From the IMG/VR virus record IMGVR_UViG_3300005471_000012, positions 1 to 64,000 of that record: a DNA stretch of 64,000 nt. The stretch is one strand, 5' to 3'. This DNA is from a virus. Both the position numbers and the translations under genes were made by a program. This document shows positions 1 through 64,000 of this stretch, piece after piece. The notes beneath the pieces were generated by a model, which saw nothing but the letters and a program-made list of their open reading frames with translations, had not been told where the DNA came from and ran no database searches. Within the stretch, counting starts at the first letter, position 1, and the number at the start of each line of letters is the position of its first letter.

Positions 1-1
1 G

Positions 2-193
2 TGCGCGCAGACCGATCCGGAGGCGTTCTTCCCGGAGAAGGGCGGATCGACCAGGGAAGCCAAGAGAGTGTGCCGGAGCTGCGAGGTACGGGCCGAGTGC
101 CTGGAATACGCGCTGGAGCACGGTGAGCGCTGGGGTATCTGGGGCGGCCTTTCCGAACGCGAGCGTCGCCGCGTGAAGCGCGAGGCCGCGTGA
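2..193 (+). CDS. WhiB-family iron-sulfur transcription regulator (5' end outside window)
   Basis: The first 63 visible codons encode the body of a WhiB-like (Wbl) protein. It shows the motif CAQTDPExFFPEKGG, then a CxxC pair (CRSC), a fourth Cys in AEC and the signature GIWGGLSERERR before a basic tail. The four Cys residues ligate a [4Fe-4S] cluster in this family, and the GIWGG turn contacts sigma factor. Wbl proteins are confined to Actinobacteria and their phages, which supports the host assignment. The start codon lies upstream of the window. The stop overlaps the next ATG by one base, so the two genes are probably co-translated. A phage Wbl probably retunes host transcription; that role is inferred. 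Confidence 0.9.
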   Translation, partial: CAQTDPEAFFPEKGGSTREAKRVCRSCEVRAECLEYALEHGERWGIWGGLSERERRRVKREAA

Positions 194-708
194 TGGCCAT
201 CGCAGACACGCTGACCGCCGAGGCAGGCCGCGAGCGCCGGGCCATGCAGGCAGCCCGGGTCACCGATGAGGAACGGGCCGCGTGCCGGGGCGCCCTGGAC
301 AAGCCCGCCGAACGGCTGGGCTTCGCTGACCTGGTCCTGCTGGTGCGCTACTACAGGGCCGCAGCCCGGCTGCAGCCATCAGCAGCGGCCGCGAGCATGC
401 TGCACACGGCCATCGGCCACCTGGCATTGCTTGGAGGCGGCCGTATGAAGACTCGCGGGCTGCTCGTGCCATCCCCGGCAGAGGCGCAGCAGAGCAGGGT
501 CATGGTCCTGGCTGACTTCACGCCAGCGGAAGCCGACGCGTATAAGCGGGCTCGCACGATTCCCGCAGGCCAGCTGACCGTCGAGCAGGCCCGGCTGCGG
601 GTCCGCTACCACGCAGCGGAGGTCGGCAGGCTGCGCGAAGCCGAACAGAGGCTGGCTCGGGCTGAGCACGACCTGGCCATGGCCGAATTCACTCAGGCGG
701 TGGCGTGA
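193..708 (+). CDS. hypothetical protein, 171 aa
   Basis: I do not recognise this protein. ATG 193 shares a base with the WhiB stop and is preferred over GTG 190. It is Ala/Arg-rich and probably mostly helical. Two similar segments, with DLVLLVRYYRAAARL near residues 45-60 and ARLRVRYHAAEVGRL near 135-150, look like an internal duplication. The C-terminal stretch (REAEQRLARAEHDLAMAE) could form a coiled coil. Its stop overlaps the next start (GTGATG), so it belongs to the leading rightward operon. Confidence 0.7.
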   Translation: MAIADTLTAEAGRERRAMQAARVTDEERAACRGALDKPAERLGFADLVLLVRYYRAAARLQPSAAAASMLHTAIGHLALLGGGRMKTRGLLVPSPAEAQQSRVMVLADFTPAEADAYKRARTIPAGQLTVEQARLRVRYHAAEVGRLREAEQRLARAEHDLAMAEFTQAVA

Positions 709-1181
709 TGGCAAGCGGCTACCGGACCCCCATCGTCATTGCCGCCGTGCTCGTGACTGCGGCCGGCCTCTCGGGTCACGGTTACAACTCGCAGCTGTGG
801 CACGCCGGCGAGCTGTCGGCTTCTGGCCCTCATTCGCACGGCAAGATCGTCCGGATGGGCCGTCACATGGCCGCGCAGTACGGCTGGACGGCCGGCAACG
901 GCCAGTTCGCCTGTCTCAACGAACTGTGGACGCGCGAGTCTGGCTGGGATCCGTACAACACCTACCCGAGCCACGACACGTCTCCGTCGACGCCCTCCTC
1001 GGCGATCACGACGGCGTACGGCATCCCGCAGGCACTGCCCGCGCAGAAGATGGCCACCGCCGGCCCGGACTGGCAGGCGAACCCGCGCACGCAGATCAAA
1101 TGGGGGCTCGGCTACATCAAGGGCAGGTACGGCAGCCCGTGCGCAGCCTGGAACTTCGAGCTAGCGAACAACGGGTACTGA
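708..1181 (+). CDS. secreted transglycosylase (SLT/lysozyme-like) protein
   Basis: A hydrophobic N-terminal segment (IVIAAVLVTAAGL) looks like a signal peptide or membrane anchor. It is followed by a compact domain of about 115 residues typical of actinobacterial SLT-like proteins. That domain has NELWTRESGW, whose Glu is the probable catalytic residue, then AYGIPQALPAQKM, and TQIKWGLGYIKGRYGSPCAAW near the C-terminus. The family cleaves peptidoglycan glycan strands. In phages such proteins help cell entry or exit, and in conjugative elements they open the wall next to the transfer pore. Here it sits upstream of a DUF2637-like and an FtsK-like gene, which fits the second setting as well. ATG 708 is preferred over GTG 705. 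Confidence 0.75.
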   Translation: MASGYRTPIVIAAVLVTAAGLSGHGYNSQLWHAGELSASGPHSHGKIVRMGRHMAAQYGWTAGNGQFACLNELWTRESGWDPYNTYPSHDTSPSTPSSAITTAYGIPQALPAQKMATAGPDWQANPRTQIKWGLGYIKGRYGSPCAAWNFELANNGY

Positions 1182-1182
1182 C

Positions 1183-1410
1183 ATGGCCGCTCCCGATCCC
1201 CCGCCGCACTACGCAGACGACAGTCCCGCAGGGCTGGCCCGCCGCAACCACGCAACTGTCGCGCACGGGCTTGACGAACTGCGTCGGGAGATGGCACTGA
1301 ATCCGCCGGGCCGCAGGCGCATCCGCAGGGAACTGAAGCAAGAAGTGGCCAGGCTTGAAGCGCTAATGGACGTGCTTCTTGCGCAACTCAACGGAAAGGC
1401 GAACCTGTGA
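1183..1410 (+). CDS. hypothetical small basic protein, 75 aa
   Basis: Starts one base after the transglycosylase stop, and its TGA overlaps the next GTG (GTGA). The N-terminus is Pro-rich. The C-terminal half is a basic amphipathic helix (RRIRRELKQEVARLEALMDVL) likely to form a coiled coil. No family is recognised. The tight spacing on both sides is the main evidence that it is a gene. Confidence 0.65.
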   Translation: MAAPDPPPHYADDSPAGLARRNHATVAHGLDELRREMALNPPGRRRIRRELKQEVARLEALMDVLLAQLNGKANL

Positions 1411-2354
1411 ATAACGAAAAGCGGCGCTTTCCCCGCTGGCCGATATTCATAATCGCCGCGCCGGCTGCCATTGCTATCTGGTCGGGCTGGGTCGGCCTAG
1501 GCGCCATGTGCGGGTTCGGCGTCGTTCACCCGCTGCCAGGAATCGTGCCAGGCTTCAAGCTGAACACCGCTATCACTCTGCCAGTTGGCGTTGAGGCATA
1601 CGGCGGCTACGCGCTGGCAGCGTGGCTGCGAGGGAACCTGCCGGCCGAGGTCCGCAAATTCGCTAAGGTGTCGGCGTTCAGCGCGTTTTTCCTTGGCGTT
1701 CTGGGCCAGGTTGCTTATCACCTGCTTGACGCGTCCGGCGTAACCCGCGCGCCGGTACCGGTCATCATCCTGGTGTCGTGCCTGCCGGTCGTGGCCCTGG
1801 CCCTGGGAACCGCGCTGGCGCACCTGCTGCCCGACGGTTCCGCGGTTCCGGGGCGCGCCCCGGTTCCCGGCCCGGAACCAGTTCCCGCCGCAGCGCCGGT
1901 TCCCGCACGCGCTACGGTTCCCGTGCCCGGGCTGGTTCCCGCTCCGGTGCTGGTTCCCGCCGCCGCGCCGGTTCCGCCCGCAGTCAGTTCCGGTGCCGCA
2001 GCGCCAGCAGTTCCCGCCCCGCCCGCCGAGAAAGCCATCACGGGCGGTCCTGGCGCCAGGACCGCCGGCCGCCGGGCGCAGCCGGGCCGGGGACGCGGAA
2101 GCGCCGGCCCGTGGCTGCCCGGCCGGATCGACCGGCGCGGCGTGCACGACCTGAACGCGCTGTTCGCCGCCATCCGGAAGGCCGCCGCGCAGTTTGAGGA
2201 GAAGAACAGCCGGGCGATCACCGGGGAGCTGATGGGAAAGGTGCTCGAATGCCGCAAGGGCGAAGCGATCGACCTCATGAGGCAAGCCGGTGTTCCGCTA
2301 AAGCGCAAGACCAGGGCTGTCGGGCAGGCGCAGGACGAGGCGGCAGGCGGATGA
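1407..2354 (+). CDS. DUF2637-like membrane protein with Pro-Val-rich linker and basic C-terminal domain
   Basis: Residues 1-145 hold several hydrophobic helices, including WPIFIIAAPAAIAIWSGWVG, an amphipathic GVEAYGGYALAAWLRG and PVIILVSCLPVVALALGTAL. This arrangement is typical of DUF2637/SpdA-like proteins of actinobacterial integrative elements and some phages. Residues 150-215 are a low-complexity run of PVP units encoded by repeated GGTTCCCG-type codons. The C-terminal 100 residues are basic and then helical (DLNALFAAIRKAAAQFEEKN) and may bind DNA or a partner. In conjugative elements such genes accompany the FtsK-like transfer protein; one is found about 4 kb downstream here. GTG start overlapping the previous stop. 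Confidence 0.75.
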   Translation: MNNEKRRFPRWPIFIIAAPAAIAIWSGWVGLGAMCGFGVVHPLPGIVPGFKLNTAITLPVGVEAYGGYALAAWLRGNLPAEVRKFAKVSAFSAFFLGVLGQVAYHLLDASGVTRAPVPVIILVSCLPVVALALGTALAHLLPDGSAVPGRAPVPGPEPVPAAAPVPARATVPVPGLVPAPVLVPAAAPVPPAVSSGAAAPAVPAPPAEKAITGGPGARTAGRRAQPGRGRGSAGPWLPGRIDRRGVHDLNALFAAIRKAAAQFEEKNSRAITGELMGKVLECRKGEAIDLMRQAGVPLKRKTRAVGQAQDEAAGG

Positions 2355-2482
2355 CACGCGAAGGGAAACGGGCCCGCAGCGCCGCGGGCACCCTCTCCGG
2401 AGGGCCGTCCCGTGACGGGAGCATGCGCAACGCTTATGCGCGTTGCGCATGCGCGCAACGCGCGCGCGAGGCACAGCCATGA
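2351..2482 (+). CDS. possible small Arg/Cys-containing protein, 43 aa
   Basis: This short frame is translationally coupled at both ends: its ATG overlaps the preceding TGA (ATGA) and its TGA overlaps the next ATG. The product is basic, with RCACAQRAR near its end. It contains the long hairpin at 2421-2452. The coupling argues for translation, but composition alone cannot prove it. Confidence 0.4.
   Translation: MTREGKRARSAAGTLSGGPSRDGSMRNAYARCACAQRAREAQP
2421..2452. repeat. 13-bp perfect inverted repeat (hairpin)
   Basis: GCATGCGCAACGC pairs with GCGTTGCGCATGC across a 6-base loop. No T-run follows, so it could be an attenuator, an operator or an RNA processing signal rather than a simple terminator. 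It lies just before the gene starting at 2479. Confidence 0.7.
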
Positions 2483-2781
2483 TGATACCCGGGCCATTCA
2501 AGGACGCGCTACTGCGCCAGATCAGCCGGCGCGCCGAAATCGGCGGCCTGCAGAAGCAGGAACTCTACCGGCAAGCGCTCAACATCGCCGTCGGCGGCCT
2601 GCAGAAGGAACTTATCGTCGTGGCGAAGCGCGAGCCGCCGGCGAAGTCGCGGGCGGCATACCTGAAGGCGACGAAGTACGTGCAGGAACTGACCGACAAG
2701 GTAGCCGGCGTCAAGTCCGACCCGGGCTCGGTCGGCGACCTGGCTGAGCAGCTGGCCGCAATCGAGGGAGGCGCGGGATGA
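2479..2781 (+). CDS. hypothetical helical protein, 100 aa
   Basis: The double ATG at 2479/2482 is chosen because it overlaps the upstream stop; a longer frame from 2443 would run through the hairpin. The product is largely helical and contains the repeated phrase GGLQK twice about 20 residues apart (IGGLQKQELYRQALNIA, VGGLQKELIVVA). No recognised family. Its stop overlaps the next ATG (ATGA). Confidence 0.6.
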   Translation: MMIPGPFKDALLRQISRRAEIGGLQKQELYRQALNIAVGGLQKELIVVAKREPPAKSRAAYLKATKYVQELTDKVAGVKSDPGSVGDLAEQLAAIEGGAG

Positions 2782-3407
2782 GTGCTGACAACGACTGGGT
2801 CATGCCGGAGTTCGAGCTGCTTGACCCGGAACCGGGAACCGCCCGCGCCGCGCCGGTTCCCGGCATGGTTCCGGCTCCCAGGTGGCAGCCGGTTCCGGGC
2901 CCGCGCCTGGTTCCCGCGTCAGTTCCCGGCTCGGTTCCCGCGCCGGTTCCGGTTCCCGCGCCGGCCCCGGTTCCCGGTTCCGGGCCAGGGCCGGGAACCG
3001 GCAGCGACGTGGTTCCGTATCAGGTTCCCGGCATGCCCGCCGTGCCGGACTTCGCCGACCTCGGGCCCGCGGAAATCGCCCTGGAAACCGTGCGGCACTG
3101 GGTCGGGCAAGGGCGCAAGACCGTACGTGACATGAAAGCCAGCGATAGTAATCCGCTCGGCGGCGCGGTCAAGGGCCGGCCCGGTTCCATCGAAGACCTC
3201 TTCAAGTACGCCGAGTCTGAGGAATGGGTGCCGCCGGCCAGCAACGGAAAGTATCTCGCTGCGGCCGGGAAAGCAGACTGCTACACGATCGGGCTGGCGC
3301 TGAAGATAATCGGCGGTGCCATTTCAGGTGCAGGTGACCGGCCGATGCGGCACTGGCTGCCGATCATCGCCATAGCCATAGCCATTATCTTCATCAAGTT
3401 CCACTGA
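2778..3407 (+). CDS. Pro-Val-rich protein with C-terminal membrane helix, 209 aa
   Basis: The first third is a tandem run of PVPG/PAPVP units made from repeated GGTTCCCG-like DNA, matching the linker in the 1407 gene. A soluble segment follows (about residues 95-165), then GLALKIIGGAISGAG and a C-terminal membrane helix (WLPIIAIAIAIIFI). It may be a tail-anchored partner of the DUF2637-like protein, sharing its PVP region. No catalytic motif is seen. Confidence 0.65.
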   Translation: MSADNDWVMPEFELLDPEPGTARAAPVPGMVPAPRWQPVPGPRLVPASVPGSVPAPVPVPAPAPVPGSGPGPGTGSDVVPYQVPGMPAVPDFADLGPAEIALETVRHWVGQGRKTVRDMKASDSNPLGGAVKGRPGSIEDLFKYAESEEWVPPASNGKYLAAAGKADCYTIGLALKIIGGAISGAGDRPMRHWLPIIAIAIAIIFIKFH

Positions 3408-3422
3408 CCGGAGGAACCCGAA

Positions 3423-4187
3423 ATGCATTTCCTGCTCGCATCAATGCGGAACCCGCTGGACATCGGGGCGATCTTGCTGCTCATCGCCCTGGCGTGCGTA
3501 TGGAAGGATTCCGCTCCGCGGTTCGCGGCATGCGCGGCGCTCGCCGGCGCCGGCATGGCCGCCTGGGAGTTCAAGGTGGCCATCAACCCGTACGCCGGGA
3601 TCCAGGTTCTCGGCGCCGGGGTGCTGCTGATCGTCGCGCTGATCACGTCAATGATCTGGGTTCTCGAGGTGATCCACGGCAAGGACCCGCACCCGTGGCG
3701 GACTCCGGCCGTGTCGGTGATCGCCGGCGCGGCCGACGCGCTGTGCATCGGGCTGCCGCACGTGATTCTCGGGACGCTCGGCGTCGGCGCGTTCGGCATG
3801 CTGTTCCTGCTCGCCGCGATCGTGCTGATGGTGAAGAAGTCCGCTGACCGGCTGGTCGCCGTGCTGGGCCTGGCCGGCGCCGGCATGGTGGCGTGGGCGG
3901 TCGGCGCGATCCTCGTCCCGTATGCCAGGTTCCGGGTCGGCGGCATCAGCGCGCTGCTCGCCGTCGACGCCGTGTTCGCCGTGATCTTGTTCTTCGAGGT
4001 GGCGAAGGGCCGCAGCCCGCACCCGTGGCGGACCCCGGTCACCGCGATGATCCTCGGCGTGGCGATGGCGCTGACGATCGGCGTCGGCGGGCATGCCGCG
4101 AACATCGGCCACCTGAGCAAGCCAGTGGTAACGGGCTTCTACCAGGCTACTCACGCGGGTCACGGCAGCAACAGGCACAAGCACTAG
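3423..4187 (+). CDS. multi-pass membrane protein with internal duplication, 254 aa
   Basis: Preceded by a GGAGG ribosome site. Around seven or eight hydrophobic segments can be counted. The protein is an internal duplication: LAGAGMVAWAVGAILVPYARF in the second half mirrors LAGAGMAAWEFKVAINPYAG in the first, and each half ends with a charged loop (GKDPHPWRTP and GRSPHPWRTP) before another helix. The repeated HPWRTP loop is the best landmark. The family is not recognised. Its place in the FtsK/DUF2637 operon suggests an accessory membrane component of that module. Confidence 0.75.
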   Translation: MHFLLASMRNPLDIGAILLLIALACVWKDSAPRFAACAALAGAGMAAWEFKVAINPYAGIQVLGAGVLLIVALITSMIWVLEVIHGKDPHPWRTPAVSVIAGAADALCIGLPHVILGTLGVGAFGMLFLLAAIVLMVKKSADRLVAVLGLAGAGMVAWAVGAILVPYARFRVGGISALLAVDAVFAVILFFEVAKGRSPHPWRTPVTAMILGVAMALTIGVGGHAANIGHLSKPVVTGFYQATHAGHGSNRHKH

Positions 4188-4221
4188 GGCCGGCGCAGCC
4201 GAGCAGGACAAGGGGCAACTG

Positions 4222-5349
4222 ATGATCATCTTCATCCCGTGGCTGGGGGCGTTCTTCTACTGGGCGTGGCAGCACGGCCGCGCCCAGGGTGAATCGGAAT
4301 GGCGCCGGGCCCGCACGATCATCGCCGATCATGCCCGCCGCGCCGGCCGGGCCGCGCCGCGGACCGTGCGGCAGTGGCTATGGGAGGCGTGGCGCGGGCG
4401 TGGCGTGCTGCGCCGCGGGATGCGCGGGCCGCGGCCGGGCTCGCCGCCAGGATCGGCGCCGCCGGCCGGCGGCCCGTTCCGGCGTATCGGCCGGGCGATC
4501 CGTCGAGGCCGCCGCCGTGCCGGTGCCGCGCGCCCGGCCAGTGGCCGGCTGGGGGTTTGCGACAACTGCGGCCTGCCCGTCGCCGCTCCGGCGCTGAAGC
4601 CGCAGGACCGGGAAGTAGGCGGCCGCCGTGAGCGGTGGATGGTGTGCCCGCGGTGCATGGCCGGCTTCCAGCCGTACACGGCCGACGTGACGGTCACCCG
4701 CCCGGCCCCGCTGGCGCGGCAGGTGACCGGGCCGCCAGCCGCAGCCTCCCTGCCGGTATCAGCCGTGCCCGCGCCTGTGCCGCCGGGCACGACGCCGGCG
4801 GGCCTGCCCGCCGGCACAGGCGCCGCGCCGCTGCCCGCCGCGCCGCCCGCCGCCCCCGGTAGCGCGATCACCGGCCCGGCCGCCGGCCCGCCCCTGGCGA
4901 TCGCCCCGCCCGCCGGGAACATGCCCGCCACTTCCGATCATTTCCCGGCGGCGCTGCCGCCGGCATCACAGCCAGGAGCACTCATGCCGTACCAGCCGTC
5001 CAAGCCCGGTGCCATTGCCCGCCGCAGCCCGGCCGGCGCGGTCAGAAGCGCAGCGGACAGCACCACGCACGGGCAGTGGCAGCAGACAACGACTGCGATC
5101 GCCACCGCCGTAGCGCAGGTGCCACCCGCGCTGCAGGCCATGCTCCAGGCGCTGCGGAACGCCGACGCTAGCGACCGGCAGCGCCGGGCAGTCATCGCCT
5201 GGACCGACCGGCACCTGCAGCTCATCGCCCGGGCGAAGGCAACGCTCGCCGGGGTGGACGCCAAGGTGATGCCGGTCCTGAACGCGATCGAGAGCGTGGG
5301 CGGCACGAAGGAAGTCGCCGGCATCGCCTACCACCGGAACGTCGGCTAA
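4222..5349 (+). CDS. membrane-anchored zinc-finger protein with Pro/Ala-rich linker, 375 aa
   Basis: An N-terminal hydrophobic helix (IIFIPWLGAFFYWAW) is followed by an Arg-rich segment, a probable zinc-binding knuckle (CDNCGLPV ... MVCPRCMAGF, about residues 114-152) and a long Pro/Ala/Gly linker. The helical C-terminal domain ends in LNAIESVGGTKEVAGIAYH. This ending matches the C-termini of the next two proteins (AIQRVGGLAEVAR), so the three share a domain. The function is unknown. The anchor plus zinc knuckle suggests a membrane-proximal adaptor for the downstream FtsK-like ATPase. Confidence 0.7.
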   Translation: MIIFIPWLGAFFYWAWQHGRAQGESEWRRARTIIADHARRAGRAAPRTVRQWLWEAWRGRGVLRRGMRGPRPGSPPGSAPPAGGPFRRIGRAIRRGRRRAGAARPASGRLGVCDNCGLPVAAPALKPQDREVGGRRERWMVCPRCMAGFQPYTADVTVTRPAPLARQVTGPPAAASLPVSAVPAPVPPGTTPAGLPAGTGAAPLPAAPPAAPGSAITGPAAGPPLAIAPPAGNMPATSDHFPAALPPASQPGALMPYQPSKPGAIARRSPAGAVRSAADSTTHGQWQQTTTAIATAVAQVPPALQAMLQALRNADASDRQRRAVIAWTDRHLQLIARAKATLAGVDAKVMPVLNAIESVGGTKEVAGIAYHRNVG

Positions 5350-5396
5350 CCCGGGGCGCCCCGGGCCCCCGGAAAACCAGCGAAAGGGACCACGAG

Positions 5397-5702
5397 ATGA
5401 CAGTCAATGGCTACACCCACGGTGACTGGAAGATGGAGATGGCCGCGGTCCTGGGCCTTGACGGCGCGATCTACAAGGCGCTGGACGAAATGCTGGCCGT
5501 GCTGCGCGGCCCCGCGGTACGCGCAGGCCGCACGCACCTGAAGCTCGTCGCCAGCCTGCAGAAGGAATTCGCTGACGGGATCGCCGAAGGGGCGGCGGCG
5601 GTCGGCGTCGAAGACGCGCACGCGATCCCCGTCCACGAGGCGATCCAGCGCGTCGGCGGCCTCGCCGAAGTCGCCCGGGAAAAGCGTTACCACGAGAGGT
5701 AG
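5397..5702 (+). CDS. hypothetical protein with shared VGG C-terminal motif, 101 aa
   Basis: A small soluble, mainly helical protein. Its C-terminal 24 residues (from EDAHAIPVHEAIQRVGGLAEVAR) are identical at DNA level to those of the following gene over 71 bp, and resemble the end of the preceding gene. The motif looks like a short helix-turn-helix or docking helix. Function unknown; probably a paralogue produced by local duplication. Confidence 0.7.
   Translation: MTVNGYTHGDWKMEMAAVLGLDGAIYKALDEMLAVLRGPAVRAGRTHLKLVASLQKEFADGIAEGAAAVGVEDAHAIPVHEAIQRVGGLAEVAREKRYHER
5609..5679 (+). repeat. 71-bp direct repeat, copy 1
   Basis: Identical to 6194-6264, 585 bp apart and in the same reading frame in both genes. 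It encodes the shared EDAHAIPVHEAIQRVGGLAEVAR segment. Perfect identity at synonymous positions points to a recent duplication or ongoing gene conversion. Confidence 0.95.
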
Positions 5703-5741
5703 CAGCCCGGCTCCGCTTGGGAGCCGAACGGAAAGGATGCC

Positions 5742-6320
5742 ATGCCTGCGGACCTGCTAGGCGCATACGACGTGATGCTGCGAGGCCTGACGGCGGCGGA
5801 CGCGAGCCGCCGCCAGCTCAACGGCGTTATCGGCTGGGCCTGGCATGTGGCAGCCGCCTGCCGGGCCGGCGAGGGCTGCGGCAGCACGGCAGGCATGACA
5901 GTGAACCTGGCCGGCGGCGAATACGACCACGGCTCATGGAAATCGGACTGCCGGCAGATCCTGAGCGCATTGCTGCGGCAGCAGGCGGCAGCGGAACGGA
6001 TCCGGCTAGCCGAGCTTGCCGCGGCAGCCCGCGAGGAAGCAGCCGCTGCCGCGGCCCGCAGAAGAGGCGAGCCGGGGATGGCGGCGCGCCACGACCGTGA
6101 GGCGGCCCGGCACCGGGATCGCGCCGCCCGTGCCCTGAAATGGCAGCTGGCGGCATCTGATGCCCGCGGACAGGGGTGGCTGCTGATCCGGGCCGAAGAC
6201 GCGCACGCGATCCCCGTCCACGAGGCGATCCAGCGCGTCGGCGGCCTCGCCGAAGTCGCCCGGGTGAAGGCCTACTACCAGCTCGCCGGGCACCCGGCCG
6301 CAACGCGAGGCGCGGCATGA
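5742..6320 (+). CDS. hypothetical protein with shared VGG C-terminal motif, 192 aa
   Basis: Starts after a GAAAGGA ribosome site. The N-terminal part contains GLTAADASRRQLNGVIGWAW, similar to ALRNADASDRQRRAVIAWTD in the 4222 gene, so the similarity to that gene extends beyond the tail motif. The central part is Arg/Ala-rich and probably helical. The C-terminus repeats the EDAHAIPVHEAIQRVGGLAEVAR element. Its stop overlaps the ATG of the FtsK-like gene (ATGA). Confidence 0.7.
   Translation: MPADLLGAYDVMLRGLTAADASRRQLNGVIGWAWHVAAACRAGEGCGSTAGMTVNLAGGEYDHGSWKSDCRQILSALLRQQAAAERIRLAELAAAAREEAAAAAARRRGEPGMAARHDREAARHRDRAARALKWQLAASDARGQGWLLIRAEDAHAIPVHEAIQRVGGLAEVARVKAYYQLAGHPAATRGAA
6194..6264 (+). 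repeat. 71-bp direct repeat, copy 2
   Basis: Second perfect copy of the segment at 5609-5679. The flanking sequences differ between the two genes, so the identity is limited to the C-terminal motif. Confidence 0.95.
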
Positions 6321-8668
6321 AACCGCCGCCGCCGGGCATGTACCGCCACCCGCGCGGCCCGGACGGCAAGCGGCTGACCCGCCAGCCGGAAGGCCCGCCA
6401 GCGGAAGGCCAGGAGCCGGAGGCAGGCCGCCGGCCGCGCCGCCGGAATGCGCTGTGGCTCGAAACAGGCCCCGGAGCCGGTGACGATGCCGCGGCGGGCA
6501 GTGAGGCGGCTGCCCGCCCGCCGGGGCCGGCCCGGGAAACCGGGACCACATGGGCCGAGCACGGCCGCGTGCTGGCCCCGTTCGCCGCCATCGCGGCCGG
6601 TGACGGGATTGCGGCCGCAGGCCAGTACCTAACCCACGGAGCCGCCGCCCTGTACCTGGCCGGCTCGGCGGTCGCCGGGGCATGGCTGGCCGTGCGTCGG
6701 CACAACAAGCGCCGCAAGTCCGCTGCGGCGTACCGGAAGAAGTCGTACTGGCTGTGGGCAGCCTGGTCGGCATGGCTGGCGCTCGCCAGCCTGGTGACGT
6801 TCTCCGGCTGGCTTGGCCTGGTGCAATGGGCGTACCTTGCCGGCGGGCTGGTGCTGAGCACTACGCCGCTATGGCGGGAGCATCAGCGGCGGAAAGCCCG
6901 CCGCGAGGCGGCCCGGGCCGTCGCCGAGGCCGCCGCGAAACTCGCCGCCGAGGCCGCCGCGAAACCGCCGGCGCTGCCGCCTGCACCAGACCCGCGGCTG
7001 ACCTTGTTCAGGGACAAGTTCTGCCACGGAGACCTGGCGGGCGCTGAACTGGAGAACTTCGCCGGCCTCGACGGCGGCTTCCGCCTCGACGTGCACCTCG
7101 ACGGCCGGTCACGCAAAGGCACCCGCCAGTTCGCCGACGACACCAGCCTGCGCGTGGAGGTCGCCAAGCTGTACGACGTGTCCTACGACCAGGCGCACAT
7201 CGAGTACGTCCCCGGCTACAGCTCGGAGCGGCGGTTCCGGGTGACGGTGATGACCCGCCGCGAGGTGCTCCGCAAGGCGGTCCGCTGGGACGGGAAGTCG
7301 ACCTTCCAGCCGTACACCGGGTCGGTGATCCTCGGCCATTACATGGACACCCGCCCGTACCGCTGGCAGCTGTGGGCCCCCCGTTCGGGCGCCCTCGGCG
7401 GCGCGATAGCCGGCATGCCCGGCCGGGGCAAGACCGGCGTGGCGCACCGGCTGGCCGGCGAGGCCGGCCTGGCGAAGATGTGCCGCGCCTGCGGCCCGGC
7501 GCGAACCTGCCAGGCCTGTGACATGGCGCGCATCGCCGCGATCTGGATGGCGGACCCGCAGATGCACGGGTTCGCGCCCTGGTACGGCAAGGCCGACGTC
7601 ATGGCGTGGGGCCCCGCCGCCACCGTGGAACTGCTGCGCTGGATCAAGGAGGCCAGCAAGTCGCGGTCCGCGGCGAACAGCGAGCACGTGTGGACCGATC
7701 ATCGTGGCCGCACTCACGAGCGCGGCAAGGGGTTCTTCGACCCGTGGCCCGGTCTCCCGCTCATCGTCGCGATCTTCGACGAGTGGGCGAAGCTGGTCGC
7801 CGATCCGGTGCACGGCCCCGAAGCGGTGGCGCTCATGGAGGAACTGCCGCTGCAGGTCCGCAAGGCCGGCCTGTGCCTGGTCCCCGTCTTCCACGCCGCC
7901 GACGTGGACGAGATCGGCGGCCGGATCATCCGCGACGCGCTGGCGAGCTGGAACGCGGTGGCCCTGCATACCGACAAGCTGTCCACCAACATGCTCAACC
8001 TGATCGGCGATCCGACCGAGCTCCCGCAGGACCTGTGGGGTGTCGCCTACGCCAAGTCAGGCCTCGAGGATCGTTCCGGCGTGCAGATGCGGACGGATGA
8101 GTTTCCCGAGATCGCCGAGCCCGGCGACGGCGAAGCCGACGTGCATGACATCGCGGCGATCATCGCTGCGGACCCGGTCGAATACGACGACGCGGTGCTG
8201 CGGGTCCTGCGCCACGAACTATTCGGCTGGACCGGCCCCGGCCATGTGATCACCGATGACAACATCGTGCCGCCCGGCGGGCTAGCGCAGCCGGCGCAGG
8301 GCGGCGGCACGGCCACGCTGATCCGGCCCGCCGCCGGGCCAGAGTCCTCGCCGCTGGCTGACTTGGCGCGGGGCATCAGGGAAGGCCTGATCCAGCCGAA
8401 CCCGGACGACCCGGATGGCGCGGCGATGCTGCTGCAGGCGCTCGAGCTGGAAGAAGCCCGGCAGGGCGCCGCGGCGTCCCTGGACACGGCCGGGCGGATA
8501 CGGCGGGCCGTCGCCGCGGCCCCCGGCCGGGACCTGTACGGCGTCATGAAAGACACCGGGCTGGACGCGTTCACCGCGATGCGCGAACTCGGCCTGCTCG
8601 TCGAATGCGGGCAGGTCACGCTCGACGCCGCCGGGACATACCGGGCGGCAGCAGGAAAGGACACCTGA
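6317..8668 (+). CDS. FtsK/SpoIIIE-type DNA translocase (TraB-like)
   Basis: ATG 6317 overlaps the upstream stop; longer in-frame readings are rejected. Order: Pro/Arg-rich N-terminus, hydrophobic helices around residues 80-185 (IAAAGQYLTHGAAALYLAG, WLWAAWSAWLALASLVTF, LVQWAYLAGGLVL), a linker, then the motor. The motor shows Walker A (GMPGRGKTG, about residue 366) and Walker B (VAIFDEWAKL, about residue 486). A Cys cluster (CRACGPARTCQAC) just after Walker A may bind zinc, which is unusual. The C-terminus is helical and could be a winged-helix region. The family pumps double-stranded DNA; in actinobacterial conjugative elements a single such protein moves DNA between mycelial cells. Whether it serves transfer or an intracellular step here is inference. 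Confidence 0.88.
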   Translation: MKPPPPGMYRHPRGPDGKRLTRQPEGPPAEGQEPEAGRRPRRRNALWLETGPGAGDDAAAGSEAAARPPGPARETGTTWAEHGRVLAPFAAIAAGDGIAAAGQYLTHGAAALYLAGSAVAGAWLAVRRHNKRRKSAAAYRKKSYWLWAAWSAWLALASLVTFSGWLGLVQWAYLAGGLVLSTTPLWREHQRRKARREAARAVAEAAAKLAAEAAAKPPALPPAPDPRLTLFRDKFCHGDLAGAELENFAGLDGGFRLDVHLDGRSRKGTRQFADDTSLRVEVAKLYDVSYDQAHIEYVPGYSSERRFRVTVMTRREVLRKAVRWDGKSTFQPYTGSVILGHYMDTRPYRWQLWAPRSGALGGAIAGMPGRGKTGVAHRLAGEAGLAKMCRACGPARTCQACDMARIAAIWMADPQMHGFAPWYGKADVMAWGPAATVELLRWIKEASKSRSAANSEHVWTDHRGRTHERGKGFFDPWPGLPLIVAIFDEWAKLVADPVHGPEAVALMEELPLQVRKAGLCLVPVFHAADVDEIGGRIIRDALASWNAVALHTDKLSTNMLNLIGDPTELPQDLWGVAYAKSGLEDRSGVQMRTDEFPEIAEPGDGEADVHDIAAIIAADPVEYDDAVLRVLRHELFGWTGPGHVITDDNIVPPGGLAQPAQGGGTATLIRPAAGPESSPLADLARGIREGLIQPNPDDPDGAAMLLQALELEEARQGAAASLDTAGRIRRAVAAAPGRDLYGVMKDTGLDAFTAMRELGLLVECGQVTLDAAGTYRAAAGKDT

Positions 8669-9030
8669 TGAGGTCAGCTTTGGACGCCGGGCTGCCGGGC
8701 ACCGACTGGAGATTCCCGCCGCCCAACCGGGAGTATGCCGACCGGATCCTGGCCCTGTACGTCGCCCGGCAGATGCTCCCCGCGCCGTCGATGCGGTTCC
8801 TGTCGTGGGGCGTGCCGGGCGACGTCAGGAAATACGCCGGGAAACTGTACGACTGGCTGCAGAAAAACCCGTTCGACGACACCGACGGGTACACCCGCCG
8901 CGCGCAGCTCGCCCTCGCCGCCGACATGGTGCCGTCACGGACGAACGCGGACCGGCTGCTGGCGATGGCGAAAGCCAACTACGACTACGTGATGGAACCC
9001 GTCCGCGCCGCCGAGCGAGCCGCCAGCTGA
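8668..9030 (+). CDS. hypothetical protein, 120 aa
   Basis: Starts at ATG 8668, sharing a base with the stop of the FtsK-like gene. Soluble and helical, with conserved-looking segments PPNREYADRILALYVARQM and RKYAGKLYDWLQKNPFDDTDGY. No family recognised. The direct coupling suggests a partner of the translocase. Confidence 0.7.
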   Translation: MRSALDAGLPGTDWRFPPPNREYADRILALYVARQMLPAPSMRFLSWGVPGDVRKYAGKLYDWLQKNPFDDTDGYTRRAQLALAADMVPSRTNADRLLAMAKANYDYVMEPVRAAERAAS

Positions 9031-9115
9031 AGACGCCGTGCCCCGCTGCACCGCCAGGCCGGCGGCGGGGCACGGACCCAAAGCCAGCAGGCCCGGCGGG
9101 AGAAAGAAGGAAGCC

Positions 9116-9475
9116 ATGGATGCCAGGCCCGCGCCGTGCAAGTTCGATGACATCTGCCGCGCCTGCGGCAACCCCGGCACGAAAGACAACCCGGTGGTGC
9201 TCCGCGCCGACGGCGGCGGCGATGAGCCGGTGCCGATCCACCGGAGCCACCCGGCCGGCCGGTCACCGTTCCCCCGGAACTGGCAGGACTTCATGGACGG
9301 CAAGATCGGGCTGCACCAGCTGGAATGCGTGCTGTGCGGCCGGGCGCCCTGTGCTTGCCGGGTCTGCGAAACGCATCAGATGACCAGCTGCGGCTGCGCC
9401 GGAACTGGCCCTCCGCTTCCGCTGACCGCGATCCTCGATGCTGCGGCGAGGGTCCGCGGCAACCCCCGCGCCTAG
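9116..9475 (+). CDS. Cys-rich zinc-binding protein, 119 aa
   Basis: The ATG at 9116 follows an AGAAGGAA ribosome site; the longer frame from 9038 is less likely. Cys pairs are numerous: DICRACGNPG, ECVLCGRAPCACRVC, and TSCGCAG near the end, with His residues between. At least two zinc sites are plausible. Function unknown. It is one of many small zinc-ribbon proteins in this window. Confidence 0.7.
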   Translation: MDARPAPCKFDDICRACGNPGTKDNPVVLRADGGGDEPVPIHRSHPAGRSPFPRNWQDFMDGKIGLHQLECVLCGRAPCACRVCETHQMTSCGCAGTGPPLPLTAILDAAARVRGNPRA

Positions 9476-9521
9476 CCGGCGCGCGCCAGCTAGCCCAGCT
9501 ACGACCGGAGGAACCACGGCA

Positions 9522-9881
9522 ATGCCAGTCACGTCGCTCACCGCAGAAGAAACGATTAGCCTGATCCTCGGCCTGGACGACATCGTCCTGGCCGGCGGCC
9601 GGGCGGTCGCCGTGCACCGCCCCGGCGACGTCAAGGTTAACTGGGAAAGCATGCGGCGCTCCCTCGTGCCCCCGGCGGTCAGCGACCGGCTGCTGCAGGC
9701 ACGCGCGGTCATCTGTGCCGGCCTGTCCCGCGACGGCAACTTGCACCGGGCCCCGCAGCTGGTCATCACCGACTGCGGTGGCTACGCCATCGAACTGCAC
9801 GGCGGGACGCTCGGCGTCGTGCAGCCCGCCAAGAGCCCGGGCTCGCCGGCGGTCAGCCGCGCCGGCCGGGGCAGAGCATGA
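9522..9881 (+). CDS. hypothetical protein, 119 aa
   Basis: Good ribosome site (GGAGG) 10 bases before ATG 9522. The sequence alternates helix and strand (TAEETISLILGLDDIVLAGG; QLVITDCGGYAIELHGG). The tail is Ser/Arg-rich. No family recognised. Its stop overlaps the next ATG (ATGA). Confidence 0.7.
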   Translation: MPVTSLTAEETISLILGLDDIVLAGGRAVAVHRPGDVKVNWESMRRSLVPPAVSDRLLQARAVICAGLSRDGNLHRAPQLVITDCGGYAIELHGGTLGVVQPAKSPGSPAVSRAGRGRA

Positions 9882-10051
9882 GCGGCTACAGCCCGCACGC
9901 CCACGTCCAGCTGCTCTACGGCGGCCGGGTCAGGGAGCAGGCGTGGAAGTGCCCCGTCAAGCGCTGCGGGGAGACCTACTACGGCACGCGGCCCCCGGCC
10001 TGCCCGTTCCATCGCGGCACGCTGATGGTCCCGAAGCGGGGGCGGCGATGA
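9878..10051 (+). CDS. small zinc-finger protein, 57 aa
   Basis: ATGA-coupled to the previous gene. It contains CPVKRCGETYYGTRPPACPFH, a single C4/C3H-type zinc knuckle, and a basic tail. Too short for confident family assignment, but the metal site and the coupling support expression. Confidence 0.65.
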   Translation: MSGYSPHAHVQLLYGGRVREQAWKCPVKRCGETYYGTRPPACPFHRGTLMVPKRGRR

Positions 10052-10091
10052 AGCCCGCCCGAACCGCCGGGCAAAGAAGAAAGGCAATCTG

Positions 10092-10526
10092 ATGCGACTG
10101 TTCACGCGCAAACAGGAGCCGGCAGGCTGGTACCCCGCCAAGCCGACGTGCCACGCCGGCAAGCCCCCGGCGGTCTTGTATTTCCACCCGGGCATGCCCG
10201 CCGCCGTGATCTACGTGACCGTTGCCCCGGTCACCGACGACGCAGGGCAGCCCCGCGTGCAGGTCACGGCCGACTGGCAGATCCGCCGGCCGCCACGCTA
10301 CATTGCCGCCCGCCCGGAGTGGCGTCTCACTCACAGCGAACTGCTGTCACCACCCATTTACGAGTCGCCGGAGGAAGCCGCTCGCGTCGCTGCCGTGATC
10401 GTGAAGCGGCTTCTCCGGGGAGCGCCTCCCTCCGGCATCATGATCGAACTTGACAGGCGCTTCGTCACCCTGATCTGCAACTGGGATGGCCGGCCGTTCG
10501 AGATGGATGCGGAGGCCGGCCAGTGA
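10092..10526 (+). CDS. hypothetical protein, 144 aa
   Basis: Starts after an AAGAAGAAAGG ribosome site. A beta-rich core (AVIYVTVAPVTDDAGQPRV, then a basic WQIRRPPRYI) precedes a helical segment (ESPEEAARVAAVIVKRLLRG) and the end FVTLICNWDGRPFEMD. No recognised family. It stops just before the short zinc-finger frame. Confidence 0.65.
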   Translation: MRLFTRKQEPAGWYPAKPTCHAGKPPAVLYFHPGMPAAVIYVTVAPVTDDAGQPRVQVTADWQIRRPPRYIAARPEWRLTHSELLSPPIYESPEEAARVAAVIVKRLLRGAPPSGIMIELDRRFVTLICNWDGRPFEMDAEAGQ

Positions 10527-10574
10527 GGCCGCCGCTGTCGGCAACAGGGTCGCAGCGCCGCCGTACCCCCCATC

Positions 10575-10751
10575 GTGCTGCACGACTGCGGCAGGGAAGT
10601 GCGGCTGAAGGCCGACGGCTGGGGTTACTGCACCGTCTGCCGTTGCGAGTTCGACGGGGCGGGTTGCTACGAGGTGCCCCGGCCGAAGGGTGCGGCCAGG
10701 CGGAGTGGGCGTGGGTGGCACCCCAGTGCCCGCTGCACCGCAGGCGGATGA
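10575..10751 (+). CDS. small zinc-finger protein (possibly frameshifted at 5' end), 58 aa
   Basis: The frame reads VLHDCGREVRLKADGWGYC and continues TVCRCEFDGAGCYEV, a clear CxxC-type zinc knuckle. The only start in frame is GTG 10575, with no visible ribosome site. A good GTG (10523, overlapping the previous stop) lies in another frame, separated by a run of six C (10566-10571). One indel there would join the two into a protein of about 75 residues. The real start is therefore uncertain. Confidence 0.5.
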   Translation: MLHDCGREVRLKADGWGYCTVCRCEFDGAGCYEVPRPKGAARRSGRGWHPSARCTAGG

Positions 10752-10801
10752 AGCTAGCCGGGCAAGGCCAGGGGTAGCCAGGCCTTCCGCCTCCCCGTGC
10801 T

Positions 10802-10838
10802 CGAAGCCGCCGCATCGCCTCCCGCGGCGGCGGCTTCG
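10802..10838 (+). terminator. 12-bp stem-loop terminator-like hairpin
   Basis: CGAAGCCGCCGC pairs perfectly with GCGGCGGCTTCG across a 13-base loop. It follows the last gene of the first rightward operon. There is no U-tract, which is common for GC-rich actinobacterial terminators. Confidence 0.6.
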
Positions 10839-10859
10839 TCATGCATACTGGTCCCGCTG

Positions 10860-10873
10860 GTTTCACGTGAAAC
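10860..10873. promoter_or_regulatory. parS-type ParB binding site
   Basis: GTTTCACGTGAAAC is a perfect 14-bp palindrome identical to the Streptomyces chromosomal parS core, which is recognised by ParB for origin segregation. It lies between a hairpin and the gene starting at 10919, in non-coding DNA. I saw no second copy and no parA/parB pair in the window, so host ParB is the likely reader. Confidence 0.8.
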
Positions 10874-10918
10874 AACGTGGCGGTACGTGGTAGCACATGA
10901 CCTGGGGGAGCACGGCCG

Positions 10919-11851
10919 ATGAAGCGCTATCAGCGATACTGGGTTCACTCCGACCCGGAAGCCCCGCCCGCCGGCGACACGAAACGCCGCTGCGCCCGAG
11001 GTGAGCGGTGCCTCGACGCGATACCAGGCGAGGCCGAGGGCACTCTCGCCGCCGGGTACGCCGAGCCGGGGCTGCCGTTCTGCCGCCGGGACGCCTCCGC
11101 GGTCGGCCGGGCGCTGGCCGGCGTCCCCGAACGGTACGTTCACCTGCGCACCGTCATCGGCGTCAAAGGCCAGTCCGGCGGCGACAAGGTCACCATGTCC
11201 CGGTCCGCCCCGCTGCCGGTCCGCCTTGACGTGGACGCCCTGATCCGCGACATGATCCTCATCTTGTGCTCCTGGGATGAGCGGATCGCCGACCTGGCGC
11301 AACTCACCCGGCCGTCCGCGCAGCTGTCCCGCTGCCGCCGCGACGAGACGGTCATCCCGGCCGCGGTGGCCGCGCTCGCCCCGCGAATGGACATGCTGTT
11401 GAAACTCCAGCCGGCGGCCATGTGGCGGGTGCTGCCGATCCGGTTCCGCCGCGGCCAGCCACCGGAAATCCCCGGCCTGGCCGGGCACGCGAACCCGGCC
11501 GGATATGCCCACCCGCACGCCGGCTACGCCGAGGTGAACATCGACCTGGACGGAGCGGCCGCCGGCCTGGAGCTCCTGCAACTGGAACGCCGCTGCAGGC
11601 GCACGCTCGGGCTCACCCTCCCGCCGCCCGTGACCCTGGACGGGATACCGTGCCGCCGTTGCGAGCACCTGGCGCTGGAGGCAGCCCCCGAGCCGCAGTA
11701 CAAGTCGGCGTGCGCCGACTGCGGCGACCTGCTCACCCCGGAGGAGTACCGGACGTGGACGCGCACGTACGAGGCGTGGGCCAGGGCTCAGGTCCTCGCC
11801 GGCGAACTGGAGCCGAGCGACCCGGCCGGATTCAGCAAGCTCGCCGCGTAG
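10919..11851 (+). CDS. hypothetical phage protein with C-terminal zinc ribbon, 310 aa
   Basis: Begins at ATG 10919 near GGGGGAG. A Cys-containing N-terminus (KRRCARGERCLDA ... LPFCRRD) is followed by an alpha-helical core (LPVRLDVDALIRDMILILC and WDERIADLAQ). The C-terminal zinc ribbon is GIPCRRCEHLALE ... SACADCGDLLTPEEY. Similar proteins occur in actinobacterial prophages and phages, but I know of no assigned function. It may bind nucleic acid through the ribbon. Confidence 0.75.
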   Translation: MKRYQRYWVHSDPEAPPAGDTKRRCARGERCLDAIPGEAEGTLAAGYAEPGLPFCRRDASAVGRALAGVPERYVHLRTVIGVKGQSGGDKVTMSRSAPLPVRLDVDALIRDMILILCSWDERIADLAQLTRPSAQLSRCRRDETVIPAAVAALAPRMDMLLKLQPAAMWRVLPIRFRRGQPPEIPGLAGHANPAGYAHPHAGYAEVNIDLDGAAAGLELLQLERRCRRTLGLTLPPPVTLDGIPCRRCEHLALEAAPEPQYKSACADCGDLLTPEEYRTWTRTYEAWARAQVLAGELEPSDPAGFSKLAA

Positions 11852-11980
11852 TCGGCTGGTGACTTGCGGTGGCCGATCACCGACGCGTAAACTCTTGAAC
11901 GGCCTTAAGATCACTGTGCCCTGGGACCGCCGCCGTGGCGCGGACCAGGGCATTCTGCATGCCCGGGGGGTGCGCGCCAG

Positions 11981-12226
11981 ATGCGGATCACCCGCGCGGA
12001 CGGGCTTATCGACGCCGAGCAGGCCGCCGCGATGTGCCGCGTCCGGCAGAAGACCATCCACCAGTGGGTGGCCCGCGGGCACCTGGCGAAAGCGGGCATC
12101 GGCGAGCGCACGGGCCGCAACGGCAGAACCTACAAGGTGAGCCTGTTCGACCCGGCCGCGGTACGTGCGGCCGAGCTGAAACTCCGCGGCCCGGCCCGGC
12201 GGATCATCCTGACTCGCGCCGCCTGA
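11981..12226 (+). CDS. helix-turn-helix (MerR/excisionase-like) DNA-binding protein, 81 aa
   Basis: The sequence LIDAEQAAAMCRVRQKTIHQ continues into WVARGHLAKAGIG, a winged helix-turn-helix like that of small excisionases and MerR-type regulators. A TYKVSLFDPAAV strand and wing follow. Such proteins bind operators or recombination sites. No integrase is present in the window, so a regulatory role is more likely. ATG 11981 is the natural start. Confidence 0.8.
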   Translation: MRITRADGLIDAEQAAAMCRVRQKTIHQWVARGHLAKAGIGERTGRNGRTYKVSLFDPAAVRAAELKLRGPARRIILTRAA

Positions 12227-12408
12227 TCGTCAGGCAAGGGGTATCTGACTTCCCGGCCGCGCGAGCCGTGTCAGGACGCGTATTTCCCGGAATTTCTTTT
12301 GGCCTCGCGCGCGCGCGCGAGTGGCGCCCGGCGCCTGCCCCGGGCGGAGGTGGCCGCAGGTTGCCTGCTCACCGTGCGCGCCCGGTCACCCGCGCCGTCG
12401 TCTCCCAT

Positions 12409-12612
12409 GTGATCGTCCGTGCCTGCCAGGGCTGCGGCCACCCCCGCGAGGCCGGCGCGCCGTGCGCTGGCTGCGGCCTGGCCGACCCGCCCGTAATGCA
12501 CGAGCTCGGCGTGCAGGCGGCCACCTACCGGAACCCGGTCAAGCGGCTGTGGTGGCACCTGATCGGCCAGCGCGCCGCCGCGCGCCGGGCACGCCGGGCC
12601 GCTCAGAGCTAA
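12409..12612 (+). CDS. small zinc-ribbon protein, 67 aa
   Basis: ACQGCGHPREAGAPCAGCG is a CxxC...CxxC zinc ribbon, followed by an amphipathic basic C-terminus (NPVKRLWWHLIGQRAAARR). GTG 12409 is the best start, though the frame is open further upstream. It ends seven bases before the next gene. Confidence 0.55.
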   Translation: MIVRACQGCGHPREAGAPCAGCGLADPPVMHELGVQAATYRNPVKRLWWHLIGQRAAARRARRAAQS

Positions 12613-12619
12613 GGAGCAT

Positions 12620-13279
12620 GTGGCCAACACCGTAATCGTGGTGCGCAAAGGCGACGACATCGTGGCTGCGCGGATGATCGGCACCAGCCCGGCGCAGGCA
12701 GAGCCGAAGCAGCTCGGCTGGGGAACCGGCGGCGTCGGCACAGGCGCTCCGTACACCGCGGCCAAAACCGACGTGGCGGCCTTCCGGGAAGCCGCCGAGG
12801 CGAGGGTCACGGGCACGTCCAGCCAGGTGACCACCACCTACGCGAATGACACCTACCAGGTCGTCGCGACGATTACCTCAGCGGGCGTGCAGACGATCGC
12901 CGAAGTGTTCCTGTCCGACTCGTCGGCCAAGCCGTTCAGCACGACGGTGGCCGGCGGGTCCGGGGTCATCGGGTCGAGCTCGAGCACGAACCTGGTCACC
13001 GCCGCGGCCTATACCCCGGCGAACGGCACCTATATCCAGGTGGACACCGAGGTCATGCAGGTCACGGCCGGGACCGGGACGACGACGCTGACCGTGGCCC
13101 GCGGGCAGAACGGCTCCGCGGCCATTTCCACGATCTCCGCCGCCGACGTGGTGACCCTCGGGAACCCGCCAGGCGTCTCCACCGCAAATGCGACATTGTT
13201 CGTACACGCGACGTTTTCGGGCCTTCCGCTCAATTCGGGCGATAGTCTCCAGAGTACGGTGCAGGTCTCCTTCAACTAG
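12620..13279 (+). CDS. phage tail/virion-type protein, 219 aa
   Basis: The GTG start sits in an AAGGAGCATGTGGC context, related to the initiation motif of the head genes. Residues 120-190 (AAYTPANGTYIQVDTEVMQV, TLTVARGQNGSAA) match a beta-rich segment that recurs in actinophage virion proteins. The remainder is Ser/Thr/Gly-rich, as in surface or fibre proteins. It is followed by a strong hairpin. Confidence 0.7.
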   Translation: MANTVIVVRKGDDIVAARMIGTSPAQAEPKQLGWGTGGVGTGAPYTAAKTDVAAFREAAEARVTGTSSQVTTTYANDTYQVVATITSAGVQTIAEVFLSDSSAKPFSTTVAGGSGVIGSSSSTNLVTAAAYTPANGTYIQVDTEVMQVTAGTGTTTLTVARGQNGSAAISTISAADVVTLGNPPGVSTANATLFVHATFSGLPLNSGDSLQSTVQVSFN

Positions 13280-13293
13280 CCCGCATTCCCGCT

Positions 13294-13323
13294 AGCCCCC
13301 TGCCACGCCCCCGGCAGGGGGCT
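13294..13323 (+). terminator. 11-bp stem-loop terminator
   Basis: AGCCCCCTGCC pairs perfectly with GGCAGGGGGCT across 8 bases, followed by TTCGCG. It directly follows the gene ending at 13279. Confidence 0.75.
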
Positions 13324-13355
13324 TTCGCGCATCTGCCCCAGAAGGAGGAAAGCCC

Positions 13356-13889
13356 GTGCCTTACCAGAGCTGGCGGAGCGTGCTCAATGCGCCGGGTGTC
13401 GGCGCCGGCTCCGCGCTCGCGTCGTCCGCGACGCTGACCGACATTTCCCCGGCCCCTCAGCTGGTGTTCCCGGCTAACTACCTGTATGTCGGGCAGCGGC
13501 TGCGCCTCGTCGGCCACGGGATCTTCTCGACGACGGGCACCCCGACGCTGCTGATCGGCGGCTACTACGGCGGCGTCGCCGGGACGCTGCTCGCTGCGAT
13601 CACGGCCACGGCCACCGGCAACAACGCGGCGTCGTGGCCGTGGCGGATCGAATTGGACATCTACGTCCGGTCCACCGGATCCTCCGGCACCGTGTGGTGC
13701 AACGGGTGGGTGGACCTCGGCACCGCCCTGGCCACGGTGTCGCATGTGCCGGTCCCGAGCACGCAGACACAGCCGGTCACGGTCAACACGACCACCGCGA
13801 ACGCCCTGACCGTCGGCGCGCAGTGGGGCACGAGTTCCGCCTCGAACACGATCACCTGCGAAGACGCCTACGTCGAGGCGCTGAGCTAA
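13356..13889 (+). CDS. phage virion (minor tail/jelly-roll type) protein, 177 aa
   Basis: A strong AGAAGGAGG ribosome site precedes GTG 13356. The sequence is almost entirely beta-strand (YVGQRLRLVGHGIFSTTGTP; WPWRIELDIYVRSTGSSGTV; AYVEALS), as in jelly-roll virion surface proteins. This protein type is frequent next to tail fibre genes of actinophages. A structural role is inferred from composition and neighbours. Confidence 0.7.
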   Translation: MPYQSWRSVLNAPGVGAGSALASSATLTDISPAPQLVFPANYLYVGQRLRLVGHGIFSTTGTPTLLIGGYYGGVAGTLLAAITATATGNNAASWPWRIELDIYVRSTGSSGTVWCNGWVDLGTALATVSHVPVPSTQTQPVTVNTTTANALTVGAQWGTSSASNTITCEDAYVEALS

Positions 13890-13911
13890 CCCCCGCCCGG
13901 CAGGCGGCTAG

Positions 13912-16227
13912 ATGGCGCTCCTGACGAACAACGCCGAAGGCGGCACCAGCGGCACCACCGTCACCACCGCGAACTCAGGCGCCCCGTCCGGGAACGCCTG
14001 GGATACCGTCACCATCGGCACGACGGGGACGCTGGCATACGACAGCACGCATACCGCGCACGGCGGACTGTCCTACAAATTCCAGTTCGGCGGCACCGCC
14101 GCCGACGTGCTCGCGCAATGGGACACGACGCTCGGGTCCGGGATCGCCCAGCTGTGGTTCCGGGTCTACGCATATTTCACGGCAAACCCGGGTGTCGCCA
14201 CCCCGCTGTGGTCGTGTTCACCCGCGTCGGGGCTGTCGGCGCGGCTATTCGTCAACACGGCCGGAAAGCTGATCTTCAACAACTCGGCCGGGTCCACGAT
14301 CCTGACCAGCACGGCCACGGTGCCGCTGAACGCATTTTTCAGGGTTGAAGGATTCTGCGTCGGGTCGGCCACCGTGGGCCAGCTGGAATTCAAGCTGTTC
14401 ACGGCGATGGACTCGCTGGCGCCGGCCGAGACCCAGACGTCGTCGGCGGCGCAGAACACCAGCGGCACGATGGCGAAGGCCTCGTTCGGGAACTCCGGGA
14501 CGACTATCGCCAACGTCGGCCCGTTCTGGCTGGACGACGTAGGCGTATCGACCACGGGCTACCTCGGCCCGTCGGTGGCCCCGGCCGCCGCGTACGCGAC
14601 CTCGCTGCCGCCCGGGTTCCTGTCGCCCGCCGCGTGGCCGTTCATCCCGTCGGCATTCCCCGACGACGCGCCGCCGGTCACCCCGCAGCCGTACTACGTC
14701 GCGTCCGGCGCGGCCACGGGCACCGGGACCACGGTCACGATCGGCGTCCAGAACCCGACCGCCCGCGGCGACGCGATCGTGGTCGCCGCGACATCCTCCA
14801 ATGCAGGCGGCCTCCCGGTGTCCTGCACCGACAGCCAGGGCAACATCTACAGCCAGGTCGCCGCCCAGGCCGCGACCAAGGTTTCCGCGCTGTACGTCGC
14901 GCAGAACACGATCCCGCTGGGTACCTCGGACACGATCACGGCCACGTCGGCGTCGGCGAACACGACCAGGGCCGCGGTCGCGCTCGGCGTGCCCGCGACC
15001 GCGGTGGTCACGTCCCCGGGCGGGTCGTTCCTCACCTATGACCTGGCCAATGCGGCCGGCACCGGGGCACCGTTCGTGTCGGCGGCCACCCCCGCGGGGA
15101 AGGGCATCGCCGGGATACCGGAAATGGTGATCGCGGCGGCGGTCGACGGGACCGCGAATACCGGCGGCCCGCAATACGGGCAGGGCTGGACGGTTCCCCG
15201 CCCGTTCCAGGCCACCAGCGGCAGCGGCGACTACGTGACCGTGGCGTATAAGCCGCTGTCCCGGATCACCGCGGGGTCGACGGTGGTCGCCGTGACGCAG
15301 CCAACCAGCGGGAACATGGCCGTGCTGTACGTGACGCTGCGGCTTGAGGACCGTTTCGCGCCGTCCCGCTACCCGGACATGCCGCCGGGGAACCTGTCGC
15401 CGGGCGCGTGGCAGTTCCAGCCGCTGCCCCGCGGCGGCGCGGTCACCGGCACTGCGTCCCTTGCCTCGCAGGCGGTCGCGTCCGCGGCGGTCACCCGGCA
15501 GCCGCAGGCCACCGGGGCCGCCACGGTGACCACGACCGGGTCGGTGACCCGGCGGGCAGCAGTCACCCTGTCCGGCGCCGCGGCGGCGAGCGCCGTGCTG
15601 GCCCGCCAGCTAGCCCGGTCCCTGGCCGGTGCCGCGACGACGGCCGCTGGACTTGCCCGGCAGCCTGCCCGGACCGTAGCCGACGCGGTCACGGCCAGCG
15701 GGACGCTGGGGCTGCTCCCTGCCCGGGTACTCGCCGCCACTGTCGCAACGTCCGGGTTCCTGGGCCGCGCGCTGGCCGCCAGTTACACGGCGGCAGCCGC
15801 GGCGTCCGGTGCGGTGTCCCGGCAAACTGGGCGCGCTTTCACTGCCACGGTGACCGCCGGCGTCGCGCTGGCCCGCCAGTGCGGCAGGCCACTGGCCTCT
15901 GCGGTGGCCGCCGGCGGCGCGCTGGCACGTCAGGCAGCCGTCACGCTGGCCGCCGCGACGGCCACGGCCGGAACGCTTGCCCGGGCGGTCATGCGGCAGC
16001 TGAGCACCGCGGTCGCCGCGACGGCCACGGCCCTCATCGGCCGGGCATACCTGCGCGCCTTCGCAGCCGCCGTCGCGGCCGCCGCCGCGGCCGTCCTGCT
16101 GGCTCACCGGCCTGTCCGCGCGGCGGTCCGCGCAGCCGCGCCAGTGCTCTCGTGGGCTGCCCGCACCCCGCTGGTCCGGTGGATCACCGGGGCCCCGGGC
16201 GGCGACTGGGACAGCCCGGACGATTAG
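13912..16227 (+). CDS. minor tail/fibre-like protein with 18-residue tandem repeats, 771 aa
   Basis: Residues 1-220 form a beta-rich domain with LamG/concanavalin-like features (LSYKFQFGGTAADVLAQWDT, RLFVNTAGKLIFNNSAGST, FWLDDVGVSTTG). A second beta domain occupies about 255-485. Residues 516-695 are ten consecutive 18-residue repeats with consensus xLAxAVxAxGxLARQxxR, then an Ala/Arg-rich tail. The repeats are likely to form an elongated fibrous or helical element. The first domain may bind a glycan. It is probably a host-recognition or baseplate-associated protein. Confidence 0.75.
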   Translation: MALLTNNAEGGTSGTTVTTANSGAPSGNAWDTVTIGTTGTLAYDSTHTAHGGLSYKFQFGGTAADVLAQWDTTLGSGIAQLWFRVYAYFTANPGVATPLWSCSPASGLSARLFVNTAGKLIFNNSAGSTILTSTATVPLNAFFRVEGFCVGSATVGQLEFKLFTAMDSLAPAETQTSSAAQNTSGTMAKASFGNSGTTIANVGPFWLDDVGVSTTGYLGPSVAPAAAYATSLPPGFLSPAAWPFIPSAFPDDAPPVTPQPYYVASGAATGTGTTVTIGVQNPTARGDAIVVAATSSNAGGLPVSCTDSQGNIYSQVAAQAATKVSALYVAQNTIPLGTSDTITATSASANTTRAAVALGVPATAVVTSPGGSFLTYDLANAAGTGAPFVSAATPAGKGIAGIPEMVIAAAVDGTANTGGPQYGQGWTVPRPFQATSGSGDYVTVAYKPLSRITAGSTVVAVTQPTSGNMAVLYVTLRLEDRFAPSRYPDMPPGNLSPGAWQFQPLPRGGAVTGTASLASQAVASAAVTRQPQATGAATVTTTGSVTRRAAVTLSGAAAASAVLARQLARSLAGAATTAAGLARQPARTVADAVTASGTLGLLPARVLAATVATSGFLGRALAASYTAAAAASGAVSRQTGRAFTATVTAGVALARQCGRPLASAVAAGGALARQAAVTLAAATATAGTLARAVMRQLSTAVAATATALIGRAYLRAFAAAVAAAAAAVLLAHRPVRAAVRAAAPVLSWAARTPLVRWITGAPGGDWDSPDD
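15457..15996 (+). repeat. ten 54-bp (18-codon) degenerate tandem repeats
   Basis: Examples in register are SLAGAATTAAGLARQPAR, TVADAVTASGTLGLLPAR and PLASAVAAGGALARQAAV. The period is exactly 18 codons from residue 516 to 695 of the 13912 gene. The DNA copies have diverged, so protein-level constraint rather than recent slippage maintains the period. Confidence 0.85.
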
Positions 16228-16241
16228 GGGGGCCGCCCGGC

Positions 16242-16565
16242 GTGGCAAGCATCGCCAAGTCCCGGCTGGACACAAGTTTCGTCCAGGTGCCGGTGCAGGC
16301 CATCGTCGACGGCAAGTCCTATGACCCGACCGCCGACGTGGTCAAGCTGGCGTTCATGGCCGGCTGGGCGCTGCCCGGCTCCGGCGACTGGCACGCCGGG
16401 CAGTGGAGCACGTCGGCGGCCGCCGGGATCTACCTGGCACAGTGCCTGGTCGGCCCGGGCACCGGGGGCCTGAACCTGGCCGCCGGAACTTACACCGTGT
16501 GGGTGCAGATCACCGACAACCCTGAGGTCCCGGTCATCAACGCCGGCACGCTCGCCGTCACCTGA
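16242..16565 (+). CDS. small virion-associated beta-rich protein, 107 aa
   Basis: GTG 16242 follows a GGGGGG stretch. SRLDTSFVQVPVQAIVDGKS and the ending TYTVWVQITDNPEVPVINAG suggest an Ig-like or fibre-tip fold, as seen in actinophage proteins that describe a measured interval plus an edge strand. It sits between tail-like proteins and a peptidase. Function inferred only from context. Confidence 0.6.
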   Translation: MASIAKSRLDTSFVQVPVQAIVDGKSYDPTADVVKLAFMAGWALPGSGDWHAGQWSTSAAAGIYLAQCLVGPGTGGLNLAAGTYTVWVQITDNPEVPVINAGTLAVT

Positions 16566-16583
16566 CCGGGAAAGGGCCGCCGG

Positions 16584-17285
16584 ATGCCGCAGGTCGCCGT
16601 CAAGCTAGTCGACATCATGAGCTCGTCGCGCTGGGAGTTCCGCGACACCGGCCCGACATGGCAGCACCCGGTCTACGGCGGCGGCCGGGCGAAATGGGAT
16701 CCGTTCCCGTGCTACCGGCACGAGATGGACGCCGCGATAGCGGCAGCCGAGCATGTGGCCCGGGTGTGCCCGCCGCCCTGGCCGGTCACCATATACCTGG
16801 CCGACCTTGAGGAAACGTCCCGCACCAACGCCTACTCCTACCTGCACGAGACCGGGCACTACGAGGACGGCACGTGGGTTGACGACGAGCCGTCGGGGCT
16901 GATCATGCTGGCCGGGAAGAGAATCCCGCCGCACCCGGCGGTCACCGCCTACCTGATCGGCCACGAATACGGCCACCAGGCCGAATGGATGATCAACTTC
17001 GCGGCCGGGCGGGAACGCCTGCATTCCCCGCTGGCAGCCCGCGACTACATCAAGGTTCGCGGCCTGCCCGACGAGGCGGACCATCATGGCAGCGGCGGCG
17101 CGTGGCACGATTCCGTGCACGAGATCCTGGCCTGCGACTTCCGCATCCTGGCGTGCGGTCTCGAACCCGGCTACTGGCCCCATCCAGGCGTCCCGCGTCC
17201 CGAGGACATCCCGGGCCTGCCCGCCTGGTGGGAAGAAACCCTCGCCGCGATCGAAGCCGCGGGCACCCGGCCAGCCGCGGCCTGA
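16584..17285 (+). CDS. HExxH zinc metallopeptidase-like protein, 233 aa
   Basis: LIGHEYGHQAEW (about residues 124-135) contains the zincin signature HEYGH, whose two His and one Glu bind and activate zinc-bound water. VHEILACDF about 50 residues later offers an acidic third ligand. The N-terminal half ends in a substrate-edge type strand (SGLIMLAGKRIPP). There is no signal peptide. Phage zincins may cleave host regulators or act in the virion; neighbours are tail-type genes. The specific target is unknown. Confidence 0.75.
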   Translation: MPQVAVKLVDIMSSSRWEFRDTGPTWQHPVYGGGRAKWDPFPCYRHEMDAAIAAAEHVARVCPPPWPVTIYLADLEETSRTNAYSYLHETGHYEDGTWVDDEPSGLIMLAGKRIPPHPAVTAYLIGHEYGHQAEWMINFAAGRERLHSPLAARDYIKVRGLPDEADHHGSGGAWHDSVHEILACDFRILACGLEPGYWPHPGVPRPEDIPGLPAWWEETLAAIEAAGTRPAAA

Positions 17286-17320
17286 GGGCAGCGGCACGCC
17301 GGCCGGTACGCTACCTGCCC

Positions 17321-17629
17321 ATGGGTGCTCGCGGATGCAAGCACAAGCCAGCGCGGATCGTCACCCGTTACTCGGTGCTGGGCGACGTCGAGGTGACGGG
17401 ACCGGATTACCGGAACTGGTGGCGCACAGACGGCGTCTGCGAATACGGCAACTGCACCGAGCTCCTCTGCCCGGTCTGCGGATGCGGCCAGGGCGGCTGG
17501 GGCCCGATGGAATGCCCGTGCGAAGACTGGATCGGATATCACGACATGCGCCGTGAACCCGTGCCAGCGGCGGTCAAACCATCCGCTGCCCGCCCCGGGC
17601 GCCGCATTCACCGACGCCGCATCCGCTAA
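17321..17629 (+). CDS. Cys-rich zinc-binding protein, 102 aa
   Basis: Starts at ATG 17321 inside a longer frame. It has GCKHKP, then CEYGNCTELLCPVCGCGQGG and MECPCEDW, enough ligands for two zinc sites, and a basic tail (RRIHRRRIR) suited to nucleic-acid contact. No family is recognised. A gap of about 110 bases follows, containing a palindrome. Confidence 0.65.
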   Translation: MGARGCKHKPARIVTRYSVLGDVEVTGPDYRNWWRTDGVCEYGNCTELLCPVCGCGQGGWGPMECPCEDWIGYHDMRREPVPAAVKPSAARPGRRIHRRRIR

Positions 17630-17656
17630 GCCTATTCCCGGCGCATTACCGGACGT

Positions 17657-17669
17657 CCCGTTAAACGGG
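17657..17669. promoter_or_regulatory. 13-bp palindrome, possible operator
   Basis: CCCGTTAAACGGG is a perfect dyad about 75 bases upstream of the gene starting at 17744. A TATTCT box lies about 25 bases downstream of it. Both are compatible with a regulated promoter, but nothing confirms this. Confidence 0.35.
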
Positions 17670-17743
17670 CGCGCCGCCTGCGGTTCCCCGGTGCTATTCT
17701 TCCCGCTGCACCATTCACGGGGAAACTTAGCGGGGGACTAGGA

Positions 17744-18478
17744 ATGCCACGGCTCAGCCAGGTTGTCGCCGCCGAAGCGGGCACGAAAACCCGCACATAC
17801 GCGGAACTGACCGAATATTACAAGAAGCTCCAGAAGCCGGCGCTCGTGTCCGGTATCAGCCGCACCTACCAGCCTATCGCCGAAGGCGGCGAGCCGCTGC
17901 CCGCCGAATCGACCCGCGTCCAGATCATCGCCGAGGATGTCATCCGCGCGATGGTCACGTCGATGACGAAACTGTTCGACGTGACCGCAACCAAGGACTG
18001 GGCGAACTGCCGTGCCAGGGCACCCGTCCTGGTTGACGGCGAAGTGCTGCTGGAAGGCGTGCCGGTCACCTACCTGCTGTTCCTCGCCAAGCAGCTCAGG
18101 GACCTGCGCGCCGTCATCGTCAAGCTGCCGGTGCACGACCCGGCCGACCGCTGGGAATACGACCCGTCGCAGCGGTGCTACCGCACCGAGCCCCCGGTGG
18201 TCACCTACCGGTCGAAGAAAGTGCCCCGCAACCACGTCAAAGCCGAGGCCACGGACAAGCATCCCGCGCAGGTCGACGTGTACTTCGAAGACGTCAACGT
18301 CGGCGCGTGGACTGCCGTCAAATTCACGGGCGGCATCCCGGCGCAGCGGCAGGCCGAACTGCTCGGCCGGGTGGACACGCTGATCGAGGCGGTCGGCGCG
18401 GCCCGCGAGGAAGCCAACGCGATGCAGGCCGAAGACGTGCACATCGGAACCGACATCCTCGGCTGGCTGTTCCGCTGA
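17744..18478 (+). CDS. conserved phage protein (DUF7873-like), 244 aa
   Basis: Ribosome site GGGGGA before ATG 17744. The start MPRLSQVVAAEAGTKTRTYA and the segments TATKDWANCRARAPVLVDG, GVPVTYLLFLAKQL and EDVHIGTDILGWLFR match a protein widespread in actinobacteriophages and tentatively called DUF7873. No function is known to me. Being widely conserved and close to the Tad2-like gene, it may be part of the phage accessory set. Confidence 0.75.
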   Translation: MPRLSQVVAAEAGTKTRTYAELTEYYKKLQKPALVSGISRTYQPIAEGGEPLPAESTRVQIIAEDVIRAMVTSMTKLFDVTATKDWANCRARAPVLVDGEVLLEGVPVTYLLFLAKQLRDLRAVIVKLPVHDPADRWEYDPSQRCYRTEPPVVTYRSKKVPRNHVKAEATDKHPAQVDVYFEDVNVGAWTAVKFTGGIPAQRQAELLGRVDTLIEAVGAAREEANAMQAEDVHIGTDILGWLFR

Positions 18479-18504
18479 CCATCACCGCGGGTAAGGACAC
18501 GGGC

Positions 18505-18720
18505 ATGAACTTCGGTCACGCGCTGGTCGCGCTGCGAACTGGCAAACGGGTCAGCCGCGCCAACTGGAACGGCCCCGGCCAGTGGATCGCATTGCAAGTA
18601 CCCGACGCGGAATCGAAGATGACACTGCCCTACATCTACATCAAAACAGTGCAAGGTGACCTTGTGCCCTGGCTGGGCAGCCAGACGGACCTGCTGGCAG
18701 ACGACTGGGAAGTCCGCTAG
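18505..18720 (+). CDS. DUF2829 / Tad2-type anti-Thoeris protein, 71 aa
   Basis: The start MNFGHALVALRTGKRVSRAN, the WNGPGQWIAL strand and the C-terminal VPWLGSQTDLLADDWEV are the hallmarks of DUF2829. This family includes Tad2 (Thoeris anti-defence 2), a protein that traps the cyclic ADP-ribose-type signal made by ThsB and so stops ThsA activation. At 71 residues it is a compact member. An AAGGA ribosome site precedes the ATG. It sits between a conserved phage gene and the tRNA-like region. Family call strong; anti-Thoeris activity for this copy is inferred. Confidence 0.88.
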   Translation: MNFGHALVALRTGKRVSRANWNGPGQWIALQVPDAESKMTLPYIYIKTVQGDLVPWLGSQTDLLADDWEVR

Positions 18721-18785
18721 GATCACCGGCGAGCGTAAACTGAATCTGAACCTGAGACTCGGTCAATCCGGTATAGGAACATGGT

Positions 18786-18810
18786 GGAGGTTCGACCCCT
18801 CCCCGGGGCA
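18786..18810 (+). tRNA. tRNA 3' portion A: T-arm plus acceptor 3' strand
   Basis: GGAGG-TTCGACC-CCTCC is a perfect T-arm, followed by acceptor strand CCGGGGC and discriminator A, without encoded CCA. No matching 5' strand lies upstream. The exact complement (GCCCCGG, 18838-18844) lies 28 bases downstream, which gives a permuted order. Confidence 0.45.
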
Positions 18811-18837
18811 CGACGGCGGGAACGCCGCAAACCACCG

Positions 18838-18876
18838 GCCCCGGTAGCCCAATTGGAAGAGGCATCCCATTCCGGG
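18838..18876 (+). tRNA. tRNA 5' half A: acceptor, D-arm, anticodon loop (CCG)
   Basis: GCCCCGG, then TA, a canonical D-arm (GCCCAATTGGAAGAGGC), A, stem strand TCCCA and loop TTCCGGG with T33 and anticodon CCG (Arg). Its 5' acceptor strand pairs perfectly with 18803-18809 upstream. The expected 3' stem strand TGGGA does not follow. Confidence 0.45.
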
Positions 18877-18948
18877 CGAAACTTAGGCTCTCGCTCCAGA
18901 CTCGGTCCTGAAGCTCACCGCCAGATCCACTGGCCGCAGGCAAGTCCA

Positions 18949-18983
18949 TGGAGAGGTTGCCGGTTCGAGTCCGGCCCGGGGAG
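18949..18983 (+). tRNA. tRNA 3' portion B: stem strand, variable loop, T-arm, acceptor
   Basis: TGGAG, variable loop AGGTT, perfect T-arm GCCGG-TTCGAGT-CCGGC, acceptor strand CCGGGGA and G. The strand CCGGGGA pairs perfectly with TCCCCGG at 19007-19013 downstream, and with one mismatch to 18838-18844 upstream. Confidence 0.45.
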
Positions 18984-19006
18984 CGCAGCACCAGCATCAC
19001 CCACAG

Positions 19007-19045
19007 TCCCCGGTAGCTCAACAGGCAGAGCAATCCGGCTAAGAA
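19007..19045 (+). tRNA. tRNA 5' half B: acceptor, D-arm, anticodon loop (AAG)
   Basis: TCCCCGG, TA, canonical D-arm (GCTCAACAGGCAGAGC), AA, stem strand TCCGG and loop CTAAGAA with T33 and anticodon AAG (Leu). The expected CCGGA does not follow. A second anticodon-like arm (GCGGT-CTTAAAC-GCCGC, 19053-19069) lies just downstream. Confidence 0.45.
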
Positions 19046-19139
19046 ATGACTTGCGGTCTTAAACGCCGCTGGCAGCACGTTTCGTGTCTTTGAACAACAC
19101 GACACGGGCCCCTTGCACGGGGTTCATATCCCTTTACCG

Positions 19140-19170
19140 AGGGCCCGCGACTGGCTACGTCGCGGGCCCT
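19140..19170 (+). terminator. 12-bp stem-loop terminator after the tRNA-like cluster
   Basis: AGGGCCCGCGAC pairs perfectly with GTCGCGGGCCCT across TGGCTAC, followed by CCTGGGGTTT. It closes the 18.7-19.1 kb non-coding transcript. Confidence 0.8.
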
Positions 19171-19194
19171 CCTGGGGTTTAACGGGGGTACGGC

Positions 19195-19383
19195 GTGAAC
19201 ATGGGCCTCAAGCCGGCGCCGATCGAGGCGGCCGGCGTCCCGGGCCGGGGCATCCGGCCGGGCACGGTGCACGAGATGATGCTCGACGTTCAGCGCGAAC
19301 GCGGCGACCCGGACGCGCCTGCCGCGGCCGACCCTGAGCACGACAGTAAGAACGCGCGGCCCGGAGAGGTTCCCCCCTCTTGA
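19195..19383 (+). CDS. hypothetical small protein, 62 aa
   Basis: GTG 19195 (ATG 19201 also possible) follows a GGGGGT ribosome site just after the terminator. Contains GTVHEMMLDVQRERGDPD and an acidic C-terminus. No family recognised; moderate support from the ribosome site only. Confidence 0.5.
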   Translation: MNMGLKPAPIEAAGVPGRGIRPGTVHEMMLDVQRERGDPDAPAAADPEHDSKNARPGEVPPS

Positions 19384-19522
19384 CCGGGGCCGCGCCGGCT
19401 CCCCGTACCCCCGGCGTGGCATCCCCGGGCGCGCGTGCGGAGAGCCAGCAGCGGTCCTCGCCGCGCGGCAACGCGCGCAGCTCCCGCCGCGCGGCGGGGA
19501 CCGCCATCTGCCGTCCGGGCTG

Positions 19523-19993
19523 CTAATCCCCGCTCAGGAACCATTGCTGGTCCGGCCAGTGCACGGCTCCGAACCGGCGGCAGGGCCGCATCCGCATCGG
19601 CCCGCCGATCGTGCCGGGGATGGTCAGGCACCGCCCGGCCTGGCTGCGCAGTGCCCGGCTGGCGTAGCCGCGGCGCCGGATCCGGTCCCACCGCTGCCGT
19701 GCGCCGCCCCGGCAGGCCGTCGTCCGCGGGCCGCTGCGGCTCGCGGTCAGGCACAGCCCTGACGCCGACCTGATCGCGTGGCCTGCGATCGTCCACAGTT
19801 CGGCCTGGCTGGCCGGCTGGCCCGGCTGCGGGCACTGCGAGACCACCAGGCCGCCGCGAACGGGCGCTGAGGCGCAGATGCCGACGTCCGTGGACTGGAT
19901 CAGGTGCGGCCGGGGCGCAGCGGCTGCGATGCCCGGCGCTACGGCAACGGCTACGCTAGCGGCGGCGGCAGGCAGCCAGGCGGCATGTTTCAT
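19523..19993 (-). CDS. secreted ricin-type (beta-trefoil) lectin-like protein, 156 aa
   Basis: The N-terminus MKHAAWLPAAAASVAVAVAP ending in AAAA is a classic signal peptide. The mature part shows beta-trefoil repeats of the ricin B type: IRSASGLCLTAS, then CRGGARQRWDRI with its QxW element, RCLTIPGTIG, and a final DQQWFLSGD. The family binds galactose-type glycans. It lies alone on the minus strand among rightward genes, which suggests an independently acquired cargo gene. Export from the infected host and surface binding are inferred. Confidence 0.7.
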   Translation of the reverse strand: MKHAAWLPAAAASVAVAVAPGIAAAAPRPHLIQSTDVGICASAPVRGGLVVSQCPQPGQPASQAELWTIAGHAIRSASGLCLTASRSGPRTTACRGGARQRWDRIRRRGYASRALRSQAGRCLTIPGTIGGPMRMRPCRRFGAVHWPDQQWFLSGD

Positions 19994-20166
19994 GGCTGAA
20001 TGCTAAACCCCGAGACCGGGCCGCGGGCGTCAAAGCCGTCCTCCGGCTCCATGGCATCCGGCCGGCGGGAAGCCAAGGGAATTACGGGAGACCGGCCCCC
20101 TTTCGCCCGGTCGCATGCACCAGCCCTGCGCCCGCGGCCCGCCGCAAGCCCGACCGGAAGGCCACC

Positions 20167-20448
20167 GTGATCTCCCCGCACGAACTGCCGACCCACCAGG
20201 TCACCATTACCGGCGGGCAGGCCATCGGCCGCACCCTCGTCGCCATCGACGGCCACGAGATCCGCACCTGCACCAAGGCGACCCTGAATCTCACCGCCGA
20301 CACCGCGCCAGTTCTCGAACTGTCGCTGCTGGTGCTGAACGACCTGGACACCGGCCTGCCCGCCCTGGTGGTGCTCGACGGCCCGGCCCGGGCCGCGCTC
20401 CGGGCGATGGGCTGGACCCCGCCACCAGGCGAGACTGAGGAGGAATAG
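20167..20448 (+). CDS. hypothetical beta-rich protein, 93 aa
   Basis: GTG 20167 start. The product is a compact beta sandwich by eye (HQVTITGGQAIGRTLVAIDG; VLELSLLVLNDLDTG; LVVLDGPARAAL) with an acidic tail. Function unknown. It ends directly before the next ATG, so the genes at 20167-20995 form one operon. Confidence 0.65.
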   Translation: MISPHELPTHQVTITGGQAIGRTLVAIDGHEIRTCTKATLNLTADTAPVLELSLLVLNDLDTGLPALVVLDGPARAALRAMGWTPPPGETEEE

Positions 20449-20751
20449 ATGGCTGCCATTACCGGCGACGGCGACTACGGCGGCGGGTGGATCAACGCCG
20501 TCGGCGCGGTTACGAGCGTGGCTGCGGGCGCGCCGGGAATCAGCACCTACACCTACCAGTGGCCGCCGGCTGCGGTCACGCAGCAACCGCCGATGCCGCT
20601 CGGCTGGAAATGCGCCGACTGCGGCACGGTCATGGCGCCGTGGATGCCGTCGCATAAATGCCCGGTGACGACAACGGCCACCGAGACGGCGACGGGAAAC
20701 GCGGCCACGCAAGTCTTGTACAAGACCGGCAGCGAAGGAGACGCTCCATGA
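20449..20751 (+). CDS. zinc-knuckle protein, 100 aa
   Basis: Starts immediately after the previous stop. A Gly/Pro-rich N-terminus precedes LGWKCADCGTVMAPWMPSHK and a final CP, a single CxxC...HxxC zinc site. The remaining sequence is Thr/Ala-rich. Its stop overlaps the next ATG (ATGA). Confidence 0.65.
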   Translation: MAAITGDGDYGGGWINAVGAVTSVAAGAPGISTYTYQWPPAAVTQQPPMPLGWKCADCGTVMAPWMPSHKCPVTTTATETATGNAATQVLYKTGSEGDAP

Positions 20752-20882
20752 ACCGCATCCGCAGCCTGTTCCCGCGAACGCACTGGACGACTTACGGCAA
20801 GGCCGGCGATGAACGGCGGCTGGTGATCTGGCGGCAGTGGCTCGGCTACGTCTGGGATGTCACCGACGTCAAGGTCGCATGA
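20748..20882 (+). CDS. small hypothetical protein, 44 aa
   Basis: ATGA-coupled on both sides and preceded by GAAGGAG. Contains many aromatics (FPRTHWTTYGKAGDERRLVI, WRQWLGYVWDV), consistent with a small beta protein. No family recognised. Confidence 0.6.
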   Translation: MNRIRSLFPRTHWTTYGKAGDERRLVIWRQWLGYVWDVTDVKVA

Positions 20883-20995
20883 CCCGGTTCCGCGCATTCG
20901 GCCGCGACCTGGCCCGGTTCGGCCGCATAGTCCTGCTCTGCGGCATAGCAGCCGTCCTGATCGTAATTCTTGAAACAATCCTGACCCACCTTTAA
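20879..20995 (+). CDS. small single-pass membrane protein, 38 aa
   Basis: Overlaps the previous stop (ATGA). A basic N-terminus (RFRAFGRDLARFGR) is followed by one long hydrophobic helix (IVLLCGIAAVLIVILETIL). It could be a holin-like or signal-anchored peptide, but nothing else supports either role. Confidence 0.55.
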   Translation: MTRFRAFGRDLARFGRIVLLCGIAAVLIVILETILTHL

Positions 20996-21055
20996 CAGAT
21001 AGCCGGGAAACACGGGAATGGCGTGACGAGGCGGGGCTACCATCGGCCGGTGGTG

Positions 21056-21079
21056 AGCGCCCCCTTATGCCGGGGCGCT
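21056..21079. terminator. 8-bp GC-rich hairpin between convergent genes
   Basis: AGCGCCCC pairs with GGGGCGCT across CTTATGCC. It lies between the rightward operon ending at 20995 and the leftward gene ending at 21168, so it may serve both. Confidence 0.6.
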
Positions 21080-21167
21080 GGCCGGCGCCGGCGATCTGCG
21101 CCCGGGCAGCACGCCCCTGCTGCGGGCGGCTGGTCAGCGCCCGGCCAGCGCCCCGGTTTCCAGGACG

Positions 21168-21563
21168 TCAGTCCCAGGAACGGACTACCTCAACGTCGAT
21201 CGTGTTGCCCGGCACGCCGAGCGCCGCCGCCATCAGGTCGCGGACCGTGCTCGCGGCACCGTCCGGGTGGCGGATGGCGAGCGGCGACCCGAAACCCTCG
21301 ACGTGCAACTGCCAGGCGGGTCCTTCGCGTTTCTCCCGGTCTTCTACGAGGACCTGAAACCGCCACCGCAGCGCTACGGTCACCGGGTCCGCGTCAAGGA
21401 CGGTGGCCACCAGGTCCCGGGCCATGCGCGCCGCGTCGGCCGCGCCGGCGGACTGGGTGACGCCGATTCCGTCTACGTGCATCTCCCAGCCGCCTGACCA
21501 CCGTTCGGCGCGCACCTCGAAGACCCTGGCGCCTGCCCCGGCTGGTTCCCCCTCCGCGTCCAC
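21168..21563 (-). CDS. HicB-like duplicated protein, 131 aa
   Basis: Two tandem units follow the same pattern: GGWEMHVDGIGVTQSAGAAD with ARMARDLVATVL, and PAWQLHVEGFGSPLAIRHPD with TVRDLMAAALG. This strand-strand-helix layout resembles the partially melted RNase-H-like fold of HicB antitoxins. No HicA-type toxin is adjacent, so it is either a solitary antitoxin-like decoy or a repurposed protein. GTG 21563 is inferred as the start; no strong ribosome site is visible. Confidence 0.6.
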   Translation of the reverse strand: MDAEGEPAGAGARVFEVRAERWSGGWEMHVDGIGVTQSAGAADAARMARDLVATVLDADPVTVALRWRFQVLVEDREKREGPAWQLHVEGFGSPLAIRHPDGAASTVRDLMAAALGVPGNTIDVEVVRSWD

Positions 21564-21588
21564 GCGCCGGAGCGTACAGGAGGGGATC

Positions 21589-21840
21589 TTGGCTGACCTG
21601 CCCGCCACGCCGGTACCCGCCGAAGACGCGATCGCCGCGCTGCGCGACCGGGTGGCCGCTGCCGGGCCGGCCGACACCCTGGTCATCCGGGTGCCGTGGG
21701 ATATTACCCCGGCGCAGTTCAGCGACTTCGGCGACTGGCTCAAAGCCGTCACCGACGACATGGGGATTACTAACCGGGTGCTGCTGCTGCCCGCCGAGCA
21801 GCTCGGCGTACTGGCCGGCGCCGAGGACGAAGGCCAGTAG
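21589..21840 (+). CDS. hypothetical protein, 83 aa
   Basis: The TTG start is chosen because AGGAGGGG stands directly upstream. Residues give a short helix-strand pattern (AEDAIAALRDRVAAAGPADT, LVIRVPWDITPAQFSDFGD). It is divergent from the HicB-like gene with only 25 bases between starts, so the two may share control. Function unknown. Confidence 0.65.
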   Translation: MADLPATPVPAEDAIAALRDRVAAAGPADTLVIRVPWDITPAQFSDFGDWLKAVTDDMGITNRVLLLPAEQLGVLAGAEDEGQ

Positions 21841-22287
21841 CTAGGCGTTTTTCTTCGGCCGGCCAGGGTTGGCATGCCGGCCGTCCCGCACCTGCACGTC
21901 AGCGGTTTCGCGCAGCACCTTGCAAACTAGCGAGTACGTGCGCCCGGTCTGCCCGGCGATGCCTGCGCGGGTCGCCCCGGGGGCCGCGGCGGCGGCGAGG
22001 ATGGCGGCGCGGGCGCGGCTGCGTTCCTGCTGCGCCAGCCGTCCTCGCTGGGTGCGGCTCGGCCGCCCGGACGCCCTGGCGGCGGCGCGGGCCATGGTCA
22101 TGCGCTCTGACCATCCGGGGTCACCGCCGTTGCATCCGGGTGCGCGCCGCGGTATCCCGTCACGCTTCATCCTGCGCTGGATCGTCTTCCCGGCGGCGCC
22201 GAGTCTGGCGCCGATCTGCCGGGTGGACATGCCCGCGTCGTACAGCCGGGCGACCTCGCCCATGTCGAGTGGCCTGAGTTTCCCCAT
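21841..22287 (-). CDS. DNA-binding helix-turn-helix protein, 148 aa
   Basis: The N-terminus has MGEVARLYDAGMSTRQIGAR, continuing LGAAGKTIQRRMKRDGI, a resolvase- or homeodomain-like helix-turn-helix. A second helical part (RAGIAGQTGRTYSLVCKVL) is a likely second helix-turn-helix. The tail is basic (RHANPGRPKKN). Two DNA-binding units make a regulator or repressor plausible. Its stop codon directly abuts the stop of the opposing gene. Confidence 0.75.
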   Translation of the reverse strand: MGKLRPLDMGEVARLYDAGMSTRQIGARLGAAGKTIQRRMKRDGIPRRAPGCNGGDPGWSERMTMARAAARASGRPSRTQRGRLAQQERSRARAAILAAAAAPGATRAGIAGQTGRTYSLVCKVLRETADVQVRDGRHANPGRPKKNA

Positions 22288-22335
22288 GCCCGGAAAATAC
22301 CAGATGCGACACGCCGCAGGACGGAAGGAAACCGC

Positions 22336-22605
22336 ATGTCCTTCAGCTTCACCGCTGTCGGCAGCCGCGACGAGGTCATCGAGCAGCTGGGCCACGTCAC
22401 GGAAGGCACGCACGGGACCGGCGCGCTCGGCCCGGAACTGGCCGCGCTGCTCGCGAAGCACCTGGCGGCCGATGAGGTCACCGCGCCTAGCCCGCGTTAC
22501 CGCATTGCCTACGTGGTCACCGCAAGCGGTCACAGCGGCGGCGGGAGCGCCACCAGCCTGACCGTCAGCCTGGCTTCGCACTACCTGCAGTGGTCGCGGG
22601 CCTGA
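22336..22605 (+). CDS. hypothetical protein, 89 aa
   Basis: Good ribosome site (GGAAGGAAA). MSFSFTAVGSRDEVIEQLGH and later YRIAYVVTASGHSGGGSATS with LTVSL give an alpha/beta pattern found in many small phage proteins. No function assigned. It is divergent from the helix-turn-helix gene. Confidence 0.65.
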   Translation: MSFSFTAVGSRDEVIEQLGHVTEGTHGTGALGPELAALLAKHLAADEVTAPSPRYRIAYVVTASGHSGGGSATSLTVSLASHYLQWSRA

Positions 22606-22644
22606 CGCAGGCGCCTTAGCGCCGGCGGGGGAAGGTGGTCAGGC

Positions 22645-23148
22645 TTGGTGCTTCCCGGCGGCATTACGACGATCACCGTCACCGGGTCCTACCTGGACGC
22701 GCTCGGCAGCCCCGCCCAGGGCGTGGTCATGTTCACGCCAGGATCTGCGCTCACCGACCCGTCCGGCAAGGTCATCCTCGCAGGCACCCCGGTCCAGGCC
22801 CGGCTGTCCGCCGGCGCATTCAGCGTCGTCCTGCCGTGCACTGACAGCGCGGTGCTCAGCCCGTCGCCGTTCTACTACACCGTCACCGAAGCTGTCGCCG
22901 GGGTAGCGCAGGCCCCGTTCACCATCTCGCTGCCCTCGTCCCTCGGCTCCACGGTCGACATGTCCGCGCTGACCCCGGCCCCGGTGCTGCCGGCCCCCCT
23001 GTCCGGGCTGTACGTGATCAGCGTCGACGGCCAGTCGGGCGCGGTGAAAGTGACCCAGGTCAGCGGCGTCACCGTCACCGGCACCCCTGTGGCCGGGCAG
23101 GTGCTGAAAGCTACCTCGGCCACGACGGCCAGCTGGCAGAACCCGTGA
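22645..23148 (+). CDS. tail-fibre-like virion protein, 167 aa
   Basis: TTG 22645 or GTG 22648 start. Begins with a beta domain (ITTITVTGSYLDALGSPAQG), then a Ser/Pro hinge. It ends with GLYVISVDGQSGAVKVTQVS and SATTASWQNP, endings common in trimeric fibre tips. Located away from the main tail block. Structural role inferred. Confidence 0.6.
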   Translation: MVLPGGITTITVTGSYLDALGSPAQGVVMFTPGSALTDPSGKVILAGTPVQARLSAGAFSVVLPCTDSAVLSPSPFYYTVTEAVAGVAQAPFTISLPSSLGSTVDMSALTPAPVLPAPLSGLYVISVDGQSGAVKVTQVSGVTVTGTPVAGQVLKATSATTASWQNP

Positions 23149-23396
23149 CCGAACTAGACCTGCCGGGTCCGGAGTTCACTGACGCCGAGGCCCGGGAAGT
23201 GTGGGCCAGGTTCCGCGAGAACCGCTGCCAGCATTGCGGGGCAACCCATGCCAGGGCGTGCCCCCGGGTGAAACGCCTCGAATTCCATCAGAACGGCAAC
23301 CTGGCGTCCGTCGAGTTCTGGCCCGCCGGGAAATGGCCGGACGAACATGTCGTGTGGCCCGAAACACTGCCACCCGAACCCGGAGACACCCTTTGA
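23145..23396 (+). CDS. zinc-knuckle protein, 83 aa
   Basis: GTG start overlapping the previous stop. Contains NRCQHCGATHARACPRVKRL, a CxxC...HxxxC zinc site, followed by a beta strand (LEFHQNGNLASVEFWPAG). This Zn-plus-strand arrangement recurs in phage-encoded adaptor proteins. No specific function known. Confidence 0.65.
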   Translation: MTELDLPGPEFTDAEAREVWARFRENRCQHCGATHARACPRVKRLEFHQNGNLASVEFWPAGKWPDEHVVWPETLPPEPGDTL

Positions 23397-23614
23397 ATGT
23401 GAAGGTTACGTCTAATCCGTCCGGCGCGCTCCCCGGCGAGGTGGTCGGCCGGCCGATCCGCCTGCCAGCCGTGCTGCTGTGCACGAACGGCGAGCGGTTC
23501 TGCGGGAAGACGTGGACAGCGAACAGCCAGTGGCAGCTGACCGCGGCCATGAAAGAACGCCGGGCTCACGAGCAGTCGTGCCGGGGCGGCCTGATCGTCG
23601 TAGGCAGTTCGTGA
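23393..23614 (+). CDS. small Cys/His protein, 73 aa
   Basis: TTG 23393 overlaps the upstream TGA as TTGA; GTG 23399 is an alternative. It has PAVLLCTNGERFCGKTWTAN and ends HEQSCRGGLIVV, giving C...C...H...C ligands for one zinc. Function unknown. Confidence 0.55.
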   Translation: MNVKVTSNPSGALPGEVVGRPIRLPAVLLCTNGERFCGKTWTANSQWQLTAAMKERRAHEQSCRGGLIVVGSS

Positions 23615-23937
23615 AACCAGGCAAGGACGGCCCGCCCGGGAACCTGGACGCGATCGGGGAACGGCTCGACCCCGGCGCGGCGGAACGGATGTGGAAGCTC
23701 CGCAACGACCTGCTGACGTCGCAAGCATGTGATCCTGGCGCGGTTAAGGCCGCAGAGCCGGACCTTCGGCAGGCCGCCGTTCAGGCTGCCCGTGAGCGTG
23801 GCCCGCGCCCCCGCCCGGAACCGCGGCGGTGGCGGAATCCGTCGTCCGGGATTCCGGTGACGGGCAGGAGTCGGGCCATGCGCAGCCGAGCGGGAATGCC
23901 GGGCACTGGCACGCAAGACGGTAATTCTCGTCCATAG
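23611..23937 (+). CDS. hypothetical basic protein, 108 aa
   Basis: GTG 23611 overlaps the previous stop (GTGA). Residues 10-40 are helical (LDAIGERLDPGAAERMWKLR); the remainder is Arg/Pro-rich and probably disordered. It converges on the restriction-modification operon, with a weak hairpin in the 58-base gap. Confidence 0.5.
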   Translation: MKPGKDGPPGNLDAIGERLDPGAAERMWKLRNDLLTSQACDPGAVKAAEPDLRQAAVQAARERGPRPRPEPRRWRNPSSGIPVTGRSRAMRSRAGMPGTGTQDGNSRP

Positions 23938-23995
23938 GCGGACGGTAACGCCCGGCACCGACACCTGCGGCTAGTGCCCTGGCCCGCCCGTACGG

Positions 23996-24916
23996 TCAGG
24001 GCCGGGCCGCCTCGATGAAGGTCAGTAGCGGGTCAAGATCGTGTGCCCAGATGAGGCTCAGGCCATTATCCTGCGCGTACTTGAGGTTGGCGAGAGCAAA
24101 CACTCCGGAGAGTACCGCAGCCGGTACGACATTTGCCGAGCCGAACTCCCGGCGCCACGAAACGGCCTTGACGGCCGCATCGTTGTTGATGCGCTTATAG
24201 CTATTGGTAGTGCTATTGGACACTTTGCACTCGATCGGCATGAGTCGACCGTCCTGTAGGCGCACGGAGATGTCTGCCTTCCGAGTTCCAACGTCACATT
24301 CCCCGCAGAACTCGCCCGGGCCCGGCGCCATGCTGATATTAGTGATCGGCCGGCGCGGCACCTCGGTGAAGCTGCATTGTTCAACGAGGTAAGTCTTGAC
24401 CTGCTGCTCCTGGCTCGTCTTGCCTTCCTGGCGCCGCCACGTCTCGACCTTCCGGAACGCCAGCATTGCCGCAGTGGATACCGCGGCTGTGCCGCGCTCC
24501 GCCTCAGTCGCCTCCCGGTGCTCGCTGAGCCAGGGGAACCGCTCCCGGTCAAGCCCGAGCAGAATCGTGTCCATCAGTCGGCCGGCACGCGCCGGGTCGG
24601 CCCGAATTAGCGTTGGGGCAAGCGTGACCCCGGCGACTGTTTCAAGGTCATCCGTGCTGATCGGCGGCGAGGCGATGTACCTGGCTGCGTCTACTAGCTG
24701 GTCGTCAGCGAGGAGTTCGACAGCCATCTCGCGGACCCGGAGCAGGTCGCCGGTCATCTCAAGGACTGCGTCGATGGCGACCCTGGCAGCCTGGAAATAG
24801 GTCAGATACCGTTCGAGGGGTTCGCCGACGCGCTCATGCCTGAACGCGGCGATGCTCGCCTGACGCGCATCCTCCAGGTGCTCAACGTCCCACTCGGGCG
24901 GGACTGCCTGCGTCAT
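23996..24916 (-). CDS. XamI-family type II restriction endonuclease, 306 aa
   Basis: The whole length matches the RE_XamI family: FRHERVGEPLERYLTYFQAA, ARYIASPPISTDDLETVAG, RERFPWLSEHREATEAERGT and the C-terminal VKAVSWRREFG...VVPAAVLSGVFALANL. The catalytic region (KADISVRLQDGRLMPIECKV) is a PD-(D/E)xK arrangement with E-x-K. XamI cuts GTCGAC. The start overlaps the methyltransferase gene by 35 bases, typical of restriction-modification pairs and ensuring the methylase is made first. GTCGAC sites remain in this window, so methylation by the neighbour would be needed. Confidence 0.9.
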   Translation of the reverse strand: MTQAVPPEWDVEHLEDARQASIAAFRHERVGEPLERYLTYFQAARVAIDAVLEMTGDLLRVREMAVELLADDQLVDAARYIASPPISTDDLETVAGVTLAPTLIRADPARAGRLMDTILLGLDRERFPWLSEHREATEAERGTAAVSTAAMLAFRKVETWRRQEGKTSQEQQVKTYLVEQCSFTEVPRRPITNISMAPGPGEFCGECDVGTRKADISVRLQDGRLMPIECKVSNSTTNSYKRINNDAAVKAVSWRREFGSANVVPAAVLSGVFALANLKYAQDNGLSLIWAHDLDPLLTFIEAARP

Positions 24917-26510
24917 CGCGCAGAAGTACCTCCGGGCTCGGGACCGGCAGCCGCTCCATCTCGCGCGGCTCGAACTTGGTCAGGCCGCCAGCATAGGTGC
25001 GGCCCTGCCCGGCGCGGACGGAGACGCGCAAATACGCCAAGAGATCGTCTAGTACATCGTCGGCCAGGGGCTGCCGCGGGTAAAGGCCGTGGGCGATATT
25101 GATATGCCGGGCATTGACCACGTTCCGCACGAATGCTGGCGGCCGACGTGCCATGTACGTTGCCAGCACAGGAGCTGGACGCCTTAGCCCCACCCTCCAC
25201 CATGGCCGGCGGGTTCGGGCAATATACCCGTCCGCAGCGCCGGCCCTCCGCGCCTGCGCCAGGAATCTCTCGACTAGTTTCCGCTCCCCGGCCAGAAGCT
25301 CGTCAAGATCCTCTGGCAGGTCGATGACCAGCCGCAATGCCGTCGCGTCCGCAAGAGCAGGCCCCGCATTGAACAATTCAAGGGACCGCGTCACTGACGG
25401 GAACAGGACGCTGACGGGCAGGTCCGTGGCGCCAGCCCGCGTGATCCAAACCGAGTTCGCGCCAGTGACCTGGCCACGGTGAACGCGGCATAGCTCACCG
25501 AGTTCCACGTAGCCTTCGGCGAGCTTCGGCGTTCCTCTTACCAGAGGCCCCCAGCGGCCCGCTTCGCTGAGCGTTGCCCTGGAAACCCTCCGGCCGCCTG
25601 ACAATGCCCCCAGGTCCTGGACCCGCCTGACTTGGCGTAGCCGCATCGAGGTCGGCTGGCGCCCCAGGTGGAAGCATGACACTGCGGTCGTTGTCACAGC
25701 GTCCGCAAATGCCGCGGTTGTGGGGTCTAGGACGTGAACCGAATGGCCGCCCAGGCCATCCAGTAGCAACGCTCGTACTAGCCGGCCATAGTTCACGTCC
25801 ATCCATTCAGCTGACGTGACGAACGTCCCGAAGTCACCAGGCTTGCCGTGGCTTGCCGTGGCGAGGAAGAAGTGAACGTGCAGGCCAGCCAGCTGGCTGG
25901 CGGCAAGGCCGTGCTGGCGGGCCGTGTCTACTAGCCATTTCTTCCACTCGCCGGCGATCTGGTGATGGCGTACGTACGGCGGGTTGCCCACGTAGAGGGT
26001 CCGGCCGCATATCGGATCCGGACTCAATGCCCGGTAGTCGGTTACGGTCACGAGTGATCGGTCACCTGCTCCGGTGGCCGCCAGGTTGGCCCTAGCCGTG
26101 ATAGTCGCTACCGGATCAATGTCGACGCCGACCAGGTTAGCCCGGGGCCAGCGCCGGCCGGCCGCCATGAGGAATCGGCCTGAGCCAACGCCCGGGTCGA
26201 TCACTCGTGCCGGCTCCTCCTGGGCCTCGGCCCACTGAATCATGCTCGCGACGATGAGGGGCGGCGTGTAGGTCTGACCGAGCGGTCGGCGTTCCTCTGC
26301 GCCGCGGATCGCACAGAAGGCATCGCCGAGCGGGTCCTGGCCCGCGCGTATGCGTTCGCGCAGCTCAGCGATGTTGAGCGCGTACTTAGGCACGTCGCTC
26401 AGAAGCCGGCGCTCGTCGCCTGACCAGCCTGGCACCTCTCCTGCGCCGAGTTGCAGGGCCGCGCTGAGCAGCGTCGGCAAGTCGTTGAGCGAAGTCGTCG
26501 CGCCGCTCAC
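24882..26510 (-). CDS. N6-adenine DNA methyltransferase, XamI-type
   Basis: The N-terminal catalytic domain contains the SAM-binding motif ARVIDPGVGSGRFLMAAGRR (motif I) and YVGNPPYVRHHQ (motif IV, NPPY), the hallmark of adenine-N6 methylases. LGQTYTPPLIVASMI is the usual entry motif. A long C-terminal part acts as target recognition (IARTRRPWWRVGLRRPAPVL, VNARHINIAHGLYP). GTG 26510 follows the preceding gene by overlap; longer frames are rejected. It protects GTCGAC against the downstream endonuclease. Confidence 0.9.
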   Translation of the reverse strand: MSGATTSLNDLPTLLSAALQLGAGEVPGWSGDERRLLSDVPKYALNIAELRERIRAGQDPLGDAFCAIRGAEERRPLGQTYTPPLIVASMIQWAEAQEEPARVIDPGVGSGRFLMAAGRRWPRANLVGVDIDPVATITARANLAATGAGDRSLVTVTDYRALSPDPICGRTLYVGNPPYVRHHQIAGEWKKWLVDTARQHGLAASQLAGLHVHFFLATASHGKPGDFGTFVTSAEWMDVNYGRLVRALLLDGLGGHSVHVLDPTTAAFADAVTTTAVSCFHLGRQPTSMRLRQVRRVQDLGALSGGRRVSRATLSEAGRWGPLVRGTPKLAEGYVELGELCRVHRGQVTGANSVWITRAGATDLPVSVLFPSVTRSLELFNAGPALADATALRLVIDLPEDLDELLAGERKLVERFLAQARRAGAADGYIARTRRPWWRVGLRRPAPVLATYMARRPPAFVRNVVNARHINIAHGLYPRQPLADDVLDDLLAYLRVSVRAGQGRTYAGGLTKFEPREMERLPVPSPEVLLRDDAGSPARVGR

Positions 26511-27271
26511 GGCGCCTCCGCTGCAGGTTCGGCCTGGTCGTGAGGCTTCCGCCCGGGCGGCAGGTCCACGCTGACGTACTCGACCGGCTCCCGGAGGCTG
26601 CGGTAGATGCGGCCGCAGCGCAGCTGAACGTACCCGGGAGCGCCGAGCCGGTTGAGTTTCACCCAGGCAACCGACTTCAGCTTCCCGGCCGCCGCCGCAA
26701 TGTCGTCGAGCGCCACGAGGCCCTCCGGCGCCGGGCGCCAGTCCGCCAGCCCGAGCTCGGCCAGGTAGGCGTCCTTCTCGCCGCGCAGGTAGGCGACGCC
26801 GTCGGAGAACCACCAGATGCGGGTCGTCCCGTTGCTGACAAGGGCCGGAAGCGGCGCCCCGGCGCTCCGCATCCGGTGCCAGGTCGCCGCCTTCTTCAGC
26901 CCGGCCGCGTGAGCTAGCTCGCCGATGCTGGCCAGCCGCGTCGATGCCGCGCCGATCGCGGCCGTCACCTCGGCGAGGCACGCCTCGGCGTCGGGCCGCC
27001 AGCGCGGAATCCCGGCAGCCCATTCGCCGGCCTCGAGATCGAAGACCCAGACATGCCAGCCGTCCCGATCGCCGCCGTACCGCGCGGGCCCGAACGCGAT
27101 CCGCGCCTGGCGGGCTGCCCAGATCCAGCAGTCCGCTCCTCCAGGGCCCGGCTCCCGGGTCACGTGCCGGATGTCAAGGCCGGCGGCACCGATCGAGCCA
27201 AGGCCGATCGCCCCGCTGCCGGGGCTGGCCAGCTTGCTGCGCCGTGTCATCGTCTCGCCGCCTCCCGTCAT
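26507..27271 (-). CDS. helix-turn-helix protein associated with the XamI-type system, 254 aa
   Basis: ATG 27271 follows AAGGAGGG. N-terminal segment PGGADCWIWAARQARIAFGP is followed by two helix-turn-helix-like segments: IGELAHAAGLKKAATWHRMR and ALDDIAAAAGKLKSVAWVKL. Its stop overlaps the methylase start (GTGA). Position and fold suggest the operon's control protein, or an adaptor helping the methylase. Longer in-frame starts would overrun the promoter at 27350-27378 and are rejected. Confidence 0.75.
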   Translation of the reverse strand: MTGGGETMTRRSKLASPGSGAIGLGSIGAAGLDIRHVTREPGPGGADCWIWAARQARIAFGPARYGGDRDGWHVWVFDLEAGEWAAGIPRWRPDAEACLAEVTAAIGAASTRLASIGELAHAAGLKKAATWHRMRSAGAPLPALVSNGTTRIWWFSDGVAYLRGEKDAYLAELGLADWRPAPEGLVALDDIAAAAGKLKSVAWVKLNRLGAPGYVQLRCGRIYRSLREPVEYVSVDLPPGRKPHDQAEPAAEAP

Positions 27272-27349
27272 CGCGCCGCCGCCCTCCTTGATCACGATAT
27301 GCCATCGGGTTAATGGCGTCGGGGCCGACCCGGACGCGCCGCTACGCCG

Positions 27350-27378
27350 ATGATACGCGATTCTGATAACGCTGTCTA
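27350..27378 (-). promoter_or_regulatory. leftward promoter (TAGACA-17-TATCAT), restriction-modification operon
   Basis: On the minus strand TAGACA and TATCAT are separated by exactly 17 bases (GCGTTATCAGAATCGCG). This is the first of six such promoters, though its spacer core is the most divergent. It stands about 75 bases before the operon start at 27271 and is divergent from the terminase small subunit gene. Confidence 0.8.
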
Positions 27379-27401
27379 GTATCCTCCGAGGAGGTGCCGC
27401 C

Positions 27402-27935
27402 ATGCCGCGCAGCCGCACCGTCGCCGATCGTGAACGCGATGCCAAAGCCCTGTCCCTGCGCGCCCGCGGGTACACGCACCGGCAGATTTCCGCGCAGCTC
27501 GGCTGGAAATCACCCGCGTCCGCCGTCGGCGCCTGCACCCGCGCCATGCAGGACATGTACCGGGAGGATATAGACAAATGGCGCCAGATTGAGCTGGACA
27601 AGCTCGATGACCTGACCCGCGAGGCCTGGGACGCGATGCAGGAAGCCCACTACCTCGTCTCCCAGGGCAAGGTGGTCAAGGACGACGACGGCACGATGCT
27701 CGTCAACGCCGTCGACAAAGTCAGCCAGCTCGGCACGCTTCTGCTGAAGATCAGCGAGTCCCGCCGAAAGCTGCTCGGCATCGACGCCCCGCCGCAGAAG
27801 GCGCCGACGCCCGATAATCTTGATGCCGAGATCGAGACGCTGGTCAAGCAGCTTTCGGGTCTGGGCGACGTGCCGAAGCAGGTGGCGGACGGCACGGTGG
27901 CCGCTATCGAGAGCGCGGCCCCGCCGGGGGCCTGA
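27402..27935 (+). CDS. terminase small subunit, 177 aa
   Basis: Strong GAGGAGG ribosome site. The N-terminus contains a helix-turn-helix (LRARGYTHRQISAQLGWKSP) typical of small terminases, which recognise the packaging site. It is followed by a coiled-coil region (RQIELDKLDDLTREAWDAMQ; KISESRRKLLGI) that would form the ring. It lies immediately before the large subunit gene, the canonical order. Confidence 0.85.
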   Translation: MPRSRTVADRERDAKALSLRARGYTHRQISAQLGWKSPASAVGACTRAMQDMYREDIDKWRQIELDKLDDLTREAWDAMQEAHYLVSQGKVVKDDDGTMLVNAVDKVSQLGTLLLKISESRRKLLGIDAPPQKAPTPDNLDAEIETLVKQLSGLGDVPKQVADGTVAAIESAAPPGA

Positions 27936-27942
27936 GGCCGCA

Positions 27943-30450
27943 GTGCCGCAGCCATCGTGGGATCAGCTTCCGCCTCATGCGAAGCAGCAGCTCCGCGACC
28001 GGCTCGCGGCTGAGCTGGCGGTGCGGCGCAGTACCACCCCCCGGCCGTGGCGGAAGCTGGCGCGGCCGAAGCAGCTGCCGCCGGACGACCCGCGGCACTG
28101 CCTGCCGGATGCGAACGGCTACAAATGCGGGTGCGACAAGCCCGATATGACCTTCAATGTCTGGCTCGTGATGGCCGGGCGCGGGCTGGGCAAAACGTGG
28201 CAAGGCGCCCAGTGGCTAACGGAACAGGCAATTCGGTATCCAGGGACAGAGTGGGCCGTGGTGGCCCCAACCTTCAGGGACGTGCGCAAAACGGCTATAG
28301 AGGGCACAACGGGCATTCTGGCAGCACTCCAGCCGGGCGAGCTGGCCAGCTATCACCGCAACGAGCTGATGATCACCCTCGCGGGAGGGTCCCACCTGTT
28401 CGGCTACTCGGCCGATAATCCGGAGCGCCTGCGGGGCGCCAACCTGTCCGGTGCATGGTGCGTCGCCCGGGGGGAACCCGTACTCACATCTCGCGGGCCC
28501 GTGCCGATTGAGGACGTGCGACCCGGCATGAGGGTGTGGACGCGGCAGGGATGGCGCCGGGTGCTCGCGCAGCGGCTGATGGCCCGCGCCGCGCCCGTTG
28601 TGCGCGTCGTTACAGACGGAGGGGCGAGCGTCCGGGTCACGGCAGGCCACCGGATTTGGACGCAACACGCCGGGTGGATGGAAGCACGAACGCTGGCCCC
28701 TGGCGATATTCTTAATGTATGGAATTCGCCTACGGGCCACCGGCCTGGATCGAATGGGAGGGCGTCCGCTTCTATCGCCGCAGCAAGAGCGGCCATTACG
28801 CGGATCGCACCGGCTGCCTGCTTCACGTCGCCGTCTGGGAGCGCGCCCATAAGCGACGGATACCTGACGGCCACGCTGTGCATCACAAGGACGAAGATAA
28901 GGTCAACAACGGCGCCGGCAACCTCGAACTGCTCACCAAGGCCGAGCACACCAGGCACCATAACCTCACCGAGCCCCGCGGCATTGCCGTCCTCGCCACA
29001 GCCGAGCGGTCCGGCATATCGCGCAACTCATGGGCCAACCGGCCGGAGCGCGATTTCGCCTGTAACGTCTGCGGCACCTCGTTCAAATCCAAGGGCCAGC
29101 GGGCCATGTACTGCTCGCCCAACTGCCGCGCCGCCGCCTTCCGCGCTGATCACCGCAAACGCGGACAGGACGCGCTGGCCGACCGGCAATGCGAATGGTG
29201 CGGCGACAGCTTCACCCCGCCAGACCGGCGCACCGTCTATTGCGGCCCCGCCTGCCGCCAGAGGGCAGGAGACGGCGCGAAGCGCGCCCGCAACCGCGCA
29301 CGGCTGGGAATTCCGGCCTGCGCAGCCTGCGGCAACCTGTTCACCCCCAAGGACGGTCGCCAGCGATTCTGCTCCGGTCTCTGCCGTCAGCGGCATGCGC
29401 GTCGCGAGGCTCGAGCCCGCTGGGCGGGCTGACGTATACGACCTCCAGGTCGAGGGCGTTCACGAGTTCGTCGTCGGCCGCATCCTGGTCCATAACTGCG
29501 ATGAGCTAGGTTCGTGGCGGTACCCGCAGACCTGGTACGAGGGCCTCATGCCCGCCTTGCGGGTAGGCGAGTTCCCCCGGGTGGTCGTCACGACGACCCC
29601 CCGACTCGTCCCGCTGATCAGGGACCTGGTCGGCCGCGATGACGGCTCTGTGCACATTACCCGCGGGTCGACGTGGGAGAACGCCGACAACCTGTCTGCG
29701 GCGGCGCTCGCGGAACTCCGGCACCGCTACGGCGGCACGAGGCTGGGCCGGCAAGAGCTCGAAGGCGAGCTCCTCGAGGACGTTGATGGCGCACTGTGGG
29801 CCCGCGATGACATTGACGCGGCCCGCGTGAAGCTCGGCGAGGTGCCGCAGCTGCACCGCGTCGTCGTCGCGATCGACCCGGCCACCACGTCGGGCGAGGA
29901 TTCCGACCAGACGGGCATCGTGGTCGTCGGGGAGGGCCCGGGCGGGCACGGCTACGTGCTGGCCGACCTGACGTTCCGGGGCACCCCGGATGCGACGATG
30001 CGCAAGGCGGTCGGCGCCTACCATCAGTACCAGGCCGACTCGGTCGTGGCAGAGGTCAACAACGGCGGGGATTACATCCGGTCCCTGCTGCGGACCGTTG
30101 ACCCGCAGATCCCGTACCGGTCGGTGCGGGCGACCCGCGGCAAGCGGACCCGGGCCGAGCCGGTGTCTGCGCTGTACGAACAGCGCAGAATGCACCATGT
30201 CGGGGTGTTCCCGGAGCTAGAGGACGAGATGTGCTCGTGGACTCCGGATAGCCTCCTGGGCAGCCCGGACCGCATGGACGCACTTGTCTGGGGGTGTACC
30301 GAGCTGCGCGGCCTGTCGGTCGGCTCGTGGCGTGAAGCATACGGCGTGATCATTTGCGCTACCTGCCAGGAGCCATACATGCCGGAAGGCAAGACGGCCT
30401 GCCCGTGGTGCGGCGCCGACGTTCCGGGTGAGGCCGAGGTGCCAGCGTGA
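27943..30450 (+). CDS. terminase large subunit with intein at Walker B
   Basis: GTG 27943 is the start; the frame is open to 30450. Walker A is AGRGLGKTW (residues 78-86). The N-terminal ATPase stops at SGAW, an intein of 346 residues begins at Cys173 and ends in HN, then the extein resumes CDELGSW, restoring a Walker B-type acidic pair. The C-terminal RuvC-like nuclease shows VVAIDPATTSGEDSDQ, AEVNNGGDY and a later MDALVWG. A zinc ribbon (CATCQEPYMPEGKTACPWCG) closes the protein. Spliced TerL would be about 489 residues. TerL translocates and cuts DNA during head filling. Confidence 0.9.
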   Translation: MPQPSWDQLPPHAKQQLRDRLAAELAVRRSTTPRPWRKLARPKQLPPDDPRHCLPDANGYKCGCDKPDMTFNVWLVMAGRGLGKTWQGAQWLTEQAIRYPGTEWAVVAPTFRDVRKTAIEGTTGILAALQPGELASYHRNELMITLAGGSHLFGYSADNPERLRGANLSGAWCVARGEPVLTSRGPVPIEDVRPGMRVWTRQGWRRVLAQRLMARAAPVVRVVTDGGASVRVTAGHRIWTQHAGWMEARTLAPGDILNVWNSPTGHRPGSNGRASASIAAARAAITRIAPAACFTSPSGSAPISDGYLTATLCITRTKIRSTTAPATSNCSPRPSTPGTITSPSPAALPSSPQPSGPAYRATHGPTGRSAISPVTSAAPRSNPRASGPCTARPTAAPPPSALITANADRTRWPTGNANGAATASPRQTGAPSIAAPPAARGQETARSAPATAHGWEFRPAQPAATCSPPRTVASDSAPVSAVSGMRVARLEPAGRADVYDLQVEGVHEFVVGRILVHNCDELGSWRYPQTWYEGLMPALRVGEFPRVVVTTTPRLVPLIRDLVGRDDGSVHITRGSTWENADNLSAAALAELRHRYGGTRLGRQELEGELLEDVDGALWARDDIDAARVKLGEVPQLHRVVVAIDPATTSGEDSDQTGIVVVGEGPGGHGYVLADLTFRGTPDATMRKAVGAYHQYQADSVVAEVNNGGDYIRSLLRTVDPQIPYRSVRATRGKRTRAEPVSALYEQRRMHHVGVFPELEDEMCSWTPDSLLGSPDRMDALVWGCTELRGLSVGSWREAYGVIICATCQEPYMPEGKTACPWCGADVPGEAEVPA
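28459..29496 (+). other. intein within TerL
   Basis: Block A (CVARGEPVLTSRGPVPIEDV) and block B (VRVTAGHRIWT) lie at the N-side. The C-side blocks are ADVYDLQVEGVHEFVVGRIL and the terminal VHN before extein Cys. All three catalytic groups needed for splicing are present. The middle section, in the same frame, is Ser/Thr/Pro/Ala-rich low-complexity sequence because the DNA there encodes the HNH enzyme in another frame. Confidence 0.9.
28719..29432 (+). CDS. HNH homing endonuclease encoded out of frame inside the intein, 237 aa
   Basis: Read in a frame offset from TerL, the DNA encodes a recognisable HNH enzyme: HVAVWERAHKRRIPDGHAVH and HKDEDKVNNGAGNLELL form the catalytic site at residues 36-80. 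Three Cys-type zinc fingers follow (CNVCGTSF...YCSPNC; CEWCGDSF...YCGPAC; CAACGNLF...FCSGLC) that probably read the DNA target. The ORF begins where the intein splicing domain ends and stops just before the intein C-block. Weak ribosome site. Homing endonucleases cut intein-less alleles to spread the intein. Confidence 0.85.
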   Translation: MEFAYGPPAWIEWEGVRFYRRSKSGHYADRTGCLLHVAVWERAHKRRIPDGHAVHHKDEDKVNNGAGNLELLTKAEHTRHHNLTEPRGIAVLATAERSGISRNSWANRPERDFACNVCGTSFKSKGQRAMYCSPNCRAAAFRADHRKRGQDALADRQCEWCGDSFTPPDRRTVYCGPACRQRAGDGAKRARNRARLGIPACAACGNLFTPKDGRQRFCSGLCRQRHARREARARWAG

Positions 30451-30746
30451 CGCGAACCCCGGGCACCGGCACCTGGACCGAGGCGTACACGCCCCCTGCG
30501 CGGACCTACACGGGCGTCTGCAAGGGCGGCCCGGCGGACGGGCAGCGTCATACCCTCCCGGCCCGGCTGCCCCCGCAGGTGCGGTTCTACGCCCTCCCGG
30601 AGGCCCGCCGCGGCCGGTCCGTGGTCCTGTCCAGGTACGTGCTGATTGGCATGTTCACGGCCGGGGAACTGACGTACAACTACCAGGGGACTTACGAAAA
30701 GCCCGGCCCGGTACTCGGCGACAAGGCCAACCCCGCATGGTCGTGA
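30447..30746 (+). CDS. hypothetical protein, 99 aa
   Basis: GTG 30447 overlaps the TerL stop. Contains YTGVCKGGPADGQRHTLPAR and LTYNYQGTYEKPGPV, a beta pattern common in small phage proteins next to terminase. Function unknown. It overlaps the next gene by 10 bases. Confidence 0.65.
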   Translation: MTRTPGTGTWTEAYTPPARTYTGVCKGGPADGQRHTLPARLPPQVRFYALPEARRGRSVVLSRYVLIGMFTAGELTYNYQGTYEKPGPVLGDKANPAWS

Positions 30747-31411
30747 CCGCCGTGACGGCGAAGACGTGCCCACGGTGCGGCCTCGACAAGCCGCTTAGCT
30801 ACTTCCACCGCGACGACAGTCGGCGCGATGGCCTGCAGCCCTACTGCAGGAAGTGCAAGCGGGAACTCGGCAGGGCGCTAGCAGCCGGCCGCGCCGCCCG
30901 GCCGGCGGAAGTCGACCTGACCACTACCAAGCGATGCTGTCGCTGCGGCGAGACGAAGGCGCTAGCCGAGTTCCACCGGAACCGCCGGACTGCGCACGGC
31001 GTCCAGACTTACTGCAAGCCCTGCATGAAAACGGTCAACAAGGCATGGTCCGAAGCTCACCCTCGCCGACGGCAGGAGATCAGTCGGCAGGCTGCCGAGC
31101 GGCGCTGGGAGAAACGGCTGCTAGCAGCAGCCGGCCGCCGCGCCGCCCGCGACGGGATCGCGTTCACGATCACCGAGGCCGACGTCACCATCCCGGAGAC
31201 CTGCCCCGTCCTGGGCATGCCGCTTGTGATGGGTCACGGCCGGCACGGACCTGATAGCGCCAGCCTCGACAAGATCGACCCAATGCTCGGCTACATCCCC
31301 GGAAACGTGCACGTCATCAGCTTGCGGGCAAACATGCTCAAGTCGAACGCAACCCCCGGCGAACTGCTGAAACTCGCCGAATGGGTCTTGCAAGGAGAAT
31401 CCCCCAGATAA
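30737..31411 (+). CDS. HNH-type endonuclease with two zinc fingers, 224 aa
   Basis: Two tandem zinc modules at the N-terminus: CPRCGLDKPLSYFHRDD...CRKC and CCRCGETKALAEFHRNR...CKPC. The C-terminal half has CPVLGMPLVM and SASLDKIDPMLGYIPGNVHV, then SLRANMLKSNA, characteristic of a phage HNH-like endonuclease family. It could be an accessory packaging nuclease beside TerL or a free-standing homing enzyme. ATG 30737 chosen; GTG 30743 is possible. Confidence 0.75.
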   Translation: MVVTAVTAKTCPRCGLDKPLSYFHRDDSRRDGLQPYCRKCKRELGRALAAGRAARPAEVDLTTTKRCCRCGETKALAEFHRNRRTAHGVQTYCKPCMKTVNKAWSEAHPRRRQEISRQAAERRWEKRLLAAAGRRAARDGIAFTITEADVTIPETCPVLGMPLVMGHGRHGPDSASLDKIDPMLGYIPGNVHVISLRANMLKSNATPGELLKLAEWVLQGESPR

Positions 31412-31427
31412 GGGGGGGCGCTCAGGG

Positions 31428-31577
31428 ATGGGTGTCCGGCCTGGCAAACGCTGCGGCGGCAAGGCCGGCGGGCGGCCACAGCCCGGAAGTGGCTCCCTGC
31501 CCTCCCGTCGTCACGGTAAAAGCCGGCGGGGCGCCAGCCGCCTGCGCGGCTGGCGTCCCGTCAGCCACGGCAACTGA
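31428..31577 (+). CDS. possible small Arg/Gly-rich protein, 49 aa
   Basis: ATG 31428 follows a G-rich stretch. Product is MGVRPGKRCGGKAGGRPQPG and continues Arg/Gly-rich, resembling basic leader peptides. It could also be non-coding sequence. Included because the gap between genes is otherwise empty. Confidence 0.3.
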   Translation: MGVRPGKRCGGKAGGRPQPGSGSLPSRRHGKSRRGASRLRGWRPVSHGN

Positions 31578-31589
31578 AAGGCTGGCCAG

Positions 31590-31784
31590 ATGGCAGACGC
31601 AACCGCCGCGAAGGTGATCGCAGCGCTCCGCACCCGGTCCGACGCCCTCCTGGCCGGCGCGCAGCATCTTTACGACAGCGAGATCACCGCCGGTGACCTG
31701 GCGATGGTGCCGGTCATGCGGGAGCTAGCCGGCGAATTCTCCGCCCTGGCGCGCGAGATCGAAGGCCTCGCGGACGGGAAGTAA
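31590..31784 (+). CDS. small helical protein, 64 aa
   Basis: Predicted all-helical: AKVIAALRTRSDALLAGAQH and MVPVMRELAGEFSALAREIE. GAAAGG-type ribosome site. No known family. It stands with the next gene at the right end of the terminase operon. Confidence 0.6.
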   Translation: MADATAAKVIAALRTRSDALLAGAQHLYDSEITAGDLAMVPVMRELAGEFSALAREIEGLADGK

Positions 31785-31813
31785 GCAATGGCCGGCGCCG
31801 TGACGGGGGCAAC

Positions 31814-32194
31814 GTGACCTGGGACGGTGACCTGGACGCCACGCCGCTCAGCGAGGACATGGCCCCGGCTGAGATCAACCGGGTGATGATCGCGACCCGG
31901 CGGATCGCGTGGGCCAAAGTCAGCGAGCTGCGGGACCTGGCGGCCCGGAAAGCTGAGGCGAAACGCGCGGCGAAAGTCGCTTACGCGAAAGCGCTGCTTT
32001 CCGCGGACGGCCCGGTGGAGATCCGCAAAGCACATGCGGTGATCGCCGCGGCGGACGCGCAGTTTGACTACGACGTGGCCGAGGAACTGGTGACGGCGTG
32101 CCGGGAGGCGCTGGACGCCGTGCACGACGACTTCGAGGCGGTCCGCTCGATTAACGCCGACTACCGGGCCGAGCGGTCAGGCCGGGCTTCCTGA
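31814..32194 (+). CDS. helical (coiled-coil) hypothetical protein, 126 aa
   Basis: GTG 31814 start. Long charged helices (MIATRRIAWAKVSELRDLAA, RKAEAKRAAKVAYAKALLSA) suggest a coiled coil. This type of protein is common in phages beside recombination or packaging genes, but I cannot assign a role. It converges with the gene ending at 32245. Confidence 0.65.
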   Translation: MTWDGDLDATPLSEDMAPAEINRVMIATRRIAWAKVSELRDLAARKAEAKRAAKVAYAKALLSADGPVEIRKAHAVIAAADAQFDYDVAEELVTACREALDAVHDDFEAVRSINADYRAERSGRAS

Positions 32195-32244
32195 GCGCGA
32201 CCTGCATCCGGCTGGTGGCCGGCCTGACCGCAGCGCGTGCGGAT

Positions 32245-32871
32245 TCAGCGGTACAGGTTGCCCGGGTTGCGGTCGGTGACCATGCCCAGGATGTCGACCG
32301 GCACCAGCGCGGTAAGGTCCGGCGTGTCATCAGCAGCGGCGATGATCTCGCCGGACGGCCAGCCGCCCATGGGCAGGCTGAACAGGATGTTCCAGCCGGA
32401 TCGGTCCAGCGGGCTGATCATCTCCACGAACCGCCGGGCCGGGCCCGACATCTTGAAGCTGGGCGTCAGCTCCACTGGCGGGCCGCCCCGGCTGACCGGC
32501 TTGCCAGCGTCCCAGATGCTGCCGGAACCGTGCGGGCGCAGTTGCATGGCAATCGCCGGGCCGACCCGGATACCGGGCAGGTGGTCGACGTAGGACCAGA
32601 TGGTGGGGTCCACGCAGGCCGCCAGCGGGTCATACACGTCATCGCCGAGGACGATCCATGAATGCTGGCTGCCGACACCGGGGGCGAATCCGCGGGCGAT
32701 CCGCCCGGGGCCGAAGACGCCGGTGCGGAGAAGCCGCAGGGAGATGTGGTGGCAGCCATGGGCCCACTTGGCGAACGGGGTGTCGATAAGTTCGGCGAGA
32801 CGGTCAGTATCGGCCGCGATGGCATGGAGTTGCACGAGCGTCAGGGGGGTTCTCGCGGCTGGCTGGGTCAT
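32245..32871 (-). CDS. hypothetical protein, 208 aa
   Basis: AGGAGGAAAG ribosome site. Notable segments are FAKWAHGCHHISLRLLRTGV, SWIVLGDDVYDPLAACVDPT and GNILFS-type beta strands near the end. One Cys and several His/Asp could suggest a cysteine-peptidase-like or zinc fold, but no pattern is decisive. Last gene of the leftward block. Confidence 0.65.
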   Translation of the reverse strand: MTQPAARTPLTLVQLHAIAADTDRLAELIDTPFAKWAHGCHHISLRLLRTGVFGPGRIARGFAPGVGSQHSWIVLGDDVYDPLAACVDPTIWSYVDHLPGIRVGPAIAMQLRPHGSGSIWDAGKPVSRGGPPVELTPSFKMSGPARRFVEMISPLDRSGWNILFSLPMGGWPSGEIIAAADDTPDLTALVPVDILGMVTDRNPGNLYR

Positions 32872-32955
32872 CTTTCCTCCTAGTTAGTCCGGTCCGGGTG
32901 GGTCGGGTTCCCTGATCGCAGCGCGCACGGCGGACCCGTGAACGCTGGCGGCGGG

Positions 32956-33231
32956 TCAGCCGGCTAGGCGGGCCGCCGCGCCTGGTTCGCACAGGCAGCA
33001 AAGATCGCCGGGGGCGCGATCCGGATCCCGCCCGCAGCGCCACGAGCACGGCTGGGAGATGCAGTCGCCGTAGGTGCGGTGAACGCGCTCGGTCTTCCAG
33101 CTCTGGTAGCCAATCCCGCCGGCGGGCGGTATTTTCCACTCCTGGTAGCGCGTGCCCGGCTCGATCGGCAGCCGGCAGCGGGAGCACCTGTGCCGCTGGC
33201 GAGCTGTCCGCTCGCAGACGATGGCGCTCAT
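32956..33231 (-). CDS. Cys-rich zinc-binding protein, 91 aa
   Basis: CERTARQRHRCSRCRLPIEP contains the first CxxC. Further Cys residues (DCISQPCSWRCG, LCCLCEPG) can form two or three zinc sites. Such compact multi-zinc proteins are common early genes of actinophages. Function unknown. Its ATG overlaps the stop of the upstream gene (ATGA). Confidence 0.7.
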   Translation of the reverse strand: MSAIVCERTARQRHRCSRCRLPIEPGTRYQEWKIPPAGGIGYQSWKTERVHRTYGDCISQPCSWRCGRDPDRAPGDLCCLCEPGAAARLAG

Positions 33232-33785
33232 GGCGCGGCCAGGAGCGTGTCGATTTCCGCGATGCGGGCCGCGAGGCGCTTACGCTCGGCGGCCAGCGCG
33301 GCAATGTCAGCCTGCTCGCCGGTGATCGCGTATGTTCCCGGGTTCACGACGCTGAGCGCGGCCCGGGGGATGTCCCGGATCTCGGCGATCACGTTGTAGT
33401 CGATAGCAAGCGCGGGGTTTTTCATGCTGCCGCCGCTGGACGGCACCCGGCCCTCGACGACAACGACGCCGTCCGCGAAGCGGACCCCTTGGTCGCGGCC
33501 TGGGCGCTCGGCGATCCGCCGCCCGGCGAACGTCGCGTGCTGATAGTCAGCGAAGTCCTTCAGCTTGATGCGAACGGTGACCAGGTCGGCCGCGTCGGCG
33601 GCGCAGCCGTCAGTGCCGAAGATTTCGCGGGCAAGGTCGCGTACCCGGTCTTCGTCACGGGCGTCGAACTGCCAGCTGGCCCCGTTCCACGACCCGCCCA
33701 TGGGCTTGGCACGGTTGATGATGCCGGTGTTGTACGGGCAGGTTAGGGTGACGGTCGTGCCGTTGTTCTCAACGTTTACGTACAT
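33228..33785 (-). CDS. conserved phage/plasmid protein with AKPMGGSWNG motif, 185 aa
   Basis: Starts with YVNVENNGTTVTLTCPYNTG and contains INRAKPMGGSWNGASWQFDA followed by RDEDRVRDLAREIFG. That phrase resembles the short HARP-type DNA-binding motif (position, then conversion to a shape-reading strand) of helicase accessory proteins. The C-terminus ends with a helical arm (IAALAAERKRLAARIAEIDT). May bind branched DNA; that is inference. Confidence 0.65.
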   Translation of the reverse strand: MYVNVENNGTTVTLTCPYNTGIINRAKPMGGSWNGASWQFDARDEDRVRDLAREIFGTDGCAADAADLVTVRIKLKDFADYQHATFAGRRIAERPGRDQGVRFADGVVVVEGRVPSSGGSMKNPALAIDYNVIAEIRDIPRAALSVVNPGTYAITGEQADIAALAAERKRLAARIAEIDTLLAAP

Positions 33786-33800
33786 GGCATTCCCCTTTCT

Positions 33801-34118
33801 CTAGCTGTCGCTCCTGGCTGACTGGTGAGCCGGGCGGACCGAGGCCTGCCCGAGTGCGGTGAGTTCATAGACGGTATGCGTGCCCTCTGGCGCATGGGCC
33901 TCGCGGCAGCTGACGAGTTTCCGGCCGATCAGGTCGGCCAGGATCTTCTTGACGGCGTCTTCTTTCAGGGGGCTTTCGCCCGGCCGCCAGGCCATCCTGG
34001 TAATCTTGCGGGCGCTCGCGGGACGGCGGCGGGAGATGCTGTCAATGGCATTCATCACCCTCTCCGCCCGTGCGCGGACCACGACCTTGCTGGCATCGTG
34101 GTCATCGTTTGCGTACAT
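33801..34118 (-). CDS. winged-helix-like DNA-binding protein, 105 aa
   Basis: Sequence order ASARKITRMAWRPGESPLKE, DAVKKILADLIGRKLVSCRE and HTVYELTALGQASV gives helix, recognition helix and strand, as in winged helix proteins. It is small, basic at the N-terminus and probably regulates transcription or replication within the early region. Confidence 0.65.
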   Translation of the reverse strand: MYANDDHDASKVVVRARAERVMNAIDSISRRRPASARKITRMAWRPGESPLKEDAVKKILADLIGRKLVSCREAHAPEGTHTVYELTALGQASVRPAHQSARSDS

Positions 34119-34127
34119 GTCCCCTCG

Positions 34128-34721
34128 CTAGCTGCCGGCCAGGTCGCTGGCACGTACGGTGATCCCCTCTTCGTCCCCGGCCGGGTCGTAGTCCCAGGCG
34201 AGCCATCCGGAGCCTTCCCGGAACACGCCGGGCTCGACTTCGCCGCCGGTCGTCACCTCGTGCTCCCGGTCTTCCGCGGTCTCGCCGTTCTCAAGCGGCT
34301 CGGCGAGACGGGCGAGCGCTTCCCGCAGGTTCCTCTCAAGCCGCCGGCGGATCTTCTGCCGCCCGTCGCGGATCTCTTCGGCGTGCGCGACGGCGAGCGC
34401 CTCGGCGCACAGGCTGATCGCCGCGCCGCTCGTGTCCGCCGCGGTGAACCAGTCGACGGACAGCCACTCGCCGCAGCCATGTTGCTTGGACCACTCTTCG
34501 ATCGCGCCGCCTTGCCCGGCGCCGGTGTCGAGCAGCACCGGGCAGCGGTCGATGACCCGGGCGACCGGCTGACCGCACTGCGGGCAGGTGTCACCGACCC
34601 GGTCGGCCCAGACGATCGCGTAGGCGAGATGCCCGCCGGTGACGATGTCGCGGCCGGCGAGGATCTCGGCGTGGATGCCCGGCGGCAGCTTCACGGTCAC
34701 CTGATAGTCGTCATCGTTCAT
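34128..34721 (-). CDS. zinc-site-containing hypothetical protein, 197 aa
   Basis: ATG 34721 is preferred over 34727 because of GGAGGGG spacing. Contains TCPQCGQPVARVIDRCP, GAIEEWSKQHGCGEWLSVDW and long helices (IRRRLERNLREALARLAEPL). One zinc site is likely. Function unknown. Confidence 0.65.
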   Translation of the reverse strand: MNDDDYQVTVKLPPGIHAEILAGRDIVTGGHLAYAIVWADRVGDTCPQCGQPVARVIDRCPVLLDTGAGQGGAIEEWSKQHGCGEWLSVDWFTAADTSGAAISLCAEALAVAHAEEIRDGRQKIRRRLERNLREALARLAEPLENGETAEDREHEVTTGGEVEPGVFREGSGWLAWDYDPAGDEEGITVRASDLAGS

Positions 34722-34791
34722 GATCATCCCCTCCGTTCGTTAGGCCGCGAGCTGGGAGGCGGGATACGGCCACCGCGCACCCTTCCTGCTG

Positions 34792-35217
34792 TTACAGGGC
34801 CAGCAGGCTGGCCGCTGATTCGCGGGCCACGCCGATCCACCGCGGGCAAGTGGCTTGACGTGATCCATTAGCGTGGCTGGTGCCTGGCACATCCAGCATC
34901 GGCCACCGTAGTAAGCCCAGCGAGCCGCCAGTTGCTCTGGCGTTGCGCTCCCTGCAGCTCAGCCGGGAACCGTGCTCGTACCGGACGCAAGTCCACGGGT
35001 CACCATCCGGGCCGCCGTCAGAGCAGTGATCGAGCCGGTAGCCGATCTCGTAATAGTCCCTGTCGCTCCTGGGCGCCTGGACCGCGTACGTGACCGTGAG
35101 CAGCGAGCCGGGCAGGTCCGGGCGGATGAACCGGACGCTGAAGGACTCCCCGGCCTGGATGTCGCCGTCGGGCTGCACGCCCGTGCAGTCAGTGCGCCAC
35201 TGGCCATCGGGCGCCAT
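34792..35217 (-). CDS. hypothetical protein, 141 aa
   Basis: Beta-rich opening (GESFSVRFIRPDLPGSLLTV) and a Cys-containing segment (HCSDGGPDGDPWTCVRYEHG, SRLSCRERNA) suggest a small beta domain plus a zinc knuckle. The tail is variable. No family recognised. Confidence 0.55.
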   Translation of the reverse strand: MAPDGQWRTDCTGVQPDGDIQAGESFSVRFIRPDLPGSLLTVTYAVQAPRSDRDYYEIGYRLDHCSDGGPDGDPWTCVRYEHGSRLSCRERNARATGGSLGLLRWPMLDVPGTSHANGSRQATCPRWIGVARESAASLLAL

Positions 35218-35218
35218 A

Positions 35219-35455
35219 TCAGATCACCTCCAGGAATCTGACCGCATCCATGCCGTACTGGTCCAGCAGGTCCATAACCTGCGCCGCCTTAAGCCCTCTG
35301 CGCTGCGCACCTTCCCAGACCGGCTTGGGCGGAAATCCCCAGTCCGCAGCCAGTAGCTCAATGGTTACCGCCATAACCGCAGCATTCGCGGTGGCACCAT
35401 TACGTCCGGCCCGAAGGGCTCTTTCGTAGGTCACGATCCGGCCGTAAACGCCCAT
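35219..35455 (-). CDS. small hypothetical protein, 78 aa
   Basis: ATG 35455 has GGGAGG upstream; the stop of the previous gene overlaps it. Contains MGVYGRIVTYERALRAGRNG and VMDLLDQYGMDAVRFLEVI, a mostly helical small fold. Function unknown. Confidence 0.6.
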   Translation of the reverse strand: MGVYGRIVTYERALRAGRNGATANAAVMAVTIELLAADWGFPPKPVWEGAQRRGLKAAQVMDLLDQYGMDAVRFLEVI

Positions 35456-35835
35456 CACATTGCCTCCCTTAGTCCGGCTTCCTCCAGCAGTTGCTCGGTG
35501 CGTTCCCAGCGCTCCTGAGCGGCCCCCTCGTCGTCGCCGTAGTACTGGCACTGGTGCTCAAGGCAGAACAGGTCCGGGTCGTCACCCCCGGTATCGGTGA
35601 TCTCCCGCCCGCAGTAGATGGCGCTGCCGTCCCAGCCATTGGGCCGGATCTGCCACGGGCAGCGGCCCTGCTTGCGCAGGCGCCGCTCAACCTTGCTCGG
35701 GCGCCCGTTGTCGATTACCTCGCAGGCAGCGTTGTCGGCCCTGACCACGCGCTCGCAGACGGCATGGGCCCAGCCATCGTGGTCACCGGAAAGGGGGTGA
35801 CCGCAGTACATGCAGTCGTTCTCCGCGGCGGCCAT
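35455..35835 (-). CDS. zinc-knuckle protein, 126 aa
   Basis: Starts at ATG 35835 with GAGAGG upstream. N-terminal knuckle CMYCGHPLSGDHDGWAHAVC is followed by a probable second site (AIYCGREI...DLFCLEHQC) and an acidic helix. Two zinc sites suggest nucleic-acid or protein binding. Ends overlapping the next start. Confidence 0.65.
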   Translation of the reverse strand: MAAAENDCMYCGHPLSGDHDGWAHAVCERVVRADNAACEVIDNGRPSKVERRLRKQGRCPWQIRPNGWDGSAIYCGREITDTGGDDPDLFCLEHQCQYYGDDEGAAQERWERTEQLLEEAGLREAM

Positions 35836-36167
35836 CACATCGCCTCTCGTAGTGCGGCTACCGCCGCGTCCTTGTCGTCTGGCCTCACCAGCACCTCGCG
35901 GGGACCGGCCCCGTTGTCGTAGACGATCTTGCTCAGCCATTGCGTTGTGGCCAGGTGCCGGTCGCCGTGCTCGGTGAACTCGACGAAGTGGCGGCCGATG
36001 CGGGCGAGGACCGTGCCGTAAAGGCTGAACATCACGTGCTCGTCATCCCGCCACACGTGCACCGTGGTGCCGATGTCGAGCGTGTCGTGACCCTCAATCC
36101 AGGCGGTCAGTCCTTCGTGCGTTAGCTCCGGCGTGTTCTCCGGCATCTTGAAAATGTACGGTGGCAT
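35835..36167 (-). CDS. hypothetical protein, 110 aa
   Basis: Strong ribosome site (AGGAGGGA). An alpha/beta pattern (HEGLTAWIEGHDTLDIGTTV; HVWRDDEHVMFSLYGTVLAR; PDDKDAAVAALREAM) with many charged residues, typical of small phage early proteins. Function unknown. Confidence 0.65.
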   Translation of the reverse strand: MPPYIFKMPENTPELTHEGLTAWIEGHDTLDIGTTVHVWRDDEHVMFSLYGTVLARIGRHFVEFTEHGDRHLATTQWLSKIVYDNGAGPREVLVRPDDKDAAVAALREAM

Positions 36168-36207
36168 CTGATTCCCTCCTGGCTGGTAGTGCGTTAAAGG
36201 GGCCGGG

Positions 36208-36450
36208 CTAGCCGCCCGTGATGAGTTCCGCGGCCTGGCCGAAGACCCTGAGTGCCTCGGCGTGACTGGTCCACGGGGTAAGCGCCCACTTGGCGCTGGC
36301 TTCGCGCTGACTGTCCCAGGCGACGACCTGGAACTCGCGCTCGCCTGTCGCGCTGCGCGGCTTCTCCTGGTCCTCAATGCGGATGTAGGCCACGTGGCGC
36401 GGGTTCAGTACCACACGGCCGTTGTCTGCGCTGAGCATGTTCCTGGCCAT
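36208..36450 (-). CDS. hypothetical protein, 80 aa
   Basis: AGGAGGG ribosome site. Short beta-rich sequence (VVLNPRHVAYIRIEDQEKPR; EREFQVVAWDSQREASAKW) followed by a helix (SHAEALRVFGQAAELITGG). The fold resembles small single-domain proteins of other phages; no function known. Confidence 0.6.
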   Translation of the reverse strand: MARNMLSADNGRVVLNPRHVAYIRIEDQEKPRSATGEREFQVVAWDSQREASAKWALTPWTSHAEALRVFGQAAELITGG

Positions 36451-36692
36451 CAGCCCTCCTGGCTGCCGTCGGCGAAGGTGCGGGCCGCCTCTGCGAGGTG
36501 GGGAGCGCAGGCGTACTCGTCAAAGCCGCGCTCGCCCTGATGGCCGTGCGTGGCCGGGGAATCGCAGGTGGAGTTCCAGCCTGCCCCCGTGCGATCGGCG
36601 CGCCCGCAGAGCGGGAGGACCGGCGGGGCCAGGCCGGGGATCACGTACCCGGCGGGCAGCGGCTGCCAGCCTTCCGGCATCTCGGTGGTCAT
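36450..36692 (-). CDS. small Cys-containing protein, 80 aa
   Basis: Contains PPVLPLCGRADRTGAGWNST, then CDSPATHGHQGERGFDEYAC with APHLAEAAR. Three Cys plus His could bind one zinc. The ATG follows GGAAGG. Function unknown. Confidence 0.55.
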   Translation of the reverse strand: MTTEMPEGWQPLPAGYVIPGLAPPVLPLCGRADRTGAGWNSTCDSPATHGHQGERGFDEYACAPHLAEAARTFADGSQEG

Positions 36693-36715
36693 GGGGGATC
36701 AGCCTTCCTGGCCGT

Positions 36716-37297
36716 TCAGGCCCGGGGTGCTTTCGCGGCGATCTCGATGATGCGCAGCGCCACGTCGGGGGGCAGCCAGCGCAGTTCGAGGTTGACCGAG
36801 TCGGCCCTGTAGCCGATCCGCGCGTTCTTGCCCTGGCCAAAGTCCGCATAGCTGGCGGACTGGTCATGGGTCGCCGTTGCGCCTGGCGCGATGCGCAGGA
36901 TCTTCGCGGCGAAGGCGTCGCGCCGGCGGCGCATCTCCTCTTCCTCGCCCAGCTCGGCGTGGTACCCGGCAAGGATCTTCCGGTACTCGGGGAGCACCCG
37001 GCGTTCGATCTCGCGCGCGATCGCGTCGGGGCCGCGGGAGGCGGCGACGGTGATCTCGACCCGCTTAAGCCGGGTTCCTGCGTGCCGGCCGGGAATGTAC
37101 GGGTAGGTGCCGTGGATGGCGAGCCGCCCGGCTTTGCGGCCGGGCTCGATGCAGATCCGCATGCCCTCGGGGCCGTCGGCCATGATGTTGTGCCGGTACT
37201 CTTTCGCCCACTCGTGGTCGACAGTCCACGTGCCCAGTGCGACCACGATCTCGGTGCCGATAAAGTCCAGTTCGGCGCCTGTCACCCTGTCCCGCAT
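36716..37297 (-). CDS. hypothetical protein, 193 aa
   Basis: ATG 37297 has AAGGGAG upstream; longer frames are rejected because they run through the promoter. Beta-rich N-terminus (ELDFIGTEIVVALGTWTVDH) and a long charged helix (LPEYRKILAGYHAELGEEEE) are visible. It is the first gene after promoter 37342-37370. Function unknown. Confidence 0.65.
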   Translation of the reverse strand: MRDRVTGAELDFIGTEIVVALGTWTVDHEWAKEYRHNIMADGPEGMRICIEPGRKAGRLAIHGTYPYIPGRHAGTRLKRVEITVAASRGPDAIAREIERRVLPEYRKILAGYHAELGEEEEMRRRRDAFAAKILRIAPGATATHDQSASYADFGQGKNARIGYRADSVNLELRWLPPDVALRIIEIAAKAPRA

Positions 37298-37341
37298 GCT
37301 GCGTGCTCCCTTGGCTAGGTTAGGCTGTGCCCGATACTTCG

Positions 37342-37370
37342 ATGATACGTCATCATCCGAATCTTGTCTA
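37342..37370 (-). promoter_or_regulatory. leftward promoter (TAGACA-17-TATCAT)
   Basis: On the minus strand TAGACA, 17-base spacer AGATTCGGATGATGACG, TATCAT. Start point is expected near 37336, about 39 bases before the gene starting at 37297. The spacer carries the conserved TTCGSATGATG core. Confidence 0.85.
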
Positions 37371-37766
37371 GCCCAGCCTGGCGTAGACGTATTCGGCGAT
37401 GACATCGAGCGCCGCCTCGTCCAGGGAATCCCGGCCCGGCCCGCGGACGGGCTCCCCGCCGCACGCGAGCGCCTCGCCCTGCCAGCGGTCCCCGATCGGC
37501 ACGACGTCGCCGATACGCGACGACTGGCCGTCCGGGACCACGCCATGCACCGTCACGGGAATGCTGCCCCGGCCGGGCACGAAACGGCGGTCCGCGTAGG
37601 CGGGCAGGGCATAGCCGGGCGGGTCAGCTGCTACGGCCTCGCGGATGGCCGCCTTGCGGGCCTTCTGCGCATCAACCATGCGGCTGATCGCGTCCTGTTC
37701 TTCGGCGGTGTAGGGCCGGTCTTTGAATAGCAGGCCCATGAGCTGTTCCGTGCTGTTGATTTCCAT
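37368..37766 (-). CDS. hypothetical protein, 132 aa
   Basis: AGGAGGAA ribosome site and ATG 37766. Helical N-terminus (STEQLMGLLFKDRPYTAEEQ) then a central beta domain (SIPVTVHGVVPDGQSSRIGD). Its end overlaps the promoter at 37342-37370. Function unknown. Confidence 0.6.
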   Translation of the reverse strand: MEINSTEQLMGLLFKDRPYTAEEQDAISRMVDAQKARKAAIREAVAADPPGYALPAYADRRFVPGRGSIPVTVHGVVPDGQSSRIGDVVPIGDRWQGEALACGGEPVRGPGRDSLDEAALDVIAEYVYARLG

Positions 37767-37780
37767 GAGACGAGTTCCTC

Positions 37781-38008
37781 CTAGCTGCCCGGCCGGCTGG
37801 CCGTGGTCGGCGTGTCGCAGTAGCACGGTGCTAGCCGGCGCTTGCCTGGCTTGCCGTCCGAGCGGTGGTAGTGCGCTTCCGCCGGGTCCGGCTCATCGTC
37901 GTTGACCAGCTGGCCGCTCGTGTAGCCTTGCGCGGCCAGCTCGGCGACCCGAGCCCAGTCAGCTTCGGTCGGCTCGCCGAAGTAGGTGATCTCAAACCCT
38001 GTGGCCAT
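37781..38008 (-). CDS. hypothetical protein, 75 aa
   Basis: Opens MATGFEITYFGEPTEADWAR with a helix (VAELAAQGYTSGQLVNDDEP) and a Cys pair (CYC) near the tail. The GGGAGCGCAAG region may be its ribosome site. Function unknown. It overlaps the neighbouring gene's C-terminal end by 17 bases. Confidence 0.55.
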   Translation of the reverse strand: MATGFEITYFGEPTEADWARVAELAAQGYTSGQLVNDDEPDPAEAHYHRSDGKPGKRRLAPCYCDTPTTASRPGS

Positions 38009-38231
38009 CGTCTTGCGCTCCCTTCGTGTCGTCTTCGCGGGCCAGGGCTAGCGCGGGCCCCGGGGTTGCCGCCGCCCGCTTTCGCTTCAGCACGTACCGC
38101 TTCCTGTGCCCCATCTTCTTCGTCAGCCGCTTCCGCTGCGGACCCGTCAGCCCGCCTTCCGAGCCGAGGGAATGGGTACGCACGCCGCCGGGCTGCGACA
38201 GGTAGTTGCGCCTGCGCTCGGCGTGGTTCAA
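37992..38231 (-). CDS. basic phage protein with HAERRRNY motif, 79 aa
   Basis: TTG 38231 is chosen: it overlaps the upstream TGA (TTGA) and has GGAAGG ahead of it. The opening LNHAERRRNYLSQPGGVRTH with a following GPQRKRLTKKMGHRKRYVLK matches a small basic protein found in many actinophages. It is likely nucleic-acid binding. Function unassigned. Confidence 0.6.
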   Translation of the reverse strand: MNHAERRRNYLSQPGGVRTHSLGSEGGLTGPQRKRLTKKMGHRKRYVLKRKRAAATPGPALALAREDDTKGAQDDGHRV

Positions 38232-38419
38232 TCTGTTGCCGCCTTCCGCGCGCTGCTCGATGCGGATTCGCTGGCCAGCAGGGCTAGCGCTTTCCGCTCC
38301 CACTCGCCGCATGCGGCCGTGCCAGGCCTGAGCGACCGGGCGTAACGCGCCACCCCGGCCGCGGCCTCCTGGCGGCTAACCTCTATGACTTCGCCGCTGT
38401 CGGCGTCGTAGACCAGCAT
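38228..38419 (-). CDS. hypothetical protein, 63 aa
   Basis: ATG 38419, directly overlapping the stop of the 38419-38565 gene. Contains MLVYDADSGEVIEVSRQEAA, YARSLRPGTAACGEWERKAL and a short Ser/Ala tail. Compact alpha/beta fold with no family recognised. Ends in the TTGA overlap with the next gene. Confidence 0.55.
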   Translation of the reverse strand: MLVYDADSGEVIEVSRQEAAAGVARYARSLRPGTAACGEWERKALALLASESASSSARKAATD

Positions 38420-38565
38420 CACAGGACGTCTCCTCCGGCCCCGGGCATGTGCTTGACGCACGCGATCACCCGGGCCCAGCTCAGGACGTTCGCCGTCCAC
38501 ATGCCGTACTGACTCACGCACCCGCACCGGAGGCGGCGCGTGGTGCCGATCAGCAGGCGGGCCAT
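38419..38565 (-). CDS. small Cys-containing protein, 48 aa
   Basis: ATG 38565 with AAGGA upstream, overlapping the end of the preceding gene. Sequence RRLRCGCVSQYGMWTANVLS with ARVIACVKH suggests a single metal site or disulphide. Too short to classify. Confidence 0.55.
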   Translation of the reverse strand: MARLLIGTTRRLRCGCVSQYGMWTANVLSWARVIACVKHMPGAGGDVL

Positions 38566-39131
38566 CACGCGCCGTCCTTGCTCTGCCCGGACGTCAGGCC
38601 GCACGGGCAGTGCGGCTCTACGTGCTGCCAGGGCTTGTCGCTCCGGGTCCGCTTCACCTTGCCGTTGTCCCAGAGGATGTCTTCGTCGCTGATCCCGGCA
38701 CGCCAGGCGGCAAAGGACTCATCGTCGTGCACGTGGTGCTGCCCGGTCATCCCGGCCAGGATGTTGGTGACGTGGATCAGCCCGTCGCCGTTGCGGGTAC
38801 AGCAGAACGTCATCCGCGGGGCGAACGGGTCGTAGCGCGGCGTGATGTCTTTCGCCTGCCATGACTGCATGACCTGCCGTGAGGCTTCCCAGCGCGGATC
38901 GAGTTGCAGCCGCCCCGGGTTGCCGTGCTCGTCACCGCGGCCATACGGCCGGGTGAAGTCGCATCCGGTGGCCAGGAGCTCGGCGCGGAACTGCCGCGCT
39001 TCCTTCTGGTATTTCAGCGTCACCCCGGCGCTCAGGCCGGAGCCGTCGTGCACGACGCGCCACCCGGGCGCGGTACCGGGCGAGCGCCGGACGCTCAGCC
39101 CCCGGTCGGTGTCCTCTGGCATTCTGCTCAT
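38565..39131 (-). CDS. hypothetical protein, 188 aa
   Basis: First gene after promoter 39161-39189; GGAAGG ribosome site. Contains RPYGRGDEHGNPGRLQLDPR, PFAPRMTFCCTRNGDGLIHV and a C-terminal HVEPHCPCGLTSGQSKDG, possibly a zinc site. Function unknown. Confidence 0.65.
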   Translation of the reverse strand: MSRMPEDTDRGLSVRRSPGTAPGWRVVHDGSGLSAGVTLKYQKEARQFRAELLATGCDFTRPYGRGDEHGNPGRLQLDPRWEASRQVMQSWQAKDITPRYDPFAPRMTFCCTRNGDGLIHVTNILAGMTGQHHVHDDESFAAWRAGISDEDILWDNGKVKRTRSDKPWQHVEPHCPCGLTSGQSKDGA

Positions 39132-39160
39132 CTGCCTTCCGTGGTCCAGGTCGCATCTTG

Positions 39161-39189
39161 ACGATACGCCATCATGCGAATTGTGTCTA
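39161..39189 (-). promoter_or_regulatory. leftward promoter (TAGACA-17-TATCGT)
   Basis: Minus strand: TAGACA, 17-base spacer CAATTCGCATGATGGCG, TATCGT. It lies between the gene at 39131 (its target) and the DUF3631-like gene's stop at 39228. The core TTCGCATGATG is intact. Confidence 0.88.
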
Positions 39190-39227
39190 CTGCGATCCGC
39201 GTTCCGTGTAGGTCGTGCAGGTTGTGT

Positions 39228-40472
39228 TTACGCAGGTAGCGCGAGCGGGCCGCGCGGCGAGGTTGTGTAGCTTGTGCGGGCCGGGATCTCCTCGACCTCG
39301 TCCGGGTCGGACATGTCCACGTCTGCGAGATCGGTGACAGTCCCCGCGGGGGCGCGGCGTTCCCATTCGGCCCGCAGCAGGGCGACGACGTATCCGCGTC
39401 CGCGTCGCTGGCCGACGATCCCGGTCCGCTGGCCGTGCTCCGGGGCGACCTCGGCCATCATCATGGACAGGGCCCGGTCGGGCAGTGCTTCATACATCGG
39501 CTCGCCGAACCGGCGCATTTCGTCACGCAAGTCGGCGCCGAGCGCGAACCCGTCGCTGACCAGCCCGGCCGGGATCATGATGTCGCTCGCCCGGCACATG
39601 TCCCTGAGAACGGTCTGCCGCGGGGTGAGCACAGGCTCGCTCGCCGCGTCCAGGGCGAGGTCCAGGAACGCGGCGAGGATGCGCCTCGGCCACATGCCGC
39701 CGGCGGCGCCGGCGATCGCGAACAGCGGCTCCCAGATTTCCCGCTTGCGGCCTTTCAGCTTCGGGTGCAGTCCGCGAGCGCGGAACGCCCGGATCAGCCC
39801 GGCGTTCTCTTTTGCCCATTGCCCGAGTGACGCCCGGTACTTGAGTGCCTGCGGGTCGTGCTCGCGGACAAGGTAATCCTCGGCCGGCTCGCCGGGGGCC
39901 ATGGTGATCACGACACTCCGGGACCGGACGTCGTTGGGCACCGCGGCGCCGCGGCCGGCCATCGCCGCGGCGGCGAACACGTTGACGTCCTCCGCGACCA
40001 GGCTGGACGCGAAACTATCGGTCGCGCCGTACTTGTAGCCTTCGCGCAGCAGCGTGCCGAGCGGGTGAGTGGTGCCGGATCTGCCGGACCGGCCGAACAC
40101 GTCGGACACCTCGTCCACGATGAACGTGGGGCGCTCGGGCTCGTCCAGTTTCGCGCGGACCGCATACCGGGTGCCCTTCCCGCCGGCCCAGGAGTTGCGT
40201 GACAGGTCACGCACCCTGGCCAGGGTCTCGGACTTGCCGGCTTCGGGGTCCTGGGACGTGATCAGCAGCCGCGGCGTCACCACGAAGCACGCCTCTAGCA
40301 CGTGCGTGTGAGCGCACCATGCGGCGATCGCGTCGAGCTGCGCGGGACTGGCGTCGATGAACCTGGCCAGGAATTCGCGGGTGTCGTCCAGGACTGAGGG
40401 GCCCGGCGCTACCGGGCCGGGCATGCTGGCGGGCGGGGCTGCCGCCGGCTCCCATGCGTGCCGTGTGTCCAC
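39228..40472 (-). CDS. DUF3631-like P-loop ATPase, 414 aa
   Basis: Walker A is TSQDPEAGKSET (residues 71-82), Walker B is PTFIVDEVSD (114-123), and a basic AKLDEPER stretch lies between. The remaining layout (RSRSVVITMAPGEPAEDYLV; REIWEPLFAIAGAAGGMWPR) matches DUF3631, a family found in phage and plasmid replication or primase-helicase operons. GTG 40472 has AGGGAGG upstream. Likely role: a replication-associated ATPase, given its length and position in the early block. Confidence 0.8.
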   Translation of the reverse strand: MDTRHAWEPAAAPPASMPGPVAPGPSVLDDTREFLARFIDASPAQLDAIAAWCAHTHVLEACFVVTPRLLITSQDPEAGKSETLARVRDLSRNSWAGGKGTRYAVRAKLDEPERPTFIVDEVSDVFGRSGRSGTTHPLGTLLREGYKYGATDSFASSLVAEDVNVFAAAAMAGRGAAVPNDVRSRSVVITMAPGEPAEDYLVREHDPQALKYRASLGQWAKENAGLIRAFRARGLHPKLKGRKREIWEPLFAIAGAAGGMWPRRILAAFLDLALDAASEPVLTPRQTVLRDMCRASDIMIPAGLVSDGFALGADLRDEMRRFGEPMYEALPDRALSMMMAEVAPEHGQRTGIVGQRRGRGYVVALLRAEWERRAPAGTVTDLADVDMSDPDEVEEIPARTSYTTSPRGPLALPA

Positions 40473-40586
40473 TGTTACTGCCTCCCTAGGGGTTGCTGAG
40501 GCAGGGCCGTCGCCCTGTCGCGCGCGCCCGGGGCTCGCACCCGGGATGCCGCTAAGTTCACGCTGGCCGCCCTGCGGCCCGTTCAG

Positions 40587-40898
40587 TCAGCCGTCGTCGC
40601 TGCGGAGTGCAGCCGCCCTGGCTCCGGCGGCGTCCTTCGGGGTGCGAAGGCGCACGGTCAGCCGGTAGGAGTACGGCGCGCTTTCCAGTTCGCGCCTGAG
40701 CGCTGCGTACTCACCCGGCACCGCGGGCCGCGTCCGGGACATTACGCCTGCTAGGTCCGCGGCGCCGTGCTGGCCGAAGTGGATGAATGACTCGCACATC
40801 GCCGGGTCGGGTGACGCGGGGAGGTATGGGAACAGGGCGATGACGTCGCCATCGGCAAACTTGCGGAAGATCACGACGGTGGCGCCCGGCTCGCTCAC
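40587..40898 (-). CDS. conserved phage early protein, 103 aa
   Basis: ATVVIFRKFADGDVIALFPY and FIHFGQHGAADLAGVMSRTR are typical of a protein found in phages of many hosts, with no known function. The C-terminus is helical. GTG start overlapping the next gene's stop. Confidence 0.7.
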   Translation of the reverse strand: MSEPGATVVIFRKFADGDVIALFPYLPASPDPAMCESFIHFGQHGAADLAGVMSRTRPAVPGEYAALRRELESAPYSYRLTVRLRTPKDAAGARAAALRSDDG

Positions 40899-41185
40899 GA
40901 CCGCACCGGCCCGTCAATGTCGTAGCCGAGCGCGGGGAACCACTCCGTCAGGATGTCCACCACGTCACCGCCCGGCCACCCGCCGTCGTTGCGCGCCTCC
41001 ATGCTGCGAATGCGCGCCAGGAGATCGGTGACCTCGGGCGCCCGCTCCTGCACGGGCGCCCTGGCGGCCTCCTCGGCGAGCATGACCGCGATCTCCCGCA
41101 CGCTCATGTCGTCACGGGACAGCGCCTCACCGAGCAGCCCCTTGAAGCGGTCAGCCAGGTTCTTCGGCCCTTTTTGTCGTGGCAT
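40895..41185 (-). CDS. hypothetical protein, 96 aa
   Basis: ATG 41185 preceded by AAGGGAATC. Helical content is high (RFKGLLGEALSRDDMSVREI; EVTDLLARIRSMEARNDGGW). The end WFPALGYDIDGPVRS and overlap with the following gene fit an early-gene operon. No family. Confidence 0.6.
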   Translation of the reverse strand: MPRQKGPKNLADRFKGLLGEALSRDDMSVREIAVMLAEEAARAPVQERAPEVTDLLARIRSMEARNDGGWPGGDVVDILTEWFPALGYDIDGPVRS

Positions 41186-41233
41186 CGTCCTGATTCCCTT
41201 CTCTCGCTTGCCGTCAGCCCGAGCGTGGCGCGC

Positions 41234-41623
41234 TCAGCCGCGGGCCCAGTAGGTAACCCCGCCGAAATCGACGCTCGCGTAGTCCTGCTTGAGCGCATCG
41301 GCGTACGCCTGCCAGTCGACATAGGCGGACACGGAGCCTTCGTCCCGGCAGTCCCCGGTGTCGTCGGCCAGGTCCCGGGCGTAGTCCCCGAAATGCGAGT
41401 CGCGGATCAGGGTGACGCTGCCCGGCCAGGACAGCAGGCCGCTGCCTGCCAGGCCCCGGGCGTCGTCGCGCAACTCGCGCAGCGCGGCTAGTTCTTCCGC
41501 GTCCCAGTCCTCAAGGTCGTTGCCATGCCGCCGGAGTCCTTTCTGCGTGGTCTCCAGGTCGGCGATCCGTGCGTCAACGTCGGTGGCGTTAATGAAGTCC
41601 TCGCCGTTGTCGATCGCATCCAC
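41234..41623 (-). CDS. conserved phage early protein ending YWARG, 129 aa
   Basis: GTG 41623 has AAGGGAG upstream. DFINATDVDARIADLETTQK, LAALRELRDDARGL and SVTLIRDSHFGDYARDLADD, then the ending YASVDFGGVTYWARG, match a small acidic protein found in phages of diverse bacteria. It is sometimes labelled antirestriction-like, but evidence for that here is thin. Function unknown. Confidence 0.65.
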   Translation of the reverse strand: MDAIDNGEDFINATDVDARIADLETTQKGLRRHGNDLEDWDAEELAALRELRDDARGLAGSGLLSWPGSVTLIRDSHFGDYARDLADDTGDCRDEGSVSAYVDWQAYADALKQDYASVDFGGVTYWARG

Positions 41624-41709
41624 GTCCTTGCTCCCTTCCTTCGGTGGTCCTAGCGTGCATCCCAGCCCTGACGTGACCTGCTGACAGCGCCTCGCCGGCT
41701 GGGGGCGCG

Positions 41710-42156
41710 CTAGCGCCTTGACGCGATATGCCCGTCCAGGTCGGCGAGCAGCTGATTGCCGGCGCTGACCGCCTCGCGGAGCACGGCGAGAGCGGCGTCC
41801 GCGCCCCGCCCGGGCTCCTGGCCGCCGAGGTGCCGGATCTTGGAGTAGTAGGTGAACAGCTTGAGGCTCCCCGGCCCGTCCAGGTAAACCAGCCACGTGT
41901 AGCCGATCTCGCCTTCGCTGTCGTCGTCGTAGTCGAAAGCGATCTCGCCCGGCCCGGTGATCAGCCCGCTCGCCTTGGCCCCGGCGACGATGTCGTACGT
42001 CGTCGCCCCGCCGTCGTCCTCGTGCGGGTCATAGCTCGCGCTCAGTTCCAGCTCGGGTGCCTGGCTGGTCTCACCCGCGGACCGCGGCTCGAACTGCGCT
42101 ACGGCACGGGCAAGCCATGCGGCGGCGCGCTTCTCGTCTAGCGTGAATTCCTGCAT
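41710..42156 (-). CDS. acidic hypothetical protein, 148 aa
   Basis: AGGGAGG ribosome site. Opens with a helix (MQEFTLDEKRAAAWLARAVA), then acidic beta strands (ELELSASYDPHEDDGGATTY; SEGEIGYTWLVYLDGPGSLK) and a final helix. No family recognised. Confidence 0.6.
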   Translation of the reverse strand: MQEFTLDEKRAAAWLARAVAQFEPRSAGETSQAPELELSASYDPHEDDGGATTYDIVAGAKASGLITGPGEIAFDYDDDSEGEIGYTWLVYLDGPGSLKLFTYYSKIRHLGGQEPGRGADAALAVLREAVSAGNQLLADLDGHIASRR

Positions 42157-42170
42157 TGCGGTGATCCTCC

Positions 42171-42635
42171 CTAGCGCTTGCGCTCAGCGCGCTTGATTGC
42201 CTGCCCGGCCGCCTTGAGGTCCGCGGCGAGCGCGGGCAGTTTCGCCGCCATGTCCGCCCGCGCTTCGGCGATCATCTCTGGCACCGGGTAGCCGGGGTCA
42301 TCGTCAGGCATCCCGGCGATCATGTAATCCAGGTCGATCATGCGGATGCCGGTAACGTTGTCGTCCTCATCGGTCAGGGTGACCCGGCCGTGCTCCACCC
42401 CGCCGAGCACCTGACGGAAGCGGTCAAGGTCCAGCCCGGCCAGCCGCGGCGTCACGACAACGATCACGTACTCCCAGTCGCCGGCCCTGAACGCGGCCAC
42501 CTGGGCCGGGGTGTAGCCGTCGCCTTCGGGCTCGCCCATCGCGTTCAGCGACTCGTCGGGCTCAAGCTGGACATGCCAGGTCAGTCCGGGCACGTCCTTG
42601 TCAGGTATGACCTTGCTCTTGATCACGTACGTCAC
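42171..42635 (-). CDS. hypothetical protein, 154 aa
   Basis: GTG 42635. Alternating strands (TYVIKSKVIPDKDVPGLTWH; WEYVIVVVTPRLAGLDLDRF) and a C-terminal helix (ARADMAAKLPALAADLKAAG). Similar small alpha/beta proteins are common in phage early regions. Function unknown. Confidence 0.6.
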   Translation of the reverse strand: MTYVIKSKVIPDKDVPGLTWHVQLEPDESLNAMGEPEGDGYTPAQVAAFRAGDWEYVIVVVTPRLAGLDLDRFRQVLGGVEHGRVTLTDEDDNVTGIRMIDLDYMIAGMPDDDPGYPVPEMIAEARADMAAKLPALAADLKAAGQAIKRAERKR

Positions 42636-42638
42636 GGG

Positions 42639-43244
42639 TCAGCCTTCCTCGCGTAGCTCGCCGGTCACGTGCAGCGCCCGGCTCCTGGTAACGAATGCGT
42701 CGTCGTCACTTTCCGGCCAGCCGAGATAAGTGCCGTCCGTGTCGTGATCGCACTCGTGCCACTGGTAGCGGTCCGGGTGTACGGCGACGCGGCGCAACAT
42801 GAATGTCCAGTCAGCCCGCCATCCGGCTGTACCGAAGTCCGCTTGCCCGCGGTGCGGGGCATCCAGCCACGCGGGGTCAACCTCAATTACGGTGTAGACC
42901 AGCACGCCATCCTCGCGCCGGGCGAAGATCAGCCAGTCGTCGGCGCCGAGCACCCGGAGGATCGCGGGCGGCATCAGGCCAGCGGGGATCGTGTCGGCCC
43001 GCACGTCGTAGAAGCTGTCACCGTAGAACGGCAGGCAGCCGTCAGGCTCGCCCGCTGAGCTGCTCACAGCCGCCCGGCGGCCATGACGCTCGCCGGGCTT
43101 GTCCAGCCACCGCGTGATCGCGTAGCACCGGCCGCCCGTCTTCACGACCATGCCCGGGGCGAGCTGTAGCGCGTCAACCGAGCGGTAGCGGATGCGGTCG
43201 ACCTTGACGCCGAGCGCATCGTACTGGGCGGGCTTCCTGGTCAT
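42639..43244 (-). CDS. hypothetical protein, 201 aa
   Basis: ATG 43244, overlapping the previous gene. Beta-rich (LAPGMVVKTGGRCYAITRWL; VLVYTVIEVDPAWLDAPHRG) with Trp-containing stretches. One Cys only near HECDHDTDGT. No family. Confidence 0.6.
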   Translation of the reverse strand: MTRKPAQYDALGVKVDRIRYRSVDALQLAPGMVVKTGGRCYAITRWLDKPGERHGRRAAVSSSAGEPDGCLPFYGDSFYDVRADTIPAGLMPPAILRVLGADDWLIFARREDGVLVYTVIEVDPAWLDAPHRGQADFGTAGWRADWTFMLRRVAVHPDRYQWHECDHDTDGTYLGWPESDDDAFVTRSRALHVTGELREEG

Positions 43245-43699
43245 GACTGCCCCGCCTTCGCCGGCTCGTCGTTGTCGTGCGCGTTCGCCCACTTGCGGGC
43301 GGCGCTCTTGCTCGCGGTGTACTCGCTGACCCACGGGCACCGGGTGCACCGGGCGTAGAACCCGGCGCGGTTAAGTACGATCTCGCAGTTGACCGTGGTG
43401 GCCACGACCGCGGAGCCAGGCCACGCCTGGCCCGCGGCATCCGCCGGCTCTTGCTCGTGCACGGTCAGCTTCACGGCGGCGATGTTCGCCCGGTAGCTTC
43501 CCCGGCGCGGCCGGTCATTGATCACGGGCATCCCCTCCAGCGTGATCCGCTGGCCCTTGACGGGTGCCTCCGTGAAAGACTTGAGGTAGGTCATGGTGAC
43601 CGGCCCGGCGTCCCCGCGGTCGATCGTGACCGACAGGAACACGGAGCCGTGCGCAGTCGTGCGGCGCACCACCCGGGTAACCGTCCCGGTGATCGTCAT
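43241..43699 (-). CDS. beta-rich protein with C-terminal zinc site, 152 aa
   Basis: Begins MTITGTVTRVVRRTTAHGSV and VTIDRGDAGPVTMTYLKSFT, strands like an OB or beta-barrel fold. The C-terminus holds CTRCPWVSEYTASKSAARKW. Probably binds nucleic acid; that is inference. Confidence 0.6.
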   Translation of the reverse strand: MTITGTVTRVVRRTTAHGSVFLSVTIDRGDAGPVTMTYLKSFTEAPVKGQRITLEGMPVINDRPRRGSYRANIAAVKLTVHEQEPADAAGQAWPGSAVVATTVNCEIVLNRAGFYARCTRCPWVSEYTASKSAARKWANAHDNDEPAKAGQS

Positions 43700-43926
43700 G
43701 TCTGCCGCCTCGCCCCGGCCTGCTTCTCGTAGAGCAGGCTGGCGACTTCATCAGCGCTGTCCATCGTCAGGCCAGCCGCATCGGTGATCAGTTCGATCAG
43801 CGCCCGGCTGTACTCGGGGTTGTCTTCGGCCGTACCGGGCCGCGCCAGCCCCGCGCTGTCAGGTCCCAGCTTGCGTGCCAGCCTGATCAGCTCACCGATG
43901 GTGACCCTGCGCGTAGTGTCGATCAT
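43696..43926 (-). CDS. hypothetical helical protein, 76 aa
   Basis: First gene after promoter 43972-44000, preceded by GGGATGGG. Mostly helical (RRVTIGELIRLARKLGPDSA; ALIELITDAAGLTMDSADEV). Its leading segment resembles small regulators, but no family is recognised. Confidence 0.6.
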   Translation of the reverse strand: MIDTTRRVTIGELIRLARKLGPDSAGLARPGTAEDNPEYSRALIELITDAAGLTMDSADEVASLLYEKQAGARRQT

Positions 43927-43971
43927 GACCGTGTCCCATCCCTCTGGCTAGACTTCCGATCCCTACACGAC

Positions 43972-44000
43972 ACGATACGCCATTAGGCGAAACGTGTCTA
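43972..44000 (-). promoter_or_regulatory. leftward promoter (TAGACA-17-TATCGT)
   Basis: Minus strand: TAGACA, 17-base spacer CGTTTCGCCTAATGGCG, TATCGT. Predicted start near 43965, about 40 bases before the gene at 43926. It shares TTCGCCTAA with the promoter at 47771. Confidence 0.88.
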
Positions 44001-44100
44001 CCTTTTAGCGTGCCGGATGCCTGCCGTGTTCACCGAACACACGCATGCTGAACGGCGGCGGCCTCGCGCGAGTGGGCTGGCGCCCGCGCGGGCAGCGGAA

Positions 44101-44131
44101 AGCCCCGCCCGGGGGCTGTCCGGGCGGGGCT
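44101..44131 (-). terminator. 12-bp terminator hairpin of the recombinase gene
   Basis: AGCCCCGCCCGG pairs perfectly with CCGGGCGGGGCT across 7 bases. On the minus strand it is followed by TTTCC, so it terminates leftward transcription of the recombinase gene. Confidence 0.8.
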
Positions 44132-44147
44132 CCTGGTGGCGTGGTGC

Positions 44148-44732
44148 CTAGCTGGCCGCCCTAGCCCGCGCTATCGTGCGGTACACGGTCGGCCGCGAGA
44201 CGTCGAACAGCTCGGCCAGCTCGGTAATGTTGTGGCCGCCGGCCCGGTGCAGGGTGAGCAGGTGCGCTTGCCTGGTAGCGGACAGCTTGGGCGGCTTGCC
44301 CCTGAGGTGCCCTTTGGCCCGTGCGATGGCCATGCCCTCGCGGGTGCGCATGCGGAGCAGGTCGACCTCGAATTCGGCGAAGATCGCGAGTATGGCGAAG
44401 AACATCTTGCCCATCGGGTCGGCCGGGTCGTAGATGGTGCCGCCGAGTGAGAGTTTCACCCCGCGGGCCGTCAGGTCGTCGGCGATGTCCTGGAAATCGC
44501 GCACCGATCGCGCGAGCCGGTCCAGCTTGGGCGTCACGAGCGTGTCCCCGCTTCGCACGGCGGCTAGCGCTTTGCCTAGTTCCGGCCGGTCGCGGTTGGT
44601 GCCGGTTAGCCCGTGGTCCAGGTAGATGCGCCCGGGAGTCACCCCCAGGTCGCGGAGGGCCGCTTTCTGGGCGGCAAGATCCTGCTTTACGGTACTGCAC
44701 CGGGCGTAGCCCGTAAGCGTGTCGTTTCCCAT
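44148..44732 (-). CDS. serine recombinase (resolvase/invertase), 194 aa
   Basis: TGYARCSTVKQDLAAQKAAL places the catalytic Ser at residue 13. DTLVTPKLDRLARSVRDFQD has the catalytic Arg pair. MGKMFFAILAIFAEFEVDLL is the dimerisation E-helix region, and ITELAELFDVSRPTVYRTIA the C-terminal helix-turn-helix. Length and layout match small resolvases. ATG 44732 is preferred; a longer start would include the inverted repeat at 44740-44781. It could resolve multimers or invert DNA. Confidence 0.88.
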   Translation of the reverse strand: MGNDTLTGYARCSTVKQDLAAQKAALRDLGVTPGRIYLDHGLTGTNRDRPELGKALAAVRSGDTLVTPKLDRLARSVRDFQDIADDLTARGVKLSLGGTIYDPADPMGKMFFAILAIFAEFEVDLLRMRTREGMAIARAKGHLRGKPPKLSATRQAHLLTLHRAGGHNITELAELFDVSRPTVYRTIARARAAS

Positions 44733-44739
44733 GCGGGGA

Positions 44740-44781
44740 GTGTACGGTAAGCGGGGCTGAGCGGTCAAATCCACCGTACAC
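44740..44781. promoter_or_regulatory. 9-bp inverted repeat upstream of the recombinase gene
   Basis: GTGTACGGT and ACCGTACAC are exact complements separated by 24 bases, just upstream of the recombinase start. This may be its own operator or crossover (res-like) site. Confidence 0.65.
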
Positions 44782-44953
44782 CCTATCTGAGACGGTCTTT
44801 CGGCAGGTCGGCACCTGACGGCAAGTGCATTTGGCGGCGTCCGCTGAAGGTTCCCCTACCGGACGCTTCGTAAACGGACATACCGGGCGCCCGTGCGCGG
44901 GGCTGAGCGGGCCGGTGCCGAGCCGGCGCCGGCAGGTACCCGGGCATACGGAA

Positions 44954-44992
44954 AGCCCGCCGATCGACCGCGTACGGCCAGATCAGCGGGCT
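44954..44992 (-). terminator. hairpin terminator for the 45.1-kb genes
   Basis: AGCCCGCCGATC pairs with GATCAGCGGGCT (one mismatch) across 15 bases. On the minus strand it is followed by TTTCC. The 190 bases between here and the recombinase contain no convincing gene. Confidence 0.7.
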
Positions 44993-45008
44993 AGTTCCGG
45001 GCGGATGA

Positions 45009-45128
45009 TCAGTTTCTGCCCGCGGTGCGCCGCATCTCGCGCGGCAGGGTGAGCGACACGAGCCACACGACAGGCCACATGGCCGCGCAGAATGCGGCCA
45101 GCAGCCGGCCCGGCTTGTCCGGGCTCAC
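45009..45128 (-). CDS. small membrane protein, 39 aa
   Basis: GTG 45128 overlaps the stop of the 45125 gene (GTGA). The peptide contains a hydrophobic helix (LLAAFCAAMWPVVWLVSLTL) followed by a basic tail. Such tiny membrane peptides occur among phage early genes. Confidence 0.5.
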   Translation of the reverse strand: MSPDKPGRLLAAFCAAMWPVVWLVSLTLPREMRRTAGRN

Positions 45129-45427
45129 GCTTCGGCGCTCTTGGCGAACCGCGCGGCCAGCCATGCCGTGTCCGCCTGGGCGAGCTGCGACCAGGCTAGG
45201 TAATCGGCGGGGTCGCCGGTAGCCTGCCAGCGGAGAAACATGGCGTGCTCGGCGTGGCGGGCCCTGATCGAGTCGGCCAGCAGGTTACGGGCCTGCTTTC
45301 GCGAGATGCGCCGGCGTCCGATGTACGGCCGTGCGGTCGCCTCCCGGGCGGCGTCGCCGGCAGGCGCGTATGCTTGGGCGTGGCGCCCGCGGCGGCCTGC
45401 GATCACCGGGCTTGGGCTGGTGGTCAT
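45125..45427 (-). CDS. hypothetical basic protein, 100 aa
   Basis: ATG 45427 after AAAGGACC. Basic central segment (RRRISRKQARNLLADSIRAR) then helix (YLAWSQLAQADTAWLAARF). The basic helix would suit DNA or RNA binding. No family recognised. Confidence 0.6.
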   Translation of the reverse strand: MTTSPSPVIAGRRGRHAQAYAPAGDAAREATARPYIGRRRISRKQARNLLADSIRARHAEHAMFLRWQATGDPADYLAWSQLAQADTAWLAARFAKSAEA

Positions 45428-45525
45428 GGGTCTGGTCCTTTCATCCTTGGCTAGGATTCCGATCGGCCGGCCTGGCCGTCGCGGCGCCGTCCCGGCAGGA
45501 CCGGGGCGGCACCGTGACAGCCCGC

Positions 45526-45777
45526 CTAGCGGCTGAGCCGCTTGTCGCGCTGCTCGTTGTTCTCGCACCGCCAGATGTGGCCGTCCGGGGTTGGCACCCG
45601 GACTAGCCGTTTCCCGACGTCGCCGGCCTGGACGTAGCCGATCACGTCGCCAACGGGGATCAGGCCCTCGGTCGTGCGGATGCGGAGCTTGCCGACGTCA
45701 TCCGCCGTGATCGTGTAGAACACCCGCTCGGCAGGCCGGGGCTCGGCCTCGGGCTCGGGCTTGAATATTTCCCGCAT
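45526..45777 (-). CDS. beta-rich hypothetical protein, 83 aa
   Basis: ATG 45777. Beta strands (RVFYTITADDVGKLRIRTTE; VIGYVQAGDVGKRLVRVPTP) suggest a small barrel, similar to OB-fold-like early proteins. Ends basic (NEQRDKRLSR). Confidence 0.6.
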   Translation of the reverse strand: MREIFKPEPEAEPRPAERVFYTITADDVGKLRIRTTEGLIPVGDVIGYVQAGDVGKRLVRVPTPDGHIWRCENNEQRDKRLSR

Positions 45778-45824
45778 GGTCTCTCTGTCCTTCCGTGCCG
45801 TGGTGCGGTCGGGATGCCGGGCGG

Positions 45825-46010
45825 TTACCGGCTGTACTTGAGATAGTGGGCGGGCTTCTCGCCCGTGGTGACCTTGCGGATTGCCGCGTCAATCTCGGCG
45901 CGGTTCTCCTGAATGAACTTGCGCATCGACAGGCCCGACGACTGCCACCAGTCGTAAAGCCCTTCATCGTTGTTAATCCAGCCCTCCCGGCTGTCGCCAC
46001 CTCGCGGCAT
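45825..46010 (-). CDS. small helical protein, 61 aa
   Basis: ATG 46010 with AAAGGACGG upstream. Contains DEGLYDWWQSSGLSMRKFIQ and AAIRKVTTGEKPAHYLKYSR, likely helical and basic at the end. Function unknown. Confidence 0.6.
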   Translation of the reverse strand: MPRGGDSREGWINNDEGLYDWWQSSGLSMRKFIQENRAEIDAAIRKVTTGEKPAHYLKYSR

Positions 46011-46101
46011 CGCTGGCCGTCCTTTCACGCTGGCACCCTGCCAGTCATCAGCGCGGGTAGGGTGAGGTTCCCGCGGACGCCGGGCGGGCCGGCGTTTCGG
46101 C

Positions 46102-46632
46102 TTAGCGCCCGGGCAGGTAGCGCCTGACCATGTCAAGGAATCCGGCGGGCAGCTCCCGGACCAGCCACGCCGAGCCGTAGCGGTAGCCGGTGACCGGGCA
46201 CGGCGGCGTTAGGTCCAGGCTCGGCACCGTGCGGCCGTAGCCGTCCGTTTCCATGACTGGCGCCACGTGATCGCAGCCGGCCGTCATGCCGTTCAGGTGC
46301 CATCCGGCCAGCTTGACTAGCGCGGTTGCCTTGCCGGCGTCGAATCCGGGCGCGTACCCGGTTAGCTCGGCCAGCGGTTCCACAGTCGCGCCGCCTGACA
46401 CAATGTCGCGCCAGTCCGGGTGCCAGACTGCGGTTGTGATGGAGAAATCCAGCGGCCGCCGCACTTTGCGATGGTCGGTCGTCTCGTATTCGTCGCGCCG
46501 GTCCAGGCGTTCCATCGTGACCGTCACGGTAACGCGGAGATTCCGCTTGTATCCGTAGCCGGTGCCGGGCACCGTGCCCACGTAGACATCCTCACGGCTG
46601 AGCGCAATCTCGCCGTTTAGCCCTCTGGTCAT
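46102..46632 (-). CDS. hypothetical protein, 176 aa
   Basis: Strand-rich N-terminus (KRNLRVTVTVTMERLDRRDE) and a Trp-containing DFSITTAVWHPDWRDIVSGG are visible. The C-terminal portion includes AGCDHVAPVMETDGYGRTVP and LVRELPAGFLDMVRRYLPG. GGAAAGGA ribosome site. No family. Confidence 0.6.
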   Translation of the reverse strand: MTRGLNGEIALSREDVYVGTVPGTGYGYKRNLRVTVTVTMERLDRRDEYETTDHRKVRRPLDFSITTAVWHPDWRDIVSGGATVEPLAELTGYAPGFDAGKATALVKLAGWHLNGMTAGCDHVAPVMETDGYGRTVPSLDLTPPCPVTGYRYGSAWLVRELPAGFLDMVRRYLPGR

Positions 46633-46678
46633 TTCGTGATCCTTTCCCGTGCCTGTCTGGGCTGGCTGCCGCTAGCTG

Positions 46679-46861
46679 TTACCCGGCGCTCTCGGTGATG
46701 CCGTATTCGCCGATCGTGTTCCCGTTGCCGTCAAGGATCTTGCCTGAGCCGTGGCCGGCCCGGATGCGCCGCGAGACGTTAGCGACGTAATCCGCCACGG
46801 CATCGGGCCCCGATTCGGCCGCCTCGGCATTGTCCAGGTTCATCGTCAGAGTGAAGATCAT
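46679..46861 (-). CDS. small hypothetical protein, 60 aa
   Basis: ATG 46861 with CCGGAGG upstream. MIFTLTMNLDNAEAAESGPD and AVADYVANVSRRIRAGHGSG give strand then helix. It resembles tiny proteins found in arrays in phage early regions. Function unknown. Confidence 0.6.
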   Translation of the reverse strand: MIFTLTMNLDNAEAAESGPDAVADYVANVSRRIRAGHGSGKILDGNGNTIGEYGITESAG

Positions 46862-46948
46862 TTTCGTCCGGCCTCCGGTCGTTTGCCCTGCCTTCGTCAG
46901 TGCCAGGCGGGCAGTCCTGGCAGACACCCGCGCGGCGGGTGTTTCGGC

Positions 46949-47248
46949 TCAGCCCTCGGCCGGGAAGCAGTCCGCATAGGTGAATTCGGAAGCCTCGGAC
47001 TTCCACGGAATGTCTATCGTGTCGTCGCCGGACTCGATTGAGGCTTCGAAGTCGGTCACGTTTGAGAAGTCGCCGGCGTGCGTGTCAAGCCACGCCTGCA
47101 CCGATTCGCGCGTGATCTTGCCATCGCCGTGCTGGCGCACGTTGTCAACGTCATGCCCGCTTAGCTCGTACGTCTGGGCAGCGGTAACGCTCGCCATCCA
47201 TATGGTCCCGATCACCCGGATAACCGACTTGCGGACCGTGTAGCGCAT
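46949..47248 (-). CDS. hypothetical protein, 99 aa
   Basis: ATG 47248. Starts with a basic strand (RYTVRKSVIRVIGTIWMASV) and continues with acidic segments (TDFEASIESGDDTIDIPWKS). Probably a small alpha/beta fold. No family. Confidence 0.6.
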   Translation of the reverse strand: MRYTVRKSVIRVIGTIWMASVTAAQTYELSGHDVDNVRQHGDGKITRESVQAWLDTHAGDFSNVTDFEASIESGDDTIDIPWKSEASEFTYADCFPAEG

Positions 47249-47317
47249 CGTCTTGCCTTCCGTTCGGTTGCCGCTAGAAACTCCGCACCGCGCGCCGTGG
47301 CGCGCGATACGCAACCG

Positions 47318-47740
47318 CTAGGGCGTGCTGTCCTCTGCGGCGAACATTCCAAGCCGCTCATACTCGGCGGCCAGCCATTCCGCCTCGGCCGCGCTGTACT
47401 CCGCCTCGCGGGAAGAGTCGCCTGCATACTCGGAAGCCTCGCCGCGCAATGCGAACGACTCGCCAGCGGCGGACAGGAACGATGCGAGCGCCCGTGCCAT
47501 CTCGGCGTGACCGGCGGGCCGGCCCTGGGGTGACCTGAGGTCGGACCCTTCGAGCACTGTCCGCCCGTCGGCCACGACCAGGTAATCCCATCCGTTGCCG
47601 GCGTACGCCTTGCCTACGGTGCCGCCACCGTGCGCCGACAGGTAGAGCGAGATCTCGCCGGCGCCGGCCATGATCGGCGGTACCTCTACCGCGTACTCAT
47701 GCTCGCTAGCGTCGTATCCGTAGATTTGCTGTCCGGTCAT
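47318..47740 (-). CDS. acidic hypothetical protein, 140 aa
   Basis: First gene after the promoter at 47771-47799. The segments YGYDASEHEYAVEVPPIMAG and LYLSAHGGGTVGKAYAGNGW lead into strands, then a long acidic helix (EAEYSAAEAEWLAAEYERLG). Ribosome site CGGAGGATG. No family. Confidence 0.6.
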   Translation of the reverse strand: MTGQQIYGYDASEHEYAVEVPPIMAGAGEISLYLSAHGGGTVGKAYAGNGWDYLVVADGRTVLEGSDLRSPQGRPAGHAEMARALASFLSAAGESFALRGEASEYAGDSSREAEYSAAEAEWLAAEYERLGMFAAEDSTP

Positions 47741-47770
47741 GACATCCTCCGTTGCTCTGCCTATATCGCC

Positions 47771-47799
47771 ATGATACACGGTTAGGCGAATGGCGTCTA
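47771..47799 (-). promoter_or_regulatory. leftward promoter (TAGACG-17-TATCAT)
   Basis: Minus strand: TAGACG (one change in the -35), 17-base spacer CCATTCGCCTAACCGTG, TATCAT. Start expected near 47765, about 25 bases before the gene at 47740. Confidence 0.8.
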
Positions 47800-47991
47800 G
47801 TTGTTAGGCGTGGTGACCAGCCATCGCGCGGCATCGTCGCGCGTGACCTCATGTAGCCGGCTGTTGCCGTCCGTCACTGTGAGGCGCCGGCCGTGCGCAT
47901 GCACCGCGGCAACAGTGACAGGCCCGTGAGCTGCCGTCTCGACAGTCGCGCCTATCGCCGGCTGCCGGACGCGGCGGGTACGTGCTGCCAT
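47797..47991 (-). CDS. small basic beta-rich protein, 64 aa
   Basis: ATG 47991 is preferred over 48000 because of AACGGAGTGA upstream. Contains TRRVRQPAIGATVETAAHGP and VTVAAVHAHGRRLTVTDGNS, an SH3- or barrel-like small fold, followed by DDAARWLV. Function unknown. Confidence 0.55.
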   Translation of the reverse strand: MAARTRRVRQPAIGATVETAAHGPVTVAAVHAHGRRLTVTDGNSRLHEVTRDDAARWLVTTPNN

Positions 47992-48050
47992 GCTGATCAC
48001 TCCGTTTCGCTGGTCTCGAACGGGCCGGACTGTCCGGCCGGCCCGGTAGC

Positions 48051-48356
48051 TCAGCCGCGCGGCTGGATCGCGGCGTGATTCTTCCGGTAGGTGAACGCGC
48101 GGAAACGCACGATCGGCGGATCATCATCTGTCGCGACAGATGAGCCGGACACGGTCTCAACTGACACGTACCCGGTAACAGTCTTGCCGTGCACCTCCAC
48201 TGCGGCGGGAACACTAAAATACGTGTCCGCCGTTGCCGCTATGCGCTTGAGCGCGCGAACCTTACCGTCAGCGCATTCCGCCCGCCCGCCCGTGAAAACA
48301 TCCCACATGCCGCCGGTAGTGAGACTTGTACCGTTCGCATACTGCCTGATTCCCAT
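48051..48356 (-). CDS. hypothetical protein, 101 aa
   Basis: Contains AVEVHGKTVTGYVSVETVSG and DPPIVRFRAFTYRKNHAAIQ, a beta-strand-rich small protein with one Cys. Leader region matches the repeated ribosome-site pattern of the 47.7-49.9 kb genes. No family. Confidence 0.6.
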   Translation of the reverse strand: MGIRQYANGTSLTTGGMWDVFTGGRAECADGKVRALKRIAATADTYFSVPAAVEVHGKTVTGYVSVETVSGSSVATDDDPPIVRFRAFTYRKNHAAIQPRG

Positions 48357-48431
48357 TGCCCTAACCTCCGGTTGCGTTGCCCGTAATGATCAGTCCGGCC
48401 ACGTGCCAGCGTTCAGAACGCGGCCGGGAGC

Positions 48432-48698
48432 TCACGGCGAGACGGATGCGCTATCCGGCAGGTACTGACGTACGCGATTGATGAAAACGCGGTGCGCTTC
48501 GGCCTGGTCGGCGAAGATCTTTGCCGGCCACCTCGGGTCGGTTTCGTCGCCGTGTGCCGTGACGTTGCGAGAGCTGATCTGCACTAGCGCGCGGCCATCG
48601 GGATGCACCGCGTAAAAGATCCGCGCGGAACCTCCGCCAGTGTGATCCTCGAACACGCCAAGGATCTTGAATCCTTGTATCCGCTGGTATTGCTCCAC
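48432..48698 (-). CDS. hypothetical protein, 88 aa
   Basis: MEQYQRIQGFKILGVFEDHT, IFYAVHPDGRALVQISSRNV and a helical AKIFADQAEAHRVFINRVRQ are visible. Typical alpha/beta early protein with no recognised family. It shares the leader pattern of its neighbours. Confidence 0.6.
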   Translation of the reverse strand: MEQYQRIQGFKILGVFEDHTGGGSARIFYAVHPDGRALVQISSRNVTAHGDETDPRWPAKIFADQAEAHRVFINRVRQYLPDSASVSP

Positions 48699-48705
48699 TG
48701 CTCTG

Positions 48706-48754
48706 ACCTCCGTTGCCCTGTACCTCGCACCGTACGGTCGGACGGTGCGCCATG
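48706..48754. repeat. repeated intergenic element, copy 1 (leader plus hairpin)
   Basis: ACCTCCGTTGCCCTG followed by CTCGCACCGTACGGTCG, G and ACGGTGCGCCATG. The latter forms an inverted repeat (CGCACCGT with ACGGTGCG). The second copy is at 49131-49178 with one mismatch in the 31-bp hairpin part. Confidence 0.8.
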
Positions 48755-48791
48755 GCCGGCGCCAGACTGGGGAGGCTGGCGCCCGCCATGA

Positions 48792-49124
48792 TCAGCTTGT
48801 GATTTTCCAGAACGATACGGCGTGACGTTCGCCGCCGAGATTGCTGCCGCACACATCGCAGGCGGACCAGCTGAACGACTCTGTCTCGCAGTCGCACTCG
48901 CTGCCAGCCTCGCCGGCCGTCTGGCCGTCAAAGTCGTCCGTGCATGAGTGCTCGCTGCGGAGTAGCCCTAGCGTGATCCTGTAGCCGGCGTTGCGCGTGT
49001 CAATCTCTGCCTGCCAGGCGGTAACGTGCGCCGCGCTCCAATCGGCCGGCGTCTCGCCGTTTGCCAGCAAAAACAGGCAGTCCGTGCACGCCCAACCGCT
49101 GCACGTGTACTCATCTGTTGCCAT
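48792..49124 (-). CDS. Cys-rich phage protein (CSGWACTDC type), 110 aa
   Basis: TCSGWACTDCLFLLANGETP and ACDVCGSNLGGERHAVSFWK flank a helical middle. This N-terminal phrase is recognisable in many actinophage early proteins. Probably two zinc sites. ATG 49124 follows the conserved GGAGGTAAGGCAATG leader. Function unknown. Confidence 0.65.
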   Translation of the reverse strand: MATDEYTCSGWACTDCLFLLANGETPADWSAAHVTAWQAEIDTRNAGYRITLGLLRSEHSCTDDFDGQTAGEAGSECDCETESFSWSACDVCGSNLGGERHAVSFWKITS

Positions 49125-49130
49125 TGCCTT

Positions 49131-49178
49131 ACCTCCGTTGCCCTGCACTCGCACCGTACGGTCGCACGGTGCGCCATG
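49131..49178. repeat. repeated intergenic element, copy 2 (leader plus hairpin)
   Basis: Same ACCTCCGTTGCCCTG block and hairpin as at 48706-48754, with one substitution. It lies directly upstream (on the minus strand) of the CSGWACTDC protein gene. Confidence 0.8.
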
Positions 49179-49221
49179 AAGCGCGGCAGGCCTGCCGGAC
49201 TGTCACGCAACATGATCAGCG

Positions 49222-49506
49222 TTAGGCGTTCGGGTTGGGGCCCGTCCGCCATGCGTAGGCCGGCGAGATACGGCCAATGCCGGCCCGGTAGTGATGCTTG
49301 GAACGCGGCACGATGCGAGCGGCATAGTTGCCGGCGATGACCTCGCCGCGCCGGTAGGCACCGCGCGTTGCCGTGACCTTAACGGTGATACTGCCGGACA
49401 GTTCGTGTCCGGCAGCTCCGGCAACTACCTCGGTAACCTTTACCGGCACCATGCCGTTACGCATCGTGTCGATATACGCCAACTCGCCTGCATAGTGGTC
49501 AGTCAT
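49222..49506 (-). CDS. hypothetical beta-rich protein, 94 aa
   Basis: NGMVPVKVTEVVAGAAGHEL and SGSITVKVTATRGAYRRGEV are strand-rich; the end is basic (SKHHYRAGIGRISPAYAWR). Leader follows the same GGAGGTAGGG pattern. Function unknown. Confidence 0.6.
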   Translation of the reverse strand: MTDHYAGELAYIDTMRNGMVPVKVTEVVAGAAGHELSGSITVKVTATRGAYRRGEVIAGNYAARIVPRSKHHYRAGIGRISPAYAWRTGPNPNA

Positions 49507-49573
49507 TGCCCTACCTCCGTTGCGTTGCCGTATCGATCACGGCCGGCACGTGCGAGACGTGCCGGCGAGTCCG

Positions 49574-49873
49574 CTACGCCGACTCTGAGCAGTCATCCTC
49601 AGCGCACGACGTAACCCACCAGGCGGTAGGTATGTCATGCGCCGAGTCGGGGTTCGTCGCCGTGTAGACCAGGAAGTCCTGACCTGCCGTTGCGCCGTGA
49701 ATCGCAGTGTGCGCTTCGAGGTACTGTTCGTCCGTGCCGTCATCCCATGCGCGCTCAAGATCCTCACGCAGAGCTGACAGCGCATCGGACCAATCCGCGT
49801 ACGGGTAGCCCGCATCATCCGACTCGGGCAGGTAGCCTGCCACGTTGTGGCCAGCGTGCCAGTGCATCGCCAT
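49574..49873 (-). CDS. hypothetical protein, 99 aa (first of the leftward block)
   Basis: ATG 49873 (ATG 49867 also possible). Contains HAGHNVAGYLPESDDAGYPY, ADWSDALSALREDLERAWDD and a strand near DFLVYTATNPDSAHD. Acidic alpha/beta fold, unknown function. Transcribed from the promoter at 49906-49934. Confidence 0.6.
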   Translation of the reverse strand: MAMHWHAGHNVAGYLPESDDAGYPYADWSDALSALREDLERAWDDGTDEQYLEAHTAIHGATAGQDFLVYTATNPDSAHDIPTAWWVTSCAEDDCSESA

Positions 49874-49905
49874 TGCCTTACCTCCGTTGCTTGCCGATAC
49901 TCGGC

Positions 49906-49934
49906 ACGATACAGCATCATGCGAACGCTGTCTA
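49906..49934 (-). promoter_or_regulatory. leftward promoter (TAGACA-17-TATCGT), first of the block
   Basis: Minus strand: TAGACA, 17-base spacer GCGTTCGCATGATGCTG, TATCGT. The TTCGCATGATG core is intact. It starts the leftward early block and is about 280 bases from the divergent portal gene. Confidence 0.88.
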
Positions 49935-50006
49935 GCTATCTGGCGAGGCAACGTGCGGACGCTGCCGGCCTGGCAGGCAGGTACGGATGCGCAGGGCACA
50001 AGGCTT

Positions 50007-50026
50007 GACCCCCCCCTCGGGGGGTC
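50007..50026. terminator. GC hairpin in the divergent intergenic region
   Basis: GACCCCCC pairs with GGGGGGTC across CCTC. It lies between the leftward promoter and the portal gene and may insulate the two. Confidence 0.5.
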
Positions 50027-50148
50027 CCCAATCGCCCGAAGTCGCATAGGCGAATGCAGAAACCCCGGCTAGCCCGGTCCCTGACGAGCCTCGCGCGCGC
50101 GTGCGAGTGGCATTTCGTCCCGGTTTGATTCCCCCTGATTTTTTTGGT

Positions 50149-50184
50149 GGCAGTCAGCTGCCGCGCGAGTGGCGGCTGACTGCC
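50149..50184. repeat. 10-bp inverted repeat upstream of the portal gene
   Basis: GGCAGTCAGC pairs with GCTGACTGCC across 16 bases. A T-run (50139-50145) precedes it on the plus strand, so it is not a standard rightward terminator. It may be an operator or RNA structure in the portal leader. Confidence 0.5.
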
Positions 50185-50216
50185 GCTGAACGCCGACCTA
50201 CCGGGGCGGGGGTTGC

Positions 50217-53200
50217 ATGCCGGCCGCCGAGATGACCGCCCGTACCCGCGAGATCATGCGCGCGCTGAAGTCAACGGCGCAGCCGGGCTCGCAGAGCGGC
50301 GGGTTCGGCGCCGTGACGGGCCCGTCTATCTCGCCCGGGCCGAGCCCGCTGGTCATGTCGTACGGCGAATGGACGTCCGGGCGGGCATCAGGCACCAGGT
50401 ATTCCCTGCCCCGTGACCCTGAGACGTTCCTGTCGGGCATGTTCGGGCCGCTCGCGCCTATTCAGACCATCCCGATCGACGTGCCCCGCGAGGGCGAGGA
50501 ACGGCCCGAGCCGCGGCGGTGGCAGTACCCGGTCGGCTGGAACATGCCGATGGGCATGCCCGGCACCGAGGGGATCGGGAAACTCGCCGATTTCCAGACG
50601 CTGCGCACGATCGCCGACCTCTACTCGGTGGCCAGGGCCTGCATCGAACTGCGGAAAGCCGAGCTACGGGGGGTCGGCTGGGACATCGTGCTGACGAAGC
50701 AGGCGGCTAAGGCGCTGCGCGGCGACCACAAGGGGATGGCCGACTTCGCGAAGAGGCGCGCCGAGGCGGTGCGGTGGTGGCGGCGTCCCGACCACGATTA
50801 CGCCGATTTCAGCACTTGGTTCGATGCGCTGCTGGAAGAGGTGTTCGTCACCGACGCGCTGGCGCTGTACGCGCAGCCGTCGCTCGGCACCCGCAAGGGA
50901 CTGCTGGGCAGCAGCCTGGCCGCCCTCGACCTCATCGACGGGACGCTGATCAAGCCGCTCGTTGACATCCGGGGCAGCAGGCCGCAGCCGCCGAATCCTA
51001 GCTACCAGCAGTTCTCCTACGGGGTTCCGCGCGTCGACCTGATGACGCTGCTCACCCACCATGAGACCCCCGATGAGCGGGAACTGGTCGCCGAGTACCG
51101 CGGCGACCAGCTGTTCTACCTGCCCTACAGCCAGCGGACGTGGACGCCGTACGGGATGGCGCCGATCGAGCGGGCGATCATCCCGATCATGGCGGGGCTG
51201 AACAAGCAGGCCTACCAGCTGAATTTCTTCCAGGAAGGCAGCATTCCGGGCCTGTTCGTGTCACCGGGCGACATGAACATGACCCCCAGCCAGATCCGCG
51301 AGCTGCAGGACGCCCTGAACGCGCTGGCGGGGGACCAGTCGTGGAAACACAAGATCATCGTGCTGCCGGGCGGCAGCAAGGTTGACCCGCAGAAGCCCGC
51401 GGCGCTCGCCGACCAGTTCGACGACGTGATCATGGCGCAGACCTGCATGGCCTTCGGGGTCATGCCGATGGAGCTGGGCATTTCGCCGCAGGTCAGTTCA
51501 AGTCAGTCATCTGCGGCAGCTAACCAGATGGCCAAAGCCAGCCAGGACATCCAGGAACGCAAGTCAACCGTCCCGCTGCTGCTGTGGCTCAAGACCGCGA
51601 TCTTCGACCGGATCCTGCAGGGCGTCTGCGGCCAGGCAGACATGGAATGGCAGTTCGAGGGCCTCGAAGAGGACGAGGACGCCGAGACGGTCACCAGCCT
51701 GCTGGTGCAGCAGGTCGGCACCGGCATGCGGTCGATCGACGAGGCCCGGCAGGAACTTGGCCTGGACCCGTGGAACCTGCCGGTCACCTCCGATCCGGGC
51801 TGGTCGACCGAGCGGACCGGGTTCGTGTCTTTCACGGCGACCGGGGCGTTCCCGACCGCGGGCGGCGCTTCGCAGGGCGACACGCAAACCGACAGCCAGT
51901 CTGGCTCGGTGGCGCTGCCTGCCGCCGATCCGCGGCAGGCGATCACCGCGCCGAAACCACCCGATGACGGCAAGCCGTCCACGCCGGCGCATTCCGCGGC
52001 GCATGCCACCCCCGACGCGACCCGGAGCAAGCCGGCATCCGGCAACGGCCGCGCCGGGAAAGCCGCGAGCCTCGGCCAGTGGCGAGCCCGCGACATCCCC
52101 GCGCATGTCATGGCGATCATGGCCGAGGACCTGGGCAAGGGGCTGACCGCCGATGAGGTGTGCGCCAGCGTCCGGCCGCTGCTCGCCGGCAGCAAGCCGG
52201 CGCTCCGCGAACTGGGCCTGATCCGCTCATGGCTGCGCAAGTCGCACACGAATGTGACAACCCGGCACGGGCACGGCGACCAGACCCACGAGGTGTACGC
52301 CTACCTCGGGCGGCACTACCCGGCGTCGGTACTCGAATGGGTCAAGGAAGCCCGCTGGGACGAGCCGAGAAAAGTGGCACTGTCGAAAATCGACATGGCA
52401 CGCCGTCCGGGTGGCGCCCGCGACGAGCAGAAAGTTGCCCTGATCGCCGCCGCGATCAGGGCAGGCGTGCACCTGCCCCCGGTCGTCCTGGTGAACGTGC
52501 CCGGCAAGAACCTGTACGAGATCGCCGACGGATGGCATCGCACCCTGGCCATCAAGCACGCAGGCGGCAAGACGGCACTGGCATGGGTCGGCAAAGCCGG
52601 CGCGAAAACCGGGCCCTGGGACGGCGAGATGAACCGGGCCAAGCTGAACAAGGCCGCCGGGGGTGGTGCCGGCCCAAAAGCGGGTAACCCGGCCTGGGAC
52701 CACGACCAGGTCCTGGCCGCCGAGTTCGCCCGTCAGCTGGCGCGTGGCCTGCAAGCCTCGGTGCACGCCGGGCCGTTCGCGCACGCGTGGCTGCAAGCCC
52801 GCCGGCAAGGCGCAAGCGCGCCGCAGGCCAGCCCAGCGGTCCGGGCGGCCGTCAGGCACGCTCTGGCGAGCGTGCTGTACGCCCTGTGGGCACGGGCCTG
52901 GGGCCTGGGCTGGCGGGCCGCGCTGACCCTGCTTGCCGCGCAGCTGCGTCGTTTGCTGACCGGTGACCCCGGCGTATCTGCCCGGGGGCTGCGGCAGTTG
53001 CTCTTGCAAGCCGAACAGCGCATCGGCGCGATGACGCAAACCCGCATCGGCCGCCTGGAAAGGCTGCTCGGCGAAACCCCGGAAAACATCAGCGCCGCTG
53101 AGCTGGCCTCGCTGATCGACGCCGAGCTCGGCTCGTTTGACGCGGCGCTGCTGGTTACCCAGACCGAGACGACATGGGCGGTCAGCGAAGCGATGGTCAC

Positions 53201-53387
53201 CGCCTACCTTGACGCCGGGATCACGGAAGCGCGGTGGCAGACAGCCGACGACGACGTCACCTGCCTCAGGTGCCTGGCCAACGAAGCGCAGGGCGCTCTG
53301 CCCGTCGGCGATCAGTACGCCAGCGGCGACACCAGCCCGCCGGCGCACCCGAGGTGCAGGTGCGGACTACTGCCCGCTGGCAACTGA
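50217..53387 (+). CDS. portal - ParB-like nuclease - MuF fusion protein, 1056 aa
   Basis: Residues 1-560 are a portal protein: LRTIADLYSVARACIELRKA, VFVTDALALYAQPSLGT, YSQRTWTPYGMAPIERAI and MAFGVMPMELGISPQ. A Ser/Thr/Pro hinge follows. Residues 715-800 form a ParB N-terminal-like domain (VALSKIDMARRPGGARDEQK, LPPVVLVNVPGKNLYEIADG, DGWHRTLAIKHAGG). The C-terminal 200 residues are MuF-like, ending WQTADDDVTCLRCLANEAQG and PPAHPRCRCG with the usual Cys/His set. Portal-MuF fusions are known; the middle ParB-like unit is unusual. Confidence 0.88.
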   Translation: MPAAEMTARTREIMRALKSTAQPGSQSGGFGAVTGPSISPGPSPLVMSYGEWTSGRASGTRYSLPRDPETFLSGMFGPLAPIQTIPIDVPREGEERPEPRRWQYPVGWNMPMGMPGTEGIGKLADFQTLRTIADLYSVARACIELRKAELRGVGWDIVLTKQAAKALRGDHKGMADFAKRRAEAVRWWRRPDHDYADFSTWFDALLEEVFVTDALALYAQPSLGTRKGLLGSSLAALDLIDGTLIKPLVDIRGSRPQPPNPSYQQFSYGVPRVDLMTLLTHHETPDERELVAEYRGDQLFYLPYSQRTWTPYGMAPIERAIIPIMAGLNKQAYQLNFFQEGSIPGLFVSPGDMNMTPSQIRELQDALNALAGDQSWKHKIIVLPGGSKVDPQKPAALADQFDDVIMAQTCMAFGVMPMELGISPQVSSSQSSAAANQMAKASQDIQERKSTVPLLLWLKTAIFDRILQGVCGQADMEWQFEGLEEDEDAETVTSLLVQQVGTGMRSIDEARQELGLDPWNLPVTSDPGWSTERTGFVSFTATGAFPTAGGASQGDTQTDSQSGSVALPAADPRQAITAPKPPDDGKPSTPAHSAAHATPDATRSKPASGNGRAGKAASLGQWRARDIPAHVMAIMAEDLGKGLTADEVCASVRPLLAGSKPALRELGLIRSWLRKSHTNVTTRHGHGDQTHEVYAYLGRHYPASVLEWVKEARWDEPRKVALSKIDMARRPGGARDEQKVALIAAAIRAGVHLPPVVLVNVPGKNLYEIADGWHRTLAIKHAGGKTALAWVGKAGAKTGPWDGEMNRAKLNKAAGGGAGPKAGNPAWDHDQVLAAEFARQLARGLQASVHAGPFAHAWLQARRQGASAPQASPAVRAAVRHALASVLYALWARAWGLGWRAALTLLAAQLRRLLTGDPGVSARGLRQLLLQAEQRIGAMTQTRIGRLERLLGETPENISAAELASLIDAELGSFDAALLVTQTETTWAVSEAMVTAYLDAGITEARWQTADDDVTCLRCLANEAQGALPVGDQYASGDTSPPAHPRCRCGLLPAGN

Positions 53388-53411
53388 CACGTCATACGCC
53401 GTAATACAGCA

Positions 53412-53606
53412 ATGGGGGTCCGGGTGGACGCATCACAGGAATACGGCCTGGTTAACACGGCGTGCATAGCGCAGCACGAATGGTACGCGGCGCTCCGCTC
53501 AGCCGGGTTCACCCGCTCGGAAGGCCTGTACATCATCACCCGGCCGTCCGTGGAGTCGTCGCGGCTGGAATGGCTGGCCATGCACCCTGACAGCCAGGCC
53601 ACATGA
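53412..53606 (+). CDS. small hypothetical protein, 64 aa
   Basis: ATG 53412. HEWYAALRSAGFTRSEGLYI is a compact helix-strand unit. Its stop overlaps the next ATG (ATGA), linking it to the small membrane protein. Function unknown. Confidence 0.6.
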   Translation: MGVRVDASQEYGLVNTACIAQHEWYAALRSAGFTRSEGLYIITRPSVESSRLEWLAMHPDSQAT

Positions 53607-53860
53607 AACGGGTCGTCGGCTTCGCGTACTGGCTGACCCGTGACAGCCGCAAAGTGTCCCCGCTGGACGAATACCTGTGGATGTTCCTGATCTGGTGGCT
53701 GGCCACCGCGCATTACGGCTTCGTGGTCAAGATTCAGGTAGCCGTGCTGGGTTCCGTGGCCGCCGTATTCGGCTCAGAGTTCGCCGCCAGTTTCGTCGCC
53801 GAGGCCAGGAAGGACCTGGCTGGCCGGGACCGGAACGGTCGCGGCGTTGAGGACCTGTGA
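53603..53860 (+). CDS. two-helix membrane protein (holin-like possible), 85 aa
   Basis: Two hydrophobic segments (YLWMFLIWWLATAHYGFVV; IQVAVLGSVAAVFGSEFAAS) with a basic N-terminus and a charged tail. Size and layout would fit a holin, but no endolysin is adjacent, so a head-assembly membrane role is equally possible. Confidence 0.55.
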   Translation: MKRVVGFAYWLTRDSRKVSPLDEYLWMFLIWWLATAHYGFVVKIQVAVLGSVAAVFGSEFAASFVAEARKDLAGRDRNGRGVEDL

Positions 53861-53866
53861 CGACCT

Positions 53867-54652
53867 GTGTGCCTGAACTGCGGCTGCCTCATGCCCAATG
53901 CGGACCACGGTCATCCCGGCAATTTCCTGCTGGCCGAACTGGAGAAGGCCGCCGCGGCAGGCGGCACCAGCGCCGCTGAGGCAGCCTGGAACATTCCCCG
54001 CACCCTCACGGTGGCCACGTCGCCCGCGTGGCCACCTGAGCCGTATCACGCGGCCTCGCGGCCCACCCTGGCATGGGACGTGGACGGCATCCTCGCGTTC
54101 ACCGCCGAAGCGATCGTCGCCGCGCTGAACGCCCGGTTCGACACCGGCTACGACGCCATGTCGCAAGGATTCTTCCCCGGCACGTTCGTCTCCTCGGCGC
54201 TCCCGGCCGAGGAGGCCGCCTGGCTCGGCCAGCAACTCAGCTCAGGCGAGTTCGGCATCTACGGGGCGTGCGCACCAGACTGGCACGCGATCGACACGAT
54301 GCTTGACGCGTCTGCGGCGGGCTACCCGACGGTGATCATCACAGAACGGCCCGCCGTGGTGGCCGACCAGACACGTTCGTGGCTGCGGTCGTGGACCGGG
54401 CAGCAACCGCCGCAAGTCGTAGCCGTCGGCCGCGGCAACAAGCCCGCCTACATGGGAGCCCGGTTCGGGCCCGGCAACCCCGCCATCCTGGTCGACGACA
54501 ACCCGGCCGTCAGGATGACCATCGCCCGTGAGGGCATCGAGGTGTGGACCCCGCAGCGGCCGTACACGCCGGCGCCCGGCCGGCCGCATGCGCGGACATT
54601 CGGCAACTGGCCGGCAGCACGGTACTGGCTCGGGATCAGCCCCGCCAGCTAA
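53867..54652 (+). CDS. HAD-like phosphatase fold protein with N-terminal zinc tag, 261 aa
   Basis: The N-terminus MCLNCGCLMPNADHGHPGNF is a short zinc-binding tag known in actinophage proteins. TLAWDVDGILAFTAEAIV carries the DxD of HAD enzymes, VIITERP supplies the Thr motif, and NPAILVDDNPAVR the later acidic pair. The family hydrolyses phosphoesters, for example nucleotides. GTG 53867. Substrate unknown. Confidence 0.7.
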   Translation: MCLNCGCLMPNADHGHPGNFLLAELEKAAAAGGTSAAEAAWNIPRTLTVATSPAWPPEPYHAASRPTLAWDVDGILAFTAEAIVAALNARFDTGYDAMSQGFFPGTFVSSALPAEEAAWLGQQLSSGEFGIYGACAPDWHAIDTMLDASAAGYPTVIITERPAVVADQTRSWLRSWTGQQPPQVVAVGRGNKPAYMGARFGPGNPAILVDDNPAVRMTIAREGIEVWTPQRPYTPAPGRPHARTFGNWPAARYWLGISPAS

Positions 54653-54975
54653 CGCGTCCGGTTCCGCCTGTTTCTCGCCGTGGCGGCTACCGTTTCCGCC
54701 CAGACCGGCCGGTTCGGAGAGATCACCATGACGCCCCGCCGGCGGTCTACCGGCCGGCCGCCGCACCTGGGACACGGCCTGGTGGCCCACGGGATGAACG
54801 GGTGCCTTACTTCGCCGGAACCATGACACCGGCGGCAGCCGGGAGAGTGCGGGTGCGTCCGCAGTGACAGCAGGTAGACCACCAGGGCGGCGAGCGCCAA
54901 GACGACCGTGGCGCCGGCCAGCCCGACCTGGCCGCCCAGCCAGCCATATCCGAGCAAGACCAGCAGCCACCGCAT
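54649..54975 (-). CDS. membrane protein with DnaJ-like zinc segment, 108 aa
   Basis: Lies on the minus strand inside a rightward block, which is unusual. N-terminal helices (LVLLGYGWLGGQVGLAGAT, VVLALAALVVYLLSL) precede CRRCHGSGEVRHPFIPWATR with CPRCGG, like DnaJ zinc elements. The tail is Arg-rich. Function unknown; possible membrane-anchored zinc protein. Confidence 0.55.
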   Translation of the reverse strand: MRWLLVLLGYGWLGGQVGLAGATVVLALAALVVYLLSLRTHPHSPGCRRCHGSGEVRHPFIPWATRPCPRCGGRPVDRRRGVMVISPNRPVWAETVAATARNRRNRTR

Positions 54976-55069
54976 GCCACCGATGATGACATTTCGTGGC
55001 CGTCGCGGCTAGTCCCGCAGGAAAAGGTTCCTGACCACCGCTTTACCCCCAACCGCCTACTGGAGGCAT

Positions 55070-58000
55070 GTGGCGACAGCCATTGATGAGCTGACCTACG
55101 TCAGTTTCCCCATCGTCAAGTTCGAGAAGACGGACGACGGCGACCTGATCGTGGTCGGCAAGGCCACCGATGGCTCCGTCGACTCAGATGAGCAGATCGT
55201 AGACCCGACCTGGTCGGCGAAAGCGCTGGGCGACTGGCTGGACACGGGCGGCAACGTCCGGGTGCAGCACCAGGCGATGCGCGACCCGGCCGGCAAGGGC
55301 CTCCAGGTCGAGATCGACAAGGACGGCGACGGGGGGCACTGGGTCCGTTCGCTCGTCGTCGAGCCCGTCGCCAAGCGGCTCGTGGAAAAGGGCGTCCTCA
55401 CCGCCTACAGCGTGGGGATCGCACGGCCCGTGATCACCCGTGACCCGACCGGGAAGGCACGCGGCGGGATCGTCACCGGCGGCCACCTGGCGGAACTCTC
55501 CCTCGTCGACCGGCCGGCGAACAAGAACTGCGGCCTGATGATCGCCAAGGCCGAGAACGGCGCGAAGGGCGGCATGGAACTGGTGGGCGAAGTGTTCGGC
55601 GACCCCGAGTTCCTGGCCAAGGCCGCCGAGGATGACCTGCTGGCCAAGGCCGACAGCAACGACGACACCGTGTCCGGCAACGACGGTGACGCAGACGATG
55701 TCCCGGAAAGCGAGGAGCAGGCTGGCGGCGACGACGTCAACCCGACCGGCACCGACGAGAAGGCGGAGAAGGCCAGCGAGACGATCGCCCAGTCGGTGGA
55801 CGCCGAAACCGCGGCACTGTACAAGTCGCAGCGCGCCATGTGGCTGGCCGCAGAGCCGTCGGTGAAGGGCATCGCCGGAGGCACTGAGTACCTGGCCAGG
55901 CGCGCCGACTGGATGCGGTGGCATTCCGAGGGCGAAGCCGCGGGCCTCGACGGTACCAAGGACGGCGCCGAGCGGTGGCTGGCCAAGCGTGACTTCAGCG
56001 CCTCCGAGCGCCGGTCTGCGGCCAGCAGCGGCGCGGCTATGTCCGACGGGTCTTTCCCGATCAAGAACGGATCGGACCTGGCCAACGCGATCCACCTGGC
56101 GGGCCACGCCAAGGACCCGGCGAAGGCACGCGCGCACATCAAGCGCCGCGCCGCCGCGCTCGGCCTGTCCGACAAGATTCCCGACAGCTGGAAGGCGGTC
56201 AGTACCGAAGAACTGGCCAAGATGATCGCTGACGGCGTGATGGCGGTCCAGGCCGCACAGGCCATGCTCGGCCCGGCCTGGCCTGGCCTGGACCTGGCCA
56301 AGGCCGGCTCCGACGGCGACGGCGGTAAGGACTGCCCGACGTGCAAGGGCACCGGGAAGATCAAGGGCGGCAACGTTAAGTGCCCGGCGTGCGGCGGCAG
56401 CGGCAAAATGTCGTCCAAGGCCGATAGCGACGGGGACGGCGACAGCGCGGCGGTGGAAGACGCCGACGTTGAGAAGACGGCTGCCCGGACCTGCGGCGGC
56501 TGCGGCAAGGGCTTCGGCGAGGAGTCGCTGGCCAAGTTCTGCGACGGCTGCGGAACCAAACTGGCCTCGGCGGACGATACGGCAAGGAAAGCCGCCGCCG
56601 AGGCCGTGGCCCTGCTCGCCGAGACGGTCAGCAAGTCCGTCGGCGCCGGCCTGATCTCCCAGGAGGCAGCCGACGCGATCATCGCGCGGGCCGCGCTCGC
56701 TGCGGCCAAGGCCAACGACCCGCCGCCCCCGGACACTAAGCCAGTTGGCGCGCACCGGGAACCAGACGGCAGCTTCGTTGAGGCATTCGAGCAGGACGCC
56801 GGGCTGCCCTCCGACGGTGACGGGACCTCGGACAAGATCCCCGAATCCACGGTGGTCAGCGACATGGGCGGCAAGACGGGCAAGCCGGGCAAGACGGGCA
56901 AGCCGACGCCGTACGCGGTCGGCCGGCTGCACGACGTCACTTGCGCCGCATACGACCCCGCCGCCGCCCTGGCCCTGTACCCGACGCTGAAGTCGGCGGC
57001 CGACGCCGTGGACGAGGACTGGTTCGCTGCCCGCGCCGCCAAGGCGGTCGCCGCCGGGAAAACCAAGAAGGCCGCCAGGCTGACCAGGCTGGTCGAAGCC
57101 GCGCAGGCGGTCAAGGCAGCCGACCCGGCCGCCGTCGCCGACGGCCAGGCGCAACTGCGCAAGGCCTTCACCGACCTGTACCCCAACTTGCGCATCTCCC
57201 CGTCGGACCCGCCGAAGCCAGGCAGCTACCAGCGGCCGTACCTGACCGCCGGCCACGCCGCCGAGAACGCCTCAGTGAACGGCGGATCCAACATCCCGCG
57301 GTCCAGCCACACCCCAGACGCGGAAGATTTCCGCCGGCCGCTGATCACCGCCGGGCACCAGTCCGACTCCCCGGCCAACAAGAACGACATCCGCGGCGGC
57401 GCGCCAACCGCAACCGGCGCGGCCCGCACCTACTACAGCAACGCGCAGCGTGAAGCGGCCAGGGTCGCGCTCGCCTCAATGCACGACCACATCGCGGCCG
57501 TCTACCCGCACCTGTGCCCGATGGCCGCCTCGAAGTCAGTGCTGCCACCCGACATGGGCACCACGAATGTCCCTGCCGCCGTGCGGCCAGCGGACACCGG
57601 CGGCGTCCCCGGCGTTGGCAAGACCACCGTGGCCCCCGCGGTCACCGGCGGCCAGGACCTGCAGGCCCTCATCGCCGGCGCGGTGGAGCGGTACACCGCC
57701 CGCAGCGCCCCGCAGATGACCGCCGAGCAGCTGCAGAAGGCCGCCGCAGGGCTCGGACTGGCGGTCACGCCGGCGCCCGTCCCGCAGCCAGCCCAGATCG
57801 GGCTGTCCCCGGCCGAGATGAAGGCCCTGCTCGCCGAGCAGATCACCCCGCTCGCAGAGCGGTACGAAACCCAGTTCACAGACCTGCGTAAGCAGATTGA
57901 CGACATCGGCTCACAGCCCGACCCTGCGATGGCCCCCGTCCGGGGCGCGCTGGCCCGGGCACCGCTGACAGACACCGTTCCCGTGGAACGCCGGTCACTG

Positions 58001-58159
58001 GTCGATGAGGCAGCTGAGAACGCACGCAAGATGGCCGCAGACGACGACACCCGCTACCGCGAGTACGTCCAGCTGCTGGCCAAGTCCCCGGACCCAGGCG
58101 TACGCGAGTCCGCCATGGCCGTCCTCGACAAGATGGCCGCGCCCGCGGCCGCCAGCTGA
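55070..58159 (+). CDS. prohead protease-scaffold fusion with zinc elements, 1029 aa
   Basis: GTG 55070 is in a GGAGGCATGTGGC initiation context. Residues 1-160 are protease-like: SVDSDEQIVDPTWSAKALGD, RVQHQAMRDPAGKGLQVEI and GGHLAELSLVDRPANKNCG. A long acidic hinge follows, then SYPIKNGSDLANA-type DUF6582-like sequence near residue 330. DnaJ-like zinc elements (CPTCKGTGKIKGGNVKCPAC) and a ribbon (CGGCGKGF...CDGCG) lie centrally. The C-terminal half is Ala/Pro-rich and coiled-coil prone, ending as a scaffold. The protein matures the capsid and shapes the prohead; the zinc elements are unusual. Confidence 0.8.
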   Translation: MATAIDELTYVSFPIVKFEKTDDGDLIVVGKATDGSVDSDEQIVDPTWSAKALGDWLDTGGNVRVQHQAMRDPAGKGLQVEIDKDGDGGHWVRSLVVEPVAKRLVEKGVLTAYSVGIARPVITRDPTGKARGGIVTGGHLAELSLVDRPANKNCGLMIAKAENGAKGGMELVGEVFGDPEFLAKAAEDDLLAKADSNDDTVSGNDGDADDVPESEEQAGGDDVNPTGTDEKAEKASETIAQSVDAETAALYKSQRAMWLAAEPSVKGIAGGTEYLARRADWMRWHSEGEAAGLDGTKDGAERWLAKRDFSASERRSAASSGAAMSDGSFPIKNGSDLANAIHLAGHAKDPAKARAHIKRRAAALGLSDKIPDSWKAVSTEELAKMIADGVMAVQAAQAMLGPAWPGLDLAKAGSDGDGGKDCPTCKGTGKIKGGNVKCPACGGSGKMSSKADSDGDGDSAAVEDADVEKTAARTCGGCGKGFGEESLAKFCDGCGTKLASADDTARKAAAEAVALLAETVSKSVGAGLISQEAADAIIARAALAAAKANDPPPPDTKPVGAHREPDGSFVEAFEQDAGLPSDGDGTSDKIPESTVVSDMGGKTGKPGKTGKPTPYAVGRLHDVTCAAYDPAAALALYPTLKSAADAVDEDWFAARAAKAVAAGKTKKAARLTRLVEAAQAVKAADPAAVADGQAQLRKAFTDLYPNLRISPSDPPKPGSYQRPYLTAGHAAENASVNGGSNIPRSSHTPDAEDFRRPLITAGHQSDSPANKNDIRGGAPTATGAARTYYSNAQREAARVALASMHDHIAAVYPHLCPMAASKSVLPPDMGTTNVPAAVRPADTGGVPGVGKTTVAPAVTGGQDLQALIAGAVERYTARSAPQMTAEQLQKAAAGLGLAVTPAPVPQPAQIGLSPAEMKALLAEQITPLAERYETQFTDLRKQIDDIGSQPDPAMAPVRGALARAPLTDTVPVERRSLVDEAAENARKMAADDDTRYREYVQLLAKSPDPGVRESAMAVLDKMAAPAAAS

Positions 58160-58199
58160 ATCCTCGAACGATTCTCCTAGCACGCAAATTTGGAGGCGT

Positions 58200-60065
58200 G
58201 TGACAGGCACTGAAGTCCTGCCTTTCGGCACTGCCGCAAGGCCAGCGCTCGAGCGCGCGGACGCGAACCCGTCGTGGTACGCCGACGCTGACGCAGGCGC
58301 ATACCGGGCACCCGACGCGATGCTGTCGGACAAAATGCCCACCCTGGTCAAAGGCGCCGGCTACTGCCGGCCGGGAGGCAACCGCCCCCTGGACGACGAC
58401 GACCAGGTTTTCCGCCGCTCGATGAAAGCCGAAGTGGCTTTCCGGTCGGCGATCAAGCAGGGCATCGAGAACCCCGGCCAGGTCCTCAAGGGCATGTCCC
58501 CGGAGTTCGCCGGCCAGTTCGGCGCCTTCATGGCCGCCGCCCCGGCCAACCAGGCGATGAACCAGCTGGTCACCCAGCTCAACTCGCAGCTGTCCGACCA
58601 GCTCGGCAAGTCGATCACCCTGACATCGCCGCTCTCGACGGGCTTCGTGCCTTTCGACCTCGTGGCGCCGAGTTCGCTTATCTACCCGGTCTATTCCCCG
58701 ATCCGCAACAAGCTCCCTCGTAGCCCCGGTCAGGGCACCAGCCGGATCCGCAAGGTGATCACTGGCGTTTCCGGTTCGCAGACCGGCCCGTCGGGCGGCA
58801 AGTTCGTCCGGCTCGCCATCCCTGAACTGGTGCAGTCCGGCGGCGCCATTTCCGGTGCAAGCACGGCGGTTAACTGGCCGCTGAACTTGCCAGGAACCGG
58901 CACGCAGGACGCCGTCGACCTGACCATCCCTTACCGTTTCTGGGGACTGTCCGAGAACCTGTCGTGGCTTGCCCAGTTCTCCGGGCAGGGATTCGAGGAC
59001 ATTTCTGCGCTCGCGAATCTCCTGCTGCTCCAGGAGTTCATGCTGAATGAAGAGGCAGCCCATCTGGGTGCCACTTCCACGGCACTTACCGCGCCTGCCG
59101 CGCCGACGCTTACGGCGCGTGCGGCGAATAGCGGCGAGTCTCCGCTGACCGGTATTACCACGAACGTGTTCGTAAAGGTCAGCGCGAATACGTTCTTCGG
59201 GGAAACGGCAGTCGTCGCCTCGGGCGCGTCCGTGGCCTGGTCGACCGGCCAGGTCGTCGACGTGCAGATCGCCCCGGTCGCCGGGGCCCAGTGGTACACG
59301 ATCTACGCCACTACAGGGTCTTCTGCGGGTACGTATCACCTGTTCGCGGCCAATGTCGGCGGGCAGATGTACACCCTGCAGGGCGCGCTGCCGACCACGT
59401 CGGCGCAGCCGCAGGCCTCGGACAGCGGTACGTCGTCCGCCAACGACCAGGAGGGCCTGACCTCGGTCCTGTCCGGCCACTCGGCGGGCGGCATCTACCC
59501 TTCGAACTGGCAGGCCGGGTACTTCTCCCAGACAACAGGTGACACGCTTAAGACAAGCGTTCTCAACAACGCATTCCAGCAGCTCTGGGATGGCACCGGG
59601 AACGTTTACGGAGCATTCAGGGCGGACCCGGCCGAGATCATCGCCGAGGGCGGCGACGTCATGCGCCTGTCGAACGACATCGTTCAGCAGGGCGCCGCCA
59701 CGAACTACCGCCTGTTCGTCGAGCAGTCGGAAGTGCCCGGCGTCCGCGTCGGCGCGGCCGTGTCCGAGTTCCAGAACCCGATCACACGGTCCGTGGTGCG
59801 CATTGTCGTGCACCCCTGGACCCCCCAGGGCTCGGCTTACCTCATGTCCTACACCATGCCATTCGCATGGTCGAACGTGAGCAACGTTGTCGAATTCGTG
59901 GCCGTGCAAGATTACCTCAGCATTAGCTGGCCGGTAATTGACGCGAGCTTCCGCTACAGCATGTTCCTGTTCGGCAGCCTAGTAGTCAATGCGCCTTTTT
60001 ATTGCGGGTTGATCCAAGGTATCCAGAAGTCCGACCGCTCCGGGTCTATCGGGACCTGGTCGTAA
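58200..60065 (+). CDS. HK97-type major capsid protein, 621 aa
   Basis: GTG 58200 follows TGGAGGCGTGTGAC. The body has FRRSMKAEVAFRSAIKQGIE, PSSLIYPVYSPIRNKLPRSP, WPLNLPGTGTQDAVDLTIPY and the core LTSVLSGHSAGGIYP, then SVVRIVVHPWTPQGSAYLMS. A central Ser/Thr/Ala-rich segment (about 300-430) is an insertion domain, probably exposed on the shell. It sits directly after the protease/scaffold, the standard order. Confidence 0.88.
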   Translation: MTGTEVLPFGTAARPALERADANPSWYADADAGAYRAPDAMLSDKMPTLVKGAGYCRPGGNRPLDDDDQVFRRSMKAEVAFRSAIKQGIENPGQVLKGMSPEFAGQFGAFMAAAPANQAMNQLVTQLNSQLSDQLGKSITLTSPLSTGFVPFDLVAPSSLIYPVYSPIRNKLPRSPGQGTSRIRKVITGVSGSQTGPSGGKFVRLAIPELVQSGGAISGASTAVNWPLNLPGTGTQDAVDLTIPYRFWGLSENLSWLAQFSGQGFEDISALANLLLLQEFMLNEEAAHLGATSTALTAPAAPTLTARAANSGESPLTGITTNVFVKVSANTFFGETAVVASGASVAWSTGQVVDVQIAPVAGAQWYTIYATTGSSAGTYHLFAANVGGQMYTLQGALPTTSAQPQASDSGTSSANDQEGLTSVLSGHSAGGIYPSNWQAGYFSQTTGDTLKTSVLNNAFQQLWDGTGNVYGAFRADPAEIIAEGGDVMRLSNDIVQQGAATNYRLFVEQSEVPGVRVGAAVSEFQNPITRSVVRIVVHPWTPQGSAYLMSYTMPFAWSNVSNVVEFVAVQDYLSISWPVIDASFRYSMFLFGSLVVNAPFYCGLIQGIQKSDRSGSIGTWS

Positions 60066-60066
60066 C

Positions 60067-60120
60067 ACCATTCTGCGGAATGGCCGTGCAAGTATTGGCG
60101 GCCATTCCGCAGAATGGTTT
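60067..60120 (+). terminator. 20-bp perfect stem terminator after the capsid gene
   Basis: ACCATTCTGCGGAATGGCCG pairs without mismatch with 60099-60118 across 12 bases, followed by TTT. It begins 2 bases after the capsid stop and probably defines the 3' end of the most abundant transcript. Confidence 0.9.
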
Positions 60121-60157
60121 CACCGCATTATTCCGACGCGACTTAGGAGCGTTTGTC

Positions 60158-60493
60158 ATGCCCTTGAACCCGCCTGCGGGCACCGCAATCCAGGCCGGGC
60201 CGATCATCTACACCAACCCGCCGCAGATGCCGGGCATCACGACAGCCCCGCCAACGGTGACAACGCCAGCATTCCCGAACACGACTGTCGCGGTCGCCAA
60301 CACAACGGGCGTGGACGTGATGGTTTACGCCCTCGCGGGCGCGGCCGGGTTCACCGTGATCGCGGTCAACGGGGTCACGACTGGCCTGGTGACCGCTGCC
60401 ACCGCGAGCGCGAGCATCTACCTGCCTGCCGGGCAGACGATCGCGTTCACCTACGCGTCGGGCACGCCTTCCTGGGTGTGGCAGGCGGTCTGA
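60158..60493 (+). CDS. head decoration-like protein, 111 aa
   Basis: TAGGAGCGTTT ribosome site before ATG 60158; the longer frame would start inside the terminator and is rejected. Pro-rich opening (MPLNPPAGTAIQAGPIIYTN), then strands (TTVAVANTTGVDVMVYALAG; AGFTVIAVNGVTTGLVTAAT). Likely a decoration or fibre-like head protein. Confidence 0.65.
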   Translation: MPLNPPAGTAIQAGPIIYTNPPQMPGITTAPPTVTTPAFPNTTVAVANTTGVDVMVYALAGAAGFTVIAVNGVTTGLVTAATASASIYLPAGQTIAFTYASGTPSWVWQAV

Positions 60494-60496
60494 GCA

Positions 60497-60769
60497 GTGG
60501 CCGGCGCGCAGCAGTACACCGTTGCCACCACGCCGGTGCTGATCGCCTCGGCGCCGGCCACCGTCACCAACGGCCCGTCCGGGTGGTTTTACCTGTCGAA
60601 CACCGGCGCGACCGTCTACCTCGCCGGCAGTTCCGCGAACGCCACCGCCACCACGGGGGCGGCCGTGGTCACAACTGGCACGTTCACCGGGTTCCTGTTC
60701 CCCGGCGACCAGATATGGGCGTTCTGCGCCACCAGCACCGTGGTCACAGTCCTGCAGACGGGGGCGTGA
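60497..60769 (+). CDS. small beta-sandwich virion protein, 90 aa
   Basis: GTG 60497. AQQYTVATTPVLIASAPATV, WFYLSNTGATVYLAGSSANA and TGFLFPGDQIWAFCATSTVV form a compact beta domain similar to head decoration proteins. It is in the head operon. Confidence 0.65.
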   Translation: MAGAQQYTVATTPVLIASAPATVTNGPSGWFYLSNTGATVYLAGSSANATATTGAAVVTTGTFTGFLFPGDQIWAFCATSTVVTVLQTGA

Positions 60770-60773
60770 GCCT

Positions 60774-61070
60774 GTGACCACGGTTCAGTTGCCAGACGGC
60801 TGCTACGGCCTCGACATGGCCAACGGCCGGCAGTACACCGCAGACAAGCCCGGCGGCAAAGTCGAAGTCTCCGGCCGGGACGCCCGGTTCATCGACACCT
60901 CGTATTACGGCCAGGGCCAGGCCGGGATCATGCGCGGCGGCCCGCAGTTCACCATCGGCACCCGCAAGGGCCGCTGGTGCGAGCCGTGCCGCCGCCTGTG
61001 GAACGCCTGGTCTCATCTCTGCCCGCGCTGCGGCGCGGCCACAACCGAGCACAACCCAGGAGGCATGTGA
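60774..61070 (+). CDS. zinc-site phage head protein, 98 aa
   Basis: GTG 60774. VQLPDGCYGLDMANGRQYTA precedes a zinc site WCEPCRRLWNAWSHLCPRCG near the C-terminus. The last codons overlap the next GTG (GTGA). Similar short zinc proteins flank head genes in actinophages. Confidence 0.65.
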   Translation: MTTVQLPDGCYGLDMANGRQYTADKPGGKVEVSGRDARFIDTSYYGQGQAGIMRGGPQFTIGTRKGRWCEPCRRLWNAWSHLCPRCGAATTEHNPGGM

Positions 61071-61636
61071 CCACAGTCGCATACGCAATGACAGACCTCG
61101 GGCCGTCCAGTGACGGCCAGGTCGACGCCGGGACGGTCAGCGTCTCGGAAGCCAACGGCGGCTGCGGGAAGCAGCACAAGGCGTTCCTCAACGAGGACGG
61201 CAGGCCGTGCATCGAGTGCGCCGTGTGCGCGCCGGTCCTGATCGGCGGCCATTACGGCTGGTCGGCGACCCCTAACGGGGTGCCGCTGACTCCAGACGAG
61301 ATCGCCGAGCGGGAGCTCGCCGAGCGGGACGGCATCGCCATGCAGCGCGTGATGATGAAGTCTGTCACCGACCATTTCATCGAGTCGATGGCCGCGAAGG
61401 GTGCCGCCGGGCCGGCGCTGAGCGCGTCGACGCTGGCCGCGCAACTGGCCGCGCTGCCAGCCGCCGAGCGGGCCGAGATCGCCAAACTGCTCGCGCCAGG
61501 CGGCGTGCCGCCAGCGTCGCACCCGGCCACCTTGGCTGAGGGCAAGCCGGCCGAGCAGCCCGCGAAGGATCCATCAGTTCCGGCGGGGGCCGCGATGAAA
61601 CGGCCGCCGGGCCGGCCCCGCAAGACGGCTAACTGA
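61067..61636 (+). CDS. hypothetical head-region protein with AT-hook-like tail, 189 aa
   Basis: GTG 61067 in a GGAGGCATGTGAC context. A central region has CIECAVCAPVLIGGHYGW, then helices (RELAERDGIAMQRVMMKSVT). The tail (RPPGRPRKTAN) contains a GRP core like an AT-hook, suggesting DNA contact. No family recognised. Confidence 0.6.
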   Translation: MTTVAYAMTDLGPSSDGQVDAGTVSVSEANGGCGKQHKAFLNEDGRPCIECAVCAPVLIGGHYGWSATPNGVPLTPDEIAERELAERDGIAMQRVMMKSVTDHFIESMAAKGAAGPALSASTLAAQLAALPAAERAEIAKLLAPGGVPPASHPATLAEGKPAEQPAKDPSVPAGAAMKRPPGRPRKTAN

Positions 61637-61640
61637 CCCG

Positions 61641-61823
61641 GTGCGGGCCCGCCGGCGGTCCCGGCCGCACTGCTCCAGGTGCGGCGGCCCGAAACGCCGT
61701 CCCTCGGACGCGTCGATCACCTGCCGGGCCTGCGGCGACCTGATCTGCCTCAAGCATGCCGTGGAGAACCCCGACTACGGCGGGTGGATCTGCACTCGCT
61801 GCGCGCGGTCAGCCGGGGGGTGA
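61641..61823 (+). CDS. small double zinc-ribbon protein, 60 aa
   Basis: GTG 61641. Four CxxC pairs (CSRCGG, CRACGD, CLKH, CTRCAR) make two zinc sites. Arg-rich start. Probably nucleic-acid or protein binding. Confidence 0.65.
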   Translation: MRARRRSRPHCSRCGGPKRRPSDASITCRACGDLICLKHAVENPDYGGWICTRCARSAGG

Positions 61824-61826
61824 CGT

Positions 61827-62783
61827 ATGCCCGAACTCAACCCGGGCGCCATCTCGGCGAGCCCCGGGACGCCGTACGTCACCCCATCGCTGCTGCTCTC
61901 GGCGCCTACAGGGATCGTGTGGTCGACGCTCGGACCCGGCGCGCGGCCGAACGAGCAGCAGCAGTTCGACGAGCAGCTGAACCTGTGCCGCCGCGCCACC
62001 AGCATGATCGACGGGTACTGCAACCAGCCGCTGCGGGCCACCCTGGACAGCGAGACGCTGTACGGGCCCGGTGAACTGCGTTTTCAGATGCAGCCCAACG
62101 GTAATGCGCGGCTGCTGCTGTCCCGTTCCCCGGTCACCGCGGTGCTCGGCGGCCAGGTGTCGATGGCCGCGTCGTTCCCGGCGCAGAACACCCCGATCCC
62201 CGCAGCCAGCTTCAAGATCGCAAATCCGCTGATCGGGGTGTACGGCGCGACCGTCCCCGGCGGGTCCGACAACTCCGGGCAGGCGGTGTTCCTCGCACCC
62301 GGAGTGGTCTCGTGGCTGGCCGGCCGGTTCGGGTACCAGGTGCAGGTCTCCTACATCAACGGCTGGCCGCACGGCTCCACGCAGGCGGCCGCCGCGGCAG
62401 GCGACGCGACGATCGAGATAGACGACTGCACCGGCTGGGGCGTTCCGCCCGGCGGCACTACCGGCGCGACAGGTACCTTGTATGACCCTGGCGCGCAGGA
62501 AACCATCACCGTGCTGGCCGCGTCTGCGACGTCCGGCCCGGGGGTCCTTGCGCTGTCAGCGCCACTGGCCTACAGCCATGCGGTCGGCGTCATGGCCAGC
62601 ACGTTGCCGAACACGGTCATCCAGGCCGCGATCTTGTATTGCGTCAGCCAGGCGCTGGTCCGGGGCACGACGTCGACGAGCATCCAGTCCCTTCCCGGCG
62701 GCGCCGCCGGCGGGGGGAAGTCGGGCGAGGAATACGCCACCGAAGCCGACCTGATGATCCACCCGTACAAGCGGGTCATATGA
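61827..62783 (+). CDS. head-tail connector-like protein, 318 aa
   Basis: ATG 61827. The N-terminal half has QQQFDEQLNLCRRATSMIDG and a beta part (ELRFQMQPNGNARLLLSRSP). The C-terminal half shows AILYCVSQALVRGTT, typical of connector/head completion proteins. It lies between head and tail-like genes. The last 19 bp are repeated at the next gene start. Confidence 0.7.
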   Translation: MPELNPGAISASPGTPYVTPSLLLSAPTGIVWSTLGPGARPNEQQQFDEQLNLCRRATSMIDGYCNQPLRATLDSETLYGPGELRFQMQPNGNARLLLSRSPVTAVLGGQVSMAASFPAQNTPIPAASFKIANPLIGVYGATVPGGSDNSGQAVFLAPGVVSWLAGRFGYQVQVSYINGWPHGSTQAAAAAGDATIEIDDCTGWGVPPGGTTGATGTLYDPGAQETITVLAASATSGPGVLALSAPLAYSHAVGVMASTLPNTVIQAAILYCVSQALVRGTTSTSIQSLPGGAAGGGKSGEEYATEADLMIHPYKRVI

Positions 62784-62799
62784 CGTATAAGCGGGTCAT

Positions 62800-63501
62800 A
62801 TGAAGCCGCCGGGCGTCAACGTCCCGGCGCCGCTGCCAGGGGCAAGGCGGGGCCACCGGCGGCATCCGAGGATCACCAACCAGCTCGTGCCGGTCCCGCA
62901 CCATCATGCGCATAAACGCCGTCATCATGCGAAGAAACGCCGTCACCAGGCTCACGGCCGGCACCACGGCCTGACGTTGCCCGGCCCGCCGGCCGGGTCG
63001 TGGATTCTGGGCGGCAACGACCGTTACGGCAACTGCGCGGCGGTGGCCGCCGCGAACAGCCTGCTGGCCGTGACCGGCCGGCGGGCCTCCGGTCAGGACA
63101 TCCTGGCGCTGCACCAGGCCGCCTGCCGTGGCCACGACGCCGGCGCGGCGATAGCCGACGTGCTGCATGCCCTGGTCGCGACCGGGCTGGCCGGCGCGTG
63201 GCCCGGCGGCTTCGAAGAACTCGAGGACGGGGAACCGCTGGCCGGGACCGGGCTGATCGTCGGCCTGGCACTGGAAGAAGCGCAGAAACAGCAGGCCGTC
63301 TGGGATGACGTGCCATCCCCGCCGTGGGGGCCGCACGCGGCCGTGCTGGCCGGCGGCGCGGTGATCAGCTGGGGCCGGGAGATACCGGTCACCGGCGTGT
63401 TTCTCGCCGGGCAGGTCACGTCGGCGTGGCGGGTGCGGTGGCAGGGGGTGCCCGCCCGGTGCCGCTTAACTCTGTCAGTGAATACGTCCTCGGCTTGCTG
63501 A
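62800..63501 (+). CDS. cysteine-peptidase-like protein with His-rich leader, 233 aa
   Basis: The N-terminus is extremely basic and His-rich (PHHHAHKRRHHAKKRRHQA). A catalytic-type pattern follows: GNDRYGNCAAVAAANSLLAV with Cys at the helix start and WGPHAAVLAGGAVISWG as the His strand, as in C39/papain-like peptidases. Placed among connector genes, it may process virion proteins or act on entry. Overlaps the next gene by 43 bp. Confidence 0.6.
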   Translation: MKPPGVNVPAPLPGARRGHRRHPRITNQLVPVPHHHAHKRRHHAKKRRHQAHGRHHGLTLPGPPAGSWILGGNDRYGNCAAVAAANSLLAVTGRRASGQDILALHQAACRGHDAGAAIADVLHALVATGLAGAWPGGFEELEDGEPLAGTGLIVGLALEEAQKQQAVWDDVPSPPWGPHAAVLAGGAVISWGREIPVTGVFLAGQVTSAWRVRWQGVPARCRLTLSVNTSSAC

Positions 63502-63971
63502 ACGGGCTGCCGTTGCCCGGCCCGGCCGGGGAAGGCGGTGCCCTGCAGTGCTTCATCACGCCTCCGGATCCGGGCACGCTGACCGTTCCGACCGCCTACC
63601 TGTGGCCAGGGACAGGCGCCGAGACACGGCTGACCCCGCCTAGGGCCGGGGGCCCGAACGTCGTCAAGCCAGGCTGGAAGAAGATCGCCCACCAGTTGCA
63701 ACTGTGGATCTCGTGGGTCGGCTCGGGCGACGACCCTTCGGCTGACACGAATTTCCCCGCCGTAGTCGACGCGATCATGGCGGCTTTGCGTCCGTCTGCC
63801 GACGAAGTCACGGTCACCGACCCGATCACGGGGGTGATCACTTCAGTGATCCTCGGGGTCGGCGAGCAGATGACCTACGACGTCGCGGTCGTGCACGCCC
63901 TCGAAGACCAGCGGTACCTACGGTACGACGCGCGGCTCACCCTTCCCGTTTCCGAGTATTTCCAGTCCTGA
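63459..63971 (+). CDS. connector/tail completion-like protein, 170 aa
   Basis: GTG 63459 (GGGGGT upstream). SVSEYVLGLLNGLPLPGPAG, KKIAHQLQLWISWVGSGDDP and LTLPVSEYFQS fit connector or tail-terminator proteins, which are small with one long beta sheet. Overlaps the previous gene's end. Confidence 0.65.
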   Translation: MPLNSVSEYVLGLLNGLPLPGPAGEGGALQCFITPPDPGTLTVPTAYLWPGTGAETRLTPPRAGGPNVVKPGWKKIAHQLQLWISWVGSGDDPSADTNFPAVVDAIMAALRPSADEVTVTDPITGVITSVILGVGEQMTYDVAVVHALEDQRYLRYDARLTLPVSEYFQS

Positions 63972-63989
63972 CCCCCACCACGGAGGCAT

Positions 63990-64000
63990 GTGGCGCAAGC
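63990..64000 (+). CDS. start of the next tail gene (cut by window end)
   Basis: GTG 63990 in a CGGAGGCATGTGGC initiation context identical to that of other structural genes. Only three codons are visible (V-A-Q). Likely the next tail protein. Confidence 0.6.

Follow-up and report, generated by a model that had tools for sequence, protein, structure and literature searches.

The Tad2 protein of SPO1 (gp34.65; PDB entries 8sme, 8smf, and 8smg) sequesters gcADPR and does not bind 3'3'-cGAMP (PMC11722364). Its gcADPR pocket is formed by two protomers, with the b1-b2 loop, the b3-b4 loop, and strand b4 contributed by one and the b1-b2 loop, the b4-a3 loop, and helix a3 contributed by the other; the dimer contact has been assigned partly to helix a2 (PMC12043709). 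The cyclic dinucleotide site of Tad2 proteins lies in an insertion after strand 2 (PMC12043709), and this insertion is shorter in SPO1 Tad2 than in HgmTad2. Other solved members are HgmTad2/AcrIIA7 and SptTad2 (8kbi to 8kbm and 8wjd) and ModTad2 of a Myroides odoratus prophage, in complex with His-ADPR (9eib). The Pfam family, PF11195, is named the "Thoeris anti-defense 2-like domain" (Tad2-like) and was formerly DUF2829. A second point of comparison is provided by the bacterial Y RNAs (YrlA; RF02553), which have a permuted tRNA-like order: T arm, 3' acceptor strand, linker, 5' acceptor strand, and D arm. Here we describe a 64,000-nucleotide stretch of viral DNA (the window, part of the 91,148-base record IMGVR_UViG_3300005471_000012) in which a tad2-like gene lies between a DUF7873 gene and a pair of Y RNA-like modules.

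A compact Tad2-like protein and its relatives

The tad2-like gene occupies positions 18505 to 18720 (+ strand) of the window, extends from ATG to TAG, and encodes 71 amino acids. Its start codon lies 26 nt beyond the stop codon of the DUF7873 gene, and a putative Shine-Dalgarno-like sequence, AAGGA (18493 to 18497, +), lies 7 nt 5' of its ATG. The protein matched PF11195 with a score of 89.3 bits (cutoff, 25; E value, 2.3e-25), residues 1 to 70 being aligned to profile positions 1 to 72 of 73, and this was the sole PF11195 match in the virus record. Comparison with six homologues showed many more differences at third codon positions (30 to 40) than at first or second positions (10 to 20), and purely synonymous changes were present in 18 to 25 codons. 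For the homologue from phage MalagasyRose, the differences at positions 1, 2, and 3 numbered 15, 18, and 40, with 25 synonymous codon changes. The gene is under purifying selection and is neither a chance ORF nor a relic.

An AlphaFold2 model of the monomer, for which 50 compact relatives were aligned, had a pLDDT of 95.0 and a pTM of 0.81. All 24 Foldseek matches with E values of ≤0.001 were Tad2/AcrIIA7 chains, and phmmer retrieved all solved Tad2 chains. VIA-align superposed the model on SPO1 Tad2 (8sme_B) with a Z score of 13.2 at 1.3 Å over all 71 residues; the two proteins are 39% identical and have in common the R/W/N/G residues and the W..SQTD...DW pattern, but the stretch from strand 2 to strand 3 is approximately 13 residues shorter in the window protein. 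ModTad2 with His-ADPR (Z, 12.9; 1.8 Å; 41% identity) differs in having a longer middle segment. The HgmTad2/AcrIIA7 and SptTad2 structures (Z, 11.9 to 12.7, with AcrIIA7/HgmTad2 at 12.7) have a middle segment that is 25 to 32 residues longer (the reported cyclic dinucleotide-binding insertion) and one additional residue before the Trp. In the model, strands 2 and 3 are not joined by a helix; given that helix a2 is assigned part of the SPO1 dimer contact, oligomerization, which for a Tad2 sponge would be into a homotetramer, may differ in the window protein. A sequence-only reading of this DNA had described a Tad2-type gene, a compact copy of DUF2829 with all recognizable segments, and the profile match, the predicted fold, the pocket residues, and the short middle segment (for the last two, see below) agree with that description. 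The gene is truly of the Tad2 family, though nothing out of the ordinary within it; this assignment is well supported by homology, and the sponge function is putative.

The compactness of the protein is best expressed as the spacing between W21 and the PW that precedes SQTD, which is 33 residues in the window protein. Of the 80 best viral relatives, 64 had this spacing, more than had any other, whereas spacings of 39 to 53 predominated in relatives from cellular genomes. The compact proteins have a common segment, LQxPDxxSKMTLPYIY, of which SKMTLPY is the near-invariant hallmark. Searching the viral_contigs collection with the single 71-residue sequence yielded no match; an alignment query yielded hundreds, and relatives were encoded in at least 586 viral stretches. 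In a tree of 157 rows and 72 columns, which is weakly resolved and from which SPO1 Tad2 was left out, the window protein fell in a group of 114 rows (SH-aLRT, 92), and HgmTad2, SptTad2, and ModTad2 formed a separate group of 18 rows (SH-aLRT, 94). The window protein belongs to a large, uncharacterized compact branch without the insertion that every solved Tad2 protein has, and no member of this branch was found among the solved Tad2 structures. The nearest named relatives are the compact DUF2829 proteins of Mycobacterium phages MalagasyRose and Curiosium (67% and 66% identity), which are of equal length and carry SKMTLPY but are encoded in a different phage backbone with different neighbors.

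Some compact Tad2 domains were fused to other parts (L009, 719 to 1561; L062, 4899 to 5219; L088, 4770 to 5219), the partners including a gene annotated as a nucleotide kinase (archaeal virus vir335) and an N-terminal GGYxVxYEDGYxSxSP domain. In Aeromonas phage Ahp1 (L007), a compact Tad2 gene (1983 to 2219) adjoins a nicotinamide phosphoribosyltransferase gene (2334 to 3911), which suggests paired handling of NAD-based defense.

Host, Thoeris, and the likely ligand

The virus is probably an actinophage, as the sequence-only reading had assumed. The evidence is strong but indirect: the DUF7873 protein and DNA had their best matches in Gordonia and Arthrobacter phages, the closest named Tad2 matches were those of Mycobacterium phages, and the GC content of the window was 69%. 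The host signal from terminase and portal matches was mixed. That reading had also taken the gene to point to Thoeris in the host, an expectation that the genome surveys did not bear out. SIR2-type (STALD) ThsA was found in 0 of 296 genomes from the class of Mycolicibacterium sphagni. The STALD query was functional, giving 3 matches among 36 genomes carrying a Tad2 relative and none among 14 control genomes; the 3 of 36 has no matched base rate and is uninformative on co-occurrence. Macro-type ThsA was present in 5 and ThsB_TIR in 22 of the 296 actinomycete genomes, and the two lay within 1 kb of each other on one strand in three genomes (G192, G209, and G257). In addition, Tad2 relatives are spread over phages of many phyla, and the gene is missing from a syntenic sister contig of the window. 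If the host is an actinomycete, there is no obvious target for a gcADPR sponge, because SIR2-type ThsA was absent from all 296 genomes.

The elements that form the SPO1 pocket correspond to approximately residues 19 to 26, 48 to 52, 53 to 55, 56 to 59, and 60 to 64 of the window model, an assignment that follows the elements as described in the review (PMC12043709) and not measured atomic contacts. Eleven residues were invariant over a diverse set of relatives (R18, W21, N22, G23, W56, S59, Q60, T61, D62, D67, and W68), and the invariant residues within the pocket elements were W21, N22, G23, P55, W56, S59, Q60, T61, and D62. Loss of the ligand-binding residues on structural modeling had been named as an observation that would speak against a Tad2 function; R18, W21, N22, G23, W56, S59, Q60, T61, and D62 are all kept. 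SQTD is found in SPO1 Tad2, HgmTad2, SptTad2, and the window protein, and the corresponding residues in the His-ADPR-binding ModTad2 are SVSD. Because SQTD is kept as in SPO1 Tad2 and HgmTad2, both of which bind gcADPR, and is not the SVSD of ModTad2, cyclic ADP-ribose isomers, gcADPR in particular, are the first guess for the ligand. The window protein lacks the variable segment between strands 2 and 3 in which cyclic dinucleotides are reported to bind (spacing, 33 versus mostly 39 to 53 in relatives from cellular genomes), and without it, binding of cyclic dinucleotides at this place is unlikely.

On the basis of these sequence and model comparisons, the window protein is probably a minimal Tad2-like sponge for nucleotide signals, directed at ADP-ribose-derived messengers, with gcADPR as the first candidate. 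The gene would be translated together with DUF7873, and its product would assemble into an oligomer. Upon infection, a TIR protein of the host would make a second messenger derived from ADP-ribose; the oligomer would bind it, and with the messenger sequestered, the effector would stay off.

A sponge of the same kind could instead be directed at a signal other than gcADPR, such as His-ADPR (macro-type, type II Thoeris), N7-cADPR (TIR-caspase), or an unknown nucleotide. We regard this as rather unlikely, but several observations are in its favor: the macro type was the only ThsA type, of those tested, found in actinomycetes, with ThsB_TIR close by in three of the five genomes; a family member, ModTad2, binds His-ADPR; and the compact branch is set apart by SKMTLPY, a near-invariant segment of its own. 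There is room for a different ligand, since the compact branch splits from the HgmTad2/SptTad2/ModTad2 branch (92% support over few columns, with SPO1 Tad2 unplaced) and has no solved member. Against it, the window protein keeps SQTD where ModTad2 has SVSD, and the actinomycete host is itself only probable. The result is a puzzle: a gcADPR-type SQTD signature is carried by a probable actinophage, but the ThsA seen in actinomycetes belongs to the macro (His-ADPR) type. These two lines pull in opposite ways, which makes ligand specificity the key question.

The gcADPR-first sponge was also weighed against functions away from nucleotide signaling. The best unrelated fold by VIA-align was the neck protein of phage 812 (Z, 6.0), and there was a weak match to phrog_643, "transcriptional regulator" (E value, 0.0025), as might be seen for a structural or regulatory phage protein with the same small fold and no part in defense. 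Such a role is improbable, as Tad2 structures fit far better (Z, 12 to 13) and the gene has a scattered, accessory distribution that leaves the sister contig without it. An anti-CRISPR action is more improbable still: AcrIIA7 is a PF11195 protein and the HgmTad2 PDB entries bear its name, but AcrIIA7/HgmTad2 was solved with 1',2'-cADPR and cGG (8kbk), which points to nucleotide binding, and no link to Cas9 was seen.

DUF7873 genes are linked to permuted tRNA-like RNA modules

The gene directly upstream of tad2 (17744 to 18478, +) encodes a 244-residue DUF7873 protein (PF25283, by profile) with no clear fold match in the PDB; no Foldseek match had an E value of ≤0.001, and the VIA-align rows reached at most a Z score of 6.8 with an rmsd near 14 Å, so that fold matches for DUF7873 were rejected. 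Further upstream are genes for a Cys/His-rich protein of 102 residues (17321 to 17629, +) and for a 233-residue protein with a HEYGH (HExxH) metallopeptidase motif and no Pfam match (16584 to 17285, +). The sister contig (L093; 159,823 bases) has the counterparts of the genes at 10919, 11981, 16584, 17321, and 17744 in the same order, with 65% identity for the Cys/His-rich protein and 50% for the putative metallopeptidase, and a Y RNA-like match directly 3' of DUF7873. PF11195 had no match anywhere in its 159,823 bases. In the window, 307 nt separate the DUF7873 stop codon from the first RNA module; subtraction of the 216-nt tad2 gene leaves 91 nt, which falls within the 63 to 183 nt seen in the other two-module loci. 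Because the syntenic contig lacks the gene, tad2 looks like optional cargo between the conserved DUF7873 gene and its Y RNA-like pair. The suggestion that the neighbors at 17744 and 17321 might also be anti-defense genes found no support: the former is DUF7873, which is tied to Y RNA-like modules and not to defense genes, and the latter encodes the Cys-rich protein.

Elsewhere in the window are a XamI-type endonuclease (PF09572, 132 bits) adjoining an Eco57I/N6-type methylase, together a restriction-modification pair (23996 to 27023, −), and a terminase large subunit interrupted by an intein (Hint/intein domains between Terminase_6N and Terminase_6C; 27820 to 30450, +). A type II hammerhead ribozyme (46882 to 46949, −) scored 51 bits (gathering score, 37). 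A 156-residue, probably secreted protein (19523 to 19993, −) has a ricin-type lectin domain that barely exceeds the cutoff (29.8 versus 29 bits).

Module A spans 18754 to 18895 (+; core, 18786 to 18863) and matched YrlA at 22.6 bits, and its acceptor strands, CCGGGGC and GCCCCGG, form 7 of 7 pairs. Module B spans 18931 to 19062 (+; core, 18959 to 19031) and matched YrlA at 40.6 bits (E value, 2.5e-7), with 7 of 7 pairs between CCGGGGA and TCCCCGG. Both scores are below the Rfam YrlA gathering score of 69. Rfam YrlA matches were also present 3' of DUF7873 in L093, L095, L096, and L097 and in phages Phendrix, Racecar, Fryberger, KpLz-2_45, and RHph_TM39. Our own structure scan required a T arm, a 3' acceptor strand, a linker, a pairing 5' acceptor strand, and a D arm. 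At 17 of 19 DUF7873 loci, the 700 nt downstream held one or two modules on the strand of the gene, for a total of 27 modules. Control phage and genome loci gave 51 matches in 2.75 million strand-bases, corresponding to approximately 0.25 expected versus 27 observed; because related DUF7873 loci are not independent, a Poisson probability for this contrast is not to be taken literally. When all seven acceptor pairs were required, 26 of the 27 modules passed, with 3 matches left in the control; shuffled downstream regions gave a scan match in 19 of 3,800 cases. The 22 distinct acceptor pairs showed compensatory changes at all seven positions.

The linkage was also seen in the reciprocal direction. 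The motif of module A occurred at 32 places in viral_contigs; the five places with twin modules were all on DUF7873 contigs, two of them new (L219 and L221), and six other motif contigs that were tested had neither twin modules nor DUF7873. The DUF7873-module loci are those of the window, L093 to L097, L099, L100, L197 to L201, L203 to L206, L219, and L221, and the phages concerned are those of actinobacteria, cyanobacteria, Klebsiella, Rhizobium, and Vibrio. Of the two exceptions, L098 has YrlA-like matches (6977 to 7089, −) on the strand opposite DUF7873, and Microcoleus phage L202 has, in place of a module, a HEARO RNA (129 bits; 3450 to 3659, +) in the gap after DUF7873.

Ordinary tRNAs were rejected as an identity for the modules: ARAGORN found none in the window or in the modules, and permuted pairing was better than normal-order pairing between neighboring modules in eight of nine two-module loci. 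A permuted tmRNA may be present in L203 and L204, which had partial beta_tmRNA matches, but would leave the tandem pairs unexplained. Separately, Gordonia phage Phendrix (L197, 572 to 1100) has a tmRNA match of 89 bits that is unannotated in its record.

The modules have the permuted order of the bacterial Y RNAs but differ in that those of the window are subthreshold in Rfam, the family is usually tandem, and the linked gene is DUF7873 rather than one for Ro60/TROVE. PF05731 (TROVE/Ro60) had no match in the 91-kb record, which is possibly a fragment. In one phage with a compact Tad2 (L183; G012:C1:47723-47905), a gene for a TROVE/Ro60-like protein is also present, close to YrlA matches. In our judgment, the chances are about even that DUF7873 and its one or, usually, two tandem RNAs constitute an undescribed phage ribonucleoprotein system in which DUF7873 binds or acts on the RNAs in the way that Ro60 does on Y RNA. 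Such a system might, for example, guard, edit, or mimic tRNAs during infection. A literature search found no mention of DUF7873, and a published link may exist.

The compact Tad2 branch, abundant and without the cyclic dinucleotide segment, offers a clean test of what the Tad2 core alone binds. The apparent DUF7873-RNA cassette is more novel than the tad2 gene here, and the tie between DUF7873 and a structured RNA gives a concrete starting point for work on a functionally uncharacterized family of phage proteins.

What the first reader, a model, noticed from the sequence alone, without database searches (positions are those of the whole stretch)
27350..49934. Six matched leftward promoters with a common internal core, one driving the restriction-modification operon
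Minus-strand TAGACA (TAGACG once), exactly 17 bp, then TATCAT or TATCGT occurs at 27350-27378, 37342-37370, 39161-39189, 43972-44000, 47771-47799 and 49906-49934. The spacer holds TTCGC/TTCGG-A/C-T in five of them. A conserved core between -35 and -10 is unlikely by chance in a GC-rich genome and suggests one repressor covering all copies, like a distributed operator system. The XamI-type operon is under the same promoter type, so it is probably part of the phage regulon.
Basis: partly seen in the sequence, partly recalled or inferred. Interest (0 to 1): 0.85.

Follow-up and report, generated by a model that had tools for sequence, protein, structure and literature searches.

The report
Phage promoters sharing one palindromic operator
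A soil-type bacterial virus carries six look-alike leftward promoters, each built around the same palindromic binding site, so a single regulator probably switches its early genes and a captured restriction-modification operon together; this is a new example of a known kind of viral gene control.

Summary
Six TAGACR-N17-TATCRT sites lie exactly as stated; they are the only exact matches in the 91,148-bp phage record, all on the minus strand, each 30-54 nt upstream of a leftward gene. They are sigma-A-like promoters. A symmetric model trained only on the five TTCG-core promoters, with both hexamers removed, still finds the restriction-modification (R-M) promoter, which lacks that core. A seventh, weaker copy (27296-27322) lies in the R-M leader, with a perfect GCCAT-N7-ATGGC on the same axis. 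A related phage contig independently has three leftward promoters with the same palindrome at the same offset from the -35, although the -10 is shifted by one base and the downstream genes are unrelated. This separates the operator from sigma recognition. The XamI-type R-M pair is a mobile cassette captured behind a phage-type promoter. Best reading: one phage regulator, probably a repressor, acts at dispersed operators. The regulator is unidentified; the first gene of the R-M operon (26507-27295) is a candidate without homologues. New member of a known kind (P1 C1, L5 stoperators).

The parts
27350..27378 (-). promoter 1 (TAGACA-N17-TATCAT) of the R-M operon; operator dyad 27352-27378
   Evidence: held-out symmetric model without hexamers ranks it directly after the training sites (4 of 91,070 positions higher)
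27296..27322 (.). seventh, weaker operator in the R-M leader; perfect GCCAT-N7-ATGGC; no -35
   Evidence: top hit of 91,070 positions with a model made only from relative G003, half-site columns 6-11
26507..27295 (-). first gene of R-M operon, 254-262 aa, duplicated HTH-like segment, no homologues; candidate autoregulated regulator
   Evidence: internal repeat, 0 of 2000 shuffles reach it; no hits and only non-HTH noise; only weak, apparently spurious hits
24882..26510 (-). Eco57I/N6-MTase-like DNA methyltransferase of the XamI-type R-M pair
23996..24916 (-). XamI-type restriction endonuclease
   Evidence: PF09572, E 2.6e-38
37342..37370 (-). promoter 2 with operator, upstream of gene 36716-37297; the TAG of its -35 is the stop codon of gene 37368-37766
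39161..39189 (-). promoter 3 with operator, upstream of gene 38565-39122
43972..44000 (-). promoter 4 with operator, upstream of gene 43696-43926
47771..47799 (-). promoter 5 with operator, upstream of gene 47318-47740
49906..49934 (-). promoter 6 with operator (perfect ACAGC-N11-GCTGT), upstream of gene 49574-49873 and just left of the rightward portal gene; same place as in relative G003
32245..49873 (-). leftward module of about 40 small genes between terminase and portal, served by promoters 2-6

Best explanation
The six sites are host sigma-A-type leftward promoters of a temperate, partition-gene-carrying actinobacterial phage. Each overlies one palindromic operator (about 27 bp, best inner form GCCAT-N7-ATGGC between the -35 and -10). 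A single phage-encoded DNA-binding regulator, most likely a dimeric repressor, binds each palindrome, covers the -35 and -10 together and stops initiation, so the early leftward operons are silent in the lysogen and come on together when it is removed. The R-M cassette, captured behind a phage gene (26507), is driven by the same promoter type with two copies of the operator and so belongs to the regulon. Two operators in front of 26507 suggest autoregulation, which would make 26507 the regulator. Shown: promoter-like sites, palindrome, extra copy, conservation in a relative, capture of the cassette. Inferred: repression, lysogeny, host sigma-A, identity of the regulator.
For:: six sites, unique, far above background; all directly upstream of leftward genes; symmetry peaks on one axis (38 matches; the second-best axis has 33 and runs through the -10), column-permutation p 0.0009 before axis choice; among axes that leave the hexamers out, only this one predicts held-out sites (geometric-mean rank 7.8 against 48-236 for axes one or two bases away); model trained without the R-M sites and without hexamers finds the R-M promoter; relative G003 has three leftward promoters TTGAC-RNCAT-N7-TATGGC-ATTACNRT; its model alone ranks all seven window sites in the top 25 of 91,070 positions; without hexamers 7 of 5000 column shuffles reach the observed fit; the symmetry axis is the same; downstream genes share no similarity; 69 of 80 bacterial homologues of the methylase have XamI next to them and none has 26507. 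ParA and BldC; WhiB.
Against: No expression or binding data. No integrase or classical CI-like repressor was found among the proteins scanned, so lysogeny rests on ParA alone. 26507 has no homologue in 22 related phage records, and the 12 weak hits in 394 actinomycete genomes look spurious. Most related phages examined lack the operator. The palindrome is imperfect (5-7 of 13 positions match in each site). A second, weaker axis centred near the -10 (ATGAT-N5-ATCRT in three sites) exists in the window, though relative G003 does not support it.
Confidence: 0.72

Rival explanations
1. The conserved element is an activator site: the six promoters are silent until a phage early protein binds the palindrome and turns them on.
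For: The -35 (TAGACA) departs from TTGACA and there is no TG extended -10, so basal strength may be low. The phage encodes WhiB- and BldC-type regulators.
Against: The palindrome overlies the -35/-10 interval, where binding usually blocks RNA polymerase; MerR-type activators that act there need 19-20 bp spacers (general knowledge) and these are 17. Relative G003 has consensus TTGAC -35 boxes with the same palindrome.
Confidence: 0.15
2. The sites are simply early promoters with an unusually long consensus read by a phage-modified polymerase or a phage sigma factor, with no separate operator.
For: Conservation over 29 bp in one strand direction only; all sites face leftward like the genes.
Against: No phage sigma or RNA polymerase subunit was recognised among the proteins scanned. 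The element is a palindrome, the weaker seventh copy has no -35, and in G003 the palindrome keeps its place while the -10 moves by one base.
Confidence: 0.08
3. The promoters are recent duplicates of one promoter cassette and their likeness is only shared descent.
For: Near-identical boxes and spacing.
Against: Conservation stops at the edges of the 29-mer and the variable positions differ between sites while the palindrome is kept. G003 has the same palindrome with different boxes.
Confidence: 0.04
4. The R-M operon is not in the regulon; its promoter shares only generic sigma-A boxes.
For: It lacks the TTCG core of the other five; with an asymmetric spacer model it is unremarkable (77 positions score higher).
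Against: The symmetric model without hexamers, trained without it, ranks it immediately after the training sites, and a second copy with a perfect inner palindrome sits in its leader.
Confidence: 0.15

Closest known systems
Phage P1 C1 repressor operators (22 dispersed sites, 17-bp consensus ATTGCTCTAATAAATTT; PMC8546580)
   Same: One repressor acting at many operators scattered over a phage maintained as a plasmid; P1 also has an R-M system
   Different: P1 operators are asymmetric 17-mers with no match in the window; here the sites are palindromes overlying sigma-A-type promoters
Cluster A mycobacteriophage (L5) operators and stoperators, 13-bp asymmetric sites bound by a monomeric two-domain repressor (PMC9283540, PMC6550527)
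   Same: Actinophage, dispersed sites with a fixed orientation relative to transcription, parABS-carrying members, candidate regulator with two DNA-binding-like segments
   Different: Stoperators are asymmetric and many lie away from promoters; here six of seven are promoter-embedded palindromes and the L5-type consensus is at chance level
Streptomyces phage phiC31 conserved inverted repeats at early promoters (from memory, not found in the paper library)
   Same: Inverted-repeat operators repeated over the early region of an actinophage, several at early promoters
   Different: Sequence not compared here; no phiC31-type repressor was recognised in this phage

Membership tests
sigma-A/sigma-70-type promoter | -35 near TTGACA, -10 TANNNT, 16-18 bp spacer, upstream of genes | tested here: met
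   (TAGACR, 17 bp, TATCRT); relative G003 has TTGACR, 18 bp, TACNRT
dispersed phage operator system | same regulator site at several promoters of one phage | tested here: met
   (seven sites)
dispersed phage operator system | a phage protein binds the sites and represses | not testable with these tools
   no binding or expression data
cluster A stoperators | 13-bp asymmetric site of the L5 type | tested here: not met
   4 matches with two mismatches, 2.5 expected; the sites here are palindromic. The consensus used was recalled from memory
P1 C1 operators | ATTGCTCTAATAAATTT | tested here: not met
   none with up to 3 mismatches
XamI-type R-M system | RE_XamI endonuclease next to its N6-adenine methyltransferase | tested here: met
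   the same gene pair is seen in 69 of 80 bacterial loci
R-M controller (C protein) operon | first gene is a controller that travels with the R-M pair | tested here: not met
   none of 80 homologous R-M loci has a 26507 homologue
phage-plasmid / partition-based temperate phage | ParA-type partition ATPase encoded | tested here: met
   88602-89273 of the record; no replication or lysogeny test possible

The most novel reading that the evidence does not exclude
The first gene of a phage-borne R-M operon (26507) is itself the master repressor of the phage: an orphan protein with two tandem HTH-like units that binds palindromic operators embedded in every early leftward promoter and in its own leader, so that immunity to sister phages and restriction of other phages are set by one autoregulated operon.
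Probability: 0.25. Interest if true: 0.7.

Novelty: new member of a known kind. Interest (0 to 1): 0.47.

Why it matters
If true, a restriction-modification system, normally controlled by its own C protein or by weak promoters, has been wired into a phage's early/lysogeny switch. Restriction of competitors and superinfection immunity would then be co-regulated. The operator is short, well defined and shared with a related phage whose early genes are unrelated, so the regulator could be fished out directly.

Tried and rejected
Exact and relaxed motif scans of IMG/VR and of GTDB genomes: no other genome was found to use the 29-mer. Searches for relatives of 26507, of the promoter-2 gene 36716 and of the DUF3631 protein in viral contigs: none. 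Single-sequence structure prediction of 26507: mean pLDDT 41, not usable. L130, the best weak hit to 26507 in 394 actinomycete genomes, sits among ordinary metabolic genes and was rejected as chance. Dyad-like hit in relative L010 belongs to an IS200/IS605-type element, judged by eye from its TnpB-like protein. Repeated GGCCA-N17-TGGCC in L012 is scattered, mostly in coding DNA. Single hits of the G003-type promoter in 30 other contigs: mostly AT-rich single sites. Two GC-rich ones (G423, G424) have a small HTH gene beside the site (HTH_31-like and MerR-like), a weak hint at the class of regulator; the G423 protein has no homologue in the window phage and the G424 one only chance-level hits. 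Closely related records G010 and G013 lack the operator and have another intergenic element instead. Alternative symmetry axis at the -10 rejected because it fails in G003.

Full report
OBSERVATION. The six TAGACR-N17-TATCRT sites are at the stated coordinates, all on the minus strand. They are the only exact matches in the whole 91,148-bp phage record in which the window lies. Dinucleotide shuffles give none. In leave-one-out tests each site scores 31.7-42.9 bits, whereas the best of 1.79 million positions in 80 bacterial loci and other viral loci reaches 13.3 against the six-site matrix. A simple codon-model gene call places every site between genes, 30-54 nt upstream of a leftward start. 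Five of them serve a block of about 40 small leftward genes (32245-49873) lying between the terminase and the portal; the sixth serves the operon 26507 - methylase - XamI endonuclease.

WHAT THE CONSERVED CORE IS. The position matrix of the six sites also matched its own reverse complement at two of the sites, and it picked up a seventh place, 27294-27322, at 18.7 bits; apart from those shadow matches nothing else in the record exceeded 7.5. The sites are imperfect 27-bp palindromes whose arms read roughly [TG]A[GT]AC[AG][CG][CG][AG]T[TC]; the -35 and -10 lie in the outer arms. Symmetry peaks on one axis (38 matches; second-best axis 33) and column permutation gives p 0.0009 before correction for choosing the axis. 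The seventh copy has a perfect GCCAT-N7-ATGGC on that same axis. With arms that leave out both hexamers, this axis predicts held-out sites (geometric-mean rank 7.8 of 91,070), while axes one or two bases away do not (48-236); axes further away do well because their arms take in one of the boxes. Trained only on the five TTCG-core promoters, the hexamer-free symmetric model ranks the R-M promoter directly behind the training sites (4 positions higher), although that promoter lacks the TTCG core.

INDEPENDENT SUPPORT FROM A RELATIVE. The contig IMGVR_UViG_3300037258_000641 (G003; portal about 64%, capsid 84% identical) has three leftward promoters TTGAC-RNCAT-N7-TATGGC-ATTACNRT, at 984-1013, 6197-6226 and 8946-8975, the last just left of the portal gene exactly as 49906-49934 is in the window. 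The palindrome keeps its distance to the -35, but the -10 is one base further away. G003's symmetry also peaks at the same axis, and the alternative axis near the -10 fails there. A half-site model made from G003 alone ranks all seven window sites within the top 25 of 91,070 positions, and the seventh site first with columns 6-11. Without the hexamer columns, 7 of 5000 column shuffles fit as well. The genes behind these promoters are unrelated between the two phages. A conserved palindrome with shifting boxes and unrelated downstream genes is what a regulator site looks like, not what sigma factor preference or a duplicated cassette looks like. Most other relatives examined lack it.

THE RESTRICTION-MODIFICATION OPERON. 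The methylase has at least 109 relatives in bacterial genomes (80 kept); in 69 of those 80 the XamI endonuclease sits beside it, and in none does a homologue of 26507. The pair is thus a mobile cassette that landed behind a phage gene and its promoter. 26507 has an internal duplication of an HTH-like stretch (0 of 2000 shuffles reach the score; that it is HTH-like is judged by eye) and lies behind two copies of the operator, the layout of an autoregulated gene. But it has no credible Pfam, NCBIfam, PHROG, PDB or genome homologue, so naming it the regulator is a guess (about one in four).

MECHANISM. Most likely a phage repressor binds each palindrome, covers -35 and -10 at once and blocks initiation; ParA (88602-89273) suggests a lysogen kept as a plasmid. 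Shown by sequence: promoters, palindrome, seventh copy, conservation, cassette capture. Inferred: repression rather than activation, lysogeny, host sigma-A, regulator identity.

COMPARISON. Dispersed operators are known from P1 (22 asymmetric 17-bp C1 sites, PMC8546580) and cluster A mycobacteriophages (asymmetric 13-bp sites bound by a monomeric two-domain repressor, PMC9283540; parABS members in PMC6550527). Neither consensus is present above chance (the L5-type consensus was recalled from memory). phiC31's inverted repeats at early promoters, recalled from memory, are probably the nearest in kind, but no paper on them was found in the library. This is a new member of a known kind; the wiring of a captured R-M cassette into the switch is the unusual part.

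Noticed in passing
window 46882-46949 (-) and 46032-46102 (-): Two type II hammerhead ribozymes (Rfam RF02276, 51 and 32.8 bits; the second is below the gathering score of 37) lie in intergenic gaps of the leftward operon downstream of promoter 5, each just upstream of a small gene.
   Followed up: partly
related phage G010 (55.4-63.4 kb, loci L121, L122) and G013 (0-16 kb, locus L123): Many of the small early genes are preceded by a repeated intergenic RNA-like element; in G010 it reads CTAGCGCGTTGC - variable stem - G[CT]TGCCCGCTAGGGCA, then a GAGAGGAGAGA ribosome site. Nine copies show compensatory changes in the distal stem, and the TGCCCGCTAGGGCA part could form an alternative hairpin. 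Not in Rfam.
   Followed up: partly
window 47740-49873, upstream of genes 48051, 48432, 48792, 49222 and 49574: Small leftward genes share a start-associated sequence close to GGGCAACGGAGGTNAGGGCARTG, resembling the start-associated sequences known from other actinophages (resemblance from memory).
   Followed up: no
window 27820-30450: The terminase large-subunit frame seems interrupted by an intein with an HNH endonuclease (HNH match at 28719-29432, terminase match in the part that follows).
   Followed up: no
window 2-193 (+) and record 86723-86956 (-): The phage encodes a WhiB-type protein (cut by the record's left end) and a BldC-family regulator, two actinobacterial developmental regulators.
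   Followed up: no
G423:39635 (L171) and G424:2129 (L173): Two other GC-rich viral contigs each have one promoter of the G003 type with the same palindrome, beside a small HTH gene (HTH_31-like, divergent; MerR/HTH_17-like), a hint at which regulator class may read such sites.
   Followed up: partly
window 41234-41623 (-): Weak ArdA / anti-restriction protein similarity in the leftward module, of interest next to a phage-borne R-M system.
   Followed up: no
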